Of a DNA stretch of 64,000 nt, positions 1-64,000 are shown piece after piece. Position numbers and translations under genes: made by a program. The notes below the pieces were generated by a model. It ran no database searches and had not been told where the DNA came from. It saw only the letters and a list, made by a program, of their open reading frames with translations. Each line of letters begins with the position of its first letter. The stretch's first letter is position 1. This DNA comes from Heloderma charlesbogerti (taxonomy: Eukaryota; Chordata; Lepidosauria; Squamata; Helodermatidae): positions 616,596 through 680,595 of the forward strand of contig JANEZZ010000806.1 of NCBI GenBank assembly GCA_026122225.1, read 5' to 3'.

Positions 1-1250
1 GGGAGAAATCCTCCGCACCCCCCGCACCCCGCACACCCCCCCGGGACGGGACTTAACTTCTCCGAATGTCCCTCCCGGCGGCGGGTCCAGCCGGCGGTTC
101 GGCGGGTGTTCGTGCGGGGCGGGAGCGGCAGCTGGTCTTTTGACTGGCTGCCGCCGCCATTCCAATAAAAGAAAAAAAAACGCCCCCGTGATAGGCTATG
201 TGACGATTAACGTAGCCTATCATGGCTAGATTTGCAAAGTCAGCCATGATAGGCTACGTAAATCGTCACGTAGCCTATCACGGGTGACTTTAAAAAAAAA
301 AAAAAAAGCGCGTACGGATAATGGCGGCCCCCATAGGGAGCCACCATTCCCGTTCCTTATTTGGTTGCTGTAGTCTACGTAAAGATTTACGTAGACTATG
401 GCGACCAAATAAGGAACGCGAATGGCGGCTCCCTATGGGGGGCGCCATTAGCATACGCGCTTTTTTTTTTTTTAAAGTCACCCATGATAGGCTACGTGAC
501 AATTAACGTAGCCTATCACGGCTGACTTTGCAGATCTAGCCATGATAGGCTACGTTAATCGTCACGTAGCCTATCACGGGGGCGGTTTTTTTTTTTAAAA
601 AAACAACTTTCGAGTTCGCGGCCAGGCGAGGCGGGAAGCCTCCTCCCCGGCCTGAATTTCGGCCGGGGCGAGGCGGGAAGCCTCCCCCCAGCCTGAATTT
701 GGGCCGGGGCGAGGCGGGAAGCCTCCCCCCCCGGCCTGAACTTCGCGGGGGGAGCAGCGAAGCGCCTCCCCCCCACCGCGAACAAGTGGTGAACAAAAAA
801 ACCGCGAACAAAAAAAACAACTATTTGTGTTGCCCTTATTTTCGCCGTAGTCTACGTAAACATTTACGCAGACTACAGCGACCAAATATGGAACGCGAAT
901 GGAGGCTCCCTATGGGGGCCACCATTTGCGTACGCGCTTTTTTTTTTTTAAAGTCACCCGTGATAGGCTACATGGTGATTTACATAGCCTATCACGGCTG
1001 ACTTTGCAGATCTAGCCGTGATAGGCTACGTTAATCGTCACGTAGCCTATCACGGGGGGGGGGTGTTGTTTTTTAACTGTTTAGTTCGCATCCGGGCGAG
1101 GCGAGGCGCCTCCTCCCCGGCCTGAATTTCGTCTGGGCGAGGCGGGAAGCCTCCCCCCCCGGCCTGAACTTTGCGGGGGGAGCAACGAAGCGCCTCCCCG
1201 CCACCGCGGGAAATCTTCGAGGACAGGTAAGTGACTTTCGTCCACCCCTA
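1..1250. mobile_element. TAGGGATG-family hAT-like foldback element, left end cut by window
   Basis: CpG-rich palindromic transposon. The right end reads CTTTCGTCCACCCCTA, with an outward splice-donor-like AGGTAAGT at 1225-1232. Inside are repeated small palindromes with arms TGATAGGCTACGT / ACGTAGCCTATCA (for example about 188-224, 248-282, 489-524, 547-577, 961-995 and 1016-1052). TAGTCTACGTAAA hairpins and ATGGCGGC blocks lie between them. Comparison with the copy at 38644 suggests that about 75 bp of the left end lie outside the window. It abuts the terminus of another hAT family (1251-1344). No coding capacity. The hAT assignment rests on the 8-bp target duplications of sister copies. Confidence 0.85.
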
Positions 1251-1344
1251 ATTCTGCTCCACTTCGTATCACATGGAGGCAACTCTAAAGCAGCTCACTT
1301 CAACTTGTTATTCGGGCTTCGGACAGAGGTGGTGCACAGCCCTA
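1251..1344 (-). mobile_element. Terminal fragment of the TAGGGCTGTGCA hAT family
   Basis: Read on the minus strand, this stretch matches the left terminus of the element at 8085-9468: TAGGGCTGTGCACCACCTCA, followed by the same downstream order of motifs. It ends at CACAGCCCTA (1335-1344). The TAGGGATG element at 1-1250 is probably inserted in it, leaving only this end in view. Confidence 0.65.
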
Positions 1345-2255
1345 GACAAAACCCTCCTGGAGACTGGGGTGGTGGTGAATATTCAGCTGGGAAAATGTTC
1401 AGGTGTGAGCACACAGTATACTGCTTACACTTACAAGGTGGTCTCATAGGTGCCTTCCCCCCTTTTCCTTTTATGTGCAGGGGAAGGAATAGGATCTAGG
1501 GATAGGTGGTCATAGTAGTAGTAGGTGTGAGAATGTCGTTGAGCTTTTCTTCAAGCATGCACAGTGAATAATACTAAACAAACAAACACCAGTCTTTGTA
1601 TGGGTTCATCTTGAATGCTTACAAAGCCTCAATCCCTTTCAGGCTGAGCATCTGAATCCCTACTTGACACCAATTTAGCATCATCAGTACCATCAACAAA
1701 TAAATTTGCAATTAGTTGTGTGAATGGCTATGATTTATTTTTCCCACTGCTACCACCACCAACAGGGAAACTGCTCCTTCACTGGTCAGTCCCACGTATG
1801 GGGTTTCTTATTTATATCAAATGATTATATTTCAGGGCCTAAGGAACTCTCTGCCACTATAATAGACTTCCACTAGCTGACCCTTTCCCGCTGCCACCAA
1901 TTTTGTTAGAATAATTTAAAACCTCCTAGTATAAGAGGCATAGGTGTGAGATGGGCACCAACACTAGAGACAAGTGGAACTATTAAACAAGTAAACTACT
2001 AAAGGGATATTTTGTATTTAAGGGATTGCTATAATTTACTCTGCTGTTTTCAAAAGATGGCTTAGTGACAATTCTTTAGGACTCATGAGACACTATTGCT
2101 GCTGCAAGTCTCTAAGGGCTTCTTTTACCTCAGGCCAACTTCCTTAAACCTCCACCCTAGCCAAATACCTTTACAACCAAGTCCAGCTTCTGCATATAGT
2201 CTTCCTCTGACACCCAAAGCTCCCCTCATTACTCACTGCTGGACAGTTAATCTGA
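1345..2255. other. Non-coding stretch, nothing recognised
   Basis: AT-rich sequence without a convincing long reading frame, RNA gene or repeat that I can name. Confidence 0.5.
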
Positions 2256-2263
2256 GTTTTTAC

Positions 2264-2706
2264 TAGGAATGTCAGAGGAATCTGTCTGGGGGGGTGAAGT
2301 CCACTGAGCTTTTGGTGGCTCATCCCCCCAGACACCGAGTCGCTTGTTCTCAAGCTGGCCTGAGTCATGCCAGTTGGCGGAATTCCACTACAAGCACCTC
2401 CATGTGCAAACCCCTCACACTCTCCTTGCCAATGCCATGAGCGGAGTCCCTGCTACTGCCACCGTGCGCAAACCGGCAAGGAGAGTGTGAGAGATTTGTG
2501 CATGGTGGCTGTGGCAATAGTCCCCGCTACCGTGCACAAACTGTGCAGTTTATGGCCATAATTTTGCGTTAAGAAGCACTCCTGCAAAAGGGGAAGTTCC
2601 CAGATTTCATGAACAGCCCCCCTGGCTCATCTCACAAAGGCAAGACAAGCCGGGAGAGTTTGTCAGGCCCTTAAAGGACCGGATTTATCAGCAATGGACA
2701 TCCCTA
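2264..2706. mobile_element. Old TAGGGATG-like hAT element (443 bp)
   Basis: Begins TAGGAATGTCAGAGGAATC, close to the TAGGGATGTCAGAGAATTC end of the young copies, and ends ACATCCCTA. It is flanked by GTTTTTAC (2256-2263) and GTTTTTAT (2707-2714), an 8-bp target duplication with one mismatch. Inside, a 31-nt inverted repeat near 2400-2430 and 2476-2506 (CCATGTGCAAAC... / ...GATTTGTGCATGG) forms a hairpin. More diverged than the CpG-rich copies elsewhere, so probably an older relative. Confidence 0.7.
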
Positions 2707-2742
2707 GTTTTTATTGCCTGATTGTATAACTATCCTCAGGAA

Positions 2743-3157
2743 TAAGGATGTCATGGGCATCTGGCTGGGGCTCGAGGCCCAGTGAGAAATCGCTGGCTAG
2801 ACCCCTTCCAGATGCCAGTCCGTGGATCCCTGTGCTTGCCTGACTTGGTGCATGCTGAGTCGGGCAAGCACGGGGATCTCTGATCCCTTGCTGAGCCACA
2901 AAATGGCAGCCCAGCCTTTTTCGTAAAGGCCTATTTTATGCAAATGGTAGCTGTAAAGTAACCATTTACACAAGATGGAATAATTTGCATAAAATCAGCC
3001 CTTACAAAAAAGGCCACGCCGCCATTTTTACGCAAAACAGTGGCTCAGCGAGGAATCAGGCAGCCGCATGCCTCTCTCCAGGGTCTCGCGGGCTGCCTGG
3101 CAACTCGCCCTGTGCAGTGAGCAGGCGTTGCTGGCCAGTGGGGTTCGCCCATCCCTA
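2743..3157. mobile_element. Candidate non-autonomous hAT element, family shared with 7921-10497
   Basis: Starts TAAGGATGTCATGGGC and ends TTCGCCCATCCCTA. The internal sequence (GGGCATCTGGCTGGGGCTCG, then a pair of TTGCCTGACTTGG-like and GTCGGGCAAGCA segments) recurs at 7935-8084. Flanking octamers CTCAGGAA and CCCTAGCA match poorly, so the exact ends are uncertain. Confidence 0.5.
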
Positions 3158-4675
3158 CCCTAGCAAGATCTTAGGGCAGCCTCTTGGCACAGCACAGACA
3201 CCTGCTCCCTACTCCTGATCTTCACCAGCCACCTAAGGTTATCCCATAGCGAGATAACACTTACAGCTATTAACTTTCTACTCAGTCTTTCTAAAACACC
3301 ACAGCCCAACCAGCATACCTTCTCCCTCCCTCTACCACAGACTAACTCTGACTCCACTCCTATCTATCATACCTTAACTGCCCTTTTTCACCTATCTAGA
3401 ATCCCTAGCCAACCAGAATTGAATTTACCTGCTCCAGGCCCCATCTAACAACACTCAAAATTTTTGTCTCTCTCCCCATTCAGAGTGTCACTCAGCAACT
3501 ATTACATAGGCCTTTGTCAGTAACAAAACCAGGCCTCAGGCCGACTCAGATACACTGTTGCCTCACAGAGGCCACACAAAGTAAACATTACAGAACAACA
3601 CAATTATATACAGGCGTTTCTTCACAATGGCCAATTGATTTGTATCAATGGTGATGGTATTTCTAAAATGCCATTATCATTTTGAATAAATAAGCACATA
3701 AAACTAGTAACGCATGATAGACAATGAACCTTTTAGAAGAAAACTGAGTTGAGCGCTATGAAGCATCTCATTCATAAGGAGACCTCATGCAGGAATGTTG
3801 TTTGACTATTTCTATAAGATAGAAATACTGACTCCTATTTCATTTTTCTTAATGTATACAAATGATTCAAAACAAATTTTCATAGTAGCTTTCTCAATTG
3901 GGCCCTTTGTATTTTCAGAATCATTACCATTTCATAAACCCAGTAAAACAAAGAACTTGCCTTGAAGTTGTTATTCATTTCCACTCAAGCCTTTTGACTT
4001 TTTCTAGTCCATTCGAACAAACTGATTTGACTTAGAGGACTCCTGCTTCTACTTTCTTTGGTCTTCCTTTGGTTCCTATTGTGAATCTTTATTAACAGCA
4101 AAGCAGGAAATGGCAGGTGGTCTCTCATAGCCATGCCCAGAACAGTTTAGTAAGCTCTCCAGCTGTTGGTAGATTGTCTCTGATTATGATGGAATTTGAG
4201 GTGGTGAGATGCCCACCACCTCAAATGGTTGCTATTGAGAAAATGGTTGCTACTGAGAAAAACCACTGGAAAATGTCTAGCACCAGATAAGATGATTCCA
4301 TTACAGTTGCCATAATAACAGCAGCCACTGACTGGGCAAACAGATTAAAGCAGGAAAAAGAGAAGGGAAATATCAGACAAGGGAATCTATTCCAAGACCA
4401 TTGTGTATTCTATTATACTCTCACCCCATAGGTTTCTGGGAACTTATTCAGTAAATACTTTGTATATTTAAAAATACAGGCATCATCTATGTTTTCCTTA
4501 AATGGGAGAATGCTATATATTTCAGGGTATTTTAATTGCTCAAAGAAAATTTTGATTCAGAATCCCAGTTGCATGAATACTGGCTTAAAATGCAGCAGCA
4601 AAAGCACAGTTTTGCACAGTTCTCCAAGAGGGATGGGATGAGACAGCATCCTGTTTCTTTTCCAAAGAGCCATCC
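3158..4675. other. Non-coding stretch, nothing recognised
   Basis: Ordinary AT-rich intergenic sequence. The short open frames have no recognisable domain. Confidence 0.5.
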
Positions 4676-4677
4676 CA

Positions 4678-4762
4678 GAGAGAGAGAGAGAGAGAGAAAG
4701 ACAGACGGACAGACGGACGGACGGACGGACAGACGGACGGACGGACGGACGGACAGACAGGA
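4678..4762. repeat. Compound microsatellite (GA)n then (GACA/GACG)n
   Basis: A run of GA units is followed by alternating GACA and GACG tetranucleotides. The long frames across it (Ser/Leu/Val/Arg/Pro repeats on the minus strand) are translated simple repeat and not genes. Confidence 0.95.
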
Positions 4763-5880
4763 GAAAGATCTTCATATGGCAACATTTTCATTTATCTACT
4801 TTCTCCAAATCTATTCATGAATAGATATTAGCTTAGTCAGAGGTCTGAAGAATATTTTGACACTCTTTTCTCCTCTTCTACCAAAGAACAAAATACTGAA
4901 TTACTGAAGGCTGTCTGTTCATTCATGCTTCAGCTCTGTTTCTCACATCATGATGAATGAAACACTGTCTGGCTAAGCTATGGTCAGTAATTGAACACCT
5001 GCAACCATTTGCTTCTGAGTAGTACCAGTGAAGTTGTCTGAAAACTTACACATAAGTATATAAGTCATTCCAGAATTGTGACTATGGCAAGACTGGTATT
5101 GTGTCAAGACCTTGTCTAATGACTGCAGGAGGACCCAAGTTCCCGCTTTTCAGTTTACATTTGTCATGACCATGTCTTGGAATAAGCAATCCCGAGGTTG
5201 TGCAATATAAATATGTGGCCAACAAACCAATTAGAGTCATTCCTTCAGAAGCAAAAATCAACATACGATACAAACCACTAAAAATTTCAGCCAAACCAAC
5301 ACTCTTCAACTAGTTGGCATCTCTTAATCTATACATGGAATTCGTTCTTTGGCTGTCTGTTGAGTTTTTCTCTCCCCACAGCGTTGTGAAACAACTCTCT
5401 TTTCCCTTAGGAAAAGAACAAAAACAAATGTTTAACGCTACAAATATGCTGTATGCCTCTAGGAAAGTTGGGTGAAACATTTTTGTTATTGTTTTCCTTT
5501 TGCAATACTTTCAAACTGTCCAAATAAGCAGGATTGATTTTCAAAACATTTCAAACCACTGTACTTTAATGTAATTGTTGTGGGTATCTAAAATATGGTC
5601 CACAAGATACTGGCATACAACATTCAGGAGTTTGTTAAAATCCTGAAGGTTTTAGCTTTTGGCTGCAGTCCTAAACATGTATATTTGGAACTCAGTCCCA
5701 TTACAGATCGTTGGGACATTTGAGTAAACATAGTTAGGACTGGGCTGAGCATTTTTTTTCCTTTAGAAAAGTTCCCAGTTCCATACTTAAGTGTATATTG
5801 AGATAATATATTTTCATTCATAACATAAAACTGTATGTTGTATAATACTCTAAGGGAAAAACTACATGCACCATTATTGA
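4763..5880. other. Non-coding stretch, nothing recognised
   Basis: No gene, structural RNA or repeat recognised. Confidence 0.45.
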
Positions 5881-6120
5881 GAGCCAGTGTGGTATAGTGG
5901 TTAGAGTGTTGGACTGGGACTTAGGAGATCCAGGTTCTAGTCTCCACTCAGCCATGAAGTACTGGGTGACTTTGGGCCAGTCACTGACTTTCAGCTTAAT
6001 CTCTACCTCACAGGGCTGCTGTGAGGATAAAATGGAGAGAAGGAGGATCATATAAGATTCCTTGGGCTCCTTGCAAGAGGAAAAGAGAAATGATATAAAT
6101 GTAATAAATACAATAAATCA
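5881..6120 (+). repeat. Sauria-type tRNA-derived SINE
   Basis: The head resembles a tRNA promoter: A-box-like GGTATAGTGGTTAGAGTG and a degraded B-box in the segment CCAGGTTCTAGTCTCCACTC. The body then reads GAGGATAAAATGGAGAG, with a tail ATATAAATGTAATAAATA. This order (tRNA-like head, central body, AATAAA-type tail) is what is known for SINEs of the Sauria group in squamates, which are thought to use BovB-type LINE machinery. BovB is present in this window. Confidence 0.8.
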
Positions 6121-6672
6121 CTTGGAGTTGCATGAATCTTTTTAAAACTGTAAATAGCAACCACTGGGGAACCTGATCAGGCCCAGGGTGCGGGTGGAAG
6201 CAGACAAGGAGGGGATTCATCCTACATCATTGTCCCAGTGAACCCTTCCCCCCGCCAGAGCACATGAAGGAAACTTCCTTCAGCACCAATGGGAATTTCC
6301 GTCCCATCATGCCAGTTCACAGTTTCCAGGTGGGCAGATTTTTGTTGCGATCACAGCACAGGAGGAAACCTTAAACCTCTGCACCACACACTACAGTCTT
6401 GATCCTTCATGGGTCCCCAAGCGGCTATTTACAATTTTTTAATGATTCATGCAACTCCAAGTTATTTAACATCTTGTGTATTTTGACCTTAACATAAAAT
6501 AATGCTTTAACATCTCAAAGAGCCAGAATGTTCCTCAGCTGTCATAACCTTGCAAATGTACCTAGCACCAATGATCCAGATCTCAGAAAACACTGCAAGA
6601 ATTATCTAGAAACCAAGGCCTCAAAAGCTCGCCAACAGATAAATCAGATACACGTATGTCATTGAAGAAGGT
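6121..6672. other. Non-coding stretch, nothing recognised
   Basis: No gene or named repeat recognised. Confidence 0.4.
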
Positions 6673-7189
6673 GGGCCTTGTTCACATGTAATGCTAAGTG
6701 ATGGTGGTTAGGCTTTCTTTTTGGCTAGCAATTGCTGCTTAGTGTGTCATGTGGGTGGAGAAAACCACATTCTCCATAGTTACTAAACCACCCCTGCTGA
6801 CCACCCCCCTGCAAAAGGGTTAGGGGCCCCCAGGGTGGCTTACTGTGTCATCTGACGGGCTCACCGGTGGTTTAAATGGGCTCCAGAGGACTTCCAGGCT
6901 GCGACCATAGAGCCCATTGGCTACAGTGACTGCCACTGTGGACAACGCTCTAGCCACCGCAGACTTTCTCTATGGTCTTGCGGCCATTTGGGATGCTGGA
7001 GTGGCTGCTGGGAGCCCGTTCACACCGTGGAGGACATTGGAATGCATGCTAACCACTCCAGTAAGATCACCAGGTAACTATGGAGGGGGAGGTTCCCAGT
7101 CATCTGGTGGGCCCATGTGTCATGGTTTTGCTACACCCCCTTGTTAGTTACATTAACCACTCTCTCCCCATGCACATGTGAATAGGCCC
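6673..7189. mobile_element. Candidate DNA transposon with GGGCCT..TTCACATGT inverted ends
   Basis: The left end GGGCCTTGTTCACATGTAAT is mirrored by the right end, which on the opposite strand reads GGGCCTATTCACATGTGCAT. About 520 bp, no recognised transposase. I could not define a clean target duplication. The frames inside have no domains that I recognise. Confidence 0.5.
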
Positions 7190-7920
7190 ATTATGTTCAA
7201 TGCCTATCTTGACTTACTCAATTTGCCTGAAGTCCAATGGCAGGTCATTGTTGGACCCATTTTAATTCCTTTTTGTCTTGATGATGGGCAAACCACAGTC
7301 AGATATAAGCAACATCTCCAAATTTGTTTTGAGTTGCTTATTCATGTTAGAACTGTCAGGTCCAGCCCAAGCCAGTTGGCCATCTTAGTCAGAGGTCCAC
7401 CACCCATTACACCACCCCTGCTTTCTGCGACACTGCCAGCAGCTACTTACTGCAGGTGCTGCAGCACTGCAGAGAAGCCGCTCCAAGCCACACAAAGCTT
7501 TGCCACAGGACACTTAGAGGCGTCCTGTGAGACTTGGTCAGGGCAGGGACACATGGGGGCAGCCTATACAAGGCCTCTGCCCCAATGGCCTGGACACAGT
7601 CTGTTGGCAGCTGCTGCCTGTTCTAGTTCTCCAACTGCTCTTCAGTGTAGCCAGATCCTAGCAGCCATGTAGGCCCTAGACAGGCAGATGCACTTCAAAG
7701 AAAAGAGAAAGTGACCCATACTAGCAGTGCTTCACTGCCCAGGAAGCGGAGGAGGAGACCACCAACAACAACAATGGCAACTCTCTCAGCGTTGATCCTA
7801 AGTCTCTTAGATTCCTGCATAAAGACCTTCTTAAACAATTGTATACAGTTGCAAAGTCATGTATACTTTGTAACTGGAAGTCTCCAAAGCAACGGACTAA
7901 AAAGCAGTGGGTTGATAAAA
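7190..7920. other. Non-coding stretch with one chance-like open frame
   Basis: A 164-codon frame at 7178-7672 runs out of the preceding element. It shows low-complexity Ser/Thr/Pro/Leu composition and no domain, so I do not call it a gene. Confidence 0.4.
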
Positions 7921-8084
7921 TTTGGGAGAGGGAAGACGTGGGTGTCTGGTTGGGCCTTGAGGTTCAGCGATTTCTCACTGGCTCAGTCCCCTGGATTCCA
8001 GTCTGTGGAACCCTGCGCTTGCCCGACTTGGCGTGCACCGAATCAGGCAAGTGTGGCAGTCCCCGCTGCTGAGCTGCCATTTTG

Positions 8085-9468
8085 TAGGGCTGTGCACCAC
8101 CTCAGTCCAAAGCCTGAATAATGAGTCGAAGTGGGTTGCTTCGGAGATGCCTCCACATGATACGAGGCAGAGCAGAAGGCACCCCAAAGCGAAGCAGCTT
8201 GTATATGAAGCGCCTCGTCTGACTCAGTCATTTGTTCTGAGCAACCCAGACAGCCTGGCACAAAAAGTATCAACTTGAGAAAGTTCAGCAAGTGGTTGAG
8301 GAGTAAGGGAGGAGGGAAGGGGGGAGGAGGAGGAGCGGGGGAGGGAGCTTTGGCGAATGGAAACTCTAGTTGTCAAATCAGGGCTGAACGTAACCCAGCA
8401 ATCTCCAATCAGTGACAGTGATAAAGGAGGGGGAAGACTGAATAACTGGAGAAAAACAGCTGCATTTCAGAGACAGCGATAATTCTGGTGGTGTTACTTA
8501 GGGTTGTAAGAACCCACCCACATCTGGGTTCTCTGGCTAGCAGTCCTTGGGGGTCTTTCCACCAGCAATTTACCCCTTCAATTGACAAGGCAGTGTGATC
8601 TTCGGGCTCTGATCTTCCTTTGTTTGGTTTATTGCCTTAGGAAGAAACTTCAACCCTTTGTTATAGAGATCCTGTGGGTTAAAATGGGAGCTGGTTTCCA
8701 TCTTTGTTTTTACTGCTCTCTTTACCAGCCAGCACAAGCATATGTATATCTACTCAGAAGTAACTCCCATTGTGATCAATGAGGCTTGCTCCTGAAATGC
8801 AAGCGCATCTGGATTTTCAGGGGAAAGGATAAAGGGGGGAAGCCTCTCTTATTGGTTGAGCAGCCCCTGCCAGTCAGATGACATTCAGTCCAACCCCCCC
8901 CCGCCCCCGAAGTATGTTCTGTGAAGCAAATTTTACTGGTGCGGAGAACCTGCTCGTGGAGCCCTGCATTGACCAAAGCGCAGCAAAGCTGATTCCTTTA
9001 AAAAAATCTGGTACTCCTCCATTTGCTTCTCCTTCTCTTGTTGTGGAAGCACAGCCATATACAGCCAAGCAGGAAGGAGGAGGCAGTGGTGCGGGGCTAA
9101 AAAGTATAGGGCTTTGCTTTCAGCGTTTTTGTGGAAAAAATCAAATTTCAGCTGCACCACCTAGCACAAATGATACTGGGCAAAACTGTCTGAAATTTGA
9201 CAGGTGGGATCCCCTCCATGTTGATAGAGAGGCCCCCAGGTTTCATATATTTATCATGAAACCTGTAAAAGTTATGGCCATTTGTGTTTTCCCATGCAAA
9301 TTAATAGGAAAATGCCGAAACTGAGTGATCTGAATATCTGAATCTCACTTTGGATCCAGAACCGAGTTGAAGTGGAGGGGGTCTGAATCGGTCTGAGTTG
9401 AAGCGAGTCTGATTTGGAGGGTCCGAACCAGCATCTGAAGTGAAGCGGGCAGTCTGTGCACAGCCTTA
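8085..9468. mobile_element. TAGGGCTGTGCA-family hAT element (1384 bp)
   Basis: Ends are TAGGGCTGTGCAC and TCTGTGCACAGCCTTA. Flanks are CCATTTTG (8077-8084) and CCATTTTA (9469-9476), an 8-bp duplication with one mismatch that fits the hAT superfamily. Internal sequence has GA/G-rich tracts near 8300-8345. No transposase frame is seen, so it is probably non-autonomous. The left end also occurs at 1251-1344. Confidence 0.75.
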
Positions 9469-9508
9469 CCATTTTATGGAAACTGGCAGCTCATCCTTTT
9501 ACGTAAAG

Positions 9509-9976
9509 CAGGGGTCCCCAACCCCCGGGCCATGGACCGGTACTGGTCCGTGGCCTGTTAGGAACCAGGCTGCAGTAGGGATGTGTGAAACCCCCTTACC
9601 TTGGGTCATGGGGGGGTGATCCATCCCTCCCCCCCCCCAGAATCCTCGCTGGCCCTGGCTGGCTCCACTCTGCAGCGAGTTCGTGGAGCTGTCAGCTGGC
9701 TTCGGCTGCTGGCGGACTTCCGGCTGCTGGAACGCAAATGGTGTCCGCATAGTGGACGCCATTTGCATCCCTGTTCTTCAAGTAATAGGCTATGTAAATC
9801 TTTATATAGCCTATTACTGCAAAGAACAGGGACGCAAATGGCATTCGCTACGCAGACGCCATTTGCATCCCAGCGGCCGGAAGTCCGCCAGCGAAACCAT
9901 CCCCCCTCCCCCGGTCCGTGGAAAAACTGTCTTCCATGAGACTGGTCCCTGGTGCCAAAAAGGTTGGGGACTGCTG
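9509..9976. mobile_element. hAT element with CAGGGGTCCCCAAC ends, split by another element
   Basis: Starts CAGGGGTCCCCAACCCCCGG and ends GGTTGGGGACTGCTG, a near-perfect inverted terminal repeat of a type widespread among amniote hAT elements. Flanks ACGTAAAG (9501-9508) and ATGTAAAG (9977-9984) are an 8-bp duplication with one mismatch. The middle (9576 to about 9890) is a TAGGGATG-family insertion. Confidence 0.8.
9576..9890. mobile_element. TAGGGATG-family copy, right end eroded
   Basis: Begins TAGGGATGTGTGAAACC with an outward donor-like motif (AGGTAAGG on the minus strand, 9594-9601). It contains the family palindrome TAATAGGCTATGTAAA / TATATAGCCTATTA near 9783-9815, and GCAAATGG...CCATTTGC blocks on both sides. 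The usual CATCCCTA right end is missing, so the right boundary is approximate. Confidence 0.7.
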
Positions 9977-10497
9977 ATGTAAAGGACCCTTTTGCGCAAA
10001 AGGCGGCAGTAAATAGGCCCATTTATGCGAAATTACAGTCATAAATGGTCTAAAGAGAACATTTATGCCTGTAATTGCACATAAATGGGCCTGTTGACAG
10101 CTGCCGTTGGCGCAAGAGTGTCCTTTATGTAAAGGGATGAGCCGCCATTTCCTGCAACATGGTGGCTCTGCGGAGCAGGGGGACAGTGTGCACCACTCGC
10201 TGGGCACCCACGGACCACCCGGTGGCTGCCACATGTTATTTATTTTATTACTTATTAAATTTCTCAATCGCCCATCTGGCCGGTCACCCGGCCACTTTGG
10301 GCAATGTACAATAATACAAACAGTTTAAAAACAATAAAATTACACATTAAAACATCATCTTCTAAAATTTCCCTAACCCACCCCAAATGCCTGCCTGAAC
10401 AACCAAGTTTTTAACACGTGGCTTACAGGGTCAGCTGGCCGGCAGTGGTTTGGTGAGTGGCGCGTGGCATGGACAGGGATGAGTTTGGCCATCCCTA

Positions 10498-12204
10498 ACT
10501 ATGACTGTGTATAAACTTACTTAGCAAGTGCAGCAAGTAAGAAATCCTAAGTTTGAGAAAGATATAATGGATCCATGGTTTCCATTTATTTCCTGTGTTG
10601 AAGCCCTTCAAACTTTTGCTCAAATTCCAACCAGGTATAGTCGCCTATATTTTTTCTAATACACATGCATGCACAAAATAACACACACTCCTTTTATATG
10701 CTGTGTAAATTATATTTATTCTTTCATTAGATATGGAGCACCTGCTTAGGCTGTTTTACTGTAGATAAGTGTATCGGTTCTGGAATTATGATGAGTGAAT
10801 TCTGTATCCTTAGTGATCTTGATTTGTTATTATGGATGTTCTTTTTATTGCCTTTATTTTGTTAACTTTATTTCAAAATAAAACAAAATTTCATGATTAA
10901 AAAAAGGAGAGAGCGAGAGAGAGAGCTGACAGCACAGAACAGTGAGCGTCTTTTTAAAATTATTTCTTTCAGCCAATGTTCTATTATTATCAAGTGGATG
11001 TTTTACCGAGCATTATCTGGCTGAAACTTCTTTCATCTTCTTTTCTAATACTTCATGATGAACTGACCAAAGTTCGATTTAGTTGAAGAATCTACTTGGG
11101 AGTGGATATGAAAGTTAGATTCCAATAAATTTGATTGCTCACATCTTTCCTGTTCTTGAAATAACTTTTTCTCCCTGGCTTACACTCACATCTTTACATT
11201 TGTCTTATGATTTGGTGTTTGTACCTCTTATACATATTTGTTTTTGAACATATTTAGCTGTTCCTTGTGGGGTATACGTATGAGAGTGCCAAGGGAATGG
11301 TTACCATAGCAACAGTAACCTCACAGAAGATTTCTAAACTTGTACCTCCCACTCATAGGGTACTGTAGAAATTCTGAAAGCCTAAAGAATGAGTGCTAAT
11401 TATCTGATGCAATTTGCTGTGGTGGGCAGAACAAAGACAATTTATGTCAGTGGGCAGGTAACCCACTTCACTATGTACAGTATCTACTCTATAAAACTAG
11501 AGTGACTCACTCAAGAACTGTGACTTTAACTATATAAAAATAGTTATTTGTAATCTGATTCTGATTCAGAGAAAAGGCTCATAGGTGTTACGGAAGTGTT
11601 TCTCATTCATTTGCAGATCCATAATAACTGGCGTAAGCAAAATGTATCACCTCGTGAAGCCATCCTGCTATTCACCATACAGAGTGAGTCCTACAGGGGG
11701 CACCAAATCTTATCTATTTTGAAATAAACAGGTGCTCTTCTGGCCTAGGTAGCAATAGACCAATCCCCCTATAGATGTCATCATGGCACCATCCCATGAC
11801 ATGCTAGTGATCTGGAAAAGACTGGGCCAGGTGTAGCAAAGGGTGTTTCATAGCTCCATGTCTCCAGCATAAAGGCCTTCTGAGCTTGTGTCAACCCACA
11901 TCTTCATTGTGTCGTGATGTCTTCAAAACTTTAGTAGTGCTGAAGTAAAATGATCTGAAATGCAGCCAGATATCCAAAATCAGATTTTTTCCCCACCATT
12001 GTAAACCAATTTTAAGGAAAATGTTTTAGTATAGGATTGCTATTGAATTGCACTCCAAATAATATTTGGGAGGACAGAATGGGGGAGTTCAGTATAGGGT
12101 TGGGGTGAGAATTTGAAGCAGGGATGAATTGTTGCACGGAGAACTTAGGCAGGCATCACCCACCTCTGGCAAGCCCTCACCTTTATTTTGCTCACACCTC
12201 CAAT
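10498..12204. other. Non-coding stretch, nothing recognised
   Basis: AT-rich intergenic sequence with a short GA-rich run near 10903-10925. No gene or named repeat recognised. Confidence 0.45.
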
Positions 12205-12545
12205 TAGGGATGTGTAAGACAATTGCTCCACCACTGTTTTGGGGTTTGTTTGTTTTTTACAGTTTTAGTGAATTTGTACTTCCCATAACAGAACACAGAC
12301 TCCGACGCAATCGGTGGTTGAAAATGCATACATTTCTGAGCTTGCGATGAGTTCTGCAAAAAAGGAGAAGTGTTTGACAACATGAACACATTTGAAAGAC
12401 GCTCAAAGAAAAATGCATACATTTCCAAAATATGCTCAAACATGCTTTAGTCAAGGGGTGCATGTGTCAAAAACATGCACATTTTAAAATGTGCACAAAA
12501 ATGTGTGCATTAATACATCTTACATTACAAAAAAGGATGTATGAG
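12205..12545. mobile_element. Old hAT-like repeat related to 30929-31323, right end unclear
   Basis: Begins TAGGGATGTGTAAGACAATT. The inside shares the same order of motifs with 30929-31323: GTGGTTGAA, ATACATTTCTGA, and repeated AAATGCATAC-like blocks. The right terminus is not clear. Confidence 0.5.
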
Positions 12546-12984
12546 TTGTACCAGTGAATAGAGTTGGCCCTACAGTGCTGACTTCTAAGAGCTGAAGGAT
12601 CAGCACAGTAGCCCTGTGTGGATGTTCAAATGAATGGATGGAGAGGAGGAAGGAGGATGACACACACTGTCCCCACTCCTAACCTCGATGCACTGAGTTA
12701 GTAGTAGCTGTAATTATATTATTTAGCTATAAGCCACAACAACATTGAGTTTAATGCCTGCACAAAGCCTGTGCACATGGAATTTAATGTGCATACAAGT
12801 CTTTTCTGTCTGAATGACAGAAATTGGGAGTGAGGACAGGATGCATGATCTCCACACATTCATCACAGTGTCTGCACAGGAATAACAATTCCTAGGACTG
12901 AGCTTTAGCTGTACAAGAGCATGTAGCGGAGTGCAGGGTGAGCAGACAAAACCACGTTTTTCAATGCCATTGACACTTAATATT
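12546..12984. other. Non-coding flank of the ERV
   Basis: No gene recognised. The last four bases before the provirus (AGCC, 12985-12988) are the target duplication. Confidence 0.5.
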
Positions 12985-13208
12985 AGCCTGTTAGAAAAAA
13001 AAGGAGACTCCATAACCGTTGGTGTCTCAAGTTACGTAAGAGCCCGAGTGGCGGGAAAATGTAGGCGGAGCAAAAAGGGAATCATACTGACGCGCTCATG
13101 ACTAACAGCTTGGTAAGCTGATAGTGACTGTTTATTGGCTATTGACTTAGTGAGCCGATGTACTAACTGTTTCATTGGTTACTGGTAAGAACAATAGAAG
13201 CGATATGA

Positions 13209-13214
13209 TATAAA
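13209..13214 (+). promoter_or_regulatory. TATA box of the 5' LTR
   Basis: TATAAA lies about 66 bp before the AATAAA signal, as expected for the U3/R layout of a retroviral LTR. The same motif is at 21688-21693 in the 3' LTR. Confidence 0.7.
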
Positions 13215-13274
13215 GGGCTTTTGCACACGTGTCTCGGGGTCCAGACTGCTCTGCACCCGTTTTGCAAAACGTTC

Positions 13275-13280
13275 AATAAA
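13275..13280 (+). terminator. Poly(A) signal AATAAA of the LTR
   Basis: Canonical AATAAA in the R-like part of the 5' LTR. The functional counterpart in the 3' LTR is at 21754-21759. Confidence 0.75.
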
Positions 13281-13357
13281 ATAGTGTTGGATCCACTGCT
13301 GCCTGCCTGGCATCCTTCTCTTCTAAACTGAAAGCAAGGACTTTTTATCTAACAATT

Positions 13358-13375
13358 TGGTGCCGTGACTCGGAT
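13358..13375 (+). promoter_or_regulatory. Primer binding site, tRNA-His
   Basis: TGGTGCCGTGACTCGGAT starts four bases after the 5' LTR. It is complementary to the 3' end of vertebrate tRNA-His, whose acceptor ends CGGCACCA. This is the site where reverse transcription would be primed. Confidence 0.9.
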
Positions 13376-13772
13376 CCTGCTTCGGGGCGCGTCCCCTTCG
13401 CGCTGAGCCGAGGGGCTGCGGAGGAGAAGTGGCCACAGGTGGTTGTTTTACACTGCCTTCTCCTCACGACGGTGGTGGCGGAGGCACCTGGGGTCCAACG
13501 CCAGAGGAAGAGGGAGACATGATCACTCCTTTTAGGCACCGGCAGTGGATCAATAAGCAGCTGGACGCAGCTGCGGGCGGGACAGAAGAGGCTTTTGGGG
13601 TAAGTGAAACAGCTTACATTAGGGGATAAACGCGGGACGGTGGTGTGTTTGTGATTGAGACACCTATGGGCGAAGCGAGTGGGGAGCCCCGATCTGCATT
13701 TCCTTACCCCGGAGACGGGCTAGGTCAGAGGAGGGCGAAGTGCGAGAATTGCTGATTGAAATTCCCACCGTC
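13376..13772 (+). other. ERV leader, probable packaging region
   Basis: GC-rich untranslated leader between the primer site and gag. A short frame at 13429-13629 ends before gag. GAGGTAAGT-like splice-donor candidates are not obvious; GGGGTAAGTG at about 13597 is the best one for a spliced env message. Confidence 0.5.
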
Positions 13773-15377
13773 ATGGGCGGGTCCCAATCTAAGTCTGCGA
13801 AGAAGTCCCATACGCCCTTGGAGTGTTGTTTGCGCAATTGGTCACGTTTTAAGCAGGATTATGGGACTAAGATGACAAAAGATCGTCTTGTCTTTTTTTG
13901 CACCCGGGAATGGCCAATATTAGAACCCAAATGGCCACCCGAGGGGTCTTTTGACCCAACCTTGGTATCTGATGTGCGAACAATAGTAGCACAGAGGGGA
14001 AGTTGGGACCAGTTCCCTTATATTGATTCGTGGGCAACTTGTGTGCCCCTTGGCGGCAGGCCCGCTCCGTGGGTTGTTAAATGCATGTCCCTTGCCCTTC
14101 CCATGGTGGTCAAAAGGAAACCACCAAAAGAAGGACCACCCAAGGTCGTGGCCACGGCACTGGAGGACCCACTGCTTCCTCCTCCCTATGGGACAGCCGT
14201 CGCAGGGCAACCACACCCATTGCAACCACCACCCTCTCCTGAGGGGCCTGCCCAGCGGTTAGATGCCCCCGAGAAGGACCCCTCTCACGAAATAGTACCA
14301 GAGGACCCCACCCCTCTAGTTGAACGCCGGGACACTCTCCAAGATCATCTATATTCCCTAGAGGAAAGATTGGAGGTCCTACATAGAGAAGCAAAAGGGG
14401 GACCTAACTACAACCTGCGAAAGGACCCCCAACCACCGGTGAAGTTCACCTTCCCCATCAAAGAAGTCCCCGACCCTACCGCCCAACATCCTCAAGGGAC
14501 GATGTTTGTTTATGTCCCATTCACAACATCTGATTTGTATAATTGGAAACAATTTAACCCCTCCTTTGAAGAGGATCCTGGGCCACTCCTGTCTCTGATG
14601 GAGAATGTGAGGCTTACTCACAACCCCACATGGGACGATAAACAAATGCTATTGAACACCTGTTTTCTCAGCCAAAAGCCAACCATCCTTGCCGGGGCAC
14701 GAGCCAAGTATAGGGAGGAAAATCCCCAGGCAACTGAGGAGGAGACGGCGGAGGTTGTGCCCACAGGGCGACCCAATTGGGGGGTGGCCACAGTGGCACA
14801 TAGACGCTTACATGCTGACTATTTTCGACTCATTTTAGCAGGCATGAAGCAAGCCGTGAGAAGGGCCCCCAATTTGCAAAAAGTCCTGACTCTAAAGCAA
14901 GACAAAAACGAACCTCCTGCCATGTTCCTCCAAAGGCTGAGGGAAGCCTTCGCTAAATATACTGACATTGACTTGAATGATCCAAATAATTTAAGGATCC
15001 TCATGACTCAGTTCATGGGAAATAGCTGCCAGGACATCAGAAAGAAGTTGCAAAAAGTTGAAGGAGGGTTGGCAGCTGACCTAGGAGTTTTAGTTGAAGT
15101 AGCTCAAAAGGTTTATGAGAGGCGAGAAAAAGAAGAAGGAAAAGAAAAAGACAAGAGGCAGGCCAAGCTCCTTGCTGCAGTTCTTAAACCTGACAAAGAG
15201 GGAACTAGAAAGGGGAGGAAAGGGGGAAGGAAAGGATCTCCCCTGGGGAAAGATCAATGTGCCTTTTGTAAGAAAATGGGGCACTGGAAGCGTGACTGTG
15301 AGGCTTTGAAGCAGAAAGATAGAGGGGAAAATACGGGAGGAGCAGAGAGAGTTCTGTATGAACAGGAAAGAGATTAG
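13773..15377 (+). CDS. gag: ERV gag polyprotein, open reading frame
   Basis: 534 codons from ATG 13773 to TAG 15375-15377. An upstream in-frame GTG at 13740 exists, but the 13773 start gives MGGSQSK, a typical N-myristoylation start for a matrix protein, so I prefer it. A PPPY late-domain motif lies at 14178-14189. A major-homology-like segment MFLQRLREAF lies near 14920. One zinc knuckle CAFCKKMGHWKRDC (CX2CX4HX4C, 15258-15299) follows a Lys/Glu/Arg-rich stretch near the end. Length and order (matrix, proline-rich, capsid, nucleocapsid) match gammaretroviral Gag. The stop is UAG and pol continues in the same frame, the layout in which gammaretroviruses make Gag-Pol by stop readthrough. No internal lesion was seen. 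Confidence 0.9.
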   Translation: MGGSQSKSAKKSHTPLECCLRNWSRFKQDYGTKMTKDRLVFFCTREWPILEPKWPPEGSFDPTLVSDVRTIVAQRGSWDQFPYIDSWATCVPLGGRPAPWVVKCMSLALPMVVKRKPPKEGPPKVVATALEDPLLPPPYGTAVAGQPHPLQPPPSPEGPAQRLDAPEKDPSHEIVPEDPTPLVERRDTLQDHLYSLEERLEVLHREAKGGPNYNLRKDPQPPVKFTFPIKEVPDPTAQHPQGTMFVYVPFTTSDLYNWKQFNPSFEEDPGPLLSLMENVRLTHNPTWDDKQMLLNTCFLSQKPTILAGARAKYREENPQATEEETAEVVPTGRPNWGVATVAHRRLHADYFRLILAGMKQAVRRAPNLQKVLTLKQDKNEPPAMFLQRLREAFAKYTDIDLNDPNNLRILMTQFMGNSCQDIRKKLQKVEGGLAADLGVLVEVAQKVYERREKEEGKEKDKRQAKLLAAVLKPDKEGTRKGRKGGRKGSPLGKDQCAFCKKMGHWKRDCEALKQKDRGENTGGAERVLYEQERD

Positions 15378-16097
15378 GACAGACCGGGGCCCGGCCCCCT
15401 CTTAGCTGTCTCTGAGGCAAGATGGGACCCCATGGTCAAAATAAAGGTTGGGGGCCGCTCCTACAAAGCCCTTGTGGACACAGGGGCTGCCCTGTCCGTT
15501 CTCCCCCTCATTGAGCCCCCAACGGGAGGTGGGGGGTTCACCACCATAAAGGGGGTTGAGGGAAGGGCAACCCAAGTGCCCCTCTCTCGTCCCCTGTTCA
15601 CCAAGGTTGGGAAAACACACCTAGAACATGCATTTGTCTGTACCCCCTCCTGTCCGGTGGCATTGCTAGGAAGGGACTTATTGACTAAACTCCAAATTGA
15701 GATTGCTTTTACTCCTGATGGAAGGATGGAGGTATGGCTCCCTAAACAGCAGAGTAGTAACTACCAAATGGCCCTTTTGAAGGTTGCAGAAGAACCCACC
15801 TCAGAAGCCAACGAAGACTGGAGCCTAATAGAAGATAGAGTCAACCCTCTAGCTTGGGCCAGGATTGGAGGGGCCTCTCGTGCCAAGTCGGCAGCACCAT
15901 ACAAAATTCCCCTCAAGGAGGGAGCAGGGCCTGTTCATGTGAAACAGTATCCCCTTTCCCACCAAGGAAAGGAGGGCCTACAACCAGTAATAACAAAGCT
16001 CCGAGAAGAAGGCCAGCTCATTGAGATAATGTCCCCCTATAACACGCCCATCATCGCTGTGCCAAAAAGGGGACGGGGGGCAAGGGCTACCGCTTAG
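15378..16097 (+). pseudogene. pol: ERV pol part 1: protease and start of reverse transcriptase
   Basis: In frame with gag directly after the UAG; the codons after the stop are GACAGACCGGGGCCCGGCC, GC-rich as in known readthrough contexts. The aspartic protease shows the catalytic DTG at 15477-15485 and LLGRDLL near its end. The reverse transcriptase N-terminus follows (KQYPLSHQGKEGL, then SPYNTPIIAVPK). A frameshift at a G run near 16074-16082 moves the homologous frame, so this frame ends at 16097. Confidence 0.85.
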
Positions 16098-16524
16098 TGC
16101 AAGACCTCCGGCTCATTAATCAGCAGATCGAGGCCCCCCATCCTGTGGTCCCCAACCCACACACCCTCCTTGTAGGAATTCCGGAAGAGCACGCCTGGTT
16201 GACTGTCATAGACCTAAAAGATGCCTTTTTCAGCATCCCCCTCCACCCTGATTCAAGGCCTTTGTTCGCCTTTGAATGGGAAAGCCCAGAGGGGGGGGTC
16301 AAAAGTTCAATTAGCATGGACAGTCATCCCTCAGGGGCTCAATCTCTCACTGGTCGTCTTTGGCCAGCAGCTCCAAAAGGATCTCGAACCCTGAGTCCAG
16401 CAGCACTCAGAGGTGCTTCTCCTCCAGTACTGTGACGACCTCCTGATTTCAGCCAAGGCCAAGAATGCGTGCCTGAGTGGGACGGTTTCCCTCCTCAACT
16501 ATCTAGCGGGGGGGGGGGTATAAA
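16097..16524 (+). pseudogene. pol: ERV pol part 2: reverse transcriptase palm, frameshifted
   Basis: The palm region begins in a different frame from gag (VQDLRLINQQIE, then VIDLKDAFFSIPLHPDS, which holds the first catalytic Asp). At the G run near 16290-16300 homology returns to the gag frame, where YCDD, the catalytic YXDD box, lies at 16428-16439. A TGA at 16392-16394 lies in that frame. A third shift falls at the long G run near 16507-16519. All three shifts sit in homopolymer G runs, so assembly error should be excluded before calling them real mutations. Confidence 0.8.
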
Positions 16525-17899
16525 GTGTCAAAAGAAAAAGTACAGTTGGCCCAACCAACTGTAAAATTCCTAGGCTACCACATAACTAAAGGGACTCGGA
16601 GCCTAGGGCAAGAAAGAGTCGAAGTCATCCGTGACACTCCTGTCCCTAAGTCCCCCCGCGAATTGAGGGCCTACCTGGGGTTGACCGGATTCTGCCGACT
16701 ATGGATAGCAAACTATGGGGAGACAGCGCAGCCGCTGTATGAGGCGCTACAGAAAGATAGACTGGATAAATGGAAATGGACTAAGGAAATGAATAAGTCT
16801 TTTCTCAGTCTTAAAGCTGCTCTTGTGTCACCACCTGCTCTAGCCATACCAAATCCCAGCCGGCCATTTAGACTTTATGTGCATGAAAATAAGGGCATAG
16901 CTTCGGGAGTGCTTTGCCAGCGAAAAGGGCCCTCTTGGAGACCAGTGGGATATTATTCCAAGGTCCTAGATGTCGTAGCACGAGGATGGCCAAGTTGCCT
17001 GAGGGCAGTGGCGGCAACAGCTCTGATCTGTACCAAGGCCAAGAAAATGACAATGGGAGGACCCATTGAAGTTTGGGTGCCGCATGGGGTGCCAGAAATT
17101 TTGGGATCAGGAGGAGGAAGTAAATTTCTCAACCCAGCCCGGCATTCCCGATATGAAATAGGTTTACTAACAAACGAAAACCTCACTTTTAAGGCTTGCT
17201 CTAGCTTTAATATCGCCACACTACTGCCAACATTACTGGGCACAAACGGATCGGGACTCCCAGATCATGACTGCCTTGAAGTATTAGACCTAGACACCAA
17301 AGGCTGACCGGACCTTGAGGATGAACCAATAGAGGGAGCCAGAGATCTGTTTGTAGATGGATCTAGCTATATGCTGGATGGAAGGCGCTACACAGGAGCG
17401 GCTGTCGTTACTCTAGACGAGAGTGTGTGCGAGGAAAGGCTGCCTCCTCATTTCTCCGCCCAATCCGCTGAACTGGTAGCCCTGACAAGAGCCCTGCAAG
17501 CCAGCAAGGGAAAGCGAGTAAATATTTATACCGATAGCAAAAATGCCTTCACTGTTGTGCATGCTCATGGGCAACTGTGGAAAGAGAGGGGATTCCTTAC
17601 AGCAAACGGATCTCCAGTGGCTAATGGCGGCCTAATAGTGGATCTTCTGGATGCCCTCCAGCTACCCTCACAAGTAGCTGTTGTCCACGTCCGAGCCCAT
17701 GGGAAAGAAAAAGAGGAAAAATGGAGACAGGGAAACCAGAAGGCAGATGAGGCCGCAAAAAGAGCAGCCAGAGAGGGAATCCAAGGAACATTCCTCATTC
17801 TACCCAAAAGAAAAGAGTGCCCCACATACTCCCCTGCTGAGTTACAGATGGCACAAGAACACGGAATAAGTCCCTGCGACGACGGATGGATCCAGATGA
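16525..17899 (+). pseudogene. pol: ERV pol part 3: RT thumb/connection and RNase H
   Basis: Thumb and connection motifs include KFLGYHITKG and ELRAYLGLTGFCRLWI. A TGA at 17305-17307 interrupts the frame just before RNase H. RNase H then shows its acidic residues in FVDGSS, AELVAL, YTDSKNAF and QKADEAA (about 17351-17750). Frame is constant from here to the end of pol. Confidence 0.8.
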
Positions 17900-19101
17900 C
17901 AGATGGAAGACTGTTTCTTCAACAGACCCTGCAGAGGGTTGTTCTAGAGCAAGTTCACCATTCTCTTGGACACCCTGGAGCATCAGCCATGATCGACTAT
18001 TGCAAGAGGCTGTTTGTCTCCCCTGGCTTAACTGTATGCTTCCACTGACTAGCCGCAACCTGTGAAGTCTGCCAGAAAACCAACCCTCCCAGGGCACCCC
18101 CTCCTCCAAAAGGAGGGCGACCATGGGCGTACTATCCTTTCCAGAGGGTGCAGATTGATTTTGCTGAGATGCCACCATGTAGGGGTTACAGGTATTTGCT
18201 TGTAATAGTATGTCAAATGACGGGGTGGGTAGAGGCGTTTCCATGTAGGAACTGCCAAGCTAAAACTGTTGTTGCTAAATTGTTACAGGAGGTGGTGCCC
18301 CGGTTCTCCCTGCCCAAAGTTATAGAGTCCAATCAGGGCTCACACTTCACCTCAGTTATTACACGGGGGCTGGCACAAGCTCTGGGAGTAGAGTGGCATT
18401 TACATTGCCCCTGGAGGCCCCAGGCAAGTGGACAAGTTGAAAGAATCTATCGGAGCCTCAAGGAGACTTTAACCAAACTCCAACGAGGGGTGAAGCTCAC
18501 TTGGGTTGAGGCTCTGCCAATAGCTTTAACGAAGCTTCGAAGGATGCCAAGAAAGGACATAAAATTGTCCCCCTTCGAACTGATGTTTGGGTTCCCGCCT
18601 CGGGTACACTGCGGAAGGAGGGAGGAAGTCAAGTGGGAGGTGGGTGATCAGATGCTAAGGGATCAGTTGACTTCTCTACAGTCTGTTCTTTCACAGCTAC
18701 GAGCTTATTCCGTTCCATTTCAGAGACTGCCGTTAGATGCACCTATCCATCTCTTCCAGACAGGAGACGAGGTGTTGCTGAAAAAGTGGAATAAAGAAGC
18801 TTTAAAGGAAGGGTGGGAGGGACCTTATTTGGTGGGATCAACCAGCCACTCGTGTGTAAAGCTTGTGGGTTCTAGTAAATGGACACATTGCAGCCGGATA
18901 AAGCCATTTAAGCGACCCTCGCTTCCTTCTGTCACCTGGAAAGAACAGGAGGACACGGGCAACGGTCCTTTGCTCCCTGGCACCCCTCCGGAAGCTGCCA
19001 GGGACACAGGCGAAGAAGCCATCCAGGAGCCACAATCGCCTGTAATATACAAGTCACAACATCTGGGAAAAGCTCGGGTTCGAATTACAAAAATCTTGTA
19101 A
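17900..19101 (+). pseudogene. pol: ERV pol part 4: integrase
   Basis: The zinc-binding part shows HHSLGHPG and, after an in-frame TGA at 18046-18048, CEVCQK. The catalytic core has Asp in QIDFAEM (18157-18159), Asn at the second acidic position in ESNQGSHF (18331-18333), and Glu in GQVERIY (18439-18441), with the normal spacing of 35 between the last two. The second catalytic residue is therefore missing. The C-terminus carries GDEVLLKKW, then a Pro-rich tail, and ends TAA 19099-19101, one base before the env start. Confidence 0.85.
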
Positions 19102-19102
19102 T

Positions 19103-21429
19103 ATGAAGCAAGTATTGTGGGTAGTGTTGGTAATGTTAGTTAAAGAAATATTAACGTGGATGGTGATACCTCAAGGACTTGGGCTTGACAGCTTTAAGAT
19201 AAAACCCCGAAATGTCACACCAACACCCCTCAAACCACTTCTGGTACAGATCCCCGAGAAAGAGAGGTGCCCCTGGAGAACCAGGTTAGGAATCCCAATA
19301 ACACAGGAAACTGATAATGTGTGGTTAGAGTGGATAAAGTATACAGCCAAGTCTTTAAATAAGTCTGACTGTTTTGTTTATGCCACAGGGAGATCAGTAG
19401 CAAAGGTGCTGCCCTTTCCACTGGGGTGGGACACTCCTTCCCTCCTCACCTGCGTGATCCGTTTGTTCCAACACCCTGATGCATGGGGAGAGGAGGAATG
19501 CCAAACCCTCAATAAATTATACCCCCCACTCAAATTAAAGGATCGCGTCAGACCTTCCACAGTCTTCCTGCAAAGAAGAAACCATACCAGATGCATACAC
19601 TGAAACCTTGCAGACACAGAGGGGCGTATAGGGAACCTGACGAGTAAAGTAAGATGTGTTAATTCCACCTGCTTTAGGAATAATTCCCTTTCAATCCCAT
19701 GAGCTGATCTCTGGTGGTATTGTGGTGGCCTAGAGTTGTATGAGGTATTGCCCTCCAATTGGTCCGGAGCTTGTGGGTTAGTTCAGTTGGCAGTCCCCTT
19801 TTCAATTGCATATCATCCAGCAGAGAAGACTGGCCAACCCCGGCAGAAACGATCAGTAATTCCTTTTGATGATCAAATATATATTGACTCCATAGGAGTA
19901 CCAAGGGGAGTGCCAGATGAGTTCAAAGGAAGAAATCAAATTTTTGCAGGATTTGAATCTACCCTGTTTTGGTGGGTGACCATTAACAAAAACGTAGATT
20001 GGATCAATTACGTTTATTATAATCAACAGAGGTTTATAAACTATACTTGAGATGCTGTAAAAGGATTGGCTGAGCAGCTAGATGCCACCAGCCAAATGTA
20101 GGGGTGGACGAAAGTCACTTACCTGTCCTCGAAGGACGTTCGCGGTGGGGGGGAGGCGCTTCGCTGGTCCCCCCGCGAAGTTTAGGCCGGGGGGGGAGGC
20201 TTCCCGCCTTGCCCGGCCGAAATTCAGGCCGGAGAGGAGGCGCCTCGCCTCGCCTCGCCCGGCCGCGAACGCGAAAGTTAAAAAAAAAAACAACGCCCCC
20301 TGATAGGCTACGTGACGATTCACGTAGCCTATCATGGCTAGATCTGCAAAGTCAGCCGTGATAGGCTACGTCAATCGTCACGTAGCCTATCACGGGTGAC
20401 TTAAAAAAAAAAAAGCGCGTATGCTAATGGCGGCCCCCATAGGGAGCCGCCATTCGCGTTCCTTATTTAGTCGCTGTAGTCTACGTAAATGTTTATGTAG
20501 ACTACGGCGAAAATAAGGGCAATGCAAATAGCGTTGCCCTTATTTTCGCCGTAGTCTACGTAAATCTTTACGTAGACTACAGCGACCAAATAAGGAAGGG
20601 GAATGGCGGCTCCCTATGGGGGCCGCCATTATCCGTACACACTTTTTTTTTTTTTTAAAGTCACCCGTGATAGGCTACGTGGCGATTGATGTAGCCTATC
20701 ATGGCTGACTTTGCAAATCTAGCCGTGATAGGCTACGTGAATCGTCACGTAGCCTATCAGGGGGCATTTTTTTTTTCTTTCATTGCAATGGCGGCGGCGG
20801 CAGCCGGTCGAAAGACCGGCTGCCGCTCCCGCCTCGCTCGAACACCCGCCGAACCGCTGGCCGGACCAGCCACCGGGAGGGACATTCGGTGAAGGTAAGT
20901 CCCGTCCTGGGGGGGTGCGGGGTGTGTGTGGAGGATTTCTCCCCGAAACTTGTTTGGGGGGCCGAACACGTTGGAGCTCGGCCCCCTAAAGTTTCGGGGA
21001 GAAATTCTCCACCATCCCTAGCCAAATGGCTTGGGAAAATCGGCGTGTTCTTGATATGATGTTAGCAGAAAAAGGAGGGGTTTTTGTCATGCTAGGTGGA
21101 CGGTGTTGCACCTTCATCCCTAACAACACTGCCCCAGATGGCACGGTAACAAGGGCTTTGCCGGGCCTCACCGCCTTGTCTGAAGAATTAGCCGAGAATT
21201 CAGGGATTAACAACCCCGTGACTGCCTGGTTATAGAGAGATGGTTTGGAAAATGGAAACACCTAGCAGCCTCAACCCTTATTTTGCTTGTAGTGATGATA
21301 GGAGTTTTAGTGTTATTTGGTTGTTGCATTATCCCCTGCGCTAGAGGCTTATCCCAGCGGTTAATTGAAACCGCTCTGTCAAAACAGATGCTCTTGCTTT
21401 ATTGTGCTGATAAAGAAACTCCGTTTTAA
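19103..21429 (+). pseudogene. env: ERV env, broken and split by a DNA transposon
   Basis: ATG 19103 follows the pol stop by one base. The first 166 codons (19103-19603) are open and start with a hydrophobic signal-like segment. Stops then follow until a frame from about 19736 to 20050 holding a furin-type RQKR site (about 19837) and the start of the transmembrane subunit. That frame stops at a TGA (20048-20050). The 922-bp transposon 20099-21020 splits the ectodomain between duplicated GCCAAATG octamers. The rest (21021-21235) has a CC pair (about 21106) where the usual CX6CC pattern has Phe in place of the first Cys. A further frameshift near 21233 precedes the membrane span and tail, ending about 21429. 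Surface subunit looks shorter than in typical gammaretroviruses. Confidence 0.8.
20099..21020. mobile_element. TAGGGATG-family element inside ERV env (922 bp)
   Basis: Ends are TAGGGGTGGACGAAAGTC and GAGAAATTCTCCACCATCCCTA-type sequence, with a perfect 8-bp target duplication GCCAAATG (20091-20098 and 21021-21028). Outward donor motifs: minus-strand AGGTAAGT (20117-20124) and plus-strand AGGTAAGT (20893-20900). The interior is a long palindrome centred near 20535, with six small hairpins (about 20302, 20357, 20476, 20552, 20666 and 20723) and ATGGCGGC / GCCGCCAT pairs. Being inside a provirus whose env sequence resumes after the duplication proves mobility. Confidence 0.95.
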
Positions 21430-21455
21430 ATGCTTTAAGACATGAATAAAGACTT

Positions 21456-21467
21456 AAAGGAGGGAAT
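21456..21467 (+). promoter_or_regulatory. Polypurine tract of the ERV
   Basis: AAAGGAGGGAAT immediately precedes the 3' LTR. This is the expected plus-strand primer site in reverse transcription. Confidence 0.85.
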
Positions 21468-21833
21468 TGTTAGAAAAAAAAGGAGACTCCATAACCGTTG
21501 GCGTCTCAGGTTACGTAAGAGCCCAAGTGGCGGGAAAATGTAGGCGGAGCAAAAAGGGAATCATACTGACGCGCTCATGACTAACAGTTTGGTAAGCTGA
21601 TAGTGACTGTTTATTGGCTATTGACTTAGTGAGCCGATGTACTAACTGTTTCATTGGTTACTGGTAAGAACAATAGAAGCGATATGATATAAAGGGCTTT
21701 TGCACACGTGTCTCGGGGTCCAGACTGCTCTGCACCCGTTTTGCAAAACGTTCAATAAAATAGTGTTGGATCCACTGCTGCCTGCCTGGCATCCTTCTCT
21801 TCTAAACTGAAAGCAAGGACTTTTTATCTAACA
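21468..21833 (+). repeat. 3' LTR of the ERV
   Basis: 366 bp, TGTTAG...CTAACA. TATAAA at 21688-21693 and AATAAA at 21754-21759. Followed by the AGCC target duplication (21834-21837). Confidence 0.95.
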
Positions 21834-21837
21834 AGCC

Positions 21838-24085
21838 TTATTCAGATCACCGTTCTAAATTGCACAGGGAGAGATCATGTTCCCTGCTGCAGAAGTTATC
21901 CCTCAACACATGAGGGGCTGGGAGGAGACACATGCCCTTGGGGAAGAGTGTGGCCCCACAGTGCCATTGTACCTGTGTTGTCCCTTCACGTGAGTAACGC
22001 CCAAACAGGACTACTGTTGATGTGCTACATTGTTTACATGGGATGGGATGCTTCATATGAAATTATCCATCCACTCCTCAAGGATTCACATAGGGCCAAA
22101 ACAGATGTTACTTTAAATGTGTGTCTGGCAGCTACATAATTTCCCCCCCATTTTTACTCTGGAGTAGGTGCAGGTTCCCCGATTCAGATTGTGAGCCTAG
22201 TGTGGGGGGTAGGGAGGCTTTAAAGATCCACAGGGCCCCTGTGCCTTCTCTAGAGTAAAAATGAACAAAAGAAATAGCTACTAGATGCACAGTTAAATTA
22301 AGGCCTATTTAGGCCCATCGTCACCTATTCACAGAATAGGCTGATTGTTTTTTCCATGATCTGGTTAGTGTAAAAATCAGGCTTTGCATATGGTGATTCA
22401 GCAGCCCTTTTGGTAATCATCACTACACATTTCTTTGGCCATGATCATGGTGATGGCTAGCAGCTAATTGCTTGTACAACCCAATTCACACCAACCTTTC
22501 TCTACACTTCCATGTTCACTCACACATAACCACATGGAGATATTTTTTCTGCATTGTGAACTTATTCCAAGATTACACTAGTCCCGGGAAGCCACTGGCT
22601 ATTTTTACTCCGAACTGTAACATGCGAGCAGTTTGCTTGCTGGGATTTATATATCATTAGTTCTGAGTCCAAAGTATTTTGCAAAACCAGCTATTGGGCA
22701 TAAATAAAACAGAACATTAATTGGTTTCTCAGAGTAAAGGGCTGTGTCTGAGGGAATAAATGAACCTTTATCTTTGTTACAGTAAGCTACAAAATGACTT
22801 ATTAAGTGACTAGGAAAAAAACTAAAGCTTTCCAAGAAGAGTGTATGTTAAGATAATCATAAAGAAATCAAATGAATCTAACGAAGCCGAGATTGCTAAA
22901 AGCAAACTGTCAGACTAGTAATTTGCCATTGCCAGTTCGTTGTACAGAGCACTGCTAACAAAGTCAATTGCAGGAGAAAAAGCACCCTTGTATTGTACAA
23001 TCCTAACCTTTCAGGTGGAGGTCAAAGCTGATGAAATTGCACATGTTAAAAATAATTATTGCTGGTAATGAATACAATTAAGCATAAAAGAATCTTTATA
23101 ACTCTTGCACCATTTTTTCACTTAGCAGCAGACTCGTATTTTTCCCTTCACAGATGTTACAATAATGGTGTCAACACTTTTATTTCTTTGTCCATAAGTT
23201 GAAAATTATGGCTGTTTCATAAATTGCTAACGTGCTTAGACAATGTAGGCCCAGCTGCAGTGCACATGAGTTCAGACTCCTGCCTGGGCCTCATGTTTCA
23301 CAATGACCTCAGTTTCCTGTGCTGAATGGGAACCAATACGAATAAGCACTTGTAAAACTGTTTTTGAAGAGTGAAGTTATGAAGAGGTGCTGCAGTGTCA
23401 AACATCTGCTTCATCCATTACACTGAAATAGCAGCAGTGAATGTACAGTAGGGCAAGAACCATCAATAAATTAAAATTCTCTTGTGGCCACACTTTCCTA
23501 GTTCACTTGAGCTCCCTGTTTCTTGTGCCAATTCTTGCTAGGAAATAGAGACACTAAATAAGAAAATTCCCTCAGCCTAGAAGGGTTGCCGTTTGTAAAA
23601 GAAAAAAGACAAGACAAAAAAGCAAGGTCTTCTTTTCATTTTGTGTTTAATGCAAAAGAACTTGGAGCTATAAAATGTCTTTGTAAGTAAGCTCACATGT
23701 AAGTAAGCTCACTCGCATTTTCTAACAGTTTAATGTTCACTTAGGAATCTTCCACCATTCACCAGTTATGCTTTTCCCAGTTTAACTGTGACCACATGAT
23801 TTCAGCTTGTGCAAGAGAAAACATTGCTCCAGTTGCCTATCCTAGATACCCTGCAATTAGAATCAGATGCTGCATTCTCATTAAGATACGGTTGGTGATA
23901 GACTGGCAGTGTGCACCTTTTCTTTCTGCATTATGTATACCATTTCCACCAAATCAAAAAAATGGCAATAACTTCTTTTTATGTTGTCCAAGGCTGGATG
24001 AAATGTGCAGGCATAGTAGCTCATTAGAGGGAATTATGCCTGCCCAGTTTCAAAGAAATATGTGCAGTGAGTTTTGTGCCATGCT

Positions 24086-24124
<39 letters not shown>

Positions 24125-24965
24125 TTCCAAGGAAATCACCAATAACTTTTCAATTTCTTGGCAGAATTGGATGAAATTTGCCTCTTCTGATCAAGACTAT
24201 CACATTTCAGATGAATAGGTATGCCCTTTACATTTTGAGGGTATCCAAAAAAGGGTGTGCTTATCCCCTTATGTTCCTTGTGGACCATTCTTCTGATAGC
24301 TACAGAATAGAGATGGCCCTAAGTATGAAAACAGCAAAGTTTCACAAGGATAGATGTAGCACATTTATGTGAAATGGTAGTTCTCAAATTTGGAGGGTGT
24401 GTGAGTAATTTGCTTCCCCTTCCTTATTGGTGGGTTGTGGGTGGGTGGGTTGTTTGTTTTTTGACAATTTGTATGAAAATGGCACACATCATAGAGGTGT
24501 TTCCAGGCAAGAAACCGGCAACATTTCAGAAGGTTAGGTGCAGGGGCTAGATATGATAATTGAAATCTAGTTTAAGGCTTTTTTCATAGTGAAGCCAGAT
24601 GCCATTGGAAGAATGGCCATCTCATGGCCCCATCCTTGCTCTCTCTCAAAGCACAGTGATTGGAAATGCTCTGGTAAAATGTGCCCTATGATTAGAAGGT
24701 GGACCTATCAGTCACTTAACCCTACTCCCTTGCTCTCCCATCAGCATTTAGAGAAATGAAAGCAAAAAATGCTATTTGGGGGAGACACACAATCTGTGCT
24801 TCTGGAACCAAACCGTGAACAAAGCCTCATGCAGGGTCCAGCTTCAGTTCTCTTCACTTTGGAGGGAAGCCCACTTTGCCTCAGGAAGCACCAGAAAGGG
24901 CCTGGAGGGGACCGATTTGGCTCAGAATTTGAGCTTTAGGCAAAGCCTAAAAGGGACCATACAGA
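21838..24965. other. Non-coding stretch with a (GT)n microsatellite
   Basis: No exon, RNA gene or nameable repeat recognised. A GT dinucleotide run lies at about 24089-24121. The 140-codon frame at 23796-24218 crosses that run and has no domain. Confidence 0.45.
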
Positions 24966-25385
24966 GCTCAGTGGCAGAGAACATGCTTGCTTTGTGCACA
25001 CCAGTCCCAGGCTCAATCCCTGGCATTTCCAGTCAAAAGGATCAGGTAGCAAGTGATGCCTGAGACCCTGGAAAACTACTGCCTGTCAGACAGAGTGGAC
25101 AACACTGGGCAAGATGCAGTGGAGGCTGGTGGCTCCTATTTCAGTGGGGCAGTGCATCTGCTCTGGGTTTCAGTCGGAACCAGTCAGAACTCTAAAGGAG
25201 CTATCCAAAGTGCTGAACCCTATCCCCAAAATGGGTTCATCAGTTTGGATAGCTCCTTTAGAGTTCTGACGGGTTCTGACTGCAACCCAGAGTGGATTCA
25301 CAGCCCCACCGAAATCAGAGCCACCAGCCTCCATTGGCAAGATGAGAAAACTATTGATTTAGTATAAGGCAGCTTGCTATGAAAA
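24966..25385 (+). repeat. tRNA-derived SINE, split by a hAT MITE
   Basis: Head GCTCAGTGGCAGAG looks like a tRNA A-box, followed by a B-box-like GGCTCAATCCC. The body continues with TGCCTGAGACCCTGGA, and the tail TAAGGCAGCTTGCTATGA comes after the MITE at 25117-25336. This tRNA-like SINE layout is common in squamate DNA as I know it; I do not assign a family name. Confidence 0.65.
25117..25336. mobile_element. Palindromic hAT MITE (220 bp)
   Basis: Starts CAGTGGAGGCTGGTGGCTC and ends GAGCCACCAGCCTCCATTG. Perfect 8-bp duplication GCAAGATG at 25109-25116 and 25337-25344. The two arms pair over nearly their whole length (GGAGCTATCCAAA... / ...TTTGGATAGCTCC), so this is a near-complete foldback. 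Confidence 0.9.
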
Positions 25386-28300
25386 AATGGAGGACTGTAG
25401 TCGAGACCTATTTTAACGTTTAAAAAACTACATACAAAAAAATTAGATATGTCATTCTATACAAAAAGGAAGCTTATTACAGTTTCTGGAATCCAGTCAA
25501 ATTTCTTTTTTGGATATGAGTGGCCAGAAATAGCTCCACATATCTTTCTGAAACTTGGTTAGTTGGTACATTAATCATTACATTTAAAGAAAAATGCTTT
25601 CAGTGTAATCATTCAAAGAAAACATTGACACTTTGTTAGAGATGAGAGAAGAAGACACATAAAACAAACCAAATGTTAAAATCAGGAAGTCATTAGGAAA
25701 GTATATTTGCAGAACTACAGACAAATGCATCCTCTAATGTGCTATGACACAGAATAGCATAGATCTCAGGCTCACAGTCTTCTATTAGAACAGAATGGAA
25801 AAGACTGCCCATAGAGCTGTCTATGTGCTTGGATTTACTGGATCACAGTACATCACTTAATTTGGGAAAAGTTGTTCTATGTCCATTTTCTGAACCACTG
25901 TGCTAGAAAATAAACCTAGGATTTCAAAAAGGAGTTGTTGATATGAGCCTAAATTAATTTTCTCATGAGAGATTGTTTCAAGAAACTCCCAAGTAAGCAT
26001 GTTTGTGGACCACTGGGCAGTAAGTGGTCCAGTCTGGAAGTAGTATTCCATACAGTTGAGTTAACTATCAGATCCCAAAACAAGGAAGGCCTAAGGGACT
26101 GAAGACAAGCCACCCTGACATACAAGTGGAATCTGTATAACATCTGGAATTGTGTAGCCCTTCAGGCAAAAAGACGCTTTCAAGCCCAAGGGACATCATA
26201 ACCTATCAAGCTTGTGACATCCATAAAAACACAGTCACTTGAGAGATGTTTAATATTGGTAAATCCATTCCCCTCACCTAATCTTCTCATATAAAAACAA
26301 ATAAATAAACAAATCACGTCCCCATGTAGCCTAAGGTTTGTGGCACAGGATTATGATCCCATGCAAGTAAAAAGATTTGTGTTTGTGGGTAAGTCTGTAG
26401 AGAGGCATTGGCATGTATTTGCATAGTTGGGGCACAAACGGTACCAAATTTATATTAAGCAAAGGCAAACCACATTTTATTTTTCTAGCAAGTGTGTGCG
26501 TGTGTATGTGTATGATGCTTTGGTTGGAAAAATCGTTCATTACCTTTGGGATTTGTTAATGCTTCCTGATTAGAGAGGCCAGAAACATAGCCTTTTCTCA
26601 ACATGATTCTTGCCTAAGGTCAATGTAAAAGAGAGAGGAAAAAAAGTGGGGGGGCGGGGGGGGGGACAGAACTTCACAGTGTGGGACTTAATAATGCTTG
26701 GAATTACTGTCAAGTCTTTCTTCCAAAGGTCTCAAAGTATTTAACTAATTAAGCTTTACAACCCTTCCTTCAGAAATATGGGAGGCAAGTGAATTCAGAA
26801 ATCACTTCACTTAATCCTGAAATGTTTCTTTTGGTCCTTTGAACGTCCCTCCAATATCCCTATTCTTATATACAAAAAATCCCATGACCAGCTGTGGTCA
26901 GGACCTCAGTTTTGCTTTTTCACTTTAAAGACGGCACCTCCAGCAAGAGACTACCCCCTAGCTCCTTTTGGCACAATGATTCAGTACCGAATCAAAGGGA
27001 CAAGGGCCACCTATTGAATCATTAACAAGGTTCCCTGCAGCCCACAGCATGGAACAGTGCAGCTGCTACCTTACTTATGCCTTCTTTCAGCCACATATCT
27101 CAAAGTACTCTGTAAATGTTAACTAGCTAGGTAGGCCTTTCAGCACTAGCGTCTTATATGCCATTCTCACAGACTGATAAACTGAGGGAATGAAGGAGCC
27201 AGGAATTTTACTTAGAAAAGTCAACTATCACTCATATTAATTGGAAAGTAATTGCAGAGCGAGCCAGCATTTTCTTAGACAACTTTTAAAAGAATAGTGG
27301 ATGCATCCTGTCCTGCACTATTCCAGTTAGGCACATCTGTGTATCTTTTCCAGATATTGTGAATTAGGTGTCAGGCAACCTGAAGCCCAAGGGTAAAATG
27401 GGAAAATCTAATCCAGATTTGGGGGATTGCCAGCACAGTTCATGATCCCAAGGTCTTCCCTATATGCTATGGTTCACCTCTCTGTCCCTTACTCCAGAGT
27501 AGAGATACTCTTTAACTCTCTCCATCTAAAGTAAGCAGCATCAGAGGCTTTGTCACACTTGTTTTTTCACTTTGCCGTCTCAGGTCAATAAACAAAAATG
27601 CAAGCAGGTGGAACTGAGCAGCTGAGGTACAAACTCAACTGGCAGAGCCTCTGTTGCAGGTCAATATGGGAAGATGAGTTAAAAAGGAGCCCTTTGCCTG
27701 TGCCCTGCCTGCTCATATGGGGCCTATTCCATGGGTGATGTAAGTTGCTGGCCTTCAGATCTACCCATGGAATTCATAATAAATATGCCCAATTCATAAT
27801 GTGGCTCTAGTTGCTGACATACAGTTCAGTTGCCAAAAGCAGAGACAATATCAGTGTCAGAGACAATATACCTCTGATTACCAGATGCCAGTAAGGAACA
27901 ATGATAGAAACCAAGCCAATGATGGGGACGAAATACTGGATTAGATGGATCTTGAGCTGATCCAACAAGGCAAGACAATTCTTATGAATTGCACATACCA
28001 CTCACTTCCAACAAGGGAATGCCCCCTTCATTTTACTAGCCAATCTACCCTAAAAAATAAATTTTAAAAATCTTATTCAGCAATATGGCAGGCAGACAGA
28101 ACTAGAGTATTAAGAAAATCTAGGAATCTAGCTATCATCCATTCCAAAGGGGAACCAATGAGGGAGGAGCACAAAACTACACGGATTTGGCACAGGCAAG
28201 AGAACTATTTCAGCTTATGTCTGTAGGCATGAAGGATCCATTGAACTAGACAGATGATCAAAACAGGAGTAAATTTGCATGGAATGGATTGAACAAAGTC

Positions 28301-29396
28301 ATATTCAGATTAAAACAAAGTAGCAGAAATAAAACAAACATAAAGTTCTATCTCATAAAACTATTGTTTGTACATACTTCTGTGGACTTTCAAAAGAATA
28401 AATCTCTTGTATGCTTCTGAGTAAACGACACTGTTAGAATAAAGACTGGCATGCTAATATGTAGTAGCAAGAGGTTAAAGATCTGCTTAGGAAACATGGT
28501 GTGACTTCCTTCACAAAGAGATGCTATCATAAGGGAATAAGTTTACAACAGGAGCATAGATCAAGTGTATTCATCAAGACATCTGCCCTCTTTGCAGATA
28601 GAGCCCATTGCTTTTCTTTGTTGCCTTATGTACATCTTTGTCGGAAAAGTCAAATTATGCAGAACTCTGAAAGTACAAGATGCCATGGATTTTAAAAATG
28701 GACTGTCATTTCTACAGCGTCCTTAGAATATGTGTAATCAAGGAAAAATAGATGAAAGTGTCATATAATTTTCACATCTCTTTCCTCCCTTTTGCCTACA
28801 TGGTTTATAGGCACTATTTTGCTTTTAATGCATTTTTCAGACTGAATATGTGAAACTCCATTTCCCATCACAGGACACAGTCTGTGATCCACCAAGACAA
28901 ACACAGCCCACCAGCCATATATTGTGGCCAGCCAGGTGCTTGGCAATCCTTCTTGAAGTTTCCACTGCTGTCCTATGAAAAAAAAAGTCATCCAAATATC
29001 TGCATTGATGGACACCAGAGATAAGATAGTCAGATTATGGACAATGAAAATCCAAGGAGATAACAGGAACTTCCATGGTTGAAAAACAATTGACCCTGCT
29101 CTCTGCACAGGCAACCAGAATGATGAGACAGACACAAGGCATGGGATCAAAAAGTCACAACTTTATTGAAAGAACATGACTGCAAGGCCAACAAACCAAT
29201 GTGGCCAGTATCCAGTTGGGCTCTGCCATGGACCAAGCAACTGTGACTTCTTCTTTGGTAATGTCTCTCCATGCCTAGTATCCTAAGAAATAAAGATAAA
29301 TCATGAAGAAACACTGCAAAAAATAGGTGTGGATGCCTGCCTTTATATATATAAAATATAATATGTTTTATGTTATATATTTTATAATATATTTTA

Positions 29397-29400
<4 letters not shown>
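25386..29400. other. Non-coding stretch, weak LINE-tail similarity
   Basis: No gene recognised. A G-rich run lies near 26647-26664. About 27866-27990 weakly recalls the antisense or diverged end of the LINE 3' tails elsewhere in the window (GGATTAGATGGATCTTGAGC), but this is too degraded to call. Confidence 0.4.
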
Positions 29401-29442
<42 letters not shown>

Positions 29443-29443
29443 C
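29401..29443. repeat. (CA)n then (TA)n microsatellite
   Basis: CA dinucleotide run followed by TATATA, next to an AT-rich inverted stretch (29345-29400). Confidence 0.95.
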
Positions 29444-29867
29444 TTCTGATTTTTGTTTGTTTCAACTGTGTGAGTTCAGTGGTGTGGCTGTGTATGCACT
29501 GGGGTATGTGTATGTGCACAGCTCTGTCCATAAAGGCTACATCATTCTTCTGTGTGAACTGAAAAACGTACCACATTTGCAATTGAAAATCTTGGTGTTC
29601 CCACTTAGCATTCCCTGACTTGCCAGGGGAAAGGAAACATTCCTTGTTTATGTTTTCAGAGAATGAAATATTGGCCTTTATCTATCCTAGAAGGAAATAA
29701 AGAACCATTTCTCAACACAGTAAAACGTATGGTTTTCCGCTACTTCTTGTTAGTATCAAATTCAATTTCCCCCATTCCTCGAGGTTTCTTCCTCATAAAT
29801 GCATTTTCTGCAATAGAAATGCTCGAAGCAAATGCGTCAATCCAAAGTATGCTTACTAGGAAGTAAC

Positions 29868-29985
29868 AGCTTCCAGAGGAGTTGCCATGCTAGTCTGTTG
29901 CAGCAAAAATAATCAAGAGTCCTTAAAAACTAACCAACTTATTATGGTATAAGTTTTAATGGACTGGAATCTCCTTCATCATGTA
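29868..29985 (-). repeat. Degraded interspersed repeat
   Basis: On the minus strand the order TTATACCATAATAAGTTGGT, then AGTTTTTAAGGACTCTTGAT, then GCAACAGACTAGCATGGC is a sequence pattern that I recognise as a dispersed amniote repeat. The family name is not certain. Confidence 0.45.
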
Positions 29986-30078
29986 GCCTTAGTAAGACAT
30001 AAGTTACCTTGAACTCAAGTAAACATGTTTAGGATTTTGCTGTAAATTCCAAGAGGCATCCATTTTCTTGAGCTTGCA

Positions 30079-30079
30079 T

Positions 30080-30117
<38 letters not shown>

Positions 30118-30120
30118 TTG
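30079..30120. repeat. (GT)n microsatellite
   Basis: Run of GT units with one interruption, followed by a G run. Confidence 0.95.
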
Positions 30121-30920
30121 GGGGGGATGGCTAGTTCTCTCAAGTTTTATGTATGATCCGTATTTTTTTTTACTACATGGTGGAAATCATTAAATATTAT
30201 GATAATATTGTGGTGATATTTCAGATTTGTTAGAAAAGGTAAACTTCAAAAGGTACAGCGGTGTGGTTGGACCAAAGTATAACTAACATTTCTGGAGTGT
30301 ATCCAAAGCTTGTATGAAATATTTGTACTTCTTGGGTTTGCCAGACTAGACTGGAAAGAAGCATATAAAACACACTTTCCTCTGTGATTATGTTGACTTC
30401 CTGCTTCTGCTCAGGTTGGAAAAGCTATAACAACTGCCTTTCATGTGGTATTTCAACACCTTTGCTGCTGGGCCTGTCATAATTCAGAAACACAGAAATA
30501 CAGAAATATACAGAAACACAAAGCAATGTGGGAAACAAAAAGTTCACTTGCACATACATGTGACATCTTAAATCACATTACTGCTAAGACTATTTTTTTA
30601 AAATGTTTACTCAGAATTGGTATCTCTCTGTTGATCATAACTCCCAGAGATATACTCTGTGTTACTTTGGTATTTGAGGAACAAGAGCATTGCTTCTGGG
30701 AGGCCTACAAAACAATCATGCAGACAGACCCTAGCTACATTTACCCAGAAGCAACACCTATTGTTTTCAATGGAGCTTTCTTCCCTATTTGTATCCATGA
30801 GCTTTGATTTTCATTAGAGCAAACTGGCTTCAATACATGCCATTTATCTGAACATAGCAGTAGTTCAGCCTCTCAAATAATCCAATGTATTTCCAGCTAC
30901 CTACCAAGAACTGTTTATCA
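30121..30920. other. Non-coding stretch, nothing recognised
   Basis: No gene or named repeat recognised. The 120-codon frame at 30445-30807 has no domain. Confidence 0.4.
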
Positions 30921-30928
30921 AGTTATGG

Positions 30929-31323
30929 TAGGGATGTATGAGAAATTTGTTTCAATTCATTTTGATCCGGATTTACCCAGTTCACAGTTTCCAGAGGGAA
31001 CATGGACTTGGATGCTATCTGTGGTTGAAGTACATACATTTCTGATCTTACAGTGTAATTCACTGACTCTAAAAATGTGCTTGATAGAATGATTACATTT
31101 GAAAAATGTGCATGACAAAATGCATACTTTTGAAAAATGCACACAAATCAATGGGAGAAGAATGAATACATTTCAAAGATGCACACAACTGATGCACACA
31201 TTTGGGAAAAGATGCACAGATTTTCATGTGAAAAGAAAAAAAAAACAAAGCTTGCAATCTGATATGCATTTCAGTTGGAGTGAGTTTTGGCATGCTCAAG
31301 TTTTGTTGTTTCACACATCCCTA
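30929..31323. mobile_element. Old hAT-like element (395 bp)
   Basis: Begins TAGGGATGTATGAGAAA and ends TTTCACACATCCCTA. Flanking octamers AGTTATGG and AATTACAG agree at 5 of 8 positions. It is AT-rich and unlike the CpG-rich copies except at its termini. Related to 12205-12545. Confidence 0.6.
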
Positions 31324-31529
31324 AATTACAGTCCCCATATGGAAGCTGCTGAAAACTGTTTCGGTATGCACAAAGGCTACAATGTTCATAAGCCATGCAT
31401 ATGCCAGCCTGATTGTGTGGAGAATGCAGTATATTGTGTTACTGTCATTATAAGACATGGATGGCAGGTGCACAGCCCAGAACATTAGGGAAAACCATAT
31501 GAAAACTTCATGCAGGGGTGTCATGGAAC

Positions 31530-31895
31530 TAGGGTGGCCACTTATGAATCTCCAAAAAAGAGGACAAAAGAGGTCAGTGATCTGCTTAGCATTTCCATAT
31601 GAAGATTTATATGCATAGATGCAAATTTAGAAATAATTTCATAATTTAAATAGAAATACAATACATCCTACCATACTGTAGAAGACTGTGACTAGGGGAC
31701 CTGTGTGCCTGCCTGTTCAGCCTGCTATCCAGGTGCTAAGTACTGATGCACAACGTTTTTATGGTTCTTTATCTTTAAAGTGGAATTAGACTGGGCAGAC
31801 CTTCAAATAGAGGACGCCTACAAATAGATGATGGGCTTCTGGCAGCTTTCAAATAGAGTACTATTTTCTATAAAAGAGGACACCTGGACAGCCTA
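31530..31895. mobile_element. Candidate DNA transposon with TAGGGTGGCCA ends
   Basis: Left end TAGGGTGGCCAC; right end, on the other strand, TAGGCTGTCCAG. AAAGAGGACA motifs lie close to both ends. A second copy lies in inverted orientation at 55696-56073. No clear target duplication and no transposase. Confidence 0.55.
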
Positions 31896-32592
31896 AGAGC
31901 CAGAGACCACTGAACCACATTACTAAACATGCTGCTTATCTCATTTGTTTTTACTGGGGCGGGGACTTGAATTGGGGGAAAGGACTTGAACCAGGGTAGT
32001 ATGTTTTTCTACTGTTACTTCAAGACAACATGCAAGAAGAGACAGAGGCTTTTAGGGGAAGAGAACTAGTGGAAGCCATCTTCTTGTCCTGAAGCTCAAA
32101 CTAAGAACAAAGGCCTAAAACATCCTTCCTCAGAGCCATTCTTGAATGTGTGTCACCCATGTAATACAGTAGAGAGCCTGCCTGATCACACCAGGGTCAA
32201 CCAGAAACATGAGACATGAATTTGAAGGCTTTCCATGCAATCAGACTAGCACACACAGAAAGAGGCTAACAAATGCAGCCCTCATGGGCAGTACCACCAT
32301 GTGACTTCAGTTTTTGGTAGACTACACTGAAGATCCTTCAAGGCCAGAGTTGACAAGATGTGACAAGTGGCCTGTTGCATGTAGCATAAAGACTTATCTT
32401 CATTTCTATCCATTCTGACTGTGAGTGGGGTACCTTGATTCCATGTCTTTGTTCAAATTAAGCACATGTAGCCATTGTTGACCACACACCATACATTTTG
32501 TTCTTTGGAATTTTCTCCAGGTATGTTAGTCATCTCTAGAAAAAAGGAACATGCAAAATTCAAAAGAAAGAAATAAAGAGCCTTGCAGGAGA
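31896..32592. other. Non-coding stretch, nothing recognised
   Basis: No gene or named repeat recognised. Confidence 0.4.
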
Positions 32593-33133
32593 CAGAGGGC
32601 CGATCTACATTGCACCCACCATCGCAACAAATCTGGTATCCTGTCAGGTTAAACGCTCTCGCATTAAAACGTGATTATCCACACTCAGCCATTTTCCCCG
32701 TCGCGGTGCTTCATCAAATGAGCGAGCTCAGTTCACACTCGAGTGCTGTGCTGTTTTCCTGCTCTTAAAGATGGTGGCTCTCATTGGAGCATCAGAAACT
32801 CTTCCTGTTTCTGCTGATTCCATGCCCACCGCATGGCAGTGGCGCGGGAGAGGTTTGTCGTTTTTCGCATGTTTTCCTGGCCTTGGGGGAAATGACCAGC
32901 TTGTCCTTTGCTGCCGCCACTGTAGCAGGTGGGGGTGGAGGAAGAGGGAGGTACCTATCCTCCCCTCCACCTGCTGGAGGCCAGGGCAAGTGGCTGGGGG
33001 GTGTCTGCCAATGCTCTTTTCCCCACGCCAGCCCTTGACAGCTGGTGTGAGGAAGAGGGGCAGTGGTGGCAGCACCCAGCACTCACTTTTGGCAGGGGGC
33101 TGCTGGCATCTTCAAAGATTCGAAGCTTCACGC

Positions 33134-33193
33134 TGGCCTGGTCAGTAGTTGGATGGGTGACCACCTGAGAATCAGGCTCCCTGCATTGAGCAG
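33134..33193 (+). repeat. 5S rRNA-derived SINE-like fragment
   Basis: GGCCTGGTCAGTAGTTGGAT followed by GGGTGACCACCTGAGAATC is close to the 3' half of vertebrate 5S rRNA. A SINE-like tail CTGCATTGAGCAGGGG follows. It is only a partial match and is not a 5S gene. Confidence 0.7.
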
Positions 33194-33523
33194 GGGGTTG
33201 TTCTACCCCTTCAAATGAGACTAAGTTTTACCGCCTTCTATCCCCCGCTTCGGCTTTTTTTTAAAAAAAAATTAAGGCGATATCTTTGAAGAATCGTGGC
33301 TTCTCCGCGATTTTTTTTTTTTCTAATTCAGGCATGATCTTTGAAGCTTCGAAGATGTGAAGCTTTGAATCTTCAAATCTTCAAAGATCATGCCTGAATT
33401 AGGAAAAAAAAATAGTGGAGAAGCCACGATTCTTCGAAGATAACACCTATTTTTTTTTAAAAAAAGCCGAAGTGGGGGATAGAAGGTAGTAAAACTTAGT
33501 TTCATTTGAAGGGATAGAACAAC
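33194..33523. mobile_element. Long foldback element (about 330 bp)
   Basis: Arms begin GTTGTTCTACCCCTTCAAAT and end with its near-complement ATTTGAAGGGATAGAACAAC. The pairing continues inward through CCCCCGCTTCGGC / GCCGAAGTGGGGG and AATCGTGGCTTCTCC / GGAGAAGCCACGATT to a short loop near 33350. No coding capacity. Confidence 0.75.
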
Positions 33524-34688
33524 TAGGGATGTTAGAGAATTCCACCACGAATCCTAGGGGGGCTGAATTCCACTGAATTTGGCCCCCCAGAATCCATGGC
33601 GGAACAGAGCCCCCCGCTCTACCACCCTGCGAAAGCCCCGTGAAATGGAGCCTACCTGGCTGTGGCTCCGGTGTCGGTGGCAGTGGTGGCGGCAGCGACT
33701 CTGGCCACTACCGGGCTGCTGTGGCCGCAAATGGCGTCCTGTGTAGGGGATGCCATTTGCGTCCCTACATCGGCCCATGATAGACTACATATATATTTAT
33801 GACATAGCCTATCATGGCTAAAGCAGGGACTAGGGATGTCAGAGAATTCCGCCATGGATCTCTGTGAGATCGGTGCACTGGCATTCAGCCTCCCAAACTC
33901 CGTGGTGGAACGGCCTGCCACCCCCCCACGGATCCCCCCCAGGATGAGACTTACTTGGGGCAGATGTTCCGGGCGGCAGCGGCTCCGGCGGTGGCTTCGG
34001 TGGCAGCAGCTGCGGCGGCTGGTCTTCCGACTGGCTACGGCCGCCGCCATTTACGTTCCTTATTTTTGGCCGTCTTAGTCTACGTAAATATTTACGTAGA
34101 CTATGATGGTGAAAATACAAGGGAAAGCAAATAGCGTTGTGGCACTATTTGTGTCCCTTTTTGATTCGCCGTTTTAGCCTACGTAAATATTTTTACGTGG
34201 AGCACAGCTGGCTGTGGAGGATTCCGGGGGGGAGGGACAGAACGCCTCCCCCCCATCAACATAATCTGCGGAAAGGTGACTTTCGTACATCCCTAGCAGG
34301 GACGCAAATGGCATCCCCTACGCCATTTGTGTTCCTGCTTTAGCCGTGATAGGGTACGTAAATATTTACGTAGCCTATCATGGGCTGGTGTAGGAATGCA
34401 AATGGTGTCCCCTACACAGGGCGCCATTTGCAGCCACAGCAGCCCGGCAGCTGCTGGAGGCCCCGTTGTGGGTTGGCCTGGCCGGCGGCTCTGTCGCCTG
34501 GCTGCAGAGCGGAGCCAGCTGGGCAGGATTCCAGGGGGGAGGAACGGACTGCCTCCCCCCCATTGAGGATTCTGGGGGAGGAACGGCACGCCTCCACCCC
34601 CATCAAGGATTCCGGGGGAGGAACGGATCACCTCCCCCAACCTGCGGAACCCGGCGGAGCCAGGTAAGCGGGGTTTTGTACACCCCTA
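33524..34688. mobile_element. TAGGGATG-family element(s), outer copy without matching duplication
   Basis: Left end TAGGGATGTTAGAGAATTCC, right end TTTTGTACACCCCTA with AGGTAAGC at 34662-34669. Flanking octamers AGAACAAC and AAACTCCT do not match, so the two ends may come from different copies joined by recombination. It contains the nested copy 33831-34295, several ATGCAAATGG/CCATTTGC blocks, and three tandem GGATTCYGGGGGAGGAACG-like repeats near 34527-34630. Confidence 0.7.
33831..34295. mobile_element. Nested TAGGGATG-family element (465 bp)
   Basis: Ends TAGGGATGTCAGAGAATTCC and GACTTTCGTACATCCCTA. Perfect 8-bp duplication GCAGGGAC (33823-33830 and 34296-34303). Carries a GTCTACGTAAATATTTACGTAGAC hairpin core near 34078-34101. 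Confidence 0.9.
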
Positions 34689-34808
34689 AAACTCCTGCTC
34701 AATGCAGAAAGCCTGATTCCCAGGCGGTCGCCCATCCAACTACTGACTGGGGCCGACCCTGCTACTGGCCGACCCTGCTTAGCTTCCGAGATCAGACAAG
34801 CATGCGCA
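34689..34808 (-). repeat. 5S rRNA-derived SINE-like fragment, antisense
   Basis: On the minus strand: CTTGTCTGATCTCGGAAGC, then AAGCAGGGTCGGCC, then CAGTAGTTGGATGGGCGACC, then CCTGGGAATC, the order of vertebrate 5S rRNA internal promoter and 3' half. The tail CTGCATTGAGCAGGAG is shared with 33134-33193. A partial duplication (GCCGACCCTGCTACTG) disturbs it, so it is not a functional 5S gene. Confidence 0.75.
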
Positions 34809-34816
34809 CATCCAGC

Positions 34817-35755
34817 TAGGGATGGCGGAGAATTTCTCCACAAATCTCCGGGAGGCAGAATGCCAATGCATTCGGCCCCCCGAAATTGGTGGGGAAATTC
34901 TCCGCCGGCCCCCCGCCCCCCCCGGGATGGGACTTACCTTGTGCAAATGTCCGTCTCGGCGGTGGGTCCCGGCGGCGTTTCGGCGGCGTTTCAGCGGGGG
35001 CGGCGGCGGCGGCCGGTCTTCTGACCGGCTGCCGCTGCCACCATTGCAAACTAAAAAAGGAAAGTAAAAAAACAACAACACACACCCGTGATAGGCTACG
35101 TAATGATTTATGTAGCCTATCACGGCTAGATTTCCAAAGTCAGCCGTGATAGGCTACGTAAATCGTCACGTAGCCTATCACGGGTGACTTTGGAAAAAAA
35201 AAAAGGGTGTACGCAAATGGCAGCGCCCATGGGGTGCCGCCATTTGCGTTCCTTAGTTTGGCACGTCTAGTGTACGTAAAGATTTACGTAGCCTACGGCG
35301 AAAATAAGGGCAACGCAAATAGCATTCCCTTATTTTTGCACTAGTCTACGTAAATCTTTACGTACACTAGACATGCCAAACTAAGGAATGCAAATGGCGG
35401 CGCCCCATGGGTGCCGCCATTTGCGTACGTGCTTTTTTTGTTTTTTCCCCCAAAGTCACTCATGATAGGCTACGTGATGATTTACATAGCCCATCACGGC
35501 TGACTTTGGAAATCTAGCCGTGATAGGCTACGTAAATCGTTACGTAGCCTATCCCGGGTGTGTGGTTTTTTTTTTTTACTTTACTTTTTTTTTTGCGGCC
35601 AGATAGATGGGGCGCTCCTCCCCAGCCTGAATTTCGGCCGGGCGAGGCGGGGCGCCTCCACCCCTTTGCCTGAACTTCGGGGGGAGAACCGAAGTGCCTC
35701 CCCCCCACCGCGAAGCAAGCTGCAGGACCAGGTAAGTCCCTTTCGTCCATCCCTA
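34817..35755. mobile_element. TAGGGATG-family element (939 bp)
   Basis: Perfect 8-bp duplication CATCCAGC (34809-34816 and 35756-35763). Left end TAGGGATGGCGGAGAATTTC, right end CTTTCGTCCATCCCTA. Outward donors: minus AGGTAAGT (34932-34939) and plus AGGTAAGT (35730-35737). Six small hairpins in mirror order around a centre near 35322. Confidence 0.95.
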
Positions 35756-35799
35756 CATCCAGCCCTTTGCTTGTTGCTGAGGAAATACTGAGTGCTGAG

Positions 35800-37366
35800 T
35801 AGGGATGTATGAAAGTCACTTACCTTTTCGAAGGGTGACATTCGCGGTGGGGGGGAGGTGCTCCTTCCTTCCCCCCAAAATTCTCTCTGGCTGGCTCCGC
35901 TCTGCGGAGATTCTGCAGAGCCGCCGGCCAGGGCCGCCCGCAGCCGGACATCCGGCCGCTGGGCAGCCTGCAGGGACACAAATGGCAGCTGCCATAGGCA
36001 CCGCCATTTGCTTCCCTGTATTTTGCCGTGATAGGCTATGTAAATATTTACATAGCCTATCACGGCAAAAACCCCACAAAAAACAGCGAACGCAAATGGC
36101 GGCAGCTACGGTGGCCGCCATTTGTGTTCCCTTCCCCCCCCCATTTTAGCCTACGTAAATATTTACGTAGGCTATTACAGGGGGGAAAAAAGGAATGCAA
36201 ATGGTGGCCACCGTAGCCACCGCCATTTGTGTTCCTTTAGTTTAGCCGTGATAGGCTACATAAATACTTATGTAGCCTATCACGGCTTCCGCAGGGATGC
36301 AAATGGCATCCCTGTGTTAGCTGTGATAGGCTATGTAAGTATTTACTAGGGATGTATGAAAGTCACTTACCTTTTTGAAGGGTGACATTCATGGTGGGGG
36401 GGAGGCGCTCCGTCCCTCCCCCCCAAATCCTGGCCGGCTGGCTCTGCTCCGCAGGGATTCTGTGGAGCTGCTGGCCGGCTCTGCCAGCGGCCGGACATCC
36501 GGCCACTGGCTAGCAGGGATGCAAATGGCGGCGGCCATAGCCGCCATCGTTTGCGTCCCTGCAGTCAGCCGTGATAGGCTACGTAAATGTTTACGTAGCC
36601 TATCACAGCTGATTTAAAAGAAAAAAAAACGCGCATATGCAAATGGCGGCGCCCATGGGCGCCGCCATTTGCGTTCCTTTTTGGCACGTCTTAGTCTACG
36701 TAAACATTTACGTAGACTAAGACAGCGAAAACAAGGGGAACACAAATAGTGTAGCGTAACCATGGGCGCCGCCATTTGCGTAAACGCGCGTGTGTGTGTT
36801 TTTTAATCAAAAATTAATTATTATTTTTTTTTTACATTTACATAGCCTATCACGGTGTTTTTTAAAAATCTAGCTGTGATAGGCTACGTAAATCTTTACG
36901 TAGCCTATCATGTTTGGTTTTTTTTTAACTGGAAATTGCAGCAGCGGCAGCTGGTCGGAAGACTGGCCGCTGCCACTGCACCGCCGCCGCACTGCCGCCA
37001 CTACTGGAGCCGCTGCCGCCAGGACGATCCGCCCAAGGTAAGACAGGTCCCGGGTGGGGCGGGGGTGGCAGACCGTTCCGCCACCAATTTCGGGGGGTTG
37101 AATGCGCTGGCATTCGGCCTCCCTGAGATCCGTGGCGGAATTCTCTGACATCCCTAGTATTTACATAGCCTATCATGGCTACATGGATGAAGCGAATGCA
37201 GCTTCATTCGCAATGCAGCGCGGACGGCAGCAGGTAGGTGCTCTGTCCTGGGCGCATTTCGCGTGGTGGGGGCGAGGGGGCTTCGTTCTGCCACGGATTT
37301 CAGGGGGCCGAATGCACTGGCATTTAGCCTCACCGAGATCCATGGCGGAATTCTCTGACATCCCTA
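35800..37366. mobile_element. TAGGGATG-family element, host of a nested copy
   Basis: Perfect 8-bp duplication GTGCTGAG (35792-35799 and 37367-37374). Ends TAGGGATGTATGAAAGTC and GAATTCTCTGACATCCCTA. Outward donors: minus AGGTAAGT (35818-35825) and plus AGGTAGGT (37232-37239). Its own length without the nested copy is about 749 bp. Confidence 0.95.
36347..37156. mobile_element. Nested TAGGGATG-family element (810 bp)
   Basis: Inserted in one of the palindromes of the outer copy; perfect 8-bp duplication GTATTTAC (36339-36346 and 37157-37164). Outward donors: minus AGGTAAGT (36365-36372) and plus AGGTAAGA (37036-37043). Confidence 0.95.
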
Positions 37367-37671
37367 GTGCTGAGGAAGCTATGTGTCAGTAGCCGGAAGA
37401 AGACATGGGGCCGTCGATAGCTGTGATTGGACAGGTGGGAAATACAAACACCGCCATATATGGACAGGCAGGGGAGGGGACATCGACCAGATATGGTAGT
37501 GAAGGCGGAAAATCAGAGCACGTTAAGGTGAAATCAGGGTATTGAAAGCGAAAGCACAGAAGCGGGAAATTCCGGTTCCAATTCAAGGCAGGTACTGCTG
37601 CGTAGTGTGAAAGATGGGCGGTGAAACCTCATTGGAAGCGAAAAACCCTGTAAGTGTAGATCAGCCCAGAG

Positions 37672-38185
37672 AGCTTCATGTTCATCACATGGAGTTTTTA
37701 TCCTGCAATTGAGATTGCTCCTTCACAGAGGTTTGCGGGCTCTTTACATGACGCCATGACCCTGCTGTGGCCCTCCTGCACTAAATGCCCTTTGTTCTGT
37801 TTTTAAATAGATTGCAGATAATGAGCTATCAAATTACCCCATTCCGCTTCAGTTTCCTCCGTGAAAAGAGTAATAGCAGCAAGAAGAGGAGCGAGATCAA
37901 TGAAAGATAATGGAAGACTCAGATAGGGAGAGACGGTGGGGGGAGGAAGCACACGTAAAGGGAGTCAGTGGTGATCCTGCATTTAAAACGGAAGCAGAAA
38001 GCCCCATTTTAAATGCAGGATTTTAGGCTGGCGTAGAAATGCCCAGAGTCAGACAATTGCCAAATTAAACAACCTACTTGAATTTTCCCATCTGTTTGAA
38101 GCCTTGTTACATTATAGAAAAGCAGTTTAATTCATAGTTCACTATTAAAAAAAGAAAAATCAGCAAAGCAAATGTTTTTCTGTGA
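37672..38185. other. Short non-coding gap with a small palindrome
   Basis: No gene. An inverted repeat ATCCTGCATTTAAAA / ATTTTAAATGCAGGAT lies at about 37974-38022. Confidence 0.5.
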
Positions 38186-38193
38186 GTTTTTCT

Positions 38194-40124
38194 TAGGGAT
38201 TGGGGAGAATTTCTCCCCGAAACTTCGGGGGGCCGAGTGCCAACACATTGGCCCCCCCGAAATCGGCGGTGAAATTCTCTGCCACCCCCCGCCACCCCCC
38301 CGGGATGGGACTTACCTTTCACGAATGTCCCTCCCGGCGGCGGGTCCCGGCGGTGGTTCGTCGGGTCTTCGTCAGGGGCGGGGGCGGCAGCCGGTCTTTC
38401 GACTGGCTGCCGCCACCGCCATTACAAGTGCAGTAAAAAAAAACAAAAAACCCCGTGATAGGCTACGTAACGATTAACATAGCCTATCATGGCTAGATCT
38501 CCAAAGTCAGCCGTGATAGGCTACGTTAATCGTCACGTAGCCTATCACGGCTGACTTTGGAAAAAAAAAAAAGCACGTACGCAAATGGCAGCCCCCATAG
38601 GGAACCGCCATTTGCGTTCCTTATTTGGTCCCTGTAGTCTACGTAGGGATGGCGGAGAATTTCTCCCCGAAACTTCGGGGGGCCGAGCGCCAACGCGTTC
38701 GGCCCCCCAAACAAGTTTCGGTGAGAAATCCTCCGCACCCCCCCGCCCCCCGCACCCCCCCCGGGACGGGACTTACCTTCCCTGAATGTCCCTCCCGGCG
38801 GCGGGTCCGGCTGGCAGTTCGTCCGGTGTTCGAGCGGGGCGGGAGCGGCAGCCGGTCTTTCGACCGGCTGCCGCCCCCGCCATTGCAATCAAAGAAAAAA
38901 AACAAACACGTCCCCTGATAGGCTACGTGACGATTCACGTAGCCTATCACGGCTAGATTTGCCAAGTCAGCTGTGATAGGCTACATGAATCGTCACGTAG
39001 CCTATCCCGGGTGACTTAAAAAAAAAAAAAAAAAAGTGTGTACGGATAATGGCGGCCCCCATAGGGAGCCGCCATTCCCGTTCCTTATTTGGTCGCTGTA
39101 GTCTACGTAAATGTTTACGTAGACTACGGCGAAAATAAGGGCAACGCTATTTGCGTTGCCCTTATTTTCGCCGTAGTCTACGTAAACATTTACGTAGATG
39201 ACAGCCACTAAATAAGGAACGCGAATGGCGGCTCCCTATGGGGGCCGCCATTCGCGTACACGCTTTTTTTTTTTTTAAAGTCACCCGTGATAGGCTACGT
39301 GACGATTCACGTAGCCTATCACGGCTGACTTTGCAGATCTAGCCGTGATAGGCTACATGAATCGTCACGTAGCCTATCAGGGGGCTTTTCTTTTTTTTTT
39401 TTTACTTCCGCGTTCGCGGCCGGGCGAGGCGGGAAGCCTCCTCCCCGGCCTGAATTTCGGCCGGGCGAGGCGGGAAGCCTCCCCCCCGGCCTGAATTTCG
39501 GCCGGGCGAGGCGGGAAGCCTCCCCCCCCGGCCTGAACTTCGCGGGGGGACCAGCGAAGCGCTCCCCCCCACCGCGAACGGCCTTCGATGACAGGTAAGC
39601 GACTTTCGTCCACCCCTAAGTCTACGTAAAGATTTACATAGACTACAGCGAAAATAAGGGAACGCTATTTGCGTTGCCCTTATTTTTGCCGTAGTCTATG
39701 TAAATCTTTACGTAGACTACAGGGACCAAATAAGGAACGCGAATGGCGGCTCCCTATGGGGGCCGCCATTTGCGTATGCGCTTTTTTTCCCCCCAAAGTC
39801 AACCGTGATAGGCTATGTCACGATTTACGTAGCCTATCATGGCTGACTTTGGAAATCTAGCCGTGACAGGCTACGTTAATCGTTACGTAGCCTATCACGG
39901 GGGTGGTTTGTTTTTTTTCCCCCGCGGCCAGGTAGACGGGGTGCTTCTACCCGGCCTGAATTTCGCCGGCGAGGGATGGGGCGCCTCCCGCCTGGCCTGA
40001 ATTTCAGCCGGGCGAGGCGGGGCGCCTCCCCCCCTCACATGAACTTCGGGGGGAGAAGCGAAGCACCTCCCCCCCACCGCGAAGCAAGCTTCGAGGACAG
40101 GTAAGGGACTTTCATCCATCCCTA
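38194..40124. mobile_element. TAGGGATG-family element, host of a nested copy
   Basis: Octamers GTTTTTCT (38186-38193) and GTTTTCCT (40125-40132) agree at 7 of 8 positions. Outward donors: minus AGGTAAGT (38310-38317) and plus AGGTAAGG (40099-40106). Length without the nested copy is about 948 bp. Confidence 0.9.
38644..39618. mobile_element. Nested TAGGGATG-family element (975 bp)
   Basis: Perfect 8-bp duplication AGTCTACG (38636-38643 and 39619-39626), made by insertion into a TAGTCTACGTAAA hairpin of the host copy. Outward donors: minus AGGTAAGT (38771-38778) and plus AGGTAAGC (39593-39600). It is the best full-length reference copy: CpG-rich ends, poly(A)/poly(T) spacers, six small hairpins, centre near 39150. 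Confidence 0.95.
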
Positions 40125-40132
40125 GTTTTCCT

Positions 40133-41725
40133 GTAAAGGTACAACTTGACAGAGTTCCATTAATTTTATTGCCTTGAAATGATGTGATTGTGTTTTAATG
40201 TGAAGAATTAATAAACGATAGATGAACCTTTATTTGTATAACCCAAGCAGAAGGAGTCAATAAAGGACTTTCTTTAATTTCCCTTTAAATTTAAAATTAA
40301 GCTGATTCTACAAGGAAGTACATAATAACATAAAGAGATGCTTTCCATTATTTCAACCATCCTGCTACCCCTTCAGGGCCGTGGGTGGGGGGAAGAAGCA
40401 GGAGAAGGAAAACATAGACTATTAATTCATATTGGCTTCATTATTCTCTAGATAAAAGGAACACGACATAAAATGAAGACTCAGAGTTCAAACTTTTAAA
40501 GAATTCACATATTTACATCAATTTTTAAAAGGTTTTATAACTAATGAACTCAGATTTCTTTTGGCATGGCATAAAATCCATTTGTACAGTTTTTAATTAA
40601 GAATGCAGCCTATGCAATTAAAATTAAGGGTAGAGACTTCCTCAGATGTCCTGAGAGAACTCCAGTCAAAAAAATTATGTTAATGTTGTATGTCCTAAAA
40701 GCATTCTCTGAATGTTAGAAACACTTTATGAGAAATTATTTCTGCCATACAATAAGGATTTATTTAAAATTGATAATTAGGAGCTTTTAATTTTGGAGTG
40801 TTAGGACTTAGTTTATCACTAATCTCTTTGGCATTTGCTGTGCATTTGCAAACAAGAAGTAAGATAATTTAAAATAAAGAAAAAGAAAAAATACACCCAG
40901 TCATGTCCACAGTCTATGATGCAAACAGTGCATTGCGCACATATGCAGGGGAATTTCTAATGTGAATTTTTAATACTTAAAGTAACCAGTGCCATTACTG
41001 GGAATATTAACACACTGTTATGATGAACTGATTAATATTACATTTGAAATAATGACTAAGATGTGCATATATATATATATATTCAATTTAATGTGCTTTA
41101 ATATGTTTTACATATAAGAAAGTATATATGTCATTCTCATCACCCCAAAGTGTGTATTTACTTTCTTTAGGTATGACATATGTAGAATGAGATGGGGTAG
41201 TTCCAGTGTTTCTCGGGTTCAGTCTTTAGCCTAAAGGAATATTGCTGGCAAACATTCTTGTTATTATGTATATACTTCCAAAGATATAAAGTCTTTTCAG
41301 TTTCATAATAAGATGTGTTTCACAATTTCCACAAAGGAAAAGTATGCAAGTGAAATTAATATACAACTTAAATGAAAAAGAAAGGAAGTAATTGCTGAAA
41401 GATGGTTTATGTTAGGTTTGCTTCGTGTTGGGTCCAGCAGCTTTCGTTTTACTTTTATATTGCAAAATGTAATAAAGTGTTTGGAAAGGTAACAGGGGAC
41501 CTGAGGTTTAGCAGTGGCTGGCAAGTCATTTTTAGTAAAGACTTAAAGTAGAGGAAGAGTGGGAAATAATATTGCATAGAACAAGAATGGAATTTCCTGG
41601 CTTGGGGTATCACATGGAAAGGTGCCCAGAGATGTGAATTGGAGATGAAGGAAAGGAATGGTGAGGATGGAGGCTTTGCAAGGCACAGACAGGGGAATAG
41701 CATGCTAATATGACACAATGATAAT
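40133..41725. other. AT-rich non-coding stretch, nothing recognised
   Basis: No gene or named repeat. A short (TA)n run lies near 41068-41082. Confidence 0.45.
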
Positions 41726-41736
41726 ATGACACAATG

Positions 41737-42160
41737 TATGGCTGTGAGAGCTGGACTATAAGGAAGGCTGAGCGCCGAAGAATTGATGCTTTCGAACTGT
41801 GGTGCTGGAGAAGACTCTTACGAGTCCCCTGGACTGCAAGGAGGTCAAATCAGTCCATACTAAAGGTAATCAACCCTGAGTGCTCATTGGAAGGACAGAT
41901 ACTGAAGCTGAAGCTCAAATATTTTGGCCACCTAATGCGAAGAGAAAACTCCCTGGAAAAGACCCTGATGCTGGGAAAGACTGAAGGCAAAAGGAGAAGG
42001 GGACGGCAGAGGATGAGATGGCTAGATAGCATCACCGATGCAATGAATATGAACTTGAGCACGCTCCGGGAGAGAGCGCAGGACAGGAAGGCCTGGCGTG
42101 CTATGGTCCATGGAGTCACGAAGAGTCGGACATGACTGAACGACTGAACAACAACAACAA
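41737..42160 (+). mobile_element. 5'-truncated BovB LINE
   Basis: The last 424 bp of a BovB element. The open frame to 42135 (about 133 codons) equals the C-terminus of ORF2 (CESWTIRKAERRRIDAFELW ... RKAWRAMVHGVTKSRT). The tail GACTGAACAACAACAACAA is the BovB 3' end. Target duplication ATGACACAATG at 41726-41736 and 42161-42171. Truncation at the 5' end and a target duplication are the marks of target-primed reverse transcription. Confidence 0.95.
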
Positions 42161-42171
42161 ATGACACAATG

Positions 42172-42624
42172 AAGAAAGAAGAAAGTTTCTACATTCTGAT
42201 TTGGTTTAAAGGAAAGAGCACAACTCAACTGAAGATAAAATTTGATGATTTAAATCAAAAATATGAAGGAAAGGAAAGGATCATGGGTGCATTTAAGCAG
42301 GCTTGAGGGTCACTGGGCACATTATAAGGGCCACAGAGAACTGGAAGCTGCTTGAAACACATACTGTATGGTGCACATTCCAAGTGGTGGCACACAAATT
42401 TCATTTATAATAGTATTCCTATAATGATTTTTGGCTACATATGAGGCTACAAAACTGCAAACAACATAAAATAATACAACAGGATCCAGTAAACAAATGA
42501 TCACAACAACCAAATTAAAATATAGTGCAATTAAAGCTATGCCATCGAACAGACTGGAACATGGATGCAATTGGAACATTAACAACTCACCTAAAAAGGG
42601 CTGTTTTAACAATCCTGGTAAAGG
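42172..42624. other. Non-coding stretch, nothing recognised
   Basis: No gene or named repeat recognised. Confidence 0.4.
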
Positions 42625-44640
42625 TTAAGAACATAAGAATAACCATGCTGGATCAGACCAAAGGCCGGTCTAATCCAACATTCTGTTCCCACAGCAGTCA
42701 ATCAGATGACCCTGAGAAGCCCACAAGCAGGGCATGACTGCAATAGCACCCTCCTGCTCATGTTCCCCAGCAAGTGGTATACATAGGCATGCTGCCTCTG
42801 ATACTGGAGGGAGCATATAGCCATCAGGACTAGTAGCCATTGATAGCCATATCCTCCATGAATTTGTCTAATTGCCTTTAAAAGCCATCCAAATTGGTGG
42901 CCATCACTACATCTTGTGGTAGTGAATTTCATAGTTTATGTACTGTGTGAAGAAGTACTTCCTTTTTATCTCTCCTGAATCTCCCACCCATCAGCTTCAT
43001 TGGATAATCCCAGGTTCTAGCATTAGGAGAGAGGGAGAAAAACCTCTCTCTGTCTCCATACCATGCATAATTTTATCCACCTCTATCATCCCCCCCCCAT
43101 TACTAGCCTTCTTTCTAGGCTAAAAAGCCCAAACATTGCAACCTTTCTTCATAGAGGAGTTGGTCCAGCCATAGATAATTTCATTTGCGAGCTGAGATGG
43201 GTTAAAGAAGATGCAGACAACAAGCTTGGGTTGAAAATTGGGCCACATTTATTGAAATAGCTGCAAAGGGGTAACTAGGACGGGCATCTAACTGTGTCAG
43301 CGGCTAGCTGGCACTTCTTGGGCGAAAACATACCCAGCCAGAGGGGTGGCGGTGATCTCGCCATCCATCCGGACTGCCTCTTCTGGGGGAGGTAGACCTT
43401 CCGGTGTCACCCCCAACCCGGTGCCGCAAAACACCTGGGTGAGTGAGTAGGGTTGGTCTCCCAGGCAACCCTTATCCCCCCGCTGAGCCACACAACCCGT
43501 TAGGGGGGCCCTCAGGCATCACCTGTCACCATAAGGTGCCTCTGCATGCACACCATCCCTACTTTCCTGTTTGCCCGTCCTAGCTGCCAACTGGAATGTG
43601 ACCAATGATAAAGACCAGATTCCCTTACAGGACACACTCAACCCGCAAAACAGTGTGACGTAGGCAAAAAGGACGCACAGTAATAGGCCAATCAAACTGT
43701 GAGCCAAAAAATTCCTACATGATTCCCAAAGGGCAACCGGTAATAAACCCACACTGCTTAGGGGAGGGTGGGAGGGAGCTGCGTTGAGCCAGAGAGCTGA
43801 GTTTGAGAAGGGAGCTGAGTTTAAGGCAACTCAGCCTGCCCCTCCTTGCATGGTGGTGCCACTGGGGTGCACCAATCAAAGGCCCCTGCGTCATGTCACC
43901 CCACCTGCCCACAGTGGCCCCCCCCTTTTAGCCAGACAAGCTGGCACCGGGTGAGGGCATTTCCACTCTTCTGCACCTTCTCCAACTCTATATCCTTTTT
44001 GAGGTGTGGTGACCAGAACTGTACACACCATCAATTTGTATACAGAAAATATGACATTGGCAATTTTGTTTTTGACATTTTTGATTCCTTTCCTAATGAA
44101 CCACAACACAGAATTCACCTTTTTCATAGCAGCTGTACGATTGGTCAACATTTTGATCAAGCTATCCACAACAACCCCAATATGCCTTCCTTTGTCAGTC
44201 ACCACCAGCTCAGTCCCCATCAACATATATGTGTGAAGTTAGGATTTTTTTGCCTCAATCAATCTGCATTACTTTATATTTTCTCATATAACTACATTTG
44301 CCATTTTACTGCCTATTTCCCCAGTTTGTGGAGATCCTTTAAGAACCCTTTTTGTTTTAATTGCCCTAAATAATTTGGTGTCATCAGCAAATACGGCCAC
44401 CTCACTGCTGATGCCTAATTTATGAGCAGGTCAAAAAGCACTGATCCCAATACAAATCCTTGGGGGAACACACTGTTTAAATCCCTCCATTGTAAGAACT
44501 ATCCACTTATTCCTGCTTTTATTCTTCAAACCATTTCTGATTTATAAGTTGACCTCTCCTCATATCCCATGCTAAGTTTGCTCAGAAGTCTTTAATGAGG
44601 GGTTCTGTCAAATGTAAACTATGTCCACCAGATCACCCTT
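42625..44640 (-). mobile_element. CR1/L2-like LINE fragment, antisense
   Basis: On the minus strand the 3' end of ORF2 (ELVVTDKGRHIGVVVDS, then FIRKGIKNVKNKIANVI, near 44200-44030) is followed by a 3' UTR that matches the + strand copy at 54190-55103: GATGGCCACCAATTTGGATGG, GCCTCTGATACTGGAG-type motifs and CTGATCCAGCATGG. RT-like sequence upstream (to 44640) has stops. Interrupted by 43192-43957. Confidence 0.8.
43192..43957. mobile_element. Unclassified insertion in the CR1-like LINE
   Basis: The LINE homology stops at CATTTGC (43185-43191) and resumes at CATTTCC (from 43958), a possible 7-bp duplication with one mismatch. On the minus strand the insert has AATAAA about 65 bp before its end, and GC-rich sequence at its start. 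No TG...CA ends and no domain recognised. It could be an LTR-derived piece or a processed transcript. Confidence 0.4.
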
Positions 44641-45107
44641 AGCCAGTTGACATTCTCAGGCTGAGAAAAAGTGAGCCAAATAGTCCTCCCAGGGAAGAGA
44701 GTATCAGAGCCTTAGGTGCTACCACTGAGAAGACCCTGTCCCATGTTCCCAGCAAGTTAACCTCAGATGGATAAAGTGGATTGACCCTATCATTGTGGAA
44801 TGTTTCTATGCCACCTTCAACCAGTGTTGGGCAGTGGCCCAGAAACTCTCCATAAGAGAGTCTACAGCAAACGTGTCTCAAGTTATTCAAATGGCAGGAC
44901 CAATACCATGGGAGCCCTGATAGACAGAAAGACAATATACATATTTACATAAATAAATAATTCAGAAGCAGTAAATCAAAGCCTAATAATGTTATTTTCC
45001 TCTAATTAAGATCAGAATGGTTGAGGAATTTAAAATACTATGTTCATATCTAAGTAATGTATCTTATGTTTAATTGTCACTTCTGTTTGAACCTAAACAT
45101 TATAACT
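44641..45107. other. Non-coding stretch, possible old LINE sequence
   Basis: 44640-44935 (motifs such as GAGAAGACCCTGTCCCATGT) recalls a degraded LINE-type repeat. Nothing firmer can be said. Confidence 0.3.
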
Positions 45108-45111
45108 TTAA

Positions 45112-45328
45112 TTCTGAGGGCAGTACTCGATGGGGAGCAACTGCTAATGTAAATTAAACTGTGCTAGCATAAGCTACTCTAGTGCAATGCCAAGAGCGTT
45201 AGCCGATGAACTGAGTTTCCTGGGAAACTGATGCATTAGCTAATGCTCTTGGCATTGCACTAGCGTAGTTTACAATAGCGCAACATAATTTATGTTAGCG
45301 GTTGCACCCCACTGGATAGCGCCCTGAA
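45112..45328. mobile_element. Palindromic MITE with TTAA flanks (piggyBac-like)
   Basis: TTAA at 45108-45111 and 45329-45332. Termini TTCTGAGGGC and GCCCTGAA. Arms pair over most of the length, for example CTAGTGCAATGCCAAGAGC / GCTCTTGGCATTGCACTAG and CAACTGCTAA / TTAGCGGTTG. TTAA duplication is the mark of piggyBac transposition; the assignment is inferred from that only. Confidence 0.65.
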
Positions 45329-45332
45329 TTAA

Positions 45333-46986
45333 ATAGGGTGGAGTGAAAATAAACACACACACTTTTGAGGCCCCATATGCAGACTGCAATGGTGTGTGAG
45401 AATTTCTGCTGTTTTCAGGGGTAGGAGAAAATATGAAGTGGAGGGAGGCAACAATACTGATTGTGTCCCTGCTCCCTTGCTCCTCACTGCTGCTAGCCGC
45501 AGTGTTCAAATTCCCCAGAATGCCCAGGAATGATGCTACATCATGATGAAGTGTTGTTCTGAGGGACATTCTTAGAAAAATGGCATCCTCACTCCTCAGC
45601 TGGTGTATTAAAACAGCAGCCACCAGAAGTCATGCAGCAAGGGGAGGGCTGTGAGTTTAGCCCCCTGCCCGCAAAATGTGAGCCCTCTCTTTTGCTGCTG
45701 AGTCCCCATCCAAATGTGGGCAGGATTTTCACCCTATCAAAAGTATAGACAAGCACTAATAGCAACAGATAAATGTAATATGTCTGTAGTAAATGTAGCA
45801 AAACACATACTAATGCAGCAGTGCTTGGAAATATTGGGTGCAAGAATTTATATATTTATGCACAGAAGACCATTCAATCAGACTGTAGTTTGCGGTGGTA
45901 CAGCCTCATCTGTTATTTGTGAGAATTAGACCTTTGTCTCAGGAACTGGTGTGACGCAATCTAACAAACACTACCGGACTGGGGCCTGGTGGCTGAGAAA
46001 CAGTGTTCTACAATATAGAGAAAATGCAAGTTAATATGTAGTCCCTCGTTTAATTTATTACGTTTTTCCTTTTTAGGGTTCTAGTGATTTTAATGGAACT
46101 GCTCCTGGACAGTAGACAGTTCAGATTTCAGGCTCACAGATGTAATATAAATATAACACACTATGCATGCTGTTGTTGTTTTAATCATAAAAGCATAAAT
46201 GTCAATTCCTGGTGGTTGGGTGGGCCTGTAAATCCTCCCCCCGCCCCACATACACAATTCTGAAATCTGTTGAATAGGTTTGCATGATGTGAATGTTTCC
46301 CCCTCCCTTTCGGAGTTTTTTTTAACCATTGTGGTGTGTTTCACCTTTTGTTGTTCTCCTTCTTTTAAATAGTTGGTTTCACTGATCAGGTGTTTCAGGT
46401 AATAAAGCAGACTGTATTACCTCAAACACATGATCAGATGAGACTGCAATCCTTCCAGCCTATCTCAAGATGCAAAGGACTGCTCTGAAAAAAAAGCAAG
46501 CAAGCAAGCAAGTAGGGGAGTAGAAAAAAGAGTAACAGAAAAAAGCATCCGTCTTGTCAGGCCTCACAATGCAGTTCCCAAAACAAACAACAAAAACAAC
46601 CCCCTTTGAAAACAGAGTATGTGCCCTCACACTTTATTTAACTAGTGCATTTTTAAGTGTATGAAACAAAGAATGGAAACTTGGCCAACAAATGCATTTC
46701 ACCTCTAATAAAAAGAGACCATAGAAAAGGAAAAGAGAGGGGTGGGGAAACATTTTGTAAAATAATAATATTCAGGAACTCTAAAATAACCATAAAATTG
46801 TAGTACTAAATTATTTCCAGTCCATTCTTTGAATCTGTCAGGATCATTTGGAGAAAGGACCACAAAGTATGTTACCTTGAAAAGGATACAGTAAGGAAGG
46901 TGTCAAAGACCAACAAGCAGGGATATCCAGACCCAGAAGCAAAATGTTTAGGTCTTTTCTTTCGTCATTAATTTGTTTCCGTAATT
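45333..46986. other. Non-coding stretch, nothing recognised
   Basis: No gene or named repeat; a short AAGC tandem run lies at 46494-46511. Confidence 0.45.
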
Positions 46987-46994
46987 GCTTTATA

Positions 46995-47130
46995 TCAGCT
47001 TTACCCAACCTGGTGCCTTCCAGATGGTTTGGACTACAGCTCCCATCAGCACTAGCCAGCATGGCCAATGGCTAGGAATTCTGCAAGTTGTAGTCCAAAA
47101 CATCTGGAGGGCACCAGACTGGGGAAGACT
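46995..47130. mobile_element. Small hAT-type MITE (136 bp)
   Basis: Inverted ends CTTTACCCAACCTGGTGCC / GGCACCAGACTGGGGAAG. Perfect 8-bp duplication GCTTTATA (46987-46994 and 47131-47138). The inner TTTGGACTACAGCTCCCATC / TTGTAGTCCAAAAC pair extends the foldback. Confidence 0.85.
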
Positions 47131-47724
47131 GCTTTATATTACAGATGACACACTATTTTTAGTGTGTCATCTGTAACTGATTTCACTTCAGTATGACAGG
47201 TATGATGTTTAGGGCAGTCACAAGAAATGGGGGCCACCATCTTTCTTCCACACACACAATGCATCAAAATTATGCTACATATTGTAATGTCATCCCTAAT
47301 TTGGCATTGTGGAATAACATGGTGGCCTTGCTGGGGGCTGACTACAGCTGCTACTGGTTGAAAATTTATACCCCCCTCCCAAAAAAAGATTTAAGAAAAA
47401 TGCTGCTTTCCAAAAGTTGTATAACTGTCCCCCCACTCCATCAGATGTTATTGATTTCTCTCTCTCATTTTTGTTCATACTAATCCCCCCTCCCCGATAC
47501 TGGCAAAAAGGTTCCCAAAGAAAACTTTGGAACAGCTCTGTTTTTGTGTGCAGAAGCATTCAAATATATGACACTCAACCTGCAGCTTGGAGTGTACAGT
47601 CCAGAATAGTGCCATTTCCAGTCTATCACCACATTCTGGGCCAGCTTGCCCGTCATGACAAAGTCCCTCACCAAAGACTCATGAGCAAATTTAGCAGTCA
47701 TGGAATAAGAAGTCAGGTCCTCTT

Positions 47725-48215
47725 ATGGATCAGTTAAAGAACAGAAAGCAGAGAGTAGGGATAAATGGTAAATTCTCCCAATGGAGGGATGTAAACAGTG
47801 GGGTCCCACAGGGATCTGTATTAGGACCAATGCTTTTCAACCTGTTCATAAATGATCTGGAATTAGGAGTGAGCAGTGAAGTAGCCAAGATTGCCAATGA
47901 CATCAAATCATTTAGGGTGGTTAAAACAAAAAGGGATTGTGAAGAGCTCCAAAAAGATCTCTCCAATCTGGGAGAATGGGCATCTGGGAGAATGGTTCAA
48001 TGTAAGCAAATGTAAAGTGATGGACGTTAGGGCAAAAAATTGCAACTTCAAATATAACCTGATGGGATCTGAGCTAGCAGTGACTGACCAAGACAGAGAT
48101 CTTGGGGTGGTCACCTTGATGAAGATGTTAACCCAGTGTGTGGCTGCTGTAAAAAAAGGGCAAATTCCATGTTAGGCATAATTAGAAAAGGAATTGAGAA
48201 TAAAACTGCCAAAAT
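47725..48215 (+). pseudogene. CR1/L2-like ORF2 fragment, upstream of BovB insertion
   Basis: Reverse transcriptase region with the sequence block PQGSVLGPMLFNLFINDLEL. The catalytic (F/Y)ADD box is changed: the frame reads KIANDIKSF where FADDTKLF is usual. Frameshift near 48000 leads to a second frame with MGSELAVTDQDRDLGVV. Interrupted at about 48221 by BovB. Confidence 0.75.
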
Positions 48216-49674
48216 CATATTTGTTGTTGTTCAGTCGTTAAGTCGTGTCCGACTCTTCATGACCCCATGGACCACAGCATGCCAGGCCTTCCTGTCCTCC
48301 GCTCTCTCCTGGAGTGTGCTCAAGTTCATATTCATTGCATCGGTGATGCTATCTAGTCATCTCATCCTCTGCCGTCCCCTTCTCCTTTTGCCTTCAATCT
48401 TTCCCAGCATCAGGGTCTTTTCCAGTGACTTTTCTCTTCGCATTAGCTGGCCAAAATATTTGAGCTTCAGCTTCAGTATCTGTCCTTCTAATGAGCAGTC
48501 AGGGTTGATTTCCTTTAGGATTGACTGATTTGACCTCCTTGCAGTCCAGGGGACTTGTAAGTCTTCTCCAGCACCACAGTTCAAACGCATCAATTCTTCA
48601 GCGCTCAGCCTTCCTTATAGTCCAGCACAGCCATATGTTACTACTGGAAAAACCATAGCTTTGATTATACGGACCTTTGTCGGCAAGATGATGTCTCTGC
48701 TTCTTACTATGCTGTCTATGTTTGCCATAGCTTTCCTCCCAAGGAGCAAGCATCTTTTAATTTCATGGCTACAGTCACCATCTGCGCTGATCTTGGAGCC
48801 CAAGAAAATAAAATCTGTCACTGCTTCCACTTCTTCCCCTTCCATATGCCAGGAAGTGATGGGGCCAGATGCCATGATCTTCGTTTTTTTAATGTTGAGT
48901 TTCAAACCAGCTTTTGCACTCTCCACTTTCACCCTCAACAAGAGGCTCTTTAGATCCTCTTCGCTTTCTGCCATTAGGGTGGTATTGTCTGCGTATCTGA
49001 GGTTGTTGATAATTCTCCCGGCAATCTTAATTCCAACCTGTGATTCATCCAACCCGGCATTTCTCATGATGTACTCTGCATATAAGTTAAATAAGCAGGG
49101 CGACAATATACAGCCTTGTCATACTCCTTTCCCAATTTTGAACCAATCGGTTGTTCCATGTTCGATTCTTACTGTTGCTTCTTGACCCTCGTACAGGCTT
49201 CTCAGGAGACAGGTAAGGTGGTCTAGTACTCCCATCTCTTTAAGAATTTGCCACAGTTTGTTGTGACCCACACAATCAAAGGCTTTAGCATAGTCAATGA
49301 AGCAGAAATAGACGTTTTTCTGGAATTCTCTTGCTTTCTCCATGATCCAGCGAATGTTGGTGATTTGATCTCTAGTTCCTCTGCCTCTTTGAAACCCCGC
49401 TTGTACTTCCGGTAGTTCTCGGTTCACATGCTGCTGAATCCTAGCTTGTAGGATTTTGAGCATAACCTTGCTGGCATGTGAAATGAGCGCAATTGTACGG
49501 TAGTTTGAACACTGTTTGGCATTCCCCTTCTTTGGAACTGGAATGTAAACTGACCTTTTCCAGTCTTGTGGCCACTGTTGAGCATTCCAAATTTGTTAGC
49601 ATATTGAGTGCAGCACTTTAACAGCATCATCTTTTAGGATTTTAAATAGCTCAGCTGGGATACTGTCTTCTCCA

Positions 49675-50434
49675 TAGGGGTGCATGAAAGTCACTTACCT
49701 GGTCCCGCAGCTTGCTTCGCGGTGGGGGGGAGGCGCTTCGGTTCTCCCCCCGAAGTTCAGGCCGGGGGGGAGGCGCCCCACCTCACCCGGCCGAAATTCA
49801 GGCTGGGAAGAAGCGCCCCATCTCCCCGGCCACGAAATACAAAAGTAAAAAAAAACACAAAAAAACCACACACCCGTGATAGGCTACGTAACGAATAATG
49901 TAGCCTATCACGGCTAGATTGCCAAAGTCAGCTGTGATAGGCTACATTAATCCTTACATAGCCTATCACGGGTGACTCTGGGGGGAAAAAAAGCGTGTAC
50001 GCAAATGGCGGCACCCATGGGCGCCACCATTTGCATTCCTTATTTGGTCCCGGTAGTCTACGTAAAGATTTACGTAGACTACGGCAAAAATAAGGGCAAC
50101 GCTATTTGCGTGGTTTTTTTTACTTTATTTTGTAAAAATAAAAATTTTGTAAAAATAAAATATTTTGTAAAAACAACAAATTTATTTTGTGTATTTTTTT
50201 TACTTTATTTTGTAATGGTGGTGGTAGCCGGTCGGAAGACCGGCCACCGTCCCCGCCCCGACAAAACGCCGCCGAACTCCCGCCAGGACCCGCCGCTGAG
50301 AGGGACATTCGAGGGAGGTAAGTCCCATCCCGGGGGGGGGGCAGGGGGAGGGGGGGAAGAATTTCACCAACAATTTCGGGGGGCCGAATGCCTTGGCATT
50401 CCGAGATTCATGGGGAAATTCTCCGCCATCCCTA
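49675..50434. mobile_element. TAGGGATG-family element in BovB (760 bp)
   Basis: Perfect 8-bp duplication CTTCTCCA (49667-49674 and 50435-50442), confirmed against the uninterrupted BovB copy near 61310. Outward donors: minus AGGTAAGT (49693-49700) and plus AGGTAAGT (50316-50323). Unlike its sisters the centre contains AT-rich TTTGTAAAAATAAAA-type tandem repeats (50110-50215). Confidence 0.95.
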
Positions 50435-50485
50435 CTTCTCCACTAGCTTTGCTGTTAGTAATGCTTCCTAAGGCCCACTTGACTT

Positions 50486-51227
50486 TAGGGATGTACGAAA
50501 TCCCTACCTGGCTCTGTGCCGGTCAATCCACGGTGGAGGGGAGGCACTCTGTCCCTCCCCCCGTTATCCTCCTCAGCCAGCTCCGTTCTGCGGCAGCTCC
50601 ATAGACCTGTCGCCGGGGCTGGCCACAGCTGGAGTTCCAGCTACTGCTGGGCTGCTGAGGCCGCAAATGGCGGCCGTTGTAGCGGCCGCCATTTGCGTCC
50701 TTGTAGTAAGCCGTGATAGGCTACGGAAGTATTTATGTAGCCTATCACGGCAAAAGGCAGCCATGCAAATGGTGGCAGCTATGCCATTTGCATGGCTGCC
50801 TTTTGCCGTGATAGGCTACATAAATACTTCTGTAGCCTATCACGGCTTACTGCAAAGGACGCAAATGGCATAGTGGCCGCCATTTGCGCCCTGCTCTTTG
50901 TCGTGATAGGCTATGTAGGTATTTACGTAACCTATCACAGCTTACTGCAAGGACGCAAATGGCGGCGTCTACGACGGCCACCATTTGCAGCCGCAGCAGC
51001 CCGGCAGCGGCCGGGAGACCAGTCGGAGCCGCTGCTGCCCCATCCACCACCGCCGCATCCGCTGCCGCCGCATCTGCCACAGGATCCACCACCAGGTACG
51101 TTCCGTCCCGGGGGGATTCCGCAGGGTGGTGGGATGGGGGAGGCCATTCCGCCATGGATTCCAGTGGCCCGGATTCTAAAGAATCCAGGCTCACTGGCAT
51201 CCATGGAGGAATTCTCTGACATCCCTA
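50486..51227. mobile_element. TAGGGATG-family element in BovB (742 bp)
   Basis: Octamers CTTGACTT (50478-50485) and CTAGACTT (51228-51235), 7 of 8 matching; the empty site is readable in the BovB copy near 61270. Donor-like motifs: minus AGGTAGGG (50502-50509) and plus AGGTACGT (51094-51101). Four hairpins with TGATAGGCTAC arms. Confidence 0.95.
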
Positions 51228-51681
51228 CTAGACTTAACTCTCTAGGATGTCTGGCTCAATTTCGGTGACCGCACTATCATGGCTATCAGGGACATTAAGA
51301 TCTTTCCTGTATAGTTCTTCTGTGTATTCTTTCCACCTCTTCTTAATCTCATCTGCATCTGTTAGGTCTCTGCCTTCTTTGTCCTTTATCATGCCCGTCT
51401 TTGCACAAAACGTTCCCTTGATATCTCTGATTTTCTTGAAAAGTTCTCTAGTCTTTCCCATTCTATTGTTTTCTTCTATTTCTTTGCATTGTTCATTTAA
51501 GAAGGCCTTGTTGTCTCTCCTTGCTATTCTCTGGAAATCTGCATTCCGTTGGATATATCTTCCCCTTTCTCCCTTGCTTTTCACTTCCCTTCTTTCCTCA
51601 GCTACTTGTGAAGCCTCATCAGACAGCCACTTTGCTTTCTTGCATTTCTTTTTCTTTGGGATGGATTGAGTTGCTGCCTAA

Positions 51682-51757
51682 TAGGGGTGTACGAAACCCC
51701 GCATACCTGACGGAATTCTCCGTGGTGGATCCGTGGCGGAATTCTCTAACATCCCTA
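51682..51757. mobile_element. Minimal TAGGGATG-family copy (76 bp)
   Basis: Only the two ends remain: TAGGGGTGTACGAAACCCC at left and GAATTCTCTAACATCCCTA at right, with one AGGTATGC-type donor remnant. Flanks CTGCCTAA and CTCCTGAA agree at 5 of 8 positions. It sits in the BovB ORF at a position readable from 60811-60850. Confidence 0.85.
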
Positions 51758-52507
51758 CTCCTGAACAATGTTATGGACCTCCGTCCATAGTTCCTCAGGC
51801 ACTCTGTCTATCAGGTCTAATCTATTCCTCACCTCCACTGTATATTCATAAGGGATATGATTTAGGTCATACATGAATGGTTTAGTGGTTTTCTCTACAT
51901 TCTTCAATTTAAGCCAAAATTTTGCAACAAGAAGCTCATGATCTGAGCCACAGTCAGCTCCAGGTCTTGTTTTTACTGACTGTATGGAGCTTCTCCATCT
52001 TTGGCTGCAAAGGACATAATCAATCTGATTTCGATATTAACCATCTGGTGGTGTCCATGTGTAGAGTCACCTCTTGTGCTGTTGGAAAAGCATGTTTGCT
52101 ATGATCAGCATATTCTCTTGGCAAAACTCTATTAGCCTTTGTCCTGCTTCATTTTGTACACCAAGGCCATGCTTGCCTATTATCCTGGTTATTTCTTGAC
52201 TTCCTACTTTAGCATTCCAATCCCCTATGATGAAGAGGACATCTTTTTTTGGCGTTAGTTCTAGAAGGTGTTGTAGGTCTTCATAGAACCGATCAACCTC
52301 AGCTTCTTTGGCCTCAGTGGTTGGGACATAGACTTGAATTACTGTGATGTTGAATGGTTTGCCTTGGATTCGTACTGAGATCATTCTGTCGTTTTTGAGA
52401 TTGTACCCCAGTACTGCTTTTCCCACACTTTTATTGACTATGACTGCTACTCCATTTCTTCTAAGGGATTCTTGCCCACAGTAGTAGATATAATGGTCAC
52501 CTGAACT

Positions 52508-53351
52508 TAGGGATGTACGAAACACCTACATGGCTCTGCGCTGGGCAATCCGTGGTGGGGGGGAGGCACTCCGTCCCTCCCCCTGGAATCCTTAACAGGG
52601 GGAAGGCGATCCAGTCCTCCCCCCCAGAATCCTGCCCGGCTGGCTCCACTCTGTGGCCAAGCTGCAGAGCCACCAGCTGGCTCCAGCTGCCCGCAGCCAG
52701 ACATCCGGCCACTGGGCAGCCCTGCAGGGACGCAAATGGCGGCTGTCGTAGCTGCTACCATTTGCGTCCCTGTATTGAGCTGTGATAGGCTATGTAAATA
52801 TTTGCATAGACTATCACGGCAGGGGGAAAAACCCCAGCGTATGCAAATGGCGGTAGCCGCCACCATTTGTGTACGCTGGGTTTTTTCCCTCCTGCCATGA
52901 AAGGCTATGTAAATACTTACGTAGCCTATCATGGCTGGGGGAAAAAAACCCAGCATATGGAAATGGCAGTAGCTGTCGCCAATTGCATACACTGGCGTTT
53001 TTTCCACCCTGCCGTGATAAGCTACGTAAATACTTACGTAGCCTATCACGGCCTCCTCAGGGACGCAAAAGGCATCCCTGCATTAGCCGTGACAGGCTAC
53101 GTAAGTATTTACGTAGCCTAACATGGCTATGAAGACGAGATGGCCGCAGGATGGCCGCCATTCGCAAAGCAGTGCGGAGGGGAGCCGGTAAGTGCTCCAT
53201 TTCGCGCGCCTTTCGTGGGGAGGGGCAGCGGAGACTTCGTCCCGCGTGCCTTTCATGGGGTGGGGGCTTCGTTCTGCAATGGATTTCAGAGGCTGAATGC
53301 ACTGGCATTTGGCCTCACCGAGATCCGTCGCGGAATTCTCTGACATCCCTA
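52508..53351. mobile_element. TAGGGATG-family element in BovB (844 bp)
   Basis: Octamers CCTGAACT (52500-52507) and CCTGAATG (53352-53359), 6 of 8 matching, in the BovB endonuclease region (empty site near 60066). Plus-strand donor CGGTAAGT near 53186-53193; the left donor is decayed. Contains a series of ATGCAAATGG / CCATTTGC pairs with GGCTATGTAAATA hairpins between them. Confidence 0.95.
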
Positions 53352-53873
53352 CCTGAATGAGATTTGCCCATGCTTGTCCATTTTCGTTCGCTGATTCCCA
53401 AGTTGTCGATGTTTAATCTTGCCATCTCATGTTTGACCACCTCCAGCTTACCTTGATTCATTGATCTGACATTCCAGGTTCCTAAACAATATTATTCTTT
53501 ACAGCATCAGACTTTCTTTTCACCACCAGACACATCCACAGCTGAGTGTCCTTTCGGCTTTGGCCCAGCCACTTCACTCTTTCTGGCGCTACTTGGAAAT
53601 TCCCTCTGCTCTGCCCCAGTAGTATATTGGACACCTTCCGACCTGAGGGGCTCATCTTCCGGCATCATATCTTTTAGCCTTGTGATACGTTCCATGGGGT
53701 TTTCTTGGCAAGAATCCTGGAGTGGGTTGCCATTTCCTTCTCCAGTGGACCACACTTTGTCAGAACTCTCCGCCATGACCTGTCTGTCTTGGGTGCCCCT
53801 GCATGGCATAGCTTATGGCTTCACTGAGTTACGCAAGCCCCTTCACCATAACAAGGCAGTGATCCATGAAGGG

Positions 53874-54190
53874 GAATATCATACTGCCCTTATACAATTC
53901 TATGGTGCAACCACACTTGGAATACTGCGTACAGTTCTGGTCACCAGACCTAAAAAAAGATATTGTAGAGCTGGAAAAAGTGCAGAAAAGGGCAACTAAA
54001 ATGATCAAGGGGCTGGAGCATCTCCCTTATGAAAGAAGGTTACAACAGCTGGGATTGTTTAACTTGGAAAACAGGAGGATAAGGGGAGTCATGATAGAGG
54101 TGTACAAAACTATGCATAGTGTGGAGAATGTGCATAAGGAGACATTTTCTCCCTCTCTCAAAATACTAGAACCCAGGGTCATCCCATGAT
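53874..54190 (+). pseudogene. CR1/L2-like ORF2 C-terminus, downstream of BovB insertion
   Basis: Continues the reading frame broken at 48221: [38 protein letters not shown] and [16 protein letters not shown]. Ends near 54189, followed by the 3' UTR. Confidence 0.8.
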
Positions 54191-54470
54191 GCTGTTGGTG
54201 GGAGATTCAGGACAGATAAAAGAAGAACGTCTTCACACAGCACATAGTTAAACTGTGGAATTCACTATCACAGGATGTAGTGATGGCCACTAGTTTGGAT
54301 GGCTTTAAAAGGGGATTAGACAAATTCCTAGAGGAAAAGGCTATCAATGCCTACTAGTCTTGATGGCTATGTGCTACCTCCAGAACCAGAGGCAGTGAGC
54401 CTATGTATTTACACCAGTTGCTGGTTAACATCTGTGGGAGGGGCTGTTGCCCTGATGTCCTGCTTGTGGA

Positions 54471-55000
54471 TGTCAGGGTGGACACTGAGCCCATAGAATC
54501 CCAGAGTAGTTCTGATTCTGAGGAAGAGCAGTCGCTCCTGGGACAGGAGCACGCTCCTCTTTCCCAGGGCCCACAGCTGATGGAGATTCCTCCCACCAGC
54601 ATTCCTAGATTAGAAAGCAGTCCAGGGAGTGACCGAGCAGAGATAGCAGACTTGGTGGATACGTGATGCAGACGCAGAGAGCGGCGCCAGATGGAGGGCG
54701 CAGAAAGGAGGCGCAGTGCCCGGTTGGCGTGCAAACAATGGCTGCGCCCCGAGGATTCAAGGGAAAAGGGGAGGGACTCTCCCTAGTCCTTAAGTTCAGG
54801 GGTCTGCCAGTAATTACCTTTCAAACGGGGACCAACTGTTTCAACTTAGGGCATAGGTACTGTGCTGCTCAGATCTAGTTGCTACCTGTAGAGCTGTTAA
54901 GTTATAAAAGAAGAATAAAGCTTTGAAAGGAATCCCTTTGTCTGTGCCTGGACTTGGCTACTGGATTAGACTGAGAGAGGCCTCCAAGGAGCCCTTGACA
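54471..55000 (+). mobile_element. Candidate solo LTR in the CR1-like 3' UTR
   Basis: 530-bp interruption of the LINE 3' UTR beginning TGTCAGGGTGG and ending CCCTTGACA (TG...CA with short inverted ends). AATAAA at 54914-54919. Flanks GTGGA and GCAGG match poorly as a duplication, so the LTR call is tentative. The open frame at 54403-54666 is not a gene by any domain I see. Confidence 0.45.
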
Positions 55001-55103
55001 GCAGGTTCCTGGTCAACGGTTGGTTGGCCACTGTGTGAACAGAATACTCCACTAGATGGACCCGCGGCCTGATCCAGCATGGCTCTTCTCATGTTCTTAT
55101 GAT

Positions 55104-55690
55104 AAGCCACCATGGGTTATTTTACCCACAGGGCTCTGAGACATACACTGGCCACATCTTGAATATGCTAGCCATAGTGGGGGCATGCTACAGCTTGTGT
55201 TGTGTGAACCTGGGTGTCATAGGTTATTTGTTCTAGGGTTATCTGAAGGTTACTTAACCCTCAAATAACCCACAATGCATGGGTTTGCACAACACGACAA
55301 GCTACAGCACCCCATCATAGCTTGCATATTCAAAATGATGGCCAGCATGCATCTCGGGGACCAAAGGGGTGAATTAACCCATGTGGCTTACTGTGACATG
55401 TGAACTGGGTCTCTATGTAATGTTGAGAATGGCTGTTTCAAGTGTAAATTCATGGCAATGAGGAAGACTGGAAGATCAGAAATGGGTGTAAAATATTCAG
55501 TTCAGGGGACTAAATGGGTAACAAAGACCATTTTTGAAGACAGAAGAATTTTTTGTCTTATGTAAGGGATGTGAAATTGGTGGGCCATGGTCTGCGCTTG
55601 ACCCCTTCCCAGCCGCAGCAGTGAGACCTAACTGCTGTGTACTGAGTGTTGGGGTGTGTGTGTGAGAAGGGTCACAGCTGGGGTGGAAAG
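55104..55690. other. Non-coding stretch, nothing recognised
   Basis: Contains a small inverted repeat (GGTTATTTG... / ...CAAATAACC, about 55220-55270). No gene seen. Confidence 0.4.
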
Positions 55691-55695
55691 GGTAT

Positions 55696-56073
55696 TAGGG
55701 TGGACATGTGTCTTCTTTTGCAGAGGGCAATCCTCTATTTGAGGGGCTGCCAGAGGACTGTCCTCTATTTTGAAGGTGTCCTCCATTTGAAGGGCTGTTT
55801 AGGCCAAGTCTGGTATAAAGATAAAGAACCATCAGAAGGAAGAGCTGGGCCTTGATGTTGCCCACCCACAGCACCTGAACAGAAGACAGCACACAGGTCA
55901 CACCCTTCCACAGTATCGTGAGATGTACTGTATTTCTATTTAAATTATTATAATAATTTCTAAATTTGCATCTATACATATAGACTAGCATATGCAATTT
56001 TTATGCATATCTGTGTCCTCTTTTTTTGGTGATGTATTTCTGCTTTTTTGGCAATTCGTAAGAGGCCACCCTT
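55696..56073. mobile_element. Candidate DNA transposon with TAGGGTGG ends, second copy
   Basis: Left TAGGGTGGACATG, right GGCCACCCTT. Shares motifs with 31530-31895 in inverted orientation: GTCCTCTATTTGAAGG-type blocks, a TAAAGATAAAGAACCAT segment and a TAAATTATTATAATAATTTC segment. Confidence 0.6.
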
Positions 56074-56338
56074 CCCCTCCCCCCTAATCCCAATCTCCTG
56101 TGTGGCAATTAGTCTTGCGTTGAAAGCTTTTAATGGGCAGGATAAGGCCCTGGGTCCTAGGCACCATCCCGCCCAAAGATGCAACCAATGTATATTACAG
56201 TCTAAAATAATAACACACAGTAATTAAATGCTCACCATCACCACAAAAATCAAGGCATTTTTAAAAACATGCCCCATACCCCTTCCCCCAATTTCATTGG
56301 ACATTAGGGTTCATAAGTAGGCTGTTATTACTCTGCAG

Positions 56339-57362
56339 TAGGGATGTACGAAAATCACTTACCTTTCGGGGATTATGCTAATGGTTGGGGGGAGGCGTTC
56401 CGTCCCTCCCCCCGGAATCCGCACCGGGGGGGAGGCGCTCTGTTCCTCCCCCCCCAGAATCCTGGCTGGCCGGCTCCGCTCCGCAGGGATTCTGCGGAGC
56501 CGCCGTCCGGCTCTGCCAGTGGTCGGACATCCGGCCATAGCCACCACCGTTTGCGTCCCTGCAGTCAGCCGTGATAGGCTACATAAATGTTTACGTAGCC
56601 TATCACGGCTGATTTAAAGGGGAAAAAAACACACGTACGCAAATGGCGGCGCCCATGGGCGCCGCCATTTGTGTTCCTTATTTTGGCATGTCTTAGTCTA
56701 CATAAACATTTACATAGACTAAGACGGCGAAAATAAGGGGAACGCAAATAGCATAGATGCTACGCTACTTGCGTTCCCCTTATTTTCACCGTCTTAGTCT
56801 ACGTAAACGTTTACGTAGACTAAGACGGCGAAAATAAGGGGAACGCAAGTAGCGTAGCATCTACACTATTTGCGTTCCCCTTATTTTCGCCGTCTTAGTC
56901 TATGTAAATGTTTACGTAGACTAAGACGTGCCAAAATAAGGAACGCAAATGGCGGCGCCCATGGGCGCCGCCATTTGCGTACGTGTGTTTTTTTTCCCCT
57001 TTAAATCAGCCATGATAGGCTACGTAAAGATTTATGTAGCCTATCACGGTGTTTTTTAAAAATCTAGCCGTGATAGGCTACGCAAATCTTTACGTAGCCT
57101 ATCACTTTTTTTTTTTTAACTGGAAATGGCGGTGGTGGCAGCCGGTCGGAAGACCGGCCGCTGCCGCACCACCGCCGGAGCCGCCGCTGGAGCTGCCGCT
57201 GGAGCCTCCGCTGGAGCCGCCACCACCAGGAAGATCCGCCCAAGGTAAGTCCCGTCCCGGGGGGGTGGGGGGTGGCAGACCATTCCGCCACCGATTTTGG
57301 GGTGCCGAATGCGTTGGCATTCGGCCTCCCCGAGATCCATGGCAGAATTCTCTGACATCCTA
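56339..57362. mobile_element. TAGGGATG-family element (about 1020 bp)
   Basis: Left TAGGGATGTACGAAAATC, right GAATTCTCTGACATCCTA (one C lost). Flanking octamers CTCTGCAG and AGTTTTCC do not match. Outward donors: minus AGGTAAGT (56357-56364) and plus AGGTAAGT (57243-57250). The centre is a series of TTAGTCTACGTAAACGTTTACGTAGACTAA-type hairpins alternating with AAAATAAGGGGAACGCAA. Confidence 0.85.
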
Positions 57363-59540
57363 AGTTTTCCTTTGGTCAAAATTGAGTGTTTGCCATGAGA
57401 CAGTATCCATTCCAGATGCTTCTGGAAGTTTCAGTGGCATAAGGTGCTAATCAAATTACTCTATTACTGCCATGGCCTCCAGCAACTTTATGATATACAT
57501 ACTGATGGTCTTTGATACTCCACCCTCCTAAACATGATTAGCCTTTAAAAAAAATCACTCATATTAATTTTAGATGGAAGAGTTTATGGTAGATGCAATG
57601 TTGATTTCCCCCATTTTGTTTTAATGCTGTGGTTCTTTTTAGAAAAAAAATGAATCAAATTTCCTCAGGTTCAAGGTTTATTTTAAAGAATAACATTAGT
57701 GTACATCATTTTCCATCTACCTATCATTTTACAGCTCATACTTCAGAAGTAAAGCCTCTTTGATGCAATAGGATTTCTACTTTAGTATTCATAGGAGTGC
57801 ATTATATATTACCACCATGATCCAGCTACAGAGGCGTATGCATGGAAGTAGCGTCTCAGCAACCACGAATTAGATATGCATCCAAATATGCTTTAGAATG
57901 TGTATCAGATGATGGATGCTATCTCTCACCACTGCACTGTTTCCAGTGGGATGGGCATTCAAATGCAAACATTCCTCAGCTATATTCAGGCACGTGTCAA
58001 ATGTAAGACCCTTCTGAAAGTATGACTAGAGCTGGATCAGGATGTTTATTTATATTTGTATCCCTATCCCTTTCCCTTTAATAAAATATTTTCTAAACTA
58101 AAGGGTCCTAATGTTTGTAGGCTGCAATCCTATATATCCTTACCTGAGGGTAAGTCTATTGACATGCCTGGGATTGTAAACAAGCCTAGGATTGTGCTGT
58201 TAGGATCTCTTGATATGGAAGATATAAACAATCTTGCATACAAATACCTAAATATTTTGCTGACTCTCAGTGTTATTGTTCCATTGTTATTTTCTTTCTT
58301 ATGTTCCACTTTTCTATTCTTTTAAAATTCTACTATGTCTTTTTCTTTTCAAAGATACGGTCAACAGACCTATACAGAGTATACAAGGAGTAGGCATACT
58401 ATTCACCTTCCTACACCTTTTTTTTTAAAGTATCAATCTGGGCTCCAAAGGACCCTTTAAGCTGCATTCCTATGGTTTCTGTGAGGGCATCTCAGGGGCC
58501 ATTAGTTAGACTGGAAACCCTCAAGGCCCTCGTCTTTCCAATGTCAGATCTCTAACATTGGCAGAGGCATAACAGGAGCAGACCAGGGTGTGTGTCATGG
58601 CCAGATTGGCCTGGGGAAGCTTTGGATCTAGAGGACACTCCCTGCCATGCCAGTGGGAAAATGTATGACACCCAGAAATAATTGTCAAGACAAAACAAAA
58701 AATGGGGGAAAAGAAAAATCCTCCCTTCCACCCTGCCAGCCAGGGCTTTGGAAAAGGCAGTTCCTTTGCCTTGGATCTTTCTGCCCCACCAGTGGGATTG
58801 CTCTGCCCAAGCCCTAGATGGAAACAAAAATATGGGGTAGCATACAACTAACTTTTCCCTCTAACAGAAAGATTTCCAACAGAATGTGTTAGGACTGGGA
58901 GGTTCCAGTGTATCTTGTTCTGAGTGGCTACACAAAGTTTTTTGAAAAGTTCGAAAGCAAGGGGAAATAACCTCACCACCTTATTTAAGTAAACCAAACC
59001 CTCCCACCATGAAAATTTTGCAGAAACTCTTTCACCCCACCCCAAAGGGAAAGAATCCCCCCACCATTTGTAGGAGATGAATGGTTCCCCCTCTCCCAAA
59101 TGGCAAAGGGAATTTGTTGCAGCATTTCAGAAAATAGATCCCAATCTAATTTCTGCCCACCCCTGCTGTAGGATATCCATGACCTATTCCTGCTACACAG
59201 GCACTATGGTATTTTCAGAATGATTTTCTATCATCTCTCTATAGATTATTCTGTCTTGGTTTTTGTGTAAGCAGGATGTTCCATCCATCAGCCATCATGG
59301 ATTAAGTTATGCAATGCAGACCACAATGTGCAGTGACCAGGTCTACTGTAGAAAGATGCTTAACAGACAAACAGTTGAGATCTCATGCAACGATCGAAAC
59401 TAAGCCATAACTGGAATTATTATGTGGCTGGGGGGAGGGGATTTTGTGTGGAGGGGAAGGGTACATTGGGGCAATTATATATCCTTGCAAAACAGGAAAA
59501 GCTTGAACAGAACTAGGCGATTATTTTTTAAACTGAAGGT
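57363..59540. other. Non-coding stretch with one old interspersed repeat
   Basis: 58118-58205 (GGCTGCAATCCTATATATCC ... CCTAGGATTGTGCTG) resembles a dispersed squamate repeat whose ends mirror each other. Otherwise no gene recognised. Confidence 0.4.
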
Positions 59541-59614
59541 ACATTTTGACCCCTTCATGGATCACTGCCTTGTTGTGGCGAAGGGGCTTGCGTAACTCAG
59601 TGAAGCCATAAGCT

Positions 59615-62434
59615 ATGCCGTGCAGGGCCACCCAAGACGGACAGGTCATGGCAGAGAGTTCTGACAAAATGTGGTCCACTGGAGAAGGAAATGGCAACCC
59701 ACTCCAGTATTCTTGCCAAGAAAACCCCATGGAACTTATCACAAGGCTAAAAGAGATGACGCCGGAAGATGAGCCCCTCAGGTCGGAAGGTGTCCAATAT
59801 GCTACTGGGGAAGAGCAGAGGGTATTTCCAAGTAGCGCCAGAAAGAGTGAAGCGGCTGGGCCAAAGCCGAAAGGACACTCAGCTGTGGATGTGTCTGGTG
59901 GTGAAAAGAAAATCCGATGCTGTAAAGAACAATATTGTTTAGGAACCTGGAATGTCAGATCAATGAATCAAGGTAAGCTGGAGGTGGTCAAACATGAGAT
60001 GGCAAGATTGAACATCGACATCTTGGGAATCAGCGAACTAAAATGGACAGGCATGGGCGAATTTAATTCAGGTGACCATCATATCTACTATTGTGGGCAA
60101 GAATCCCTTAGAAGAAATGGAGTAGCACTCATAGTCAACAAAAGGGTGGGAAAAGCAGTACTGGGGTACAATCTTAAAAATGATAGAATAATCTCAGTAC
60201 GAATCCAAGGCAAACCATTCAACATCACAGTAATTCCAGTCTATGCCCCAACCACTGAGGCCGAAGAAGCTGAGGTTGATCGGTTCTATGAAGACCTACA
60301 ACACCTTCTAGAACTAACACCAAAAAAAGACGTCCTCTTCATCATAGGGGATTGGAATGCTAAAGTAGGAAATCAAGAAATCACCGGGATAACAGGCAGG
60401 CATGGCCTTGGTGTACAAAATGAAGCAGGACAAAAGCTAATAGAGTTTTGCCAAGAGAACATGCTGATCATAGCAAACACTCTTTTCCAACAGCACAAGA
60501 GGCGACTCTACACATGGACGTCACCAGATGGTCAATATCGAAATCAGATTGATTATGTCCTTTGCAGCCAAAGATGGAGAAGCTCCATACAGTCAGTAAA
60601 AACAAGACCTGGAGCTGACTGTGGCTCAGATCATGAGCTGCTTCTTGCAAAATTTCGGCTTAAATTGAAGAACGTCGGGAAAACCACTAAACCATTCAGG
60701 TATGACCTAAATCATATCCCTGATGAATATACAGTGGAGGTGAGGAATAGATTTCAGGGATTAGACCTGATAGACAGAGTGCCTGAGGAACTATGGATGG
60801 AGGTCCGTAACATTGTTCAGGAGGAAGCAACGAAATCCATCCCAAAGAAAAAGAAATGCAAGAAAGCAAAGTGGCTGTCTGATGAGGCTTTACAAGTAGC
60901 TCACGAAAGAAGGGAAGCGAAAAGCAAGGGAGAAAGGGGAAGATATAGCCAACTGAATGCAGAGTTCCAGAGAATAGCAAGGAGAGACAAGAAGGCCTTC
61001 TTAAGTGAACAATGCAAAGAAATCGAGGAAAACAATAGAATGGGAAAGACTAGAGATCTCTTCAAGAAAATTGGAGATCTCAAGGGAACGTTTTGTGCAA
61101 AGACGGGCATGATAAAGGACAAAGAAGGCAGGGACCTAACAGAAGCAGATGAGATTAAGAAGAGGTGGCAAGAATACACAGAAGAACTATACAGGAAAGA
61201 TCTGAATGTCCCTGATAGCCATGATAGTGCGGTCACTGAACTTGAGCCGGACATCCTCAAGAGTGAAGTCAAGTGGGCCTTAGGAAGCATTAGTAACAAT
61301 AAAGCTAGCGGAGATGACAGTATTCCAGCCGAGCTATTTAAAATCCTAAAAGATGATGCTGTTAAAGTGCTGCATTCAATATGCCAACAAATCTGGAACA
61401 CTCAACAGTGGCCACAAGACTGGAAAAGGTCAGTTTACATTCCAATTCCAAAGAAGGGCAACGCCAAAGAGTGTTCAAACTACCGCACCATTGCGCTCAT
61501 TTCACATGCCAGCAAGGTGATGCTCAAAATCCTACAAGCTAGGCTTCAGCAGTATGCGAACCGAGAACTACCGGAAGTACAAGCTGGGTTTAGAAGAGGC
61601 AGAGGAACTAGAGATCAAATCGCCAACATTCGCTGCATCATGGAGAAAGCAAGAGAATTCCAGAAAAACATCTATTTCTGCTTCATTGACTACGCTAAAG
61701 CCTTTGATTGTGTGGATCACAACAAACTGTGGCAAATTCTTAAAGTGATGGAAGTACCAGACCACCTTACCTGTCTCCTGAGAAACCTGTACGAGGGTCA
61801 AGAAGCAACAGTAAGAACCAGACATGGAACAACCGATTGGTTCAAAATTGGGAAAGGAGTACGACAAGGCTGCATATTGTCACCCTGCTTATTTAACTTA
61901 TATGCAGAGTACATCATGAGAAATGCCGGGTTGGATGAATCAGAGGTCGGAATTAAGATTGCTGGGAGAATTATCAACAACCTCCGATATGCAGAGGATA
62001 CCACCCTAATGGCAGAAAGCGAAGAGGATCTAAAGAGCCTCTTGTTGAGGGTGAAAGAGGAGAGTGCAAAAGCTGGTTTGAAACTCAACATTAAAAAAAC
62101 GAAGATCATGGCATCTGGCCCCATCACTTCCTGGCATATAGAAGGGGAAGAAATGGAAGCAGTGACAGATTTTACTTTCTTGGGCTCCAAGATCACCGCA
62201 GACGGTGACTGTAGCCATGAAATTAAAAGACGCTTGCTCCTTGGGAGGAAAGCTATGGCCAACCTAGACAGCATAGTAAGAAGCAGAGACATCACCTTGC
62301 CGACAAAGGTCCGTCTAATCAAAGCTATGGTTTTCCCAGTAGTAATGTATGGCTGTGAGAGCTGGACTATAAGGAAGGCTGAGCGCCGAAGAATTGATGC
62401 TTTCGAACTGTGGTGCTGGAGAAGACTCTTATGA
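59615..62434 (+). CDS. BovB ORF2 endonuclease/reverse transcriptase, nearly intact
   Basis: 939 codons from ATG 59615. An N-terminal extension of about 100 residues precedes an apurinic-type endonuclease: GTWNVRS (110-116), ISELKW, VYAPT, GDWNAKVG and the SDH triad (338-340). The reverse transcriptase follows with IPIPKKGNAKECSNYRTIAL, FIDYAKAFDCVDH, GVRQGCILSPCLFNLYAEY and the catalytic box at residues 792-795 reading YAED, where the family has YADD. A TGA at 62432-62434 ends the frame; the truncated copy at 41737 has CGA there, so this is probably CpG decay. The same frame continues from 62435 to 62758. This protein makes a nick in target DNA and copies its own RNA there. The changed catalytic box and the stop make activity doubtful. 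Confidence 0.9.
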   Translation: MPCRATQDGQVMAESSDKMWSTGEGNGNPLQYSCQENPMELITRLKEMTPEDEPLRSEGVQYATGEEQRVFPSSARKSEAAGPKPKGHSAVDVSGGEKKIRCCKEQYCLGTWNVRSMNQGKLEVVKHEMARLNIDILGISELKWTGMGEFNSGDHHIYYCGQESLRRNGVALIVNKRVGKAVLGYNLKNDRIISVRIQGKPFNITVIPVYAPTTEAEEAEVDRFYEDLQHLLELTPKKDVLFIIGDWNAKVGNQEITGITGRHGLGVQNEAGQKLIEFCQENMLIIANTLFQQHKRRLYTWTSPDGQYRNQIDYVLCSQRWRSSIQSVKTRPGADCGSDHELLLAKFRLKLKNVGKTTKPFRYDLNHIPDEYTVEVRNRFQGLDLIDRVPEELWMEVRNIVQEEATKSIPKKKKCKKAKWLSDEALQVAHERREAKSKGERGRYSQLNAEFQRIARRDKKAFLSEQCKEIEENNRMGKTRDLFKKIGDLKGTFCAKTGMIKDKEGRDLTEADEIKKRWQEYTEELYRKDLNVPDSHDSAVTELEPDILKSEVKWALGSISNNKASGDDSIPAELFKILKDDAVKVLHSICQQIWNTQQWPQDWKRSVYIPIPKKGNAKECSNYRTIALISHASKVMLKILQARLQQYANRELPEVQAGFRRGRGTRDQIANIRCIMEKAREFQKNIYFCFIDYAKAFDCVDHNKLWQILKVMEVPDHLTCLLRNLYEGQEATVRTRHGTTDWFKIGKGVRQGCILSPCLFNLYAEYIMRNAGLDESEVGIKIAGRIINNLRYAEDTTLMAESEEDLKSLLLRVKEESAKAGLKLNIKKTKIMASGPITSWHIEGEEMEAVTDFTFLGSKITADGDCSHEIKRRLLLGRKAMANLDSIVRSRDITLPTKVRLIKAMVFPVVMYGCESWTIRKAERRRIDAFELWCWRRLL

Positions 62435-62758
62435 GTCCCCTGGACTGCAAGGAGGTCCAATCAGTCCATCCTAAAGGAAATCAACCCTGAGTGCTCATTG
62501 GAAGGACAGATAATGAAGCTGAAGCTCCAATATTTTGGCCACCTAATGCGAAGAGAAAACTCCCTGGAAAAGACCCTGATGCTGGGAAAGACTGAAGGCA
62601 AAAGGAGAAGGGGACGGCAGAGGATGAGATGGCTAGATAGCATCACGGATGCAATGAATATGAACTTGAGTACACTCCGGGAGAGAGCGCAGGACAGGAA
62701 GGCCTGGCGTGCTATGGTCCATGGGGTCACGAAGAGTCGGACACGACTGAATGACTGA
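62435..62758 (+). pseudogene. BovB ORF2 C-terminus after the premature stop
   Basis: In frame with 59615-62434. Shows YFGHLMRRENSLEKTLMLGK and a basic GKRRRGRQRMRWLDSI segment, ending RKAWRAMVHGVTKSRT. Same C-terminus as in the 41737-42160 copy. Confidence 0.9.
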
Positions 62759-62775
62759 ACAACAACAACAACAAC

Positions 62776-63450
62776 ATTTCAATATTTTATTTAAATAGTG
62801 CAGAAGAATGAAAATGCAAGGAATTGGACAGGAGCAAGCCCATTGCTCCACTATCCTAGTTACTGTTTATTTGAAACATAAGCGATGCTGTGCAAGGAAT
62901 AAAAAAACTTCATAGAATCTTTCGAGGTGGGAAATTTCTCCTGAATCCCAGACATGTTCATAATTCAGGGCCAAACTACACATTCTACTAATCACATTAT
63001 TGTAGTTCAGCCTGCTGTTCTTCTCTACTTTCATGTAAGTGCATGTAGTCCCAATTCAGATCAGGACCATGACACTTCAGGAAAGGAGGATTAAAGCTTC
63101 CACCCCATTTTCAATCTGAAATGCCCCCACCTCCCAACTAGTAGATTAAAAAAAGAAAAGAAAAAATAAGAGCCTCCATTGATTCCAATGGAAACTTTTC
63201 TTCTTTTTTTAACTCCTCTGCAGGATGACAGTGGAACTTCAAAATGAGGATGGGTGCAAGGAAAGGTTAAACTCTCCTCTCCTGAAGCATCATGGTCCTG
63301 ATCCAGATCAGAATCACATGCACTTACACAAAAGTAAAGAAAAATATAGCAGGCTGAACGACAACAATGCAATTAGTAGAACATGCAATGTGGCCCTCAG
63401 ACCTGGGGTATGAGCAAAATCCATCTGCTAAGTTACGTCACTTGAGATTT
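62776..63450. other. Non-coding stretch with inverted repetition
   Basis: 62970-63110 and 63225-63400 share inverted segments (GGGCCAAACTACACATTCTA / ATGTGGCCCTC; AGTGCATGTAGTCC-type / CACATGCACTTACAC), so this may be another degraded foldback element of about 430 bp. No gene seen. Confidence 0.4.
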
Positions 63451-64000
63451 AAAAAATTTTATACTTTATCATATCCACCACCCCTCATCCTCCTTTAACA
63501 AGAACCTAATCCCTTCTTCAAAAACAACCTATCAAACAAAACATAAAAACAAACATCAACCAAATATATTTAATCCCACACAACAAACACAAATCCTCTC
63601 ATCCATATACAATACAAATCCAAAATGTAAAAAAAAACTAGAAAACAAATAATAATCAAAAAAAAATAAAACCACTCCAATACTATCATTAAAACCTCAT
63701 TCCTTTTCAACTCCTATGTTATCATTTCATAATCCACATCCCCTTACACTAACAATTCCTTATACATAATTATAATAACTCTTTAACCCTATCTTAAAAT
63801 TAAAACAATTCACTTAAAAATAATTATTAACAACTATTGATTCATCTAGATATTAATCCTAGTTTAAAATTTAACTATCATCACACTCTATTCCTTCCCC
63901 AGCTCTTAATAACCTCCCAAACCCACTTTCATAAAATACCCCTCCTCCCATCAACCCCAAGACCAACTTCCAATCAGACCACACTAAAACTTAAAATCAA
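63451..64000. repeat. G-depleted, C/A/T-rich tract running off the window
   Basis: By eye, only about 10 G in the last 520 bases, against roughly a quarter C. No simple unit repeats. Open frames and domains are absent. It may be the 3' part of a repeat whose rest lies beyond the window. Confidence 0.6.

Follow-up and report, generated by a model that had tools for sequence, protein, structure and literature searches.

Copies in the window and their target sites

The window, a 64,000-nucleotide stretch of the Heloderma charlesbogerti genome, holds about 14 to 15 members of one transposon family, which agrees with the at least 14 copies ending in TAGGG(A/G)TG...CA(T/C)CCCTA that a first-pass annotation had counted. 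Strands are given as + where end 1 lies on the left and end 2 on the right. End 2 is TAGGGRTGNAYGAAAGTCACTTACCT, and end 1 has two variants, 1a (TAGGGATGGCGGAGAATTTC) and 1b (TAGGGATGTCAGAGAATTCC). The two subfamilies proposed earlier therefore stand as variants of one end only, since the other end is common to both. Among end pairs from 264 kb of sampled sequence, end 1 was joined to TAGGGRTGNAYGAAAGTCACTTACCT in 41 that had duplications of 6/8 or better, and the sole like-end pair with 8/8 flanks spanned two abutting copies.

Seven copies are bounded by exact 8-bp target duplications, as the annotation had stated, and all seven have the end pair TAGGGRTG...CAYCCCTA. Type 1a is represented by a non-autonomous foldback copy in a provirus at 20099-21020 (−; duplication GCCAAATG), by 34817-35755 (+; CATCCAGC), by 38644-39618 (+; AGTCTACG), and by 49675-50434 in a LINE (−; CTTCTCCA). 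Type 1b is represented by 33831-34295 (+; GCAGGGAC), 35800-37366 (−; GTGCTGAG), and 36347-37156 (−; GTATTTAC). Three of these seven are nested in other members: 36347-37156 sits in the palindrome of 35800-37366, 38644-39618 sits in a half-site (described below) of the type 1a copy at 38194-40124 (+; duplication 7/8), and 33831-34295 interrupts a member at 33524-34688 (+) that has no readable duplication. For the last of these, the uninterrupted version of the insertion site was seen by eye in the host's opposite palindrome arm.

Two more type 1b copies lie in the same LINE as 49675-50434, at 50486-51227 (−; duplication 7/8) and 52508-53351 (−; 6/8). An uninterrupted sister LINE at 59550-62771 (+) contains each of these three targets once and serves as the empty-site reference. 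The LINE also carries a 76-bp mini copy with both ends at 51682-51757 (−), which has no half-site and whose duplication is unreadable because its flanks differ from the sister LINE by a small deletion. Further members without a readable duplication are a type 1b copy at 56339-57362 (−), with a right end one C short (CATCCTA) and a palindromic core of about 480 bp that is 96% self-complementary; a member cut by the window edge at 1-1250 (+), with an extra internal half-copy at about 355-786; and the end-2 half of a member at 9576-9889 (−), beyond which the sequence is unrelated. In the edge-cut member, 1-419 and 821-1250 match 20943-20099 inverted, and the right end CACCCCTA lies at 1243-1250.

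We scanned the window for end pairs 80-2600 bp apart with at most one mismatch per 8-mer end, and obtained 187 pairs. Flanks scored 8/8 in seven, where about 0.004 would be expected by chance at 26% per base, 7/8 in three and 6/8 in one. The imperfect cases, which bear out the earlier report of copies at 6-7/8, were 38194-40124, 50486-51227, 52508-53351, and 2264-2706. The last is a weak candidate for membership because it has no self-match in the window; it also has no local palindrome and a CpG observed/expected ratio of 0.38. A chance or satellite origin of the copies was ruled out by the empty sites, the duplications, and the nested copies. An Rfam search of the window gave no match.

The family had been described as CpG-rich and foldback in structure, and both descriptions held. 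The CpG ratio was 0.70-1.18 in 11 of 13 measured stretches versus 0.33 elsewhere in the window, the exceptions being 9576-10497 (0.59) and 2264-2706. With 15-nt arms, loops of 0-10, and at most two mismatches allowed, 85 of the 95 local palindromes of the window fell within the 13 listed stretches, which take in 2264-2706 (no palindromes) and the partly unrelated 9576-10497 (three).

Beyond the window, 40 sampled elements had duplications of 8/8 in 32 cases, 7/8 in seven, and 6/8 in one, pairs scoring below 6/8 being left out as elements. Their duplication consensus was GTnnnnAC. Among the 39 duplications of at least 7/8, T occupied position 2 in 19, A occupied position 7 in 18, both did so in seven, and a central TA occurred in three. 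The targets are of the nTnnnnAn type, by which the Ac group is recognized, rather than of the nnnTAnnn type, which is the Buster pattern. Extrapolation from a biased sample would put the family at about 125,000 copies, or roughly 4.6% of the genome.

A long element with the same ends

The annotation had assigned the family to the hAT superfamily, non-autonomous and driven by a transposase encoded elsewhere, and a full-length relative with matching termini was indeed found in the same 2.3-Gb genome. This element is 9,465 bp long, has the same two ends and perfect 8-bp duplications, and contains an open 879-codon frame; the length is a full reading of one copy, and other long copies were read by their ends. 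A long copy on contig C838 has ends 1b and 2 with AAAAAAAG on both sides, and is nested in a short copy that is itself flanked by GCAGCTAG on both sides. Two further long copies with both ends read had duplications of 8/8 and 7/8. The genome has 871 candidate hAT domains; 150 of these matches were scored, eight of them with the 879-codon frame, and our count of long copies is limited to that scored set. All eight end at the same right end, which is identical in the seven further copies apart from a one-base change in one. Another candidate partner, L045, was rejected because its end-like match at 335 had six mismatches and was poor on inspection.

The frame matches zf-BED (4.4e-5) and Dimer_Tnp_hAT (1e-16) and has the architecture of a hAT transposase: a BED finger, an RNase H-like core, and a C-terminal hAT dimerization region. 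In the predicted structure, 344 of 879 residues reached a pLDDT of at least 90, and all 12 fold-search matches of this model at E ≤ 0.001 were Hermes chains. Candidates for the catalytic D, D, E triad of hAT are D335, D407, and E805, in the motifs SDTWTS, TDNASN, and SERLFS, respectively; in a comparison of 15 proteins, D407 alone of the three counted as nearly invariant. No methionine precedes the BED finger, and the start therefore needs a putative upstream exon. P, Merlin, and Zisupton are other superfamilies with 8-bp duplications, and were not considered further, given that the partner's frame is of the hAT kind.

Recent activity, also claimed earlier, is borne out in two places. The provirus that hosts the copy at 20099-21020 has LTRs 98.9% identical over 367 bp. 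Another short copy interrupts the transposase frame of a long copy; in the 807 codons that remain, this frame and that of a sister differ at 14 nt (dN/dS 0.55, from 14 changes only, too few to inform).

We infer that the transposase of the long element cuts and pastes the short copies. Some other hAT of the genome could mobilize them instead, with the 879-codon element merely having the same ends. The large pool of hAT domains, of which only 150 were scored, leaves room for such a source, and end 1 of the C838 copy is nearer to type 1b (two mismatches) than to type 1a (three). We nonetheless consider this very unlikely, as long and short copies have more than their tips in common: positions 439-975 of the window copy at 38644 correspond to 8926-9465 of the long copy at 90.6% identity, so that the right 540 bp are common to both, and the half-site array lies in both as well.

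Half-site pairs and the foldback core

The short copies of the window, made up of palindromes nested in one another, are mostly 0.5-1.2 kb long, and the seven window copies compared match only the last 550 bp of the long element. At the left ends, long and short copies have only about 20 bp in common (by eye; no BLAST match). The copy at 38644 additionally matches the long element in inverted orientation (its positions 248-575, 86%). The right part of the long element contains TAGNCTACGT, a 10-bp half-site arranged in inverted pairs 8 bp apart, and the fully mapped copy has five exact half-sites, all at 9018-9221 and at most 450 bp from the right end. On sequence comparison, the type 1a core is an inverted duplication of this right array. 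A spanning foldback was present in 39 of 40 sampled elements, and its inverted repeat starts 147-461 bp inside the element (39 elements).

Exact inverted TAGNCTACGT pairs, or dyads, number 233,182 genome-wide, against one for the reversed control, and all 70 exact half-sites of the window fall in members. Viral contigs searched for one dyad pattern gave no exact match. At columns outside CpG sites and runs, half-sites diverge by 1.2% (56 columns) and the remainder by 9.1% (116 columns), a value for half-sites that was as low in none of 10,000 permutations and none of 251 shifts.

The BED fingers of the transposase probably bind these inverted pairs, by analogy with known hAT systems. A different function is conceivable, in which the palindromes act as structural elements (cruciforms or hairpin RNA) or as sites for host factors, and the constraint reflects folding or host recruitment. 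The concentration of window palindromes in the listed stretches and the near-universal spanning foldback are compatible with that. Folding, however, would account poorly for conservation that covers the half-site letters beyond mere complementarity, or for a gap held at 8 in 124 of the 126 exact pairs (gaps of 0-40 considered), with loop letters that vary. The five half-sites near the right end of the long element, moreover, resemble subterminal repeats. We regard a structural or host-factor role as somewhat unlikely.

Half-sites may not be essential, because the 76-bp window copy lacks them, as does a 96-bp copy with an 8/8 duplication (L024:8845-8940). These two small copies might alternatively be later deletions.

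Judged from their sequences, the two arms of a copy evolve partly in concert, being more alike than separate evolution predicts. Over 194 non-CpG columns, arm identity was 0.933 within an element versus 0.896/0.891 between elements, and none of 2,000 random pairings gave a within-element value as high. A single origin of the core with arms separate ever since, in which central inversions and recombination between copies produce the look of concert, would fit several observations: in 42 cases, the nearest arm came from the same side 29 times and was the element's own partner seven times, young subclades keep left and right arms apart, and the central loop of 28 type 1a elements, classed by pattern, read TATTT in 15, AAATA in four, and otherwise in nine. 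That history is distinctly doubtful, since partners within an element are more alike than same-side arms of different elements, monophyly of left arms was rejected (p-AU 0.0002), and five elements have their left and right arms as sisters (SH-aLRT 83-93, ultrafast bootstrap 80-94, none reaching the tool's 95/80 mark and with a bootstrap that had not settled). Partial concert could arise from occasional homogenization of arms by recombination or by foldback copying inside the palindrome.

Same-change counts in the palindrome arms (118 versus 29 in shuffles) hint weakly at base-by-base compensation in small palindromes. Such compensation did not hold up as proof that hairpins are selected: most of the excess comes from positions at which two palindrome classes differ, and counts at CpG positions 12 and 13 were 12 versus 5.2 and 3 versus 2.9.

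Relation to known systems and implications

The Ac/Ds system has 8-bp duplications and TAGGGATG-type termini, and the Heloderma family resembles it in both. Classic foldback elements have terminal inverted repeats. Long inverted repeats in non-autonomous copies, as in the Heloderma family, also occur in Galileo, Tetris, FB, and palindromic hAT MITEs, Galileo being of the P superfamily rather than of hAT. In contrast to FB and Galileo, the ends here are asymmetric, ends 1 and 2 differing beyond about 8 bp, and only the core folds back.

PMC3260210, in which the string TAGGGATGAAA occurs once, describes Ac as autonomous and accompanied by short derivatives of varied make-up, which have common ends and subterminal transposase-binding repeats, an organization like that proposed here. 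The Ac repeats are AAACGG hexamers, unlike the 10-bp half-sites in fixed inverted pairs and foldback cores of the Heloderma family, and maize Ds-type classes comprise hundreds of elements each, far below the copy number in Heloderma (PMC3260210). Hermes is similar in the fold of the predicted transposase and in its nTnnnnAn targets; its BED domains cooperatively bind a quasi-palindromic pair of subterminal repeats, and its two ends have these repeats in different arrangements (PMC10368747, in the sections available). Its repeats, however, are short AAGT motifs, and those sections describe no foldback derivative family (PMC10368747).

The best-scoring proteins against the 879-codon frame were SCAN/KRAB-BED-hAT proteins of the lizards Sceloporus, Paroedura, Eublepharis, and Sphaerodactylus (36-42% identical). 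They have the BED and hAT dimerization domains in common with the frame; they differ in being predicted proteins of 1206-1430 aa, with SCAN in three of four, KRAB in two of four, and only putative mobility. Named matches include ZBED1-, ZBED4-, and ZBED6-like proteins and one AC transposase, and ZBED genes except ZBED5 belong to the Ac family (PMC3606216, available part). Our literature search, whose coverage left out most subscription journals, found no description of the Heloderma family, and four of its motif strings had no occurrence in the 5.39 million papers searched.

Taken together, the family is very probably a recently active Ac-group hAT system, with short copies in which sites that probably bind the transposase have been amplified. 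The foldbacks may have arisen when gaps left by excision were repaired by hairpin or template-switch copying, and the doubled array may have aided short copies in competing for transposase. A fuller model, which we put forward tentatively and rate as somewhat less than an even chance, is that short copies are transposase-binding arrays: BED would bind TAGNCTACGT pairs, the foldback would have doubled the array, conversion between arms would preserve it, and more than 230,000 dyads would titrate the transposase. If so, the dyads, at one per about 10 kb, would offer near-identical sites throughout the genome to any BED protein, and their users would perhaps include related host SCAN/KRAB-BED-hAT genes.

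A young hAT system would account for an estimated 4.6% of this 2.3-Gb animal genome. The eight 879-codon open frames among the 150 scored matches are candidate autonomous elements, and the system would offer an animal DNA transposon that may still move and can be tested directly. The conserved dyads and the partial concert of the arms bear on how foldbacks form and on why some short copies outcompete others.

Insertions in the window

Each of the 8-bp duplications that the first-pass annotation listed as perfect, seven in all, is present and flanks a TAGGGRTG...CAYCCCTA pair; three further copies have duplications matching at 7, 7 and 6 of 8 positions. Flanks of 8/8 occurred in 7 of the 187 end pairs examined in the window, where about 0.004 would be expected by chance; the pair at 2264-2706, with 7/8 flanks, is doubtful. 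One LINE is broken by the copies at 49675-50434, 50486-51227, 51682-51757 and 52508-53351, and an intact sister LINE at 59550-62771 has a single target at the sites of the 49675, 50486 and 52508 copies; for the mini copy at 51682-51757, this comparison is blurred by a small deletion. Copies also nest within one another (36347 within 35800, 38644 within 38194 and 33831 within 33524). The copy at 20099-21020 is a young insertion, since it lies inside a provirus whose LTR pair is 98.9% identical over 367 bp.

The window holds other mobile sequences. The provirus (12989-21834) is gammaretrovirus-like, with Gag_p30, Gag_MA and an integrase with an MLV-type C-terminal domain. The LINE, which we take to be BovB/RTE-like, is represented at 41733-42160, 48221-53874 and 59550-62771 by copies or pieces that are 93-97% alike, one copy having a 940-codon open frame (endonuclease and reverse transcriptase). 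A different palindromic element (33197-33523, 327 bp, 87% self-complementary) is adjoined by short inverted pieces at 33141-33194 and 34694-34747, which presumably resemble parts of a 5S-rRNA-headed SINE. Further self-complementary stretches at 25117-25336, 62967-63397, 55103-55390 and 45107-45333 (68-84% over 220-448 aligned columns) are perhaps other palindromic transposons.

Asymmetric ends and a palindromic core

We surveyed ends in 264 kb, comprising the window and 20 stretches of 10 kb, all from contig C1 and each picked for an exact 1a end, so the sample is not random. Its end-like sequences form 127 pairs: 83 join end 1 to end 2, and 44 join like ends. Duplications of at least 6/8 flank 41 of the 83. 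Among the like-end pairs, 1 of 44 has an 8/8 duplication, and it spans two abutting copies (stretch L017, 2186-5020) whose three junctions all carry GTCCTGCC, which would fit insertion of the second copy exactly at the duplication of the first. Stretch L021 (2987-5020, flanks GTAAAAAT and GTAAAAAA) may hold a similar tandem arrangement; tandem hAT MITE insertions have been reported in Atlantic cod (excerpt of PMC12368964). Because duplications go with end 1-end 2 pairing, the end pair of the family is asymmetric, with 1a and 1b as variants of end 1.

After removal of one pair spanning two copies, 40 elements were kept from the 41; this sample excludes the window copies 33524, 50486, 51682, 52508 and 56339. 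Their duplications match at 8/8 in 32, 7/8 in 7 and 6/8 in 1, with the consensus GTnnnnAC. End 1 is of type 1a in 28/40 and 1b in 12/40; the two subfamilies proposed earlier are thus variants of end 1 only.

A spanning palindrome is present in 39 of the 40 elements. The unit of its array is the half-site TAGNCTACGT opposite its own reverse complement with 8 bp between, forming a dyad. This spacing holds in 124/126 exact half-site pairs (gap 0-40) and 235/238 relaxed matches (loop 4-15). Every one of the 70 exact half-sites in the window lies within a family member, and exact pairs number 233,182 genome-wide (reversed control, 1). Across 42 arms, the halves of the palindrome, divergence at non-CpG, non-run columns is 1.2% in half-sites and 9.1% elsewhere. 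If uniform across columns, post-insertion decay would be at most about 1.2%, and most of the variation would then be older diversity among formerly active copies. The 9 mismatches in 320 target-duplication positions (pairs below 6/8 left out) agree with this.

We built a tree, whose bootstrap had not settled, from the left and right arms of 21 type-1a elements of 850-1000 bp. Left and right arms intermingle in it, with 13 changes, a count as low in 146 of 500 label shuffles, and a tree grouping all left arms was rejected (p-AU 0.0002). Arms also resemble their own partner more than the same side of other elements, whether or not CpG columns are removed. Against this, left and right arms separate in the youngest subclades, and the own partner is the nearest arm in only 7/42 cases. 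Weighed together, these sequence patterns argue for occasional, not constant, homogenisation of the arms. The central 5-bp loop of the 28 type-1a elements occurs in both orientations (TATTT 15, AAATA 4, other 9), which fits recombination between arms.

A transposase-bearing partner

A genome search with the hAT dimerisation profile gave 871 candidates. Among the 150 that were scored, the open frame reaches at least 870 codons in 17 and is exactly 879 codons long in 8. Two loci with long frames, one of 879 and one of 904 codons, align at 98.3%, and their alignment stops exactly at the family's end 2. On contig C838, the long element measures 9,465 bp, with a 1b-type end on one side and end 2 on the other; it is flanked on each side by AAAAAAAG and sits within a short copy itself bounded on each side by GCAGCTAG. 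In windows at the predicted ends, end 2 was located in all seven other 879-codon copies (one with a one-base change) and the left end in two, with duplications of 8/8 and 7/8; the left-end windows of the other five missed it. The C838 frame encodes BED and hAT dimerisation domains, and at E<=0.001 its predicted structure has fold matches to Hermes alone (12 chains). The suggested check for a full-length relative with matching termini yielded an element with a hAT transposase frame; its shared ends, 8-bp duplications and domains agree with the proposal of a transposase encoded elsewhere that would drive the short copies.

Within its last 550 bp, the long element has small palindromes and GC-rich repeats of 41 bp arranged as an array, which the short copy 38644-39618 matches at 90.6% identity directly and a second time, inverted, at 86%. 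In the 5' part of the long element, a tandem repeat of about 100 bp (positions 750-1172, L050 joined with L052) seems to vary in length between copies. Ahead of the BED finger, the C838 frame lacks a methionine. A possible first exon is an open stretch of 235 codons lying about 1 kb upstream, which has basic RGRP-type motifs but matches nothing in Pfam.

Scoring of the 7990 candidates sharing most words with the protein gave 58 homologues, none above 43% identity, the best-scoring from lizards. Four related lizard BED/hAT proteins (P0003-P0006) carry a fused SCAN domain (3/4) and KRAB box (2/4) and are candidate domesticated transposases.

Abundance, mobilisation and novelty

Exact 1a ends number 20,866 genome-wide and exact end 2 sequences 46,116. 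We estimated 124,000 copies from the dyad count (bootstrap 91,000-188,000) and 128,000 from the end-2 count (82,000-231,000), rough figures calibrated on 25 sampled non-anchor elements from family-chosen stretches of the window and one contig. With a mean length of 0.85 kb, the copies would make up about 4.6% of the 2.30-Gb genome (some 106 Mb).

The anatomy of the copies all but establishes that a hAT transposase moves them by cut-and-paste. The common ends and array suggest that the long-element transposase mobilises the short copies, and its BED finger may bind the dyads, given their conservation, their fixed spacing and the precedent of Hermes for BED binding of paired repeats (excerpt of PMC10368747). 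An absolute need for dyads is disfavoured, since two mini copies, one 76 bp and one 96 bp long, lack them and maize Ds1 elements are mobile without AAACGG repeats (excerpt of PMC3260210).

Four dyad strings had no occurrence in a search across 5.39 million published papers, and no close relative of the transposase appeared among the scored proteins. Judged by literature strings and protein comparison, this is, as far as these tools reach, a new hAT family. The kind of element is known; what sets this one apart is the foldback core built of dyads, with arms partly in concert.
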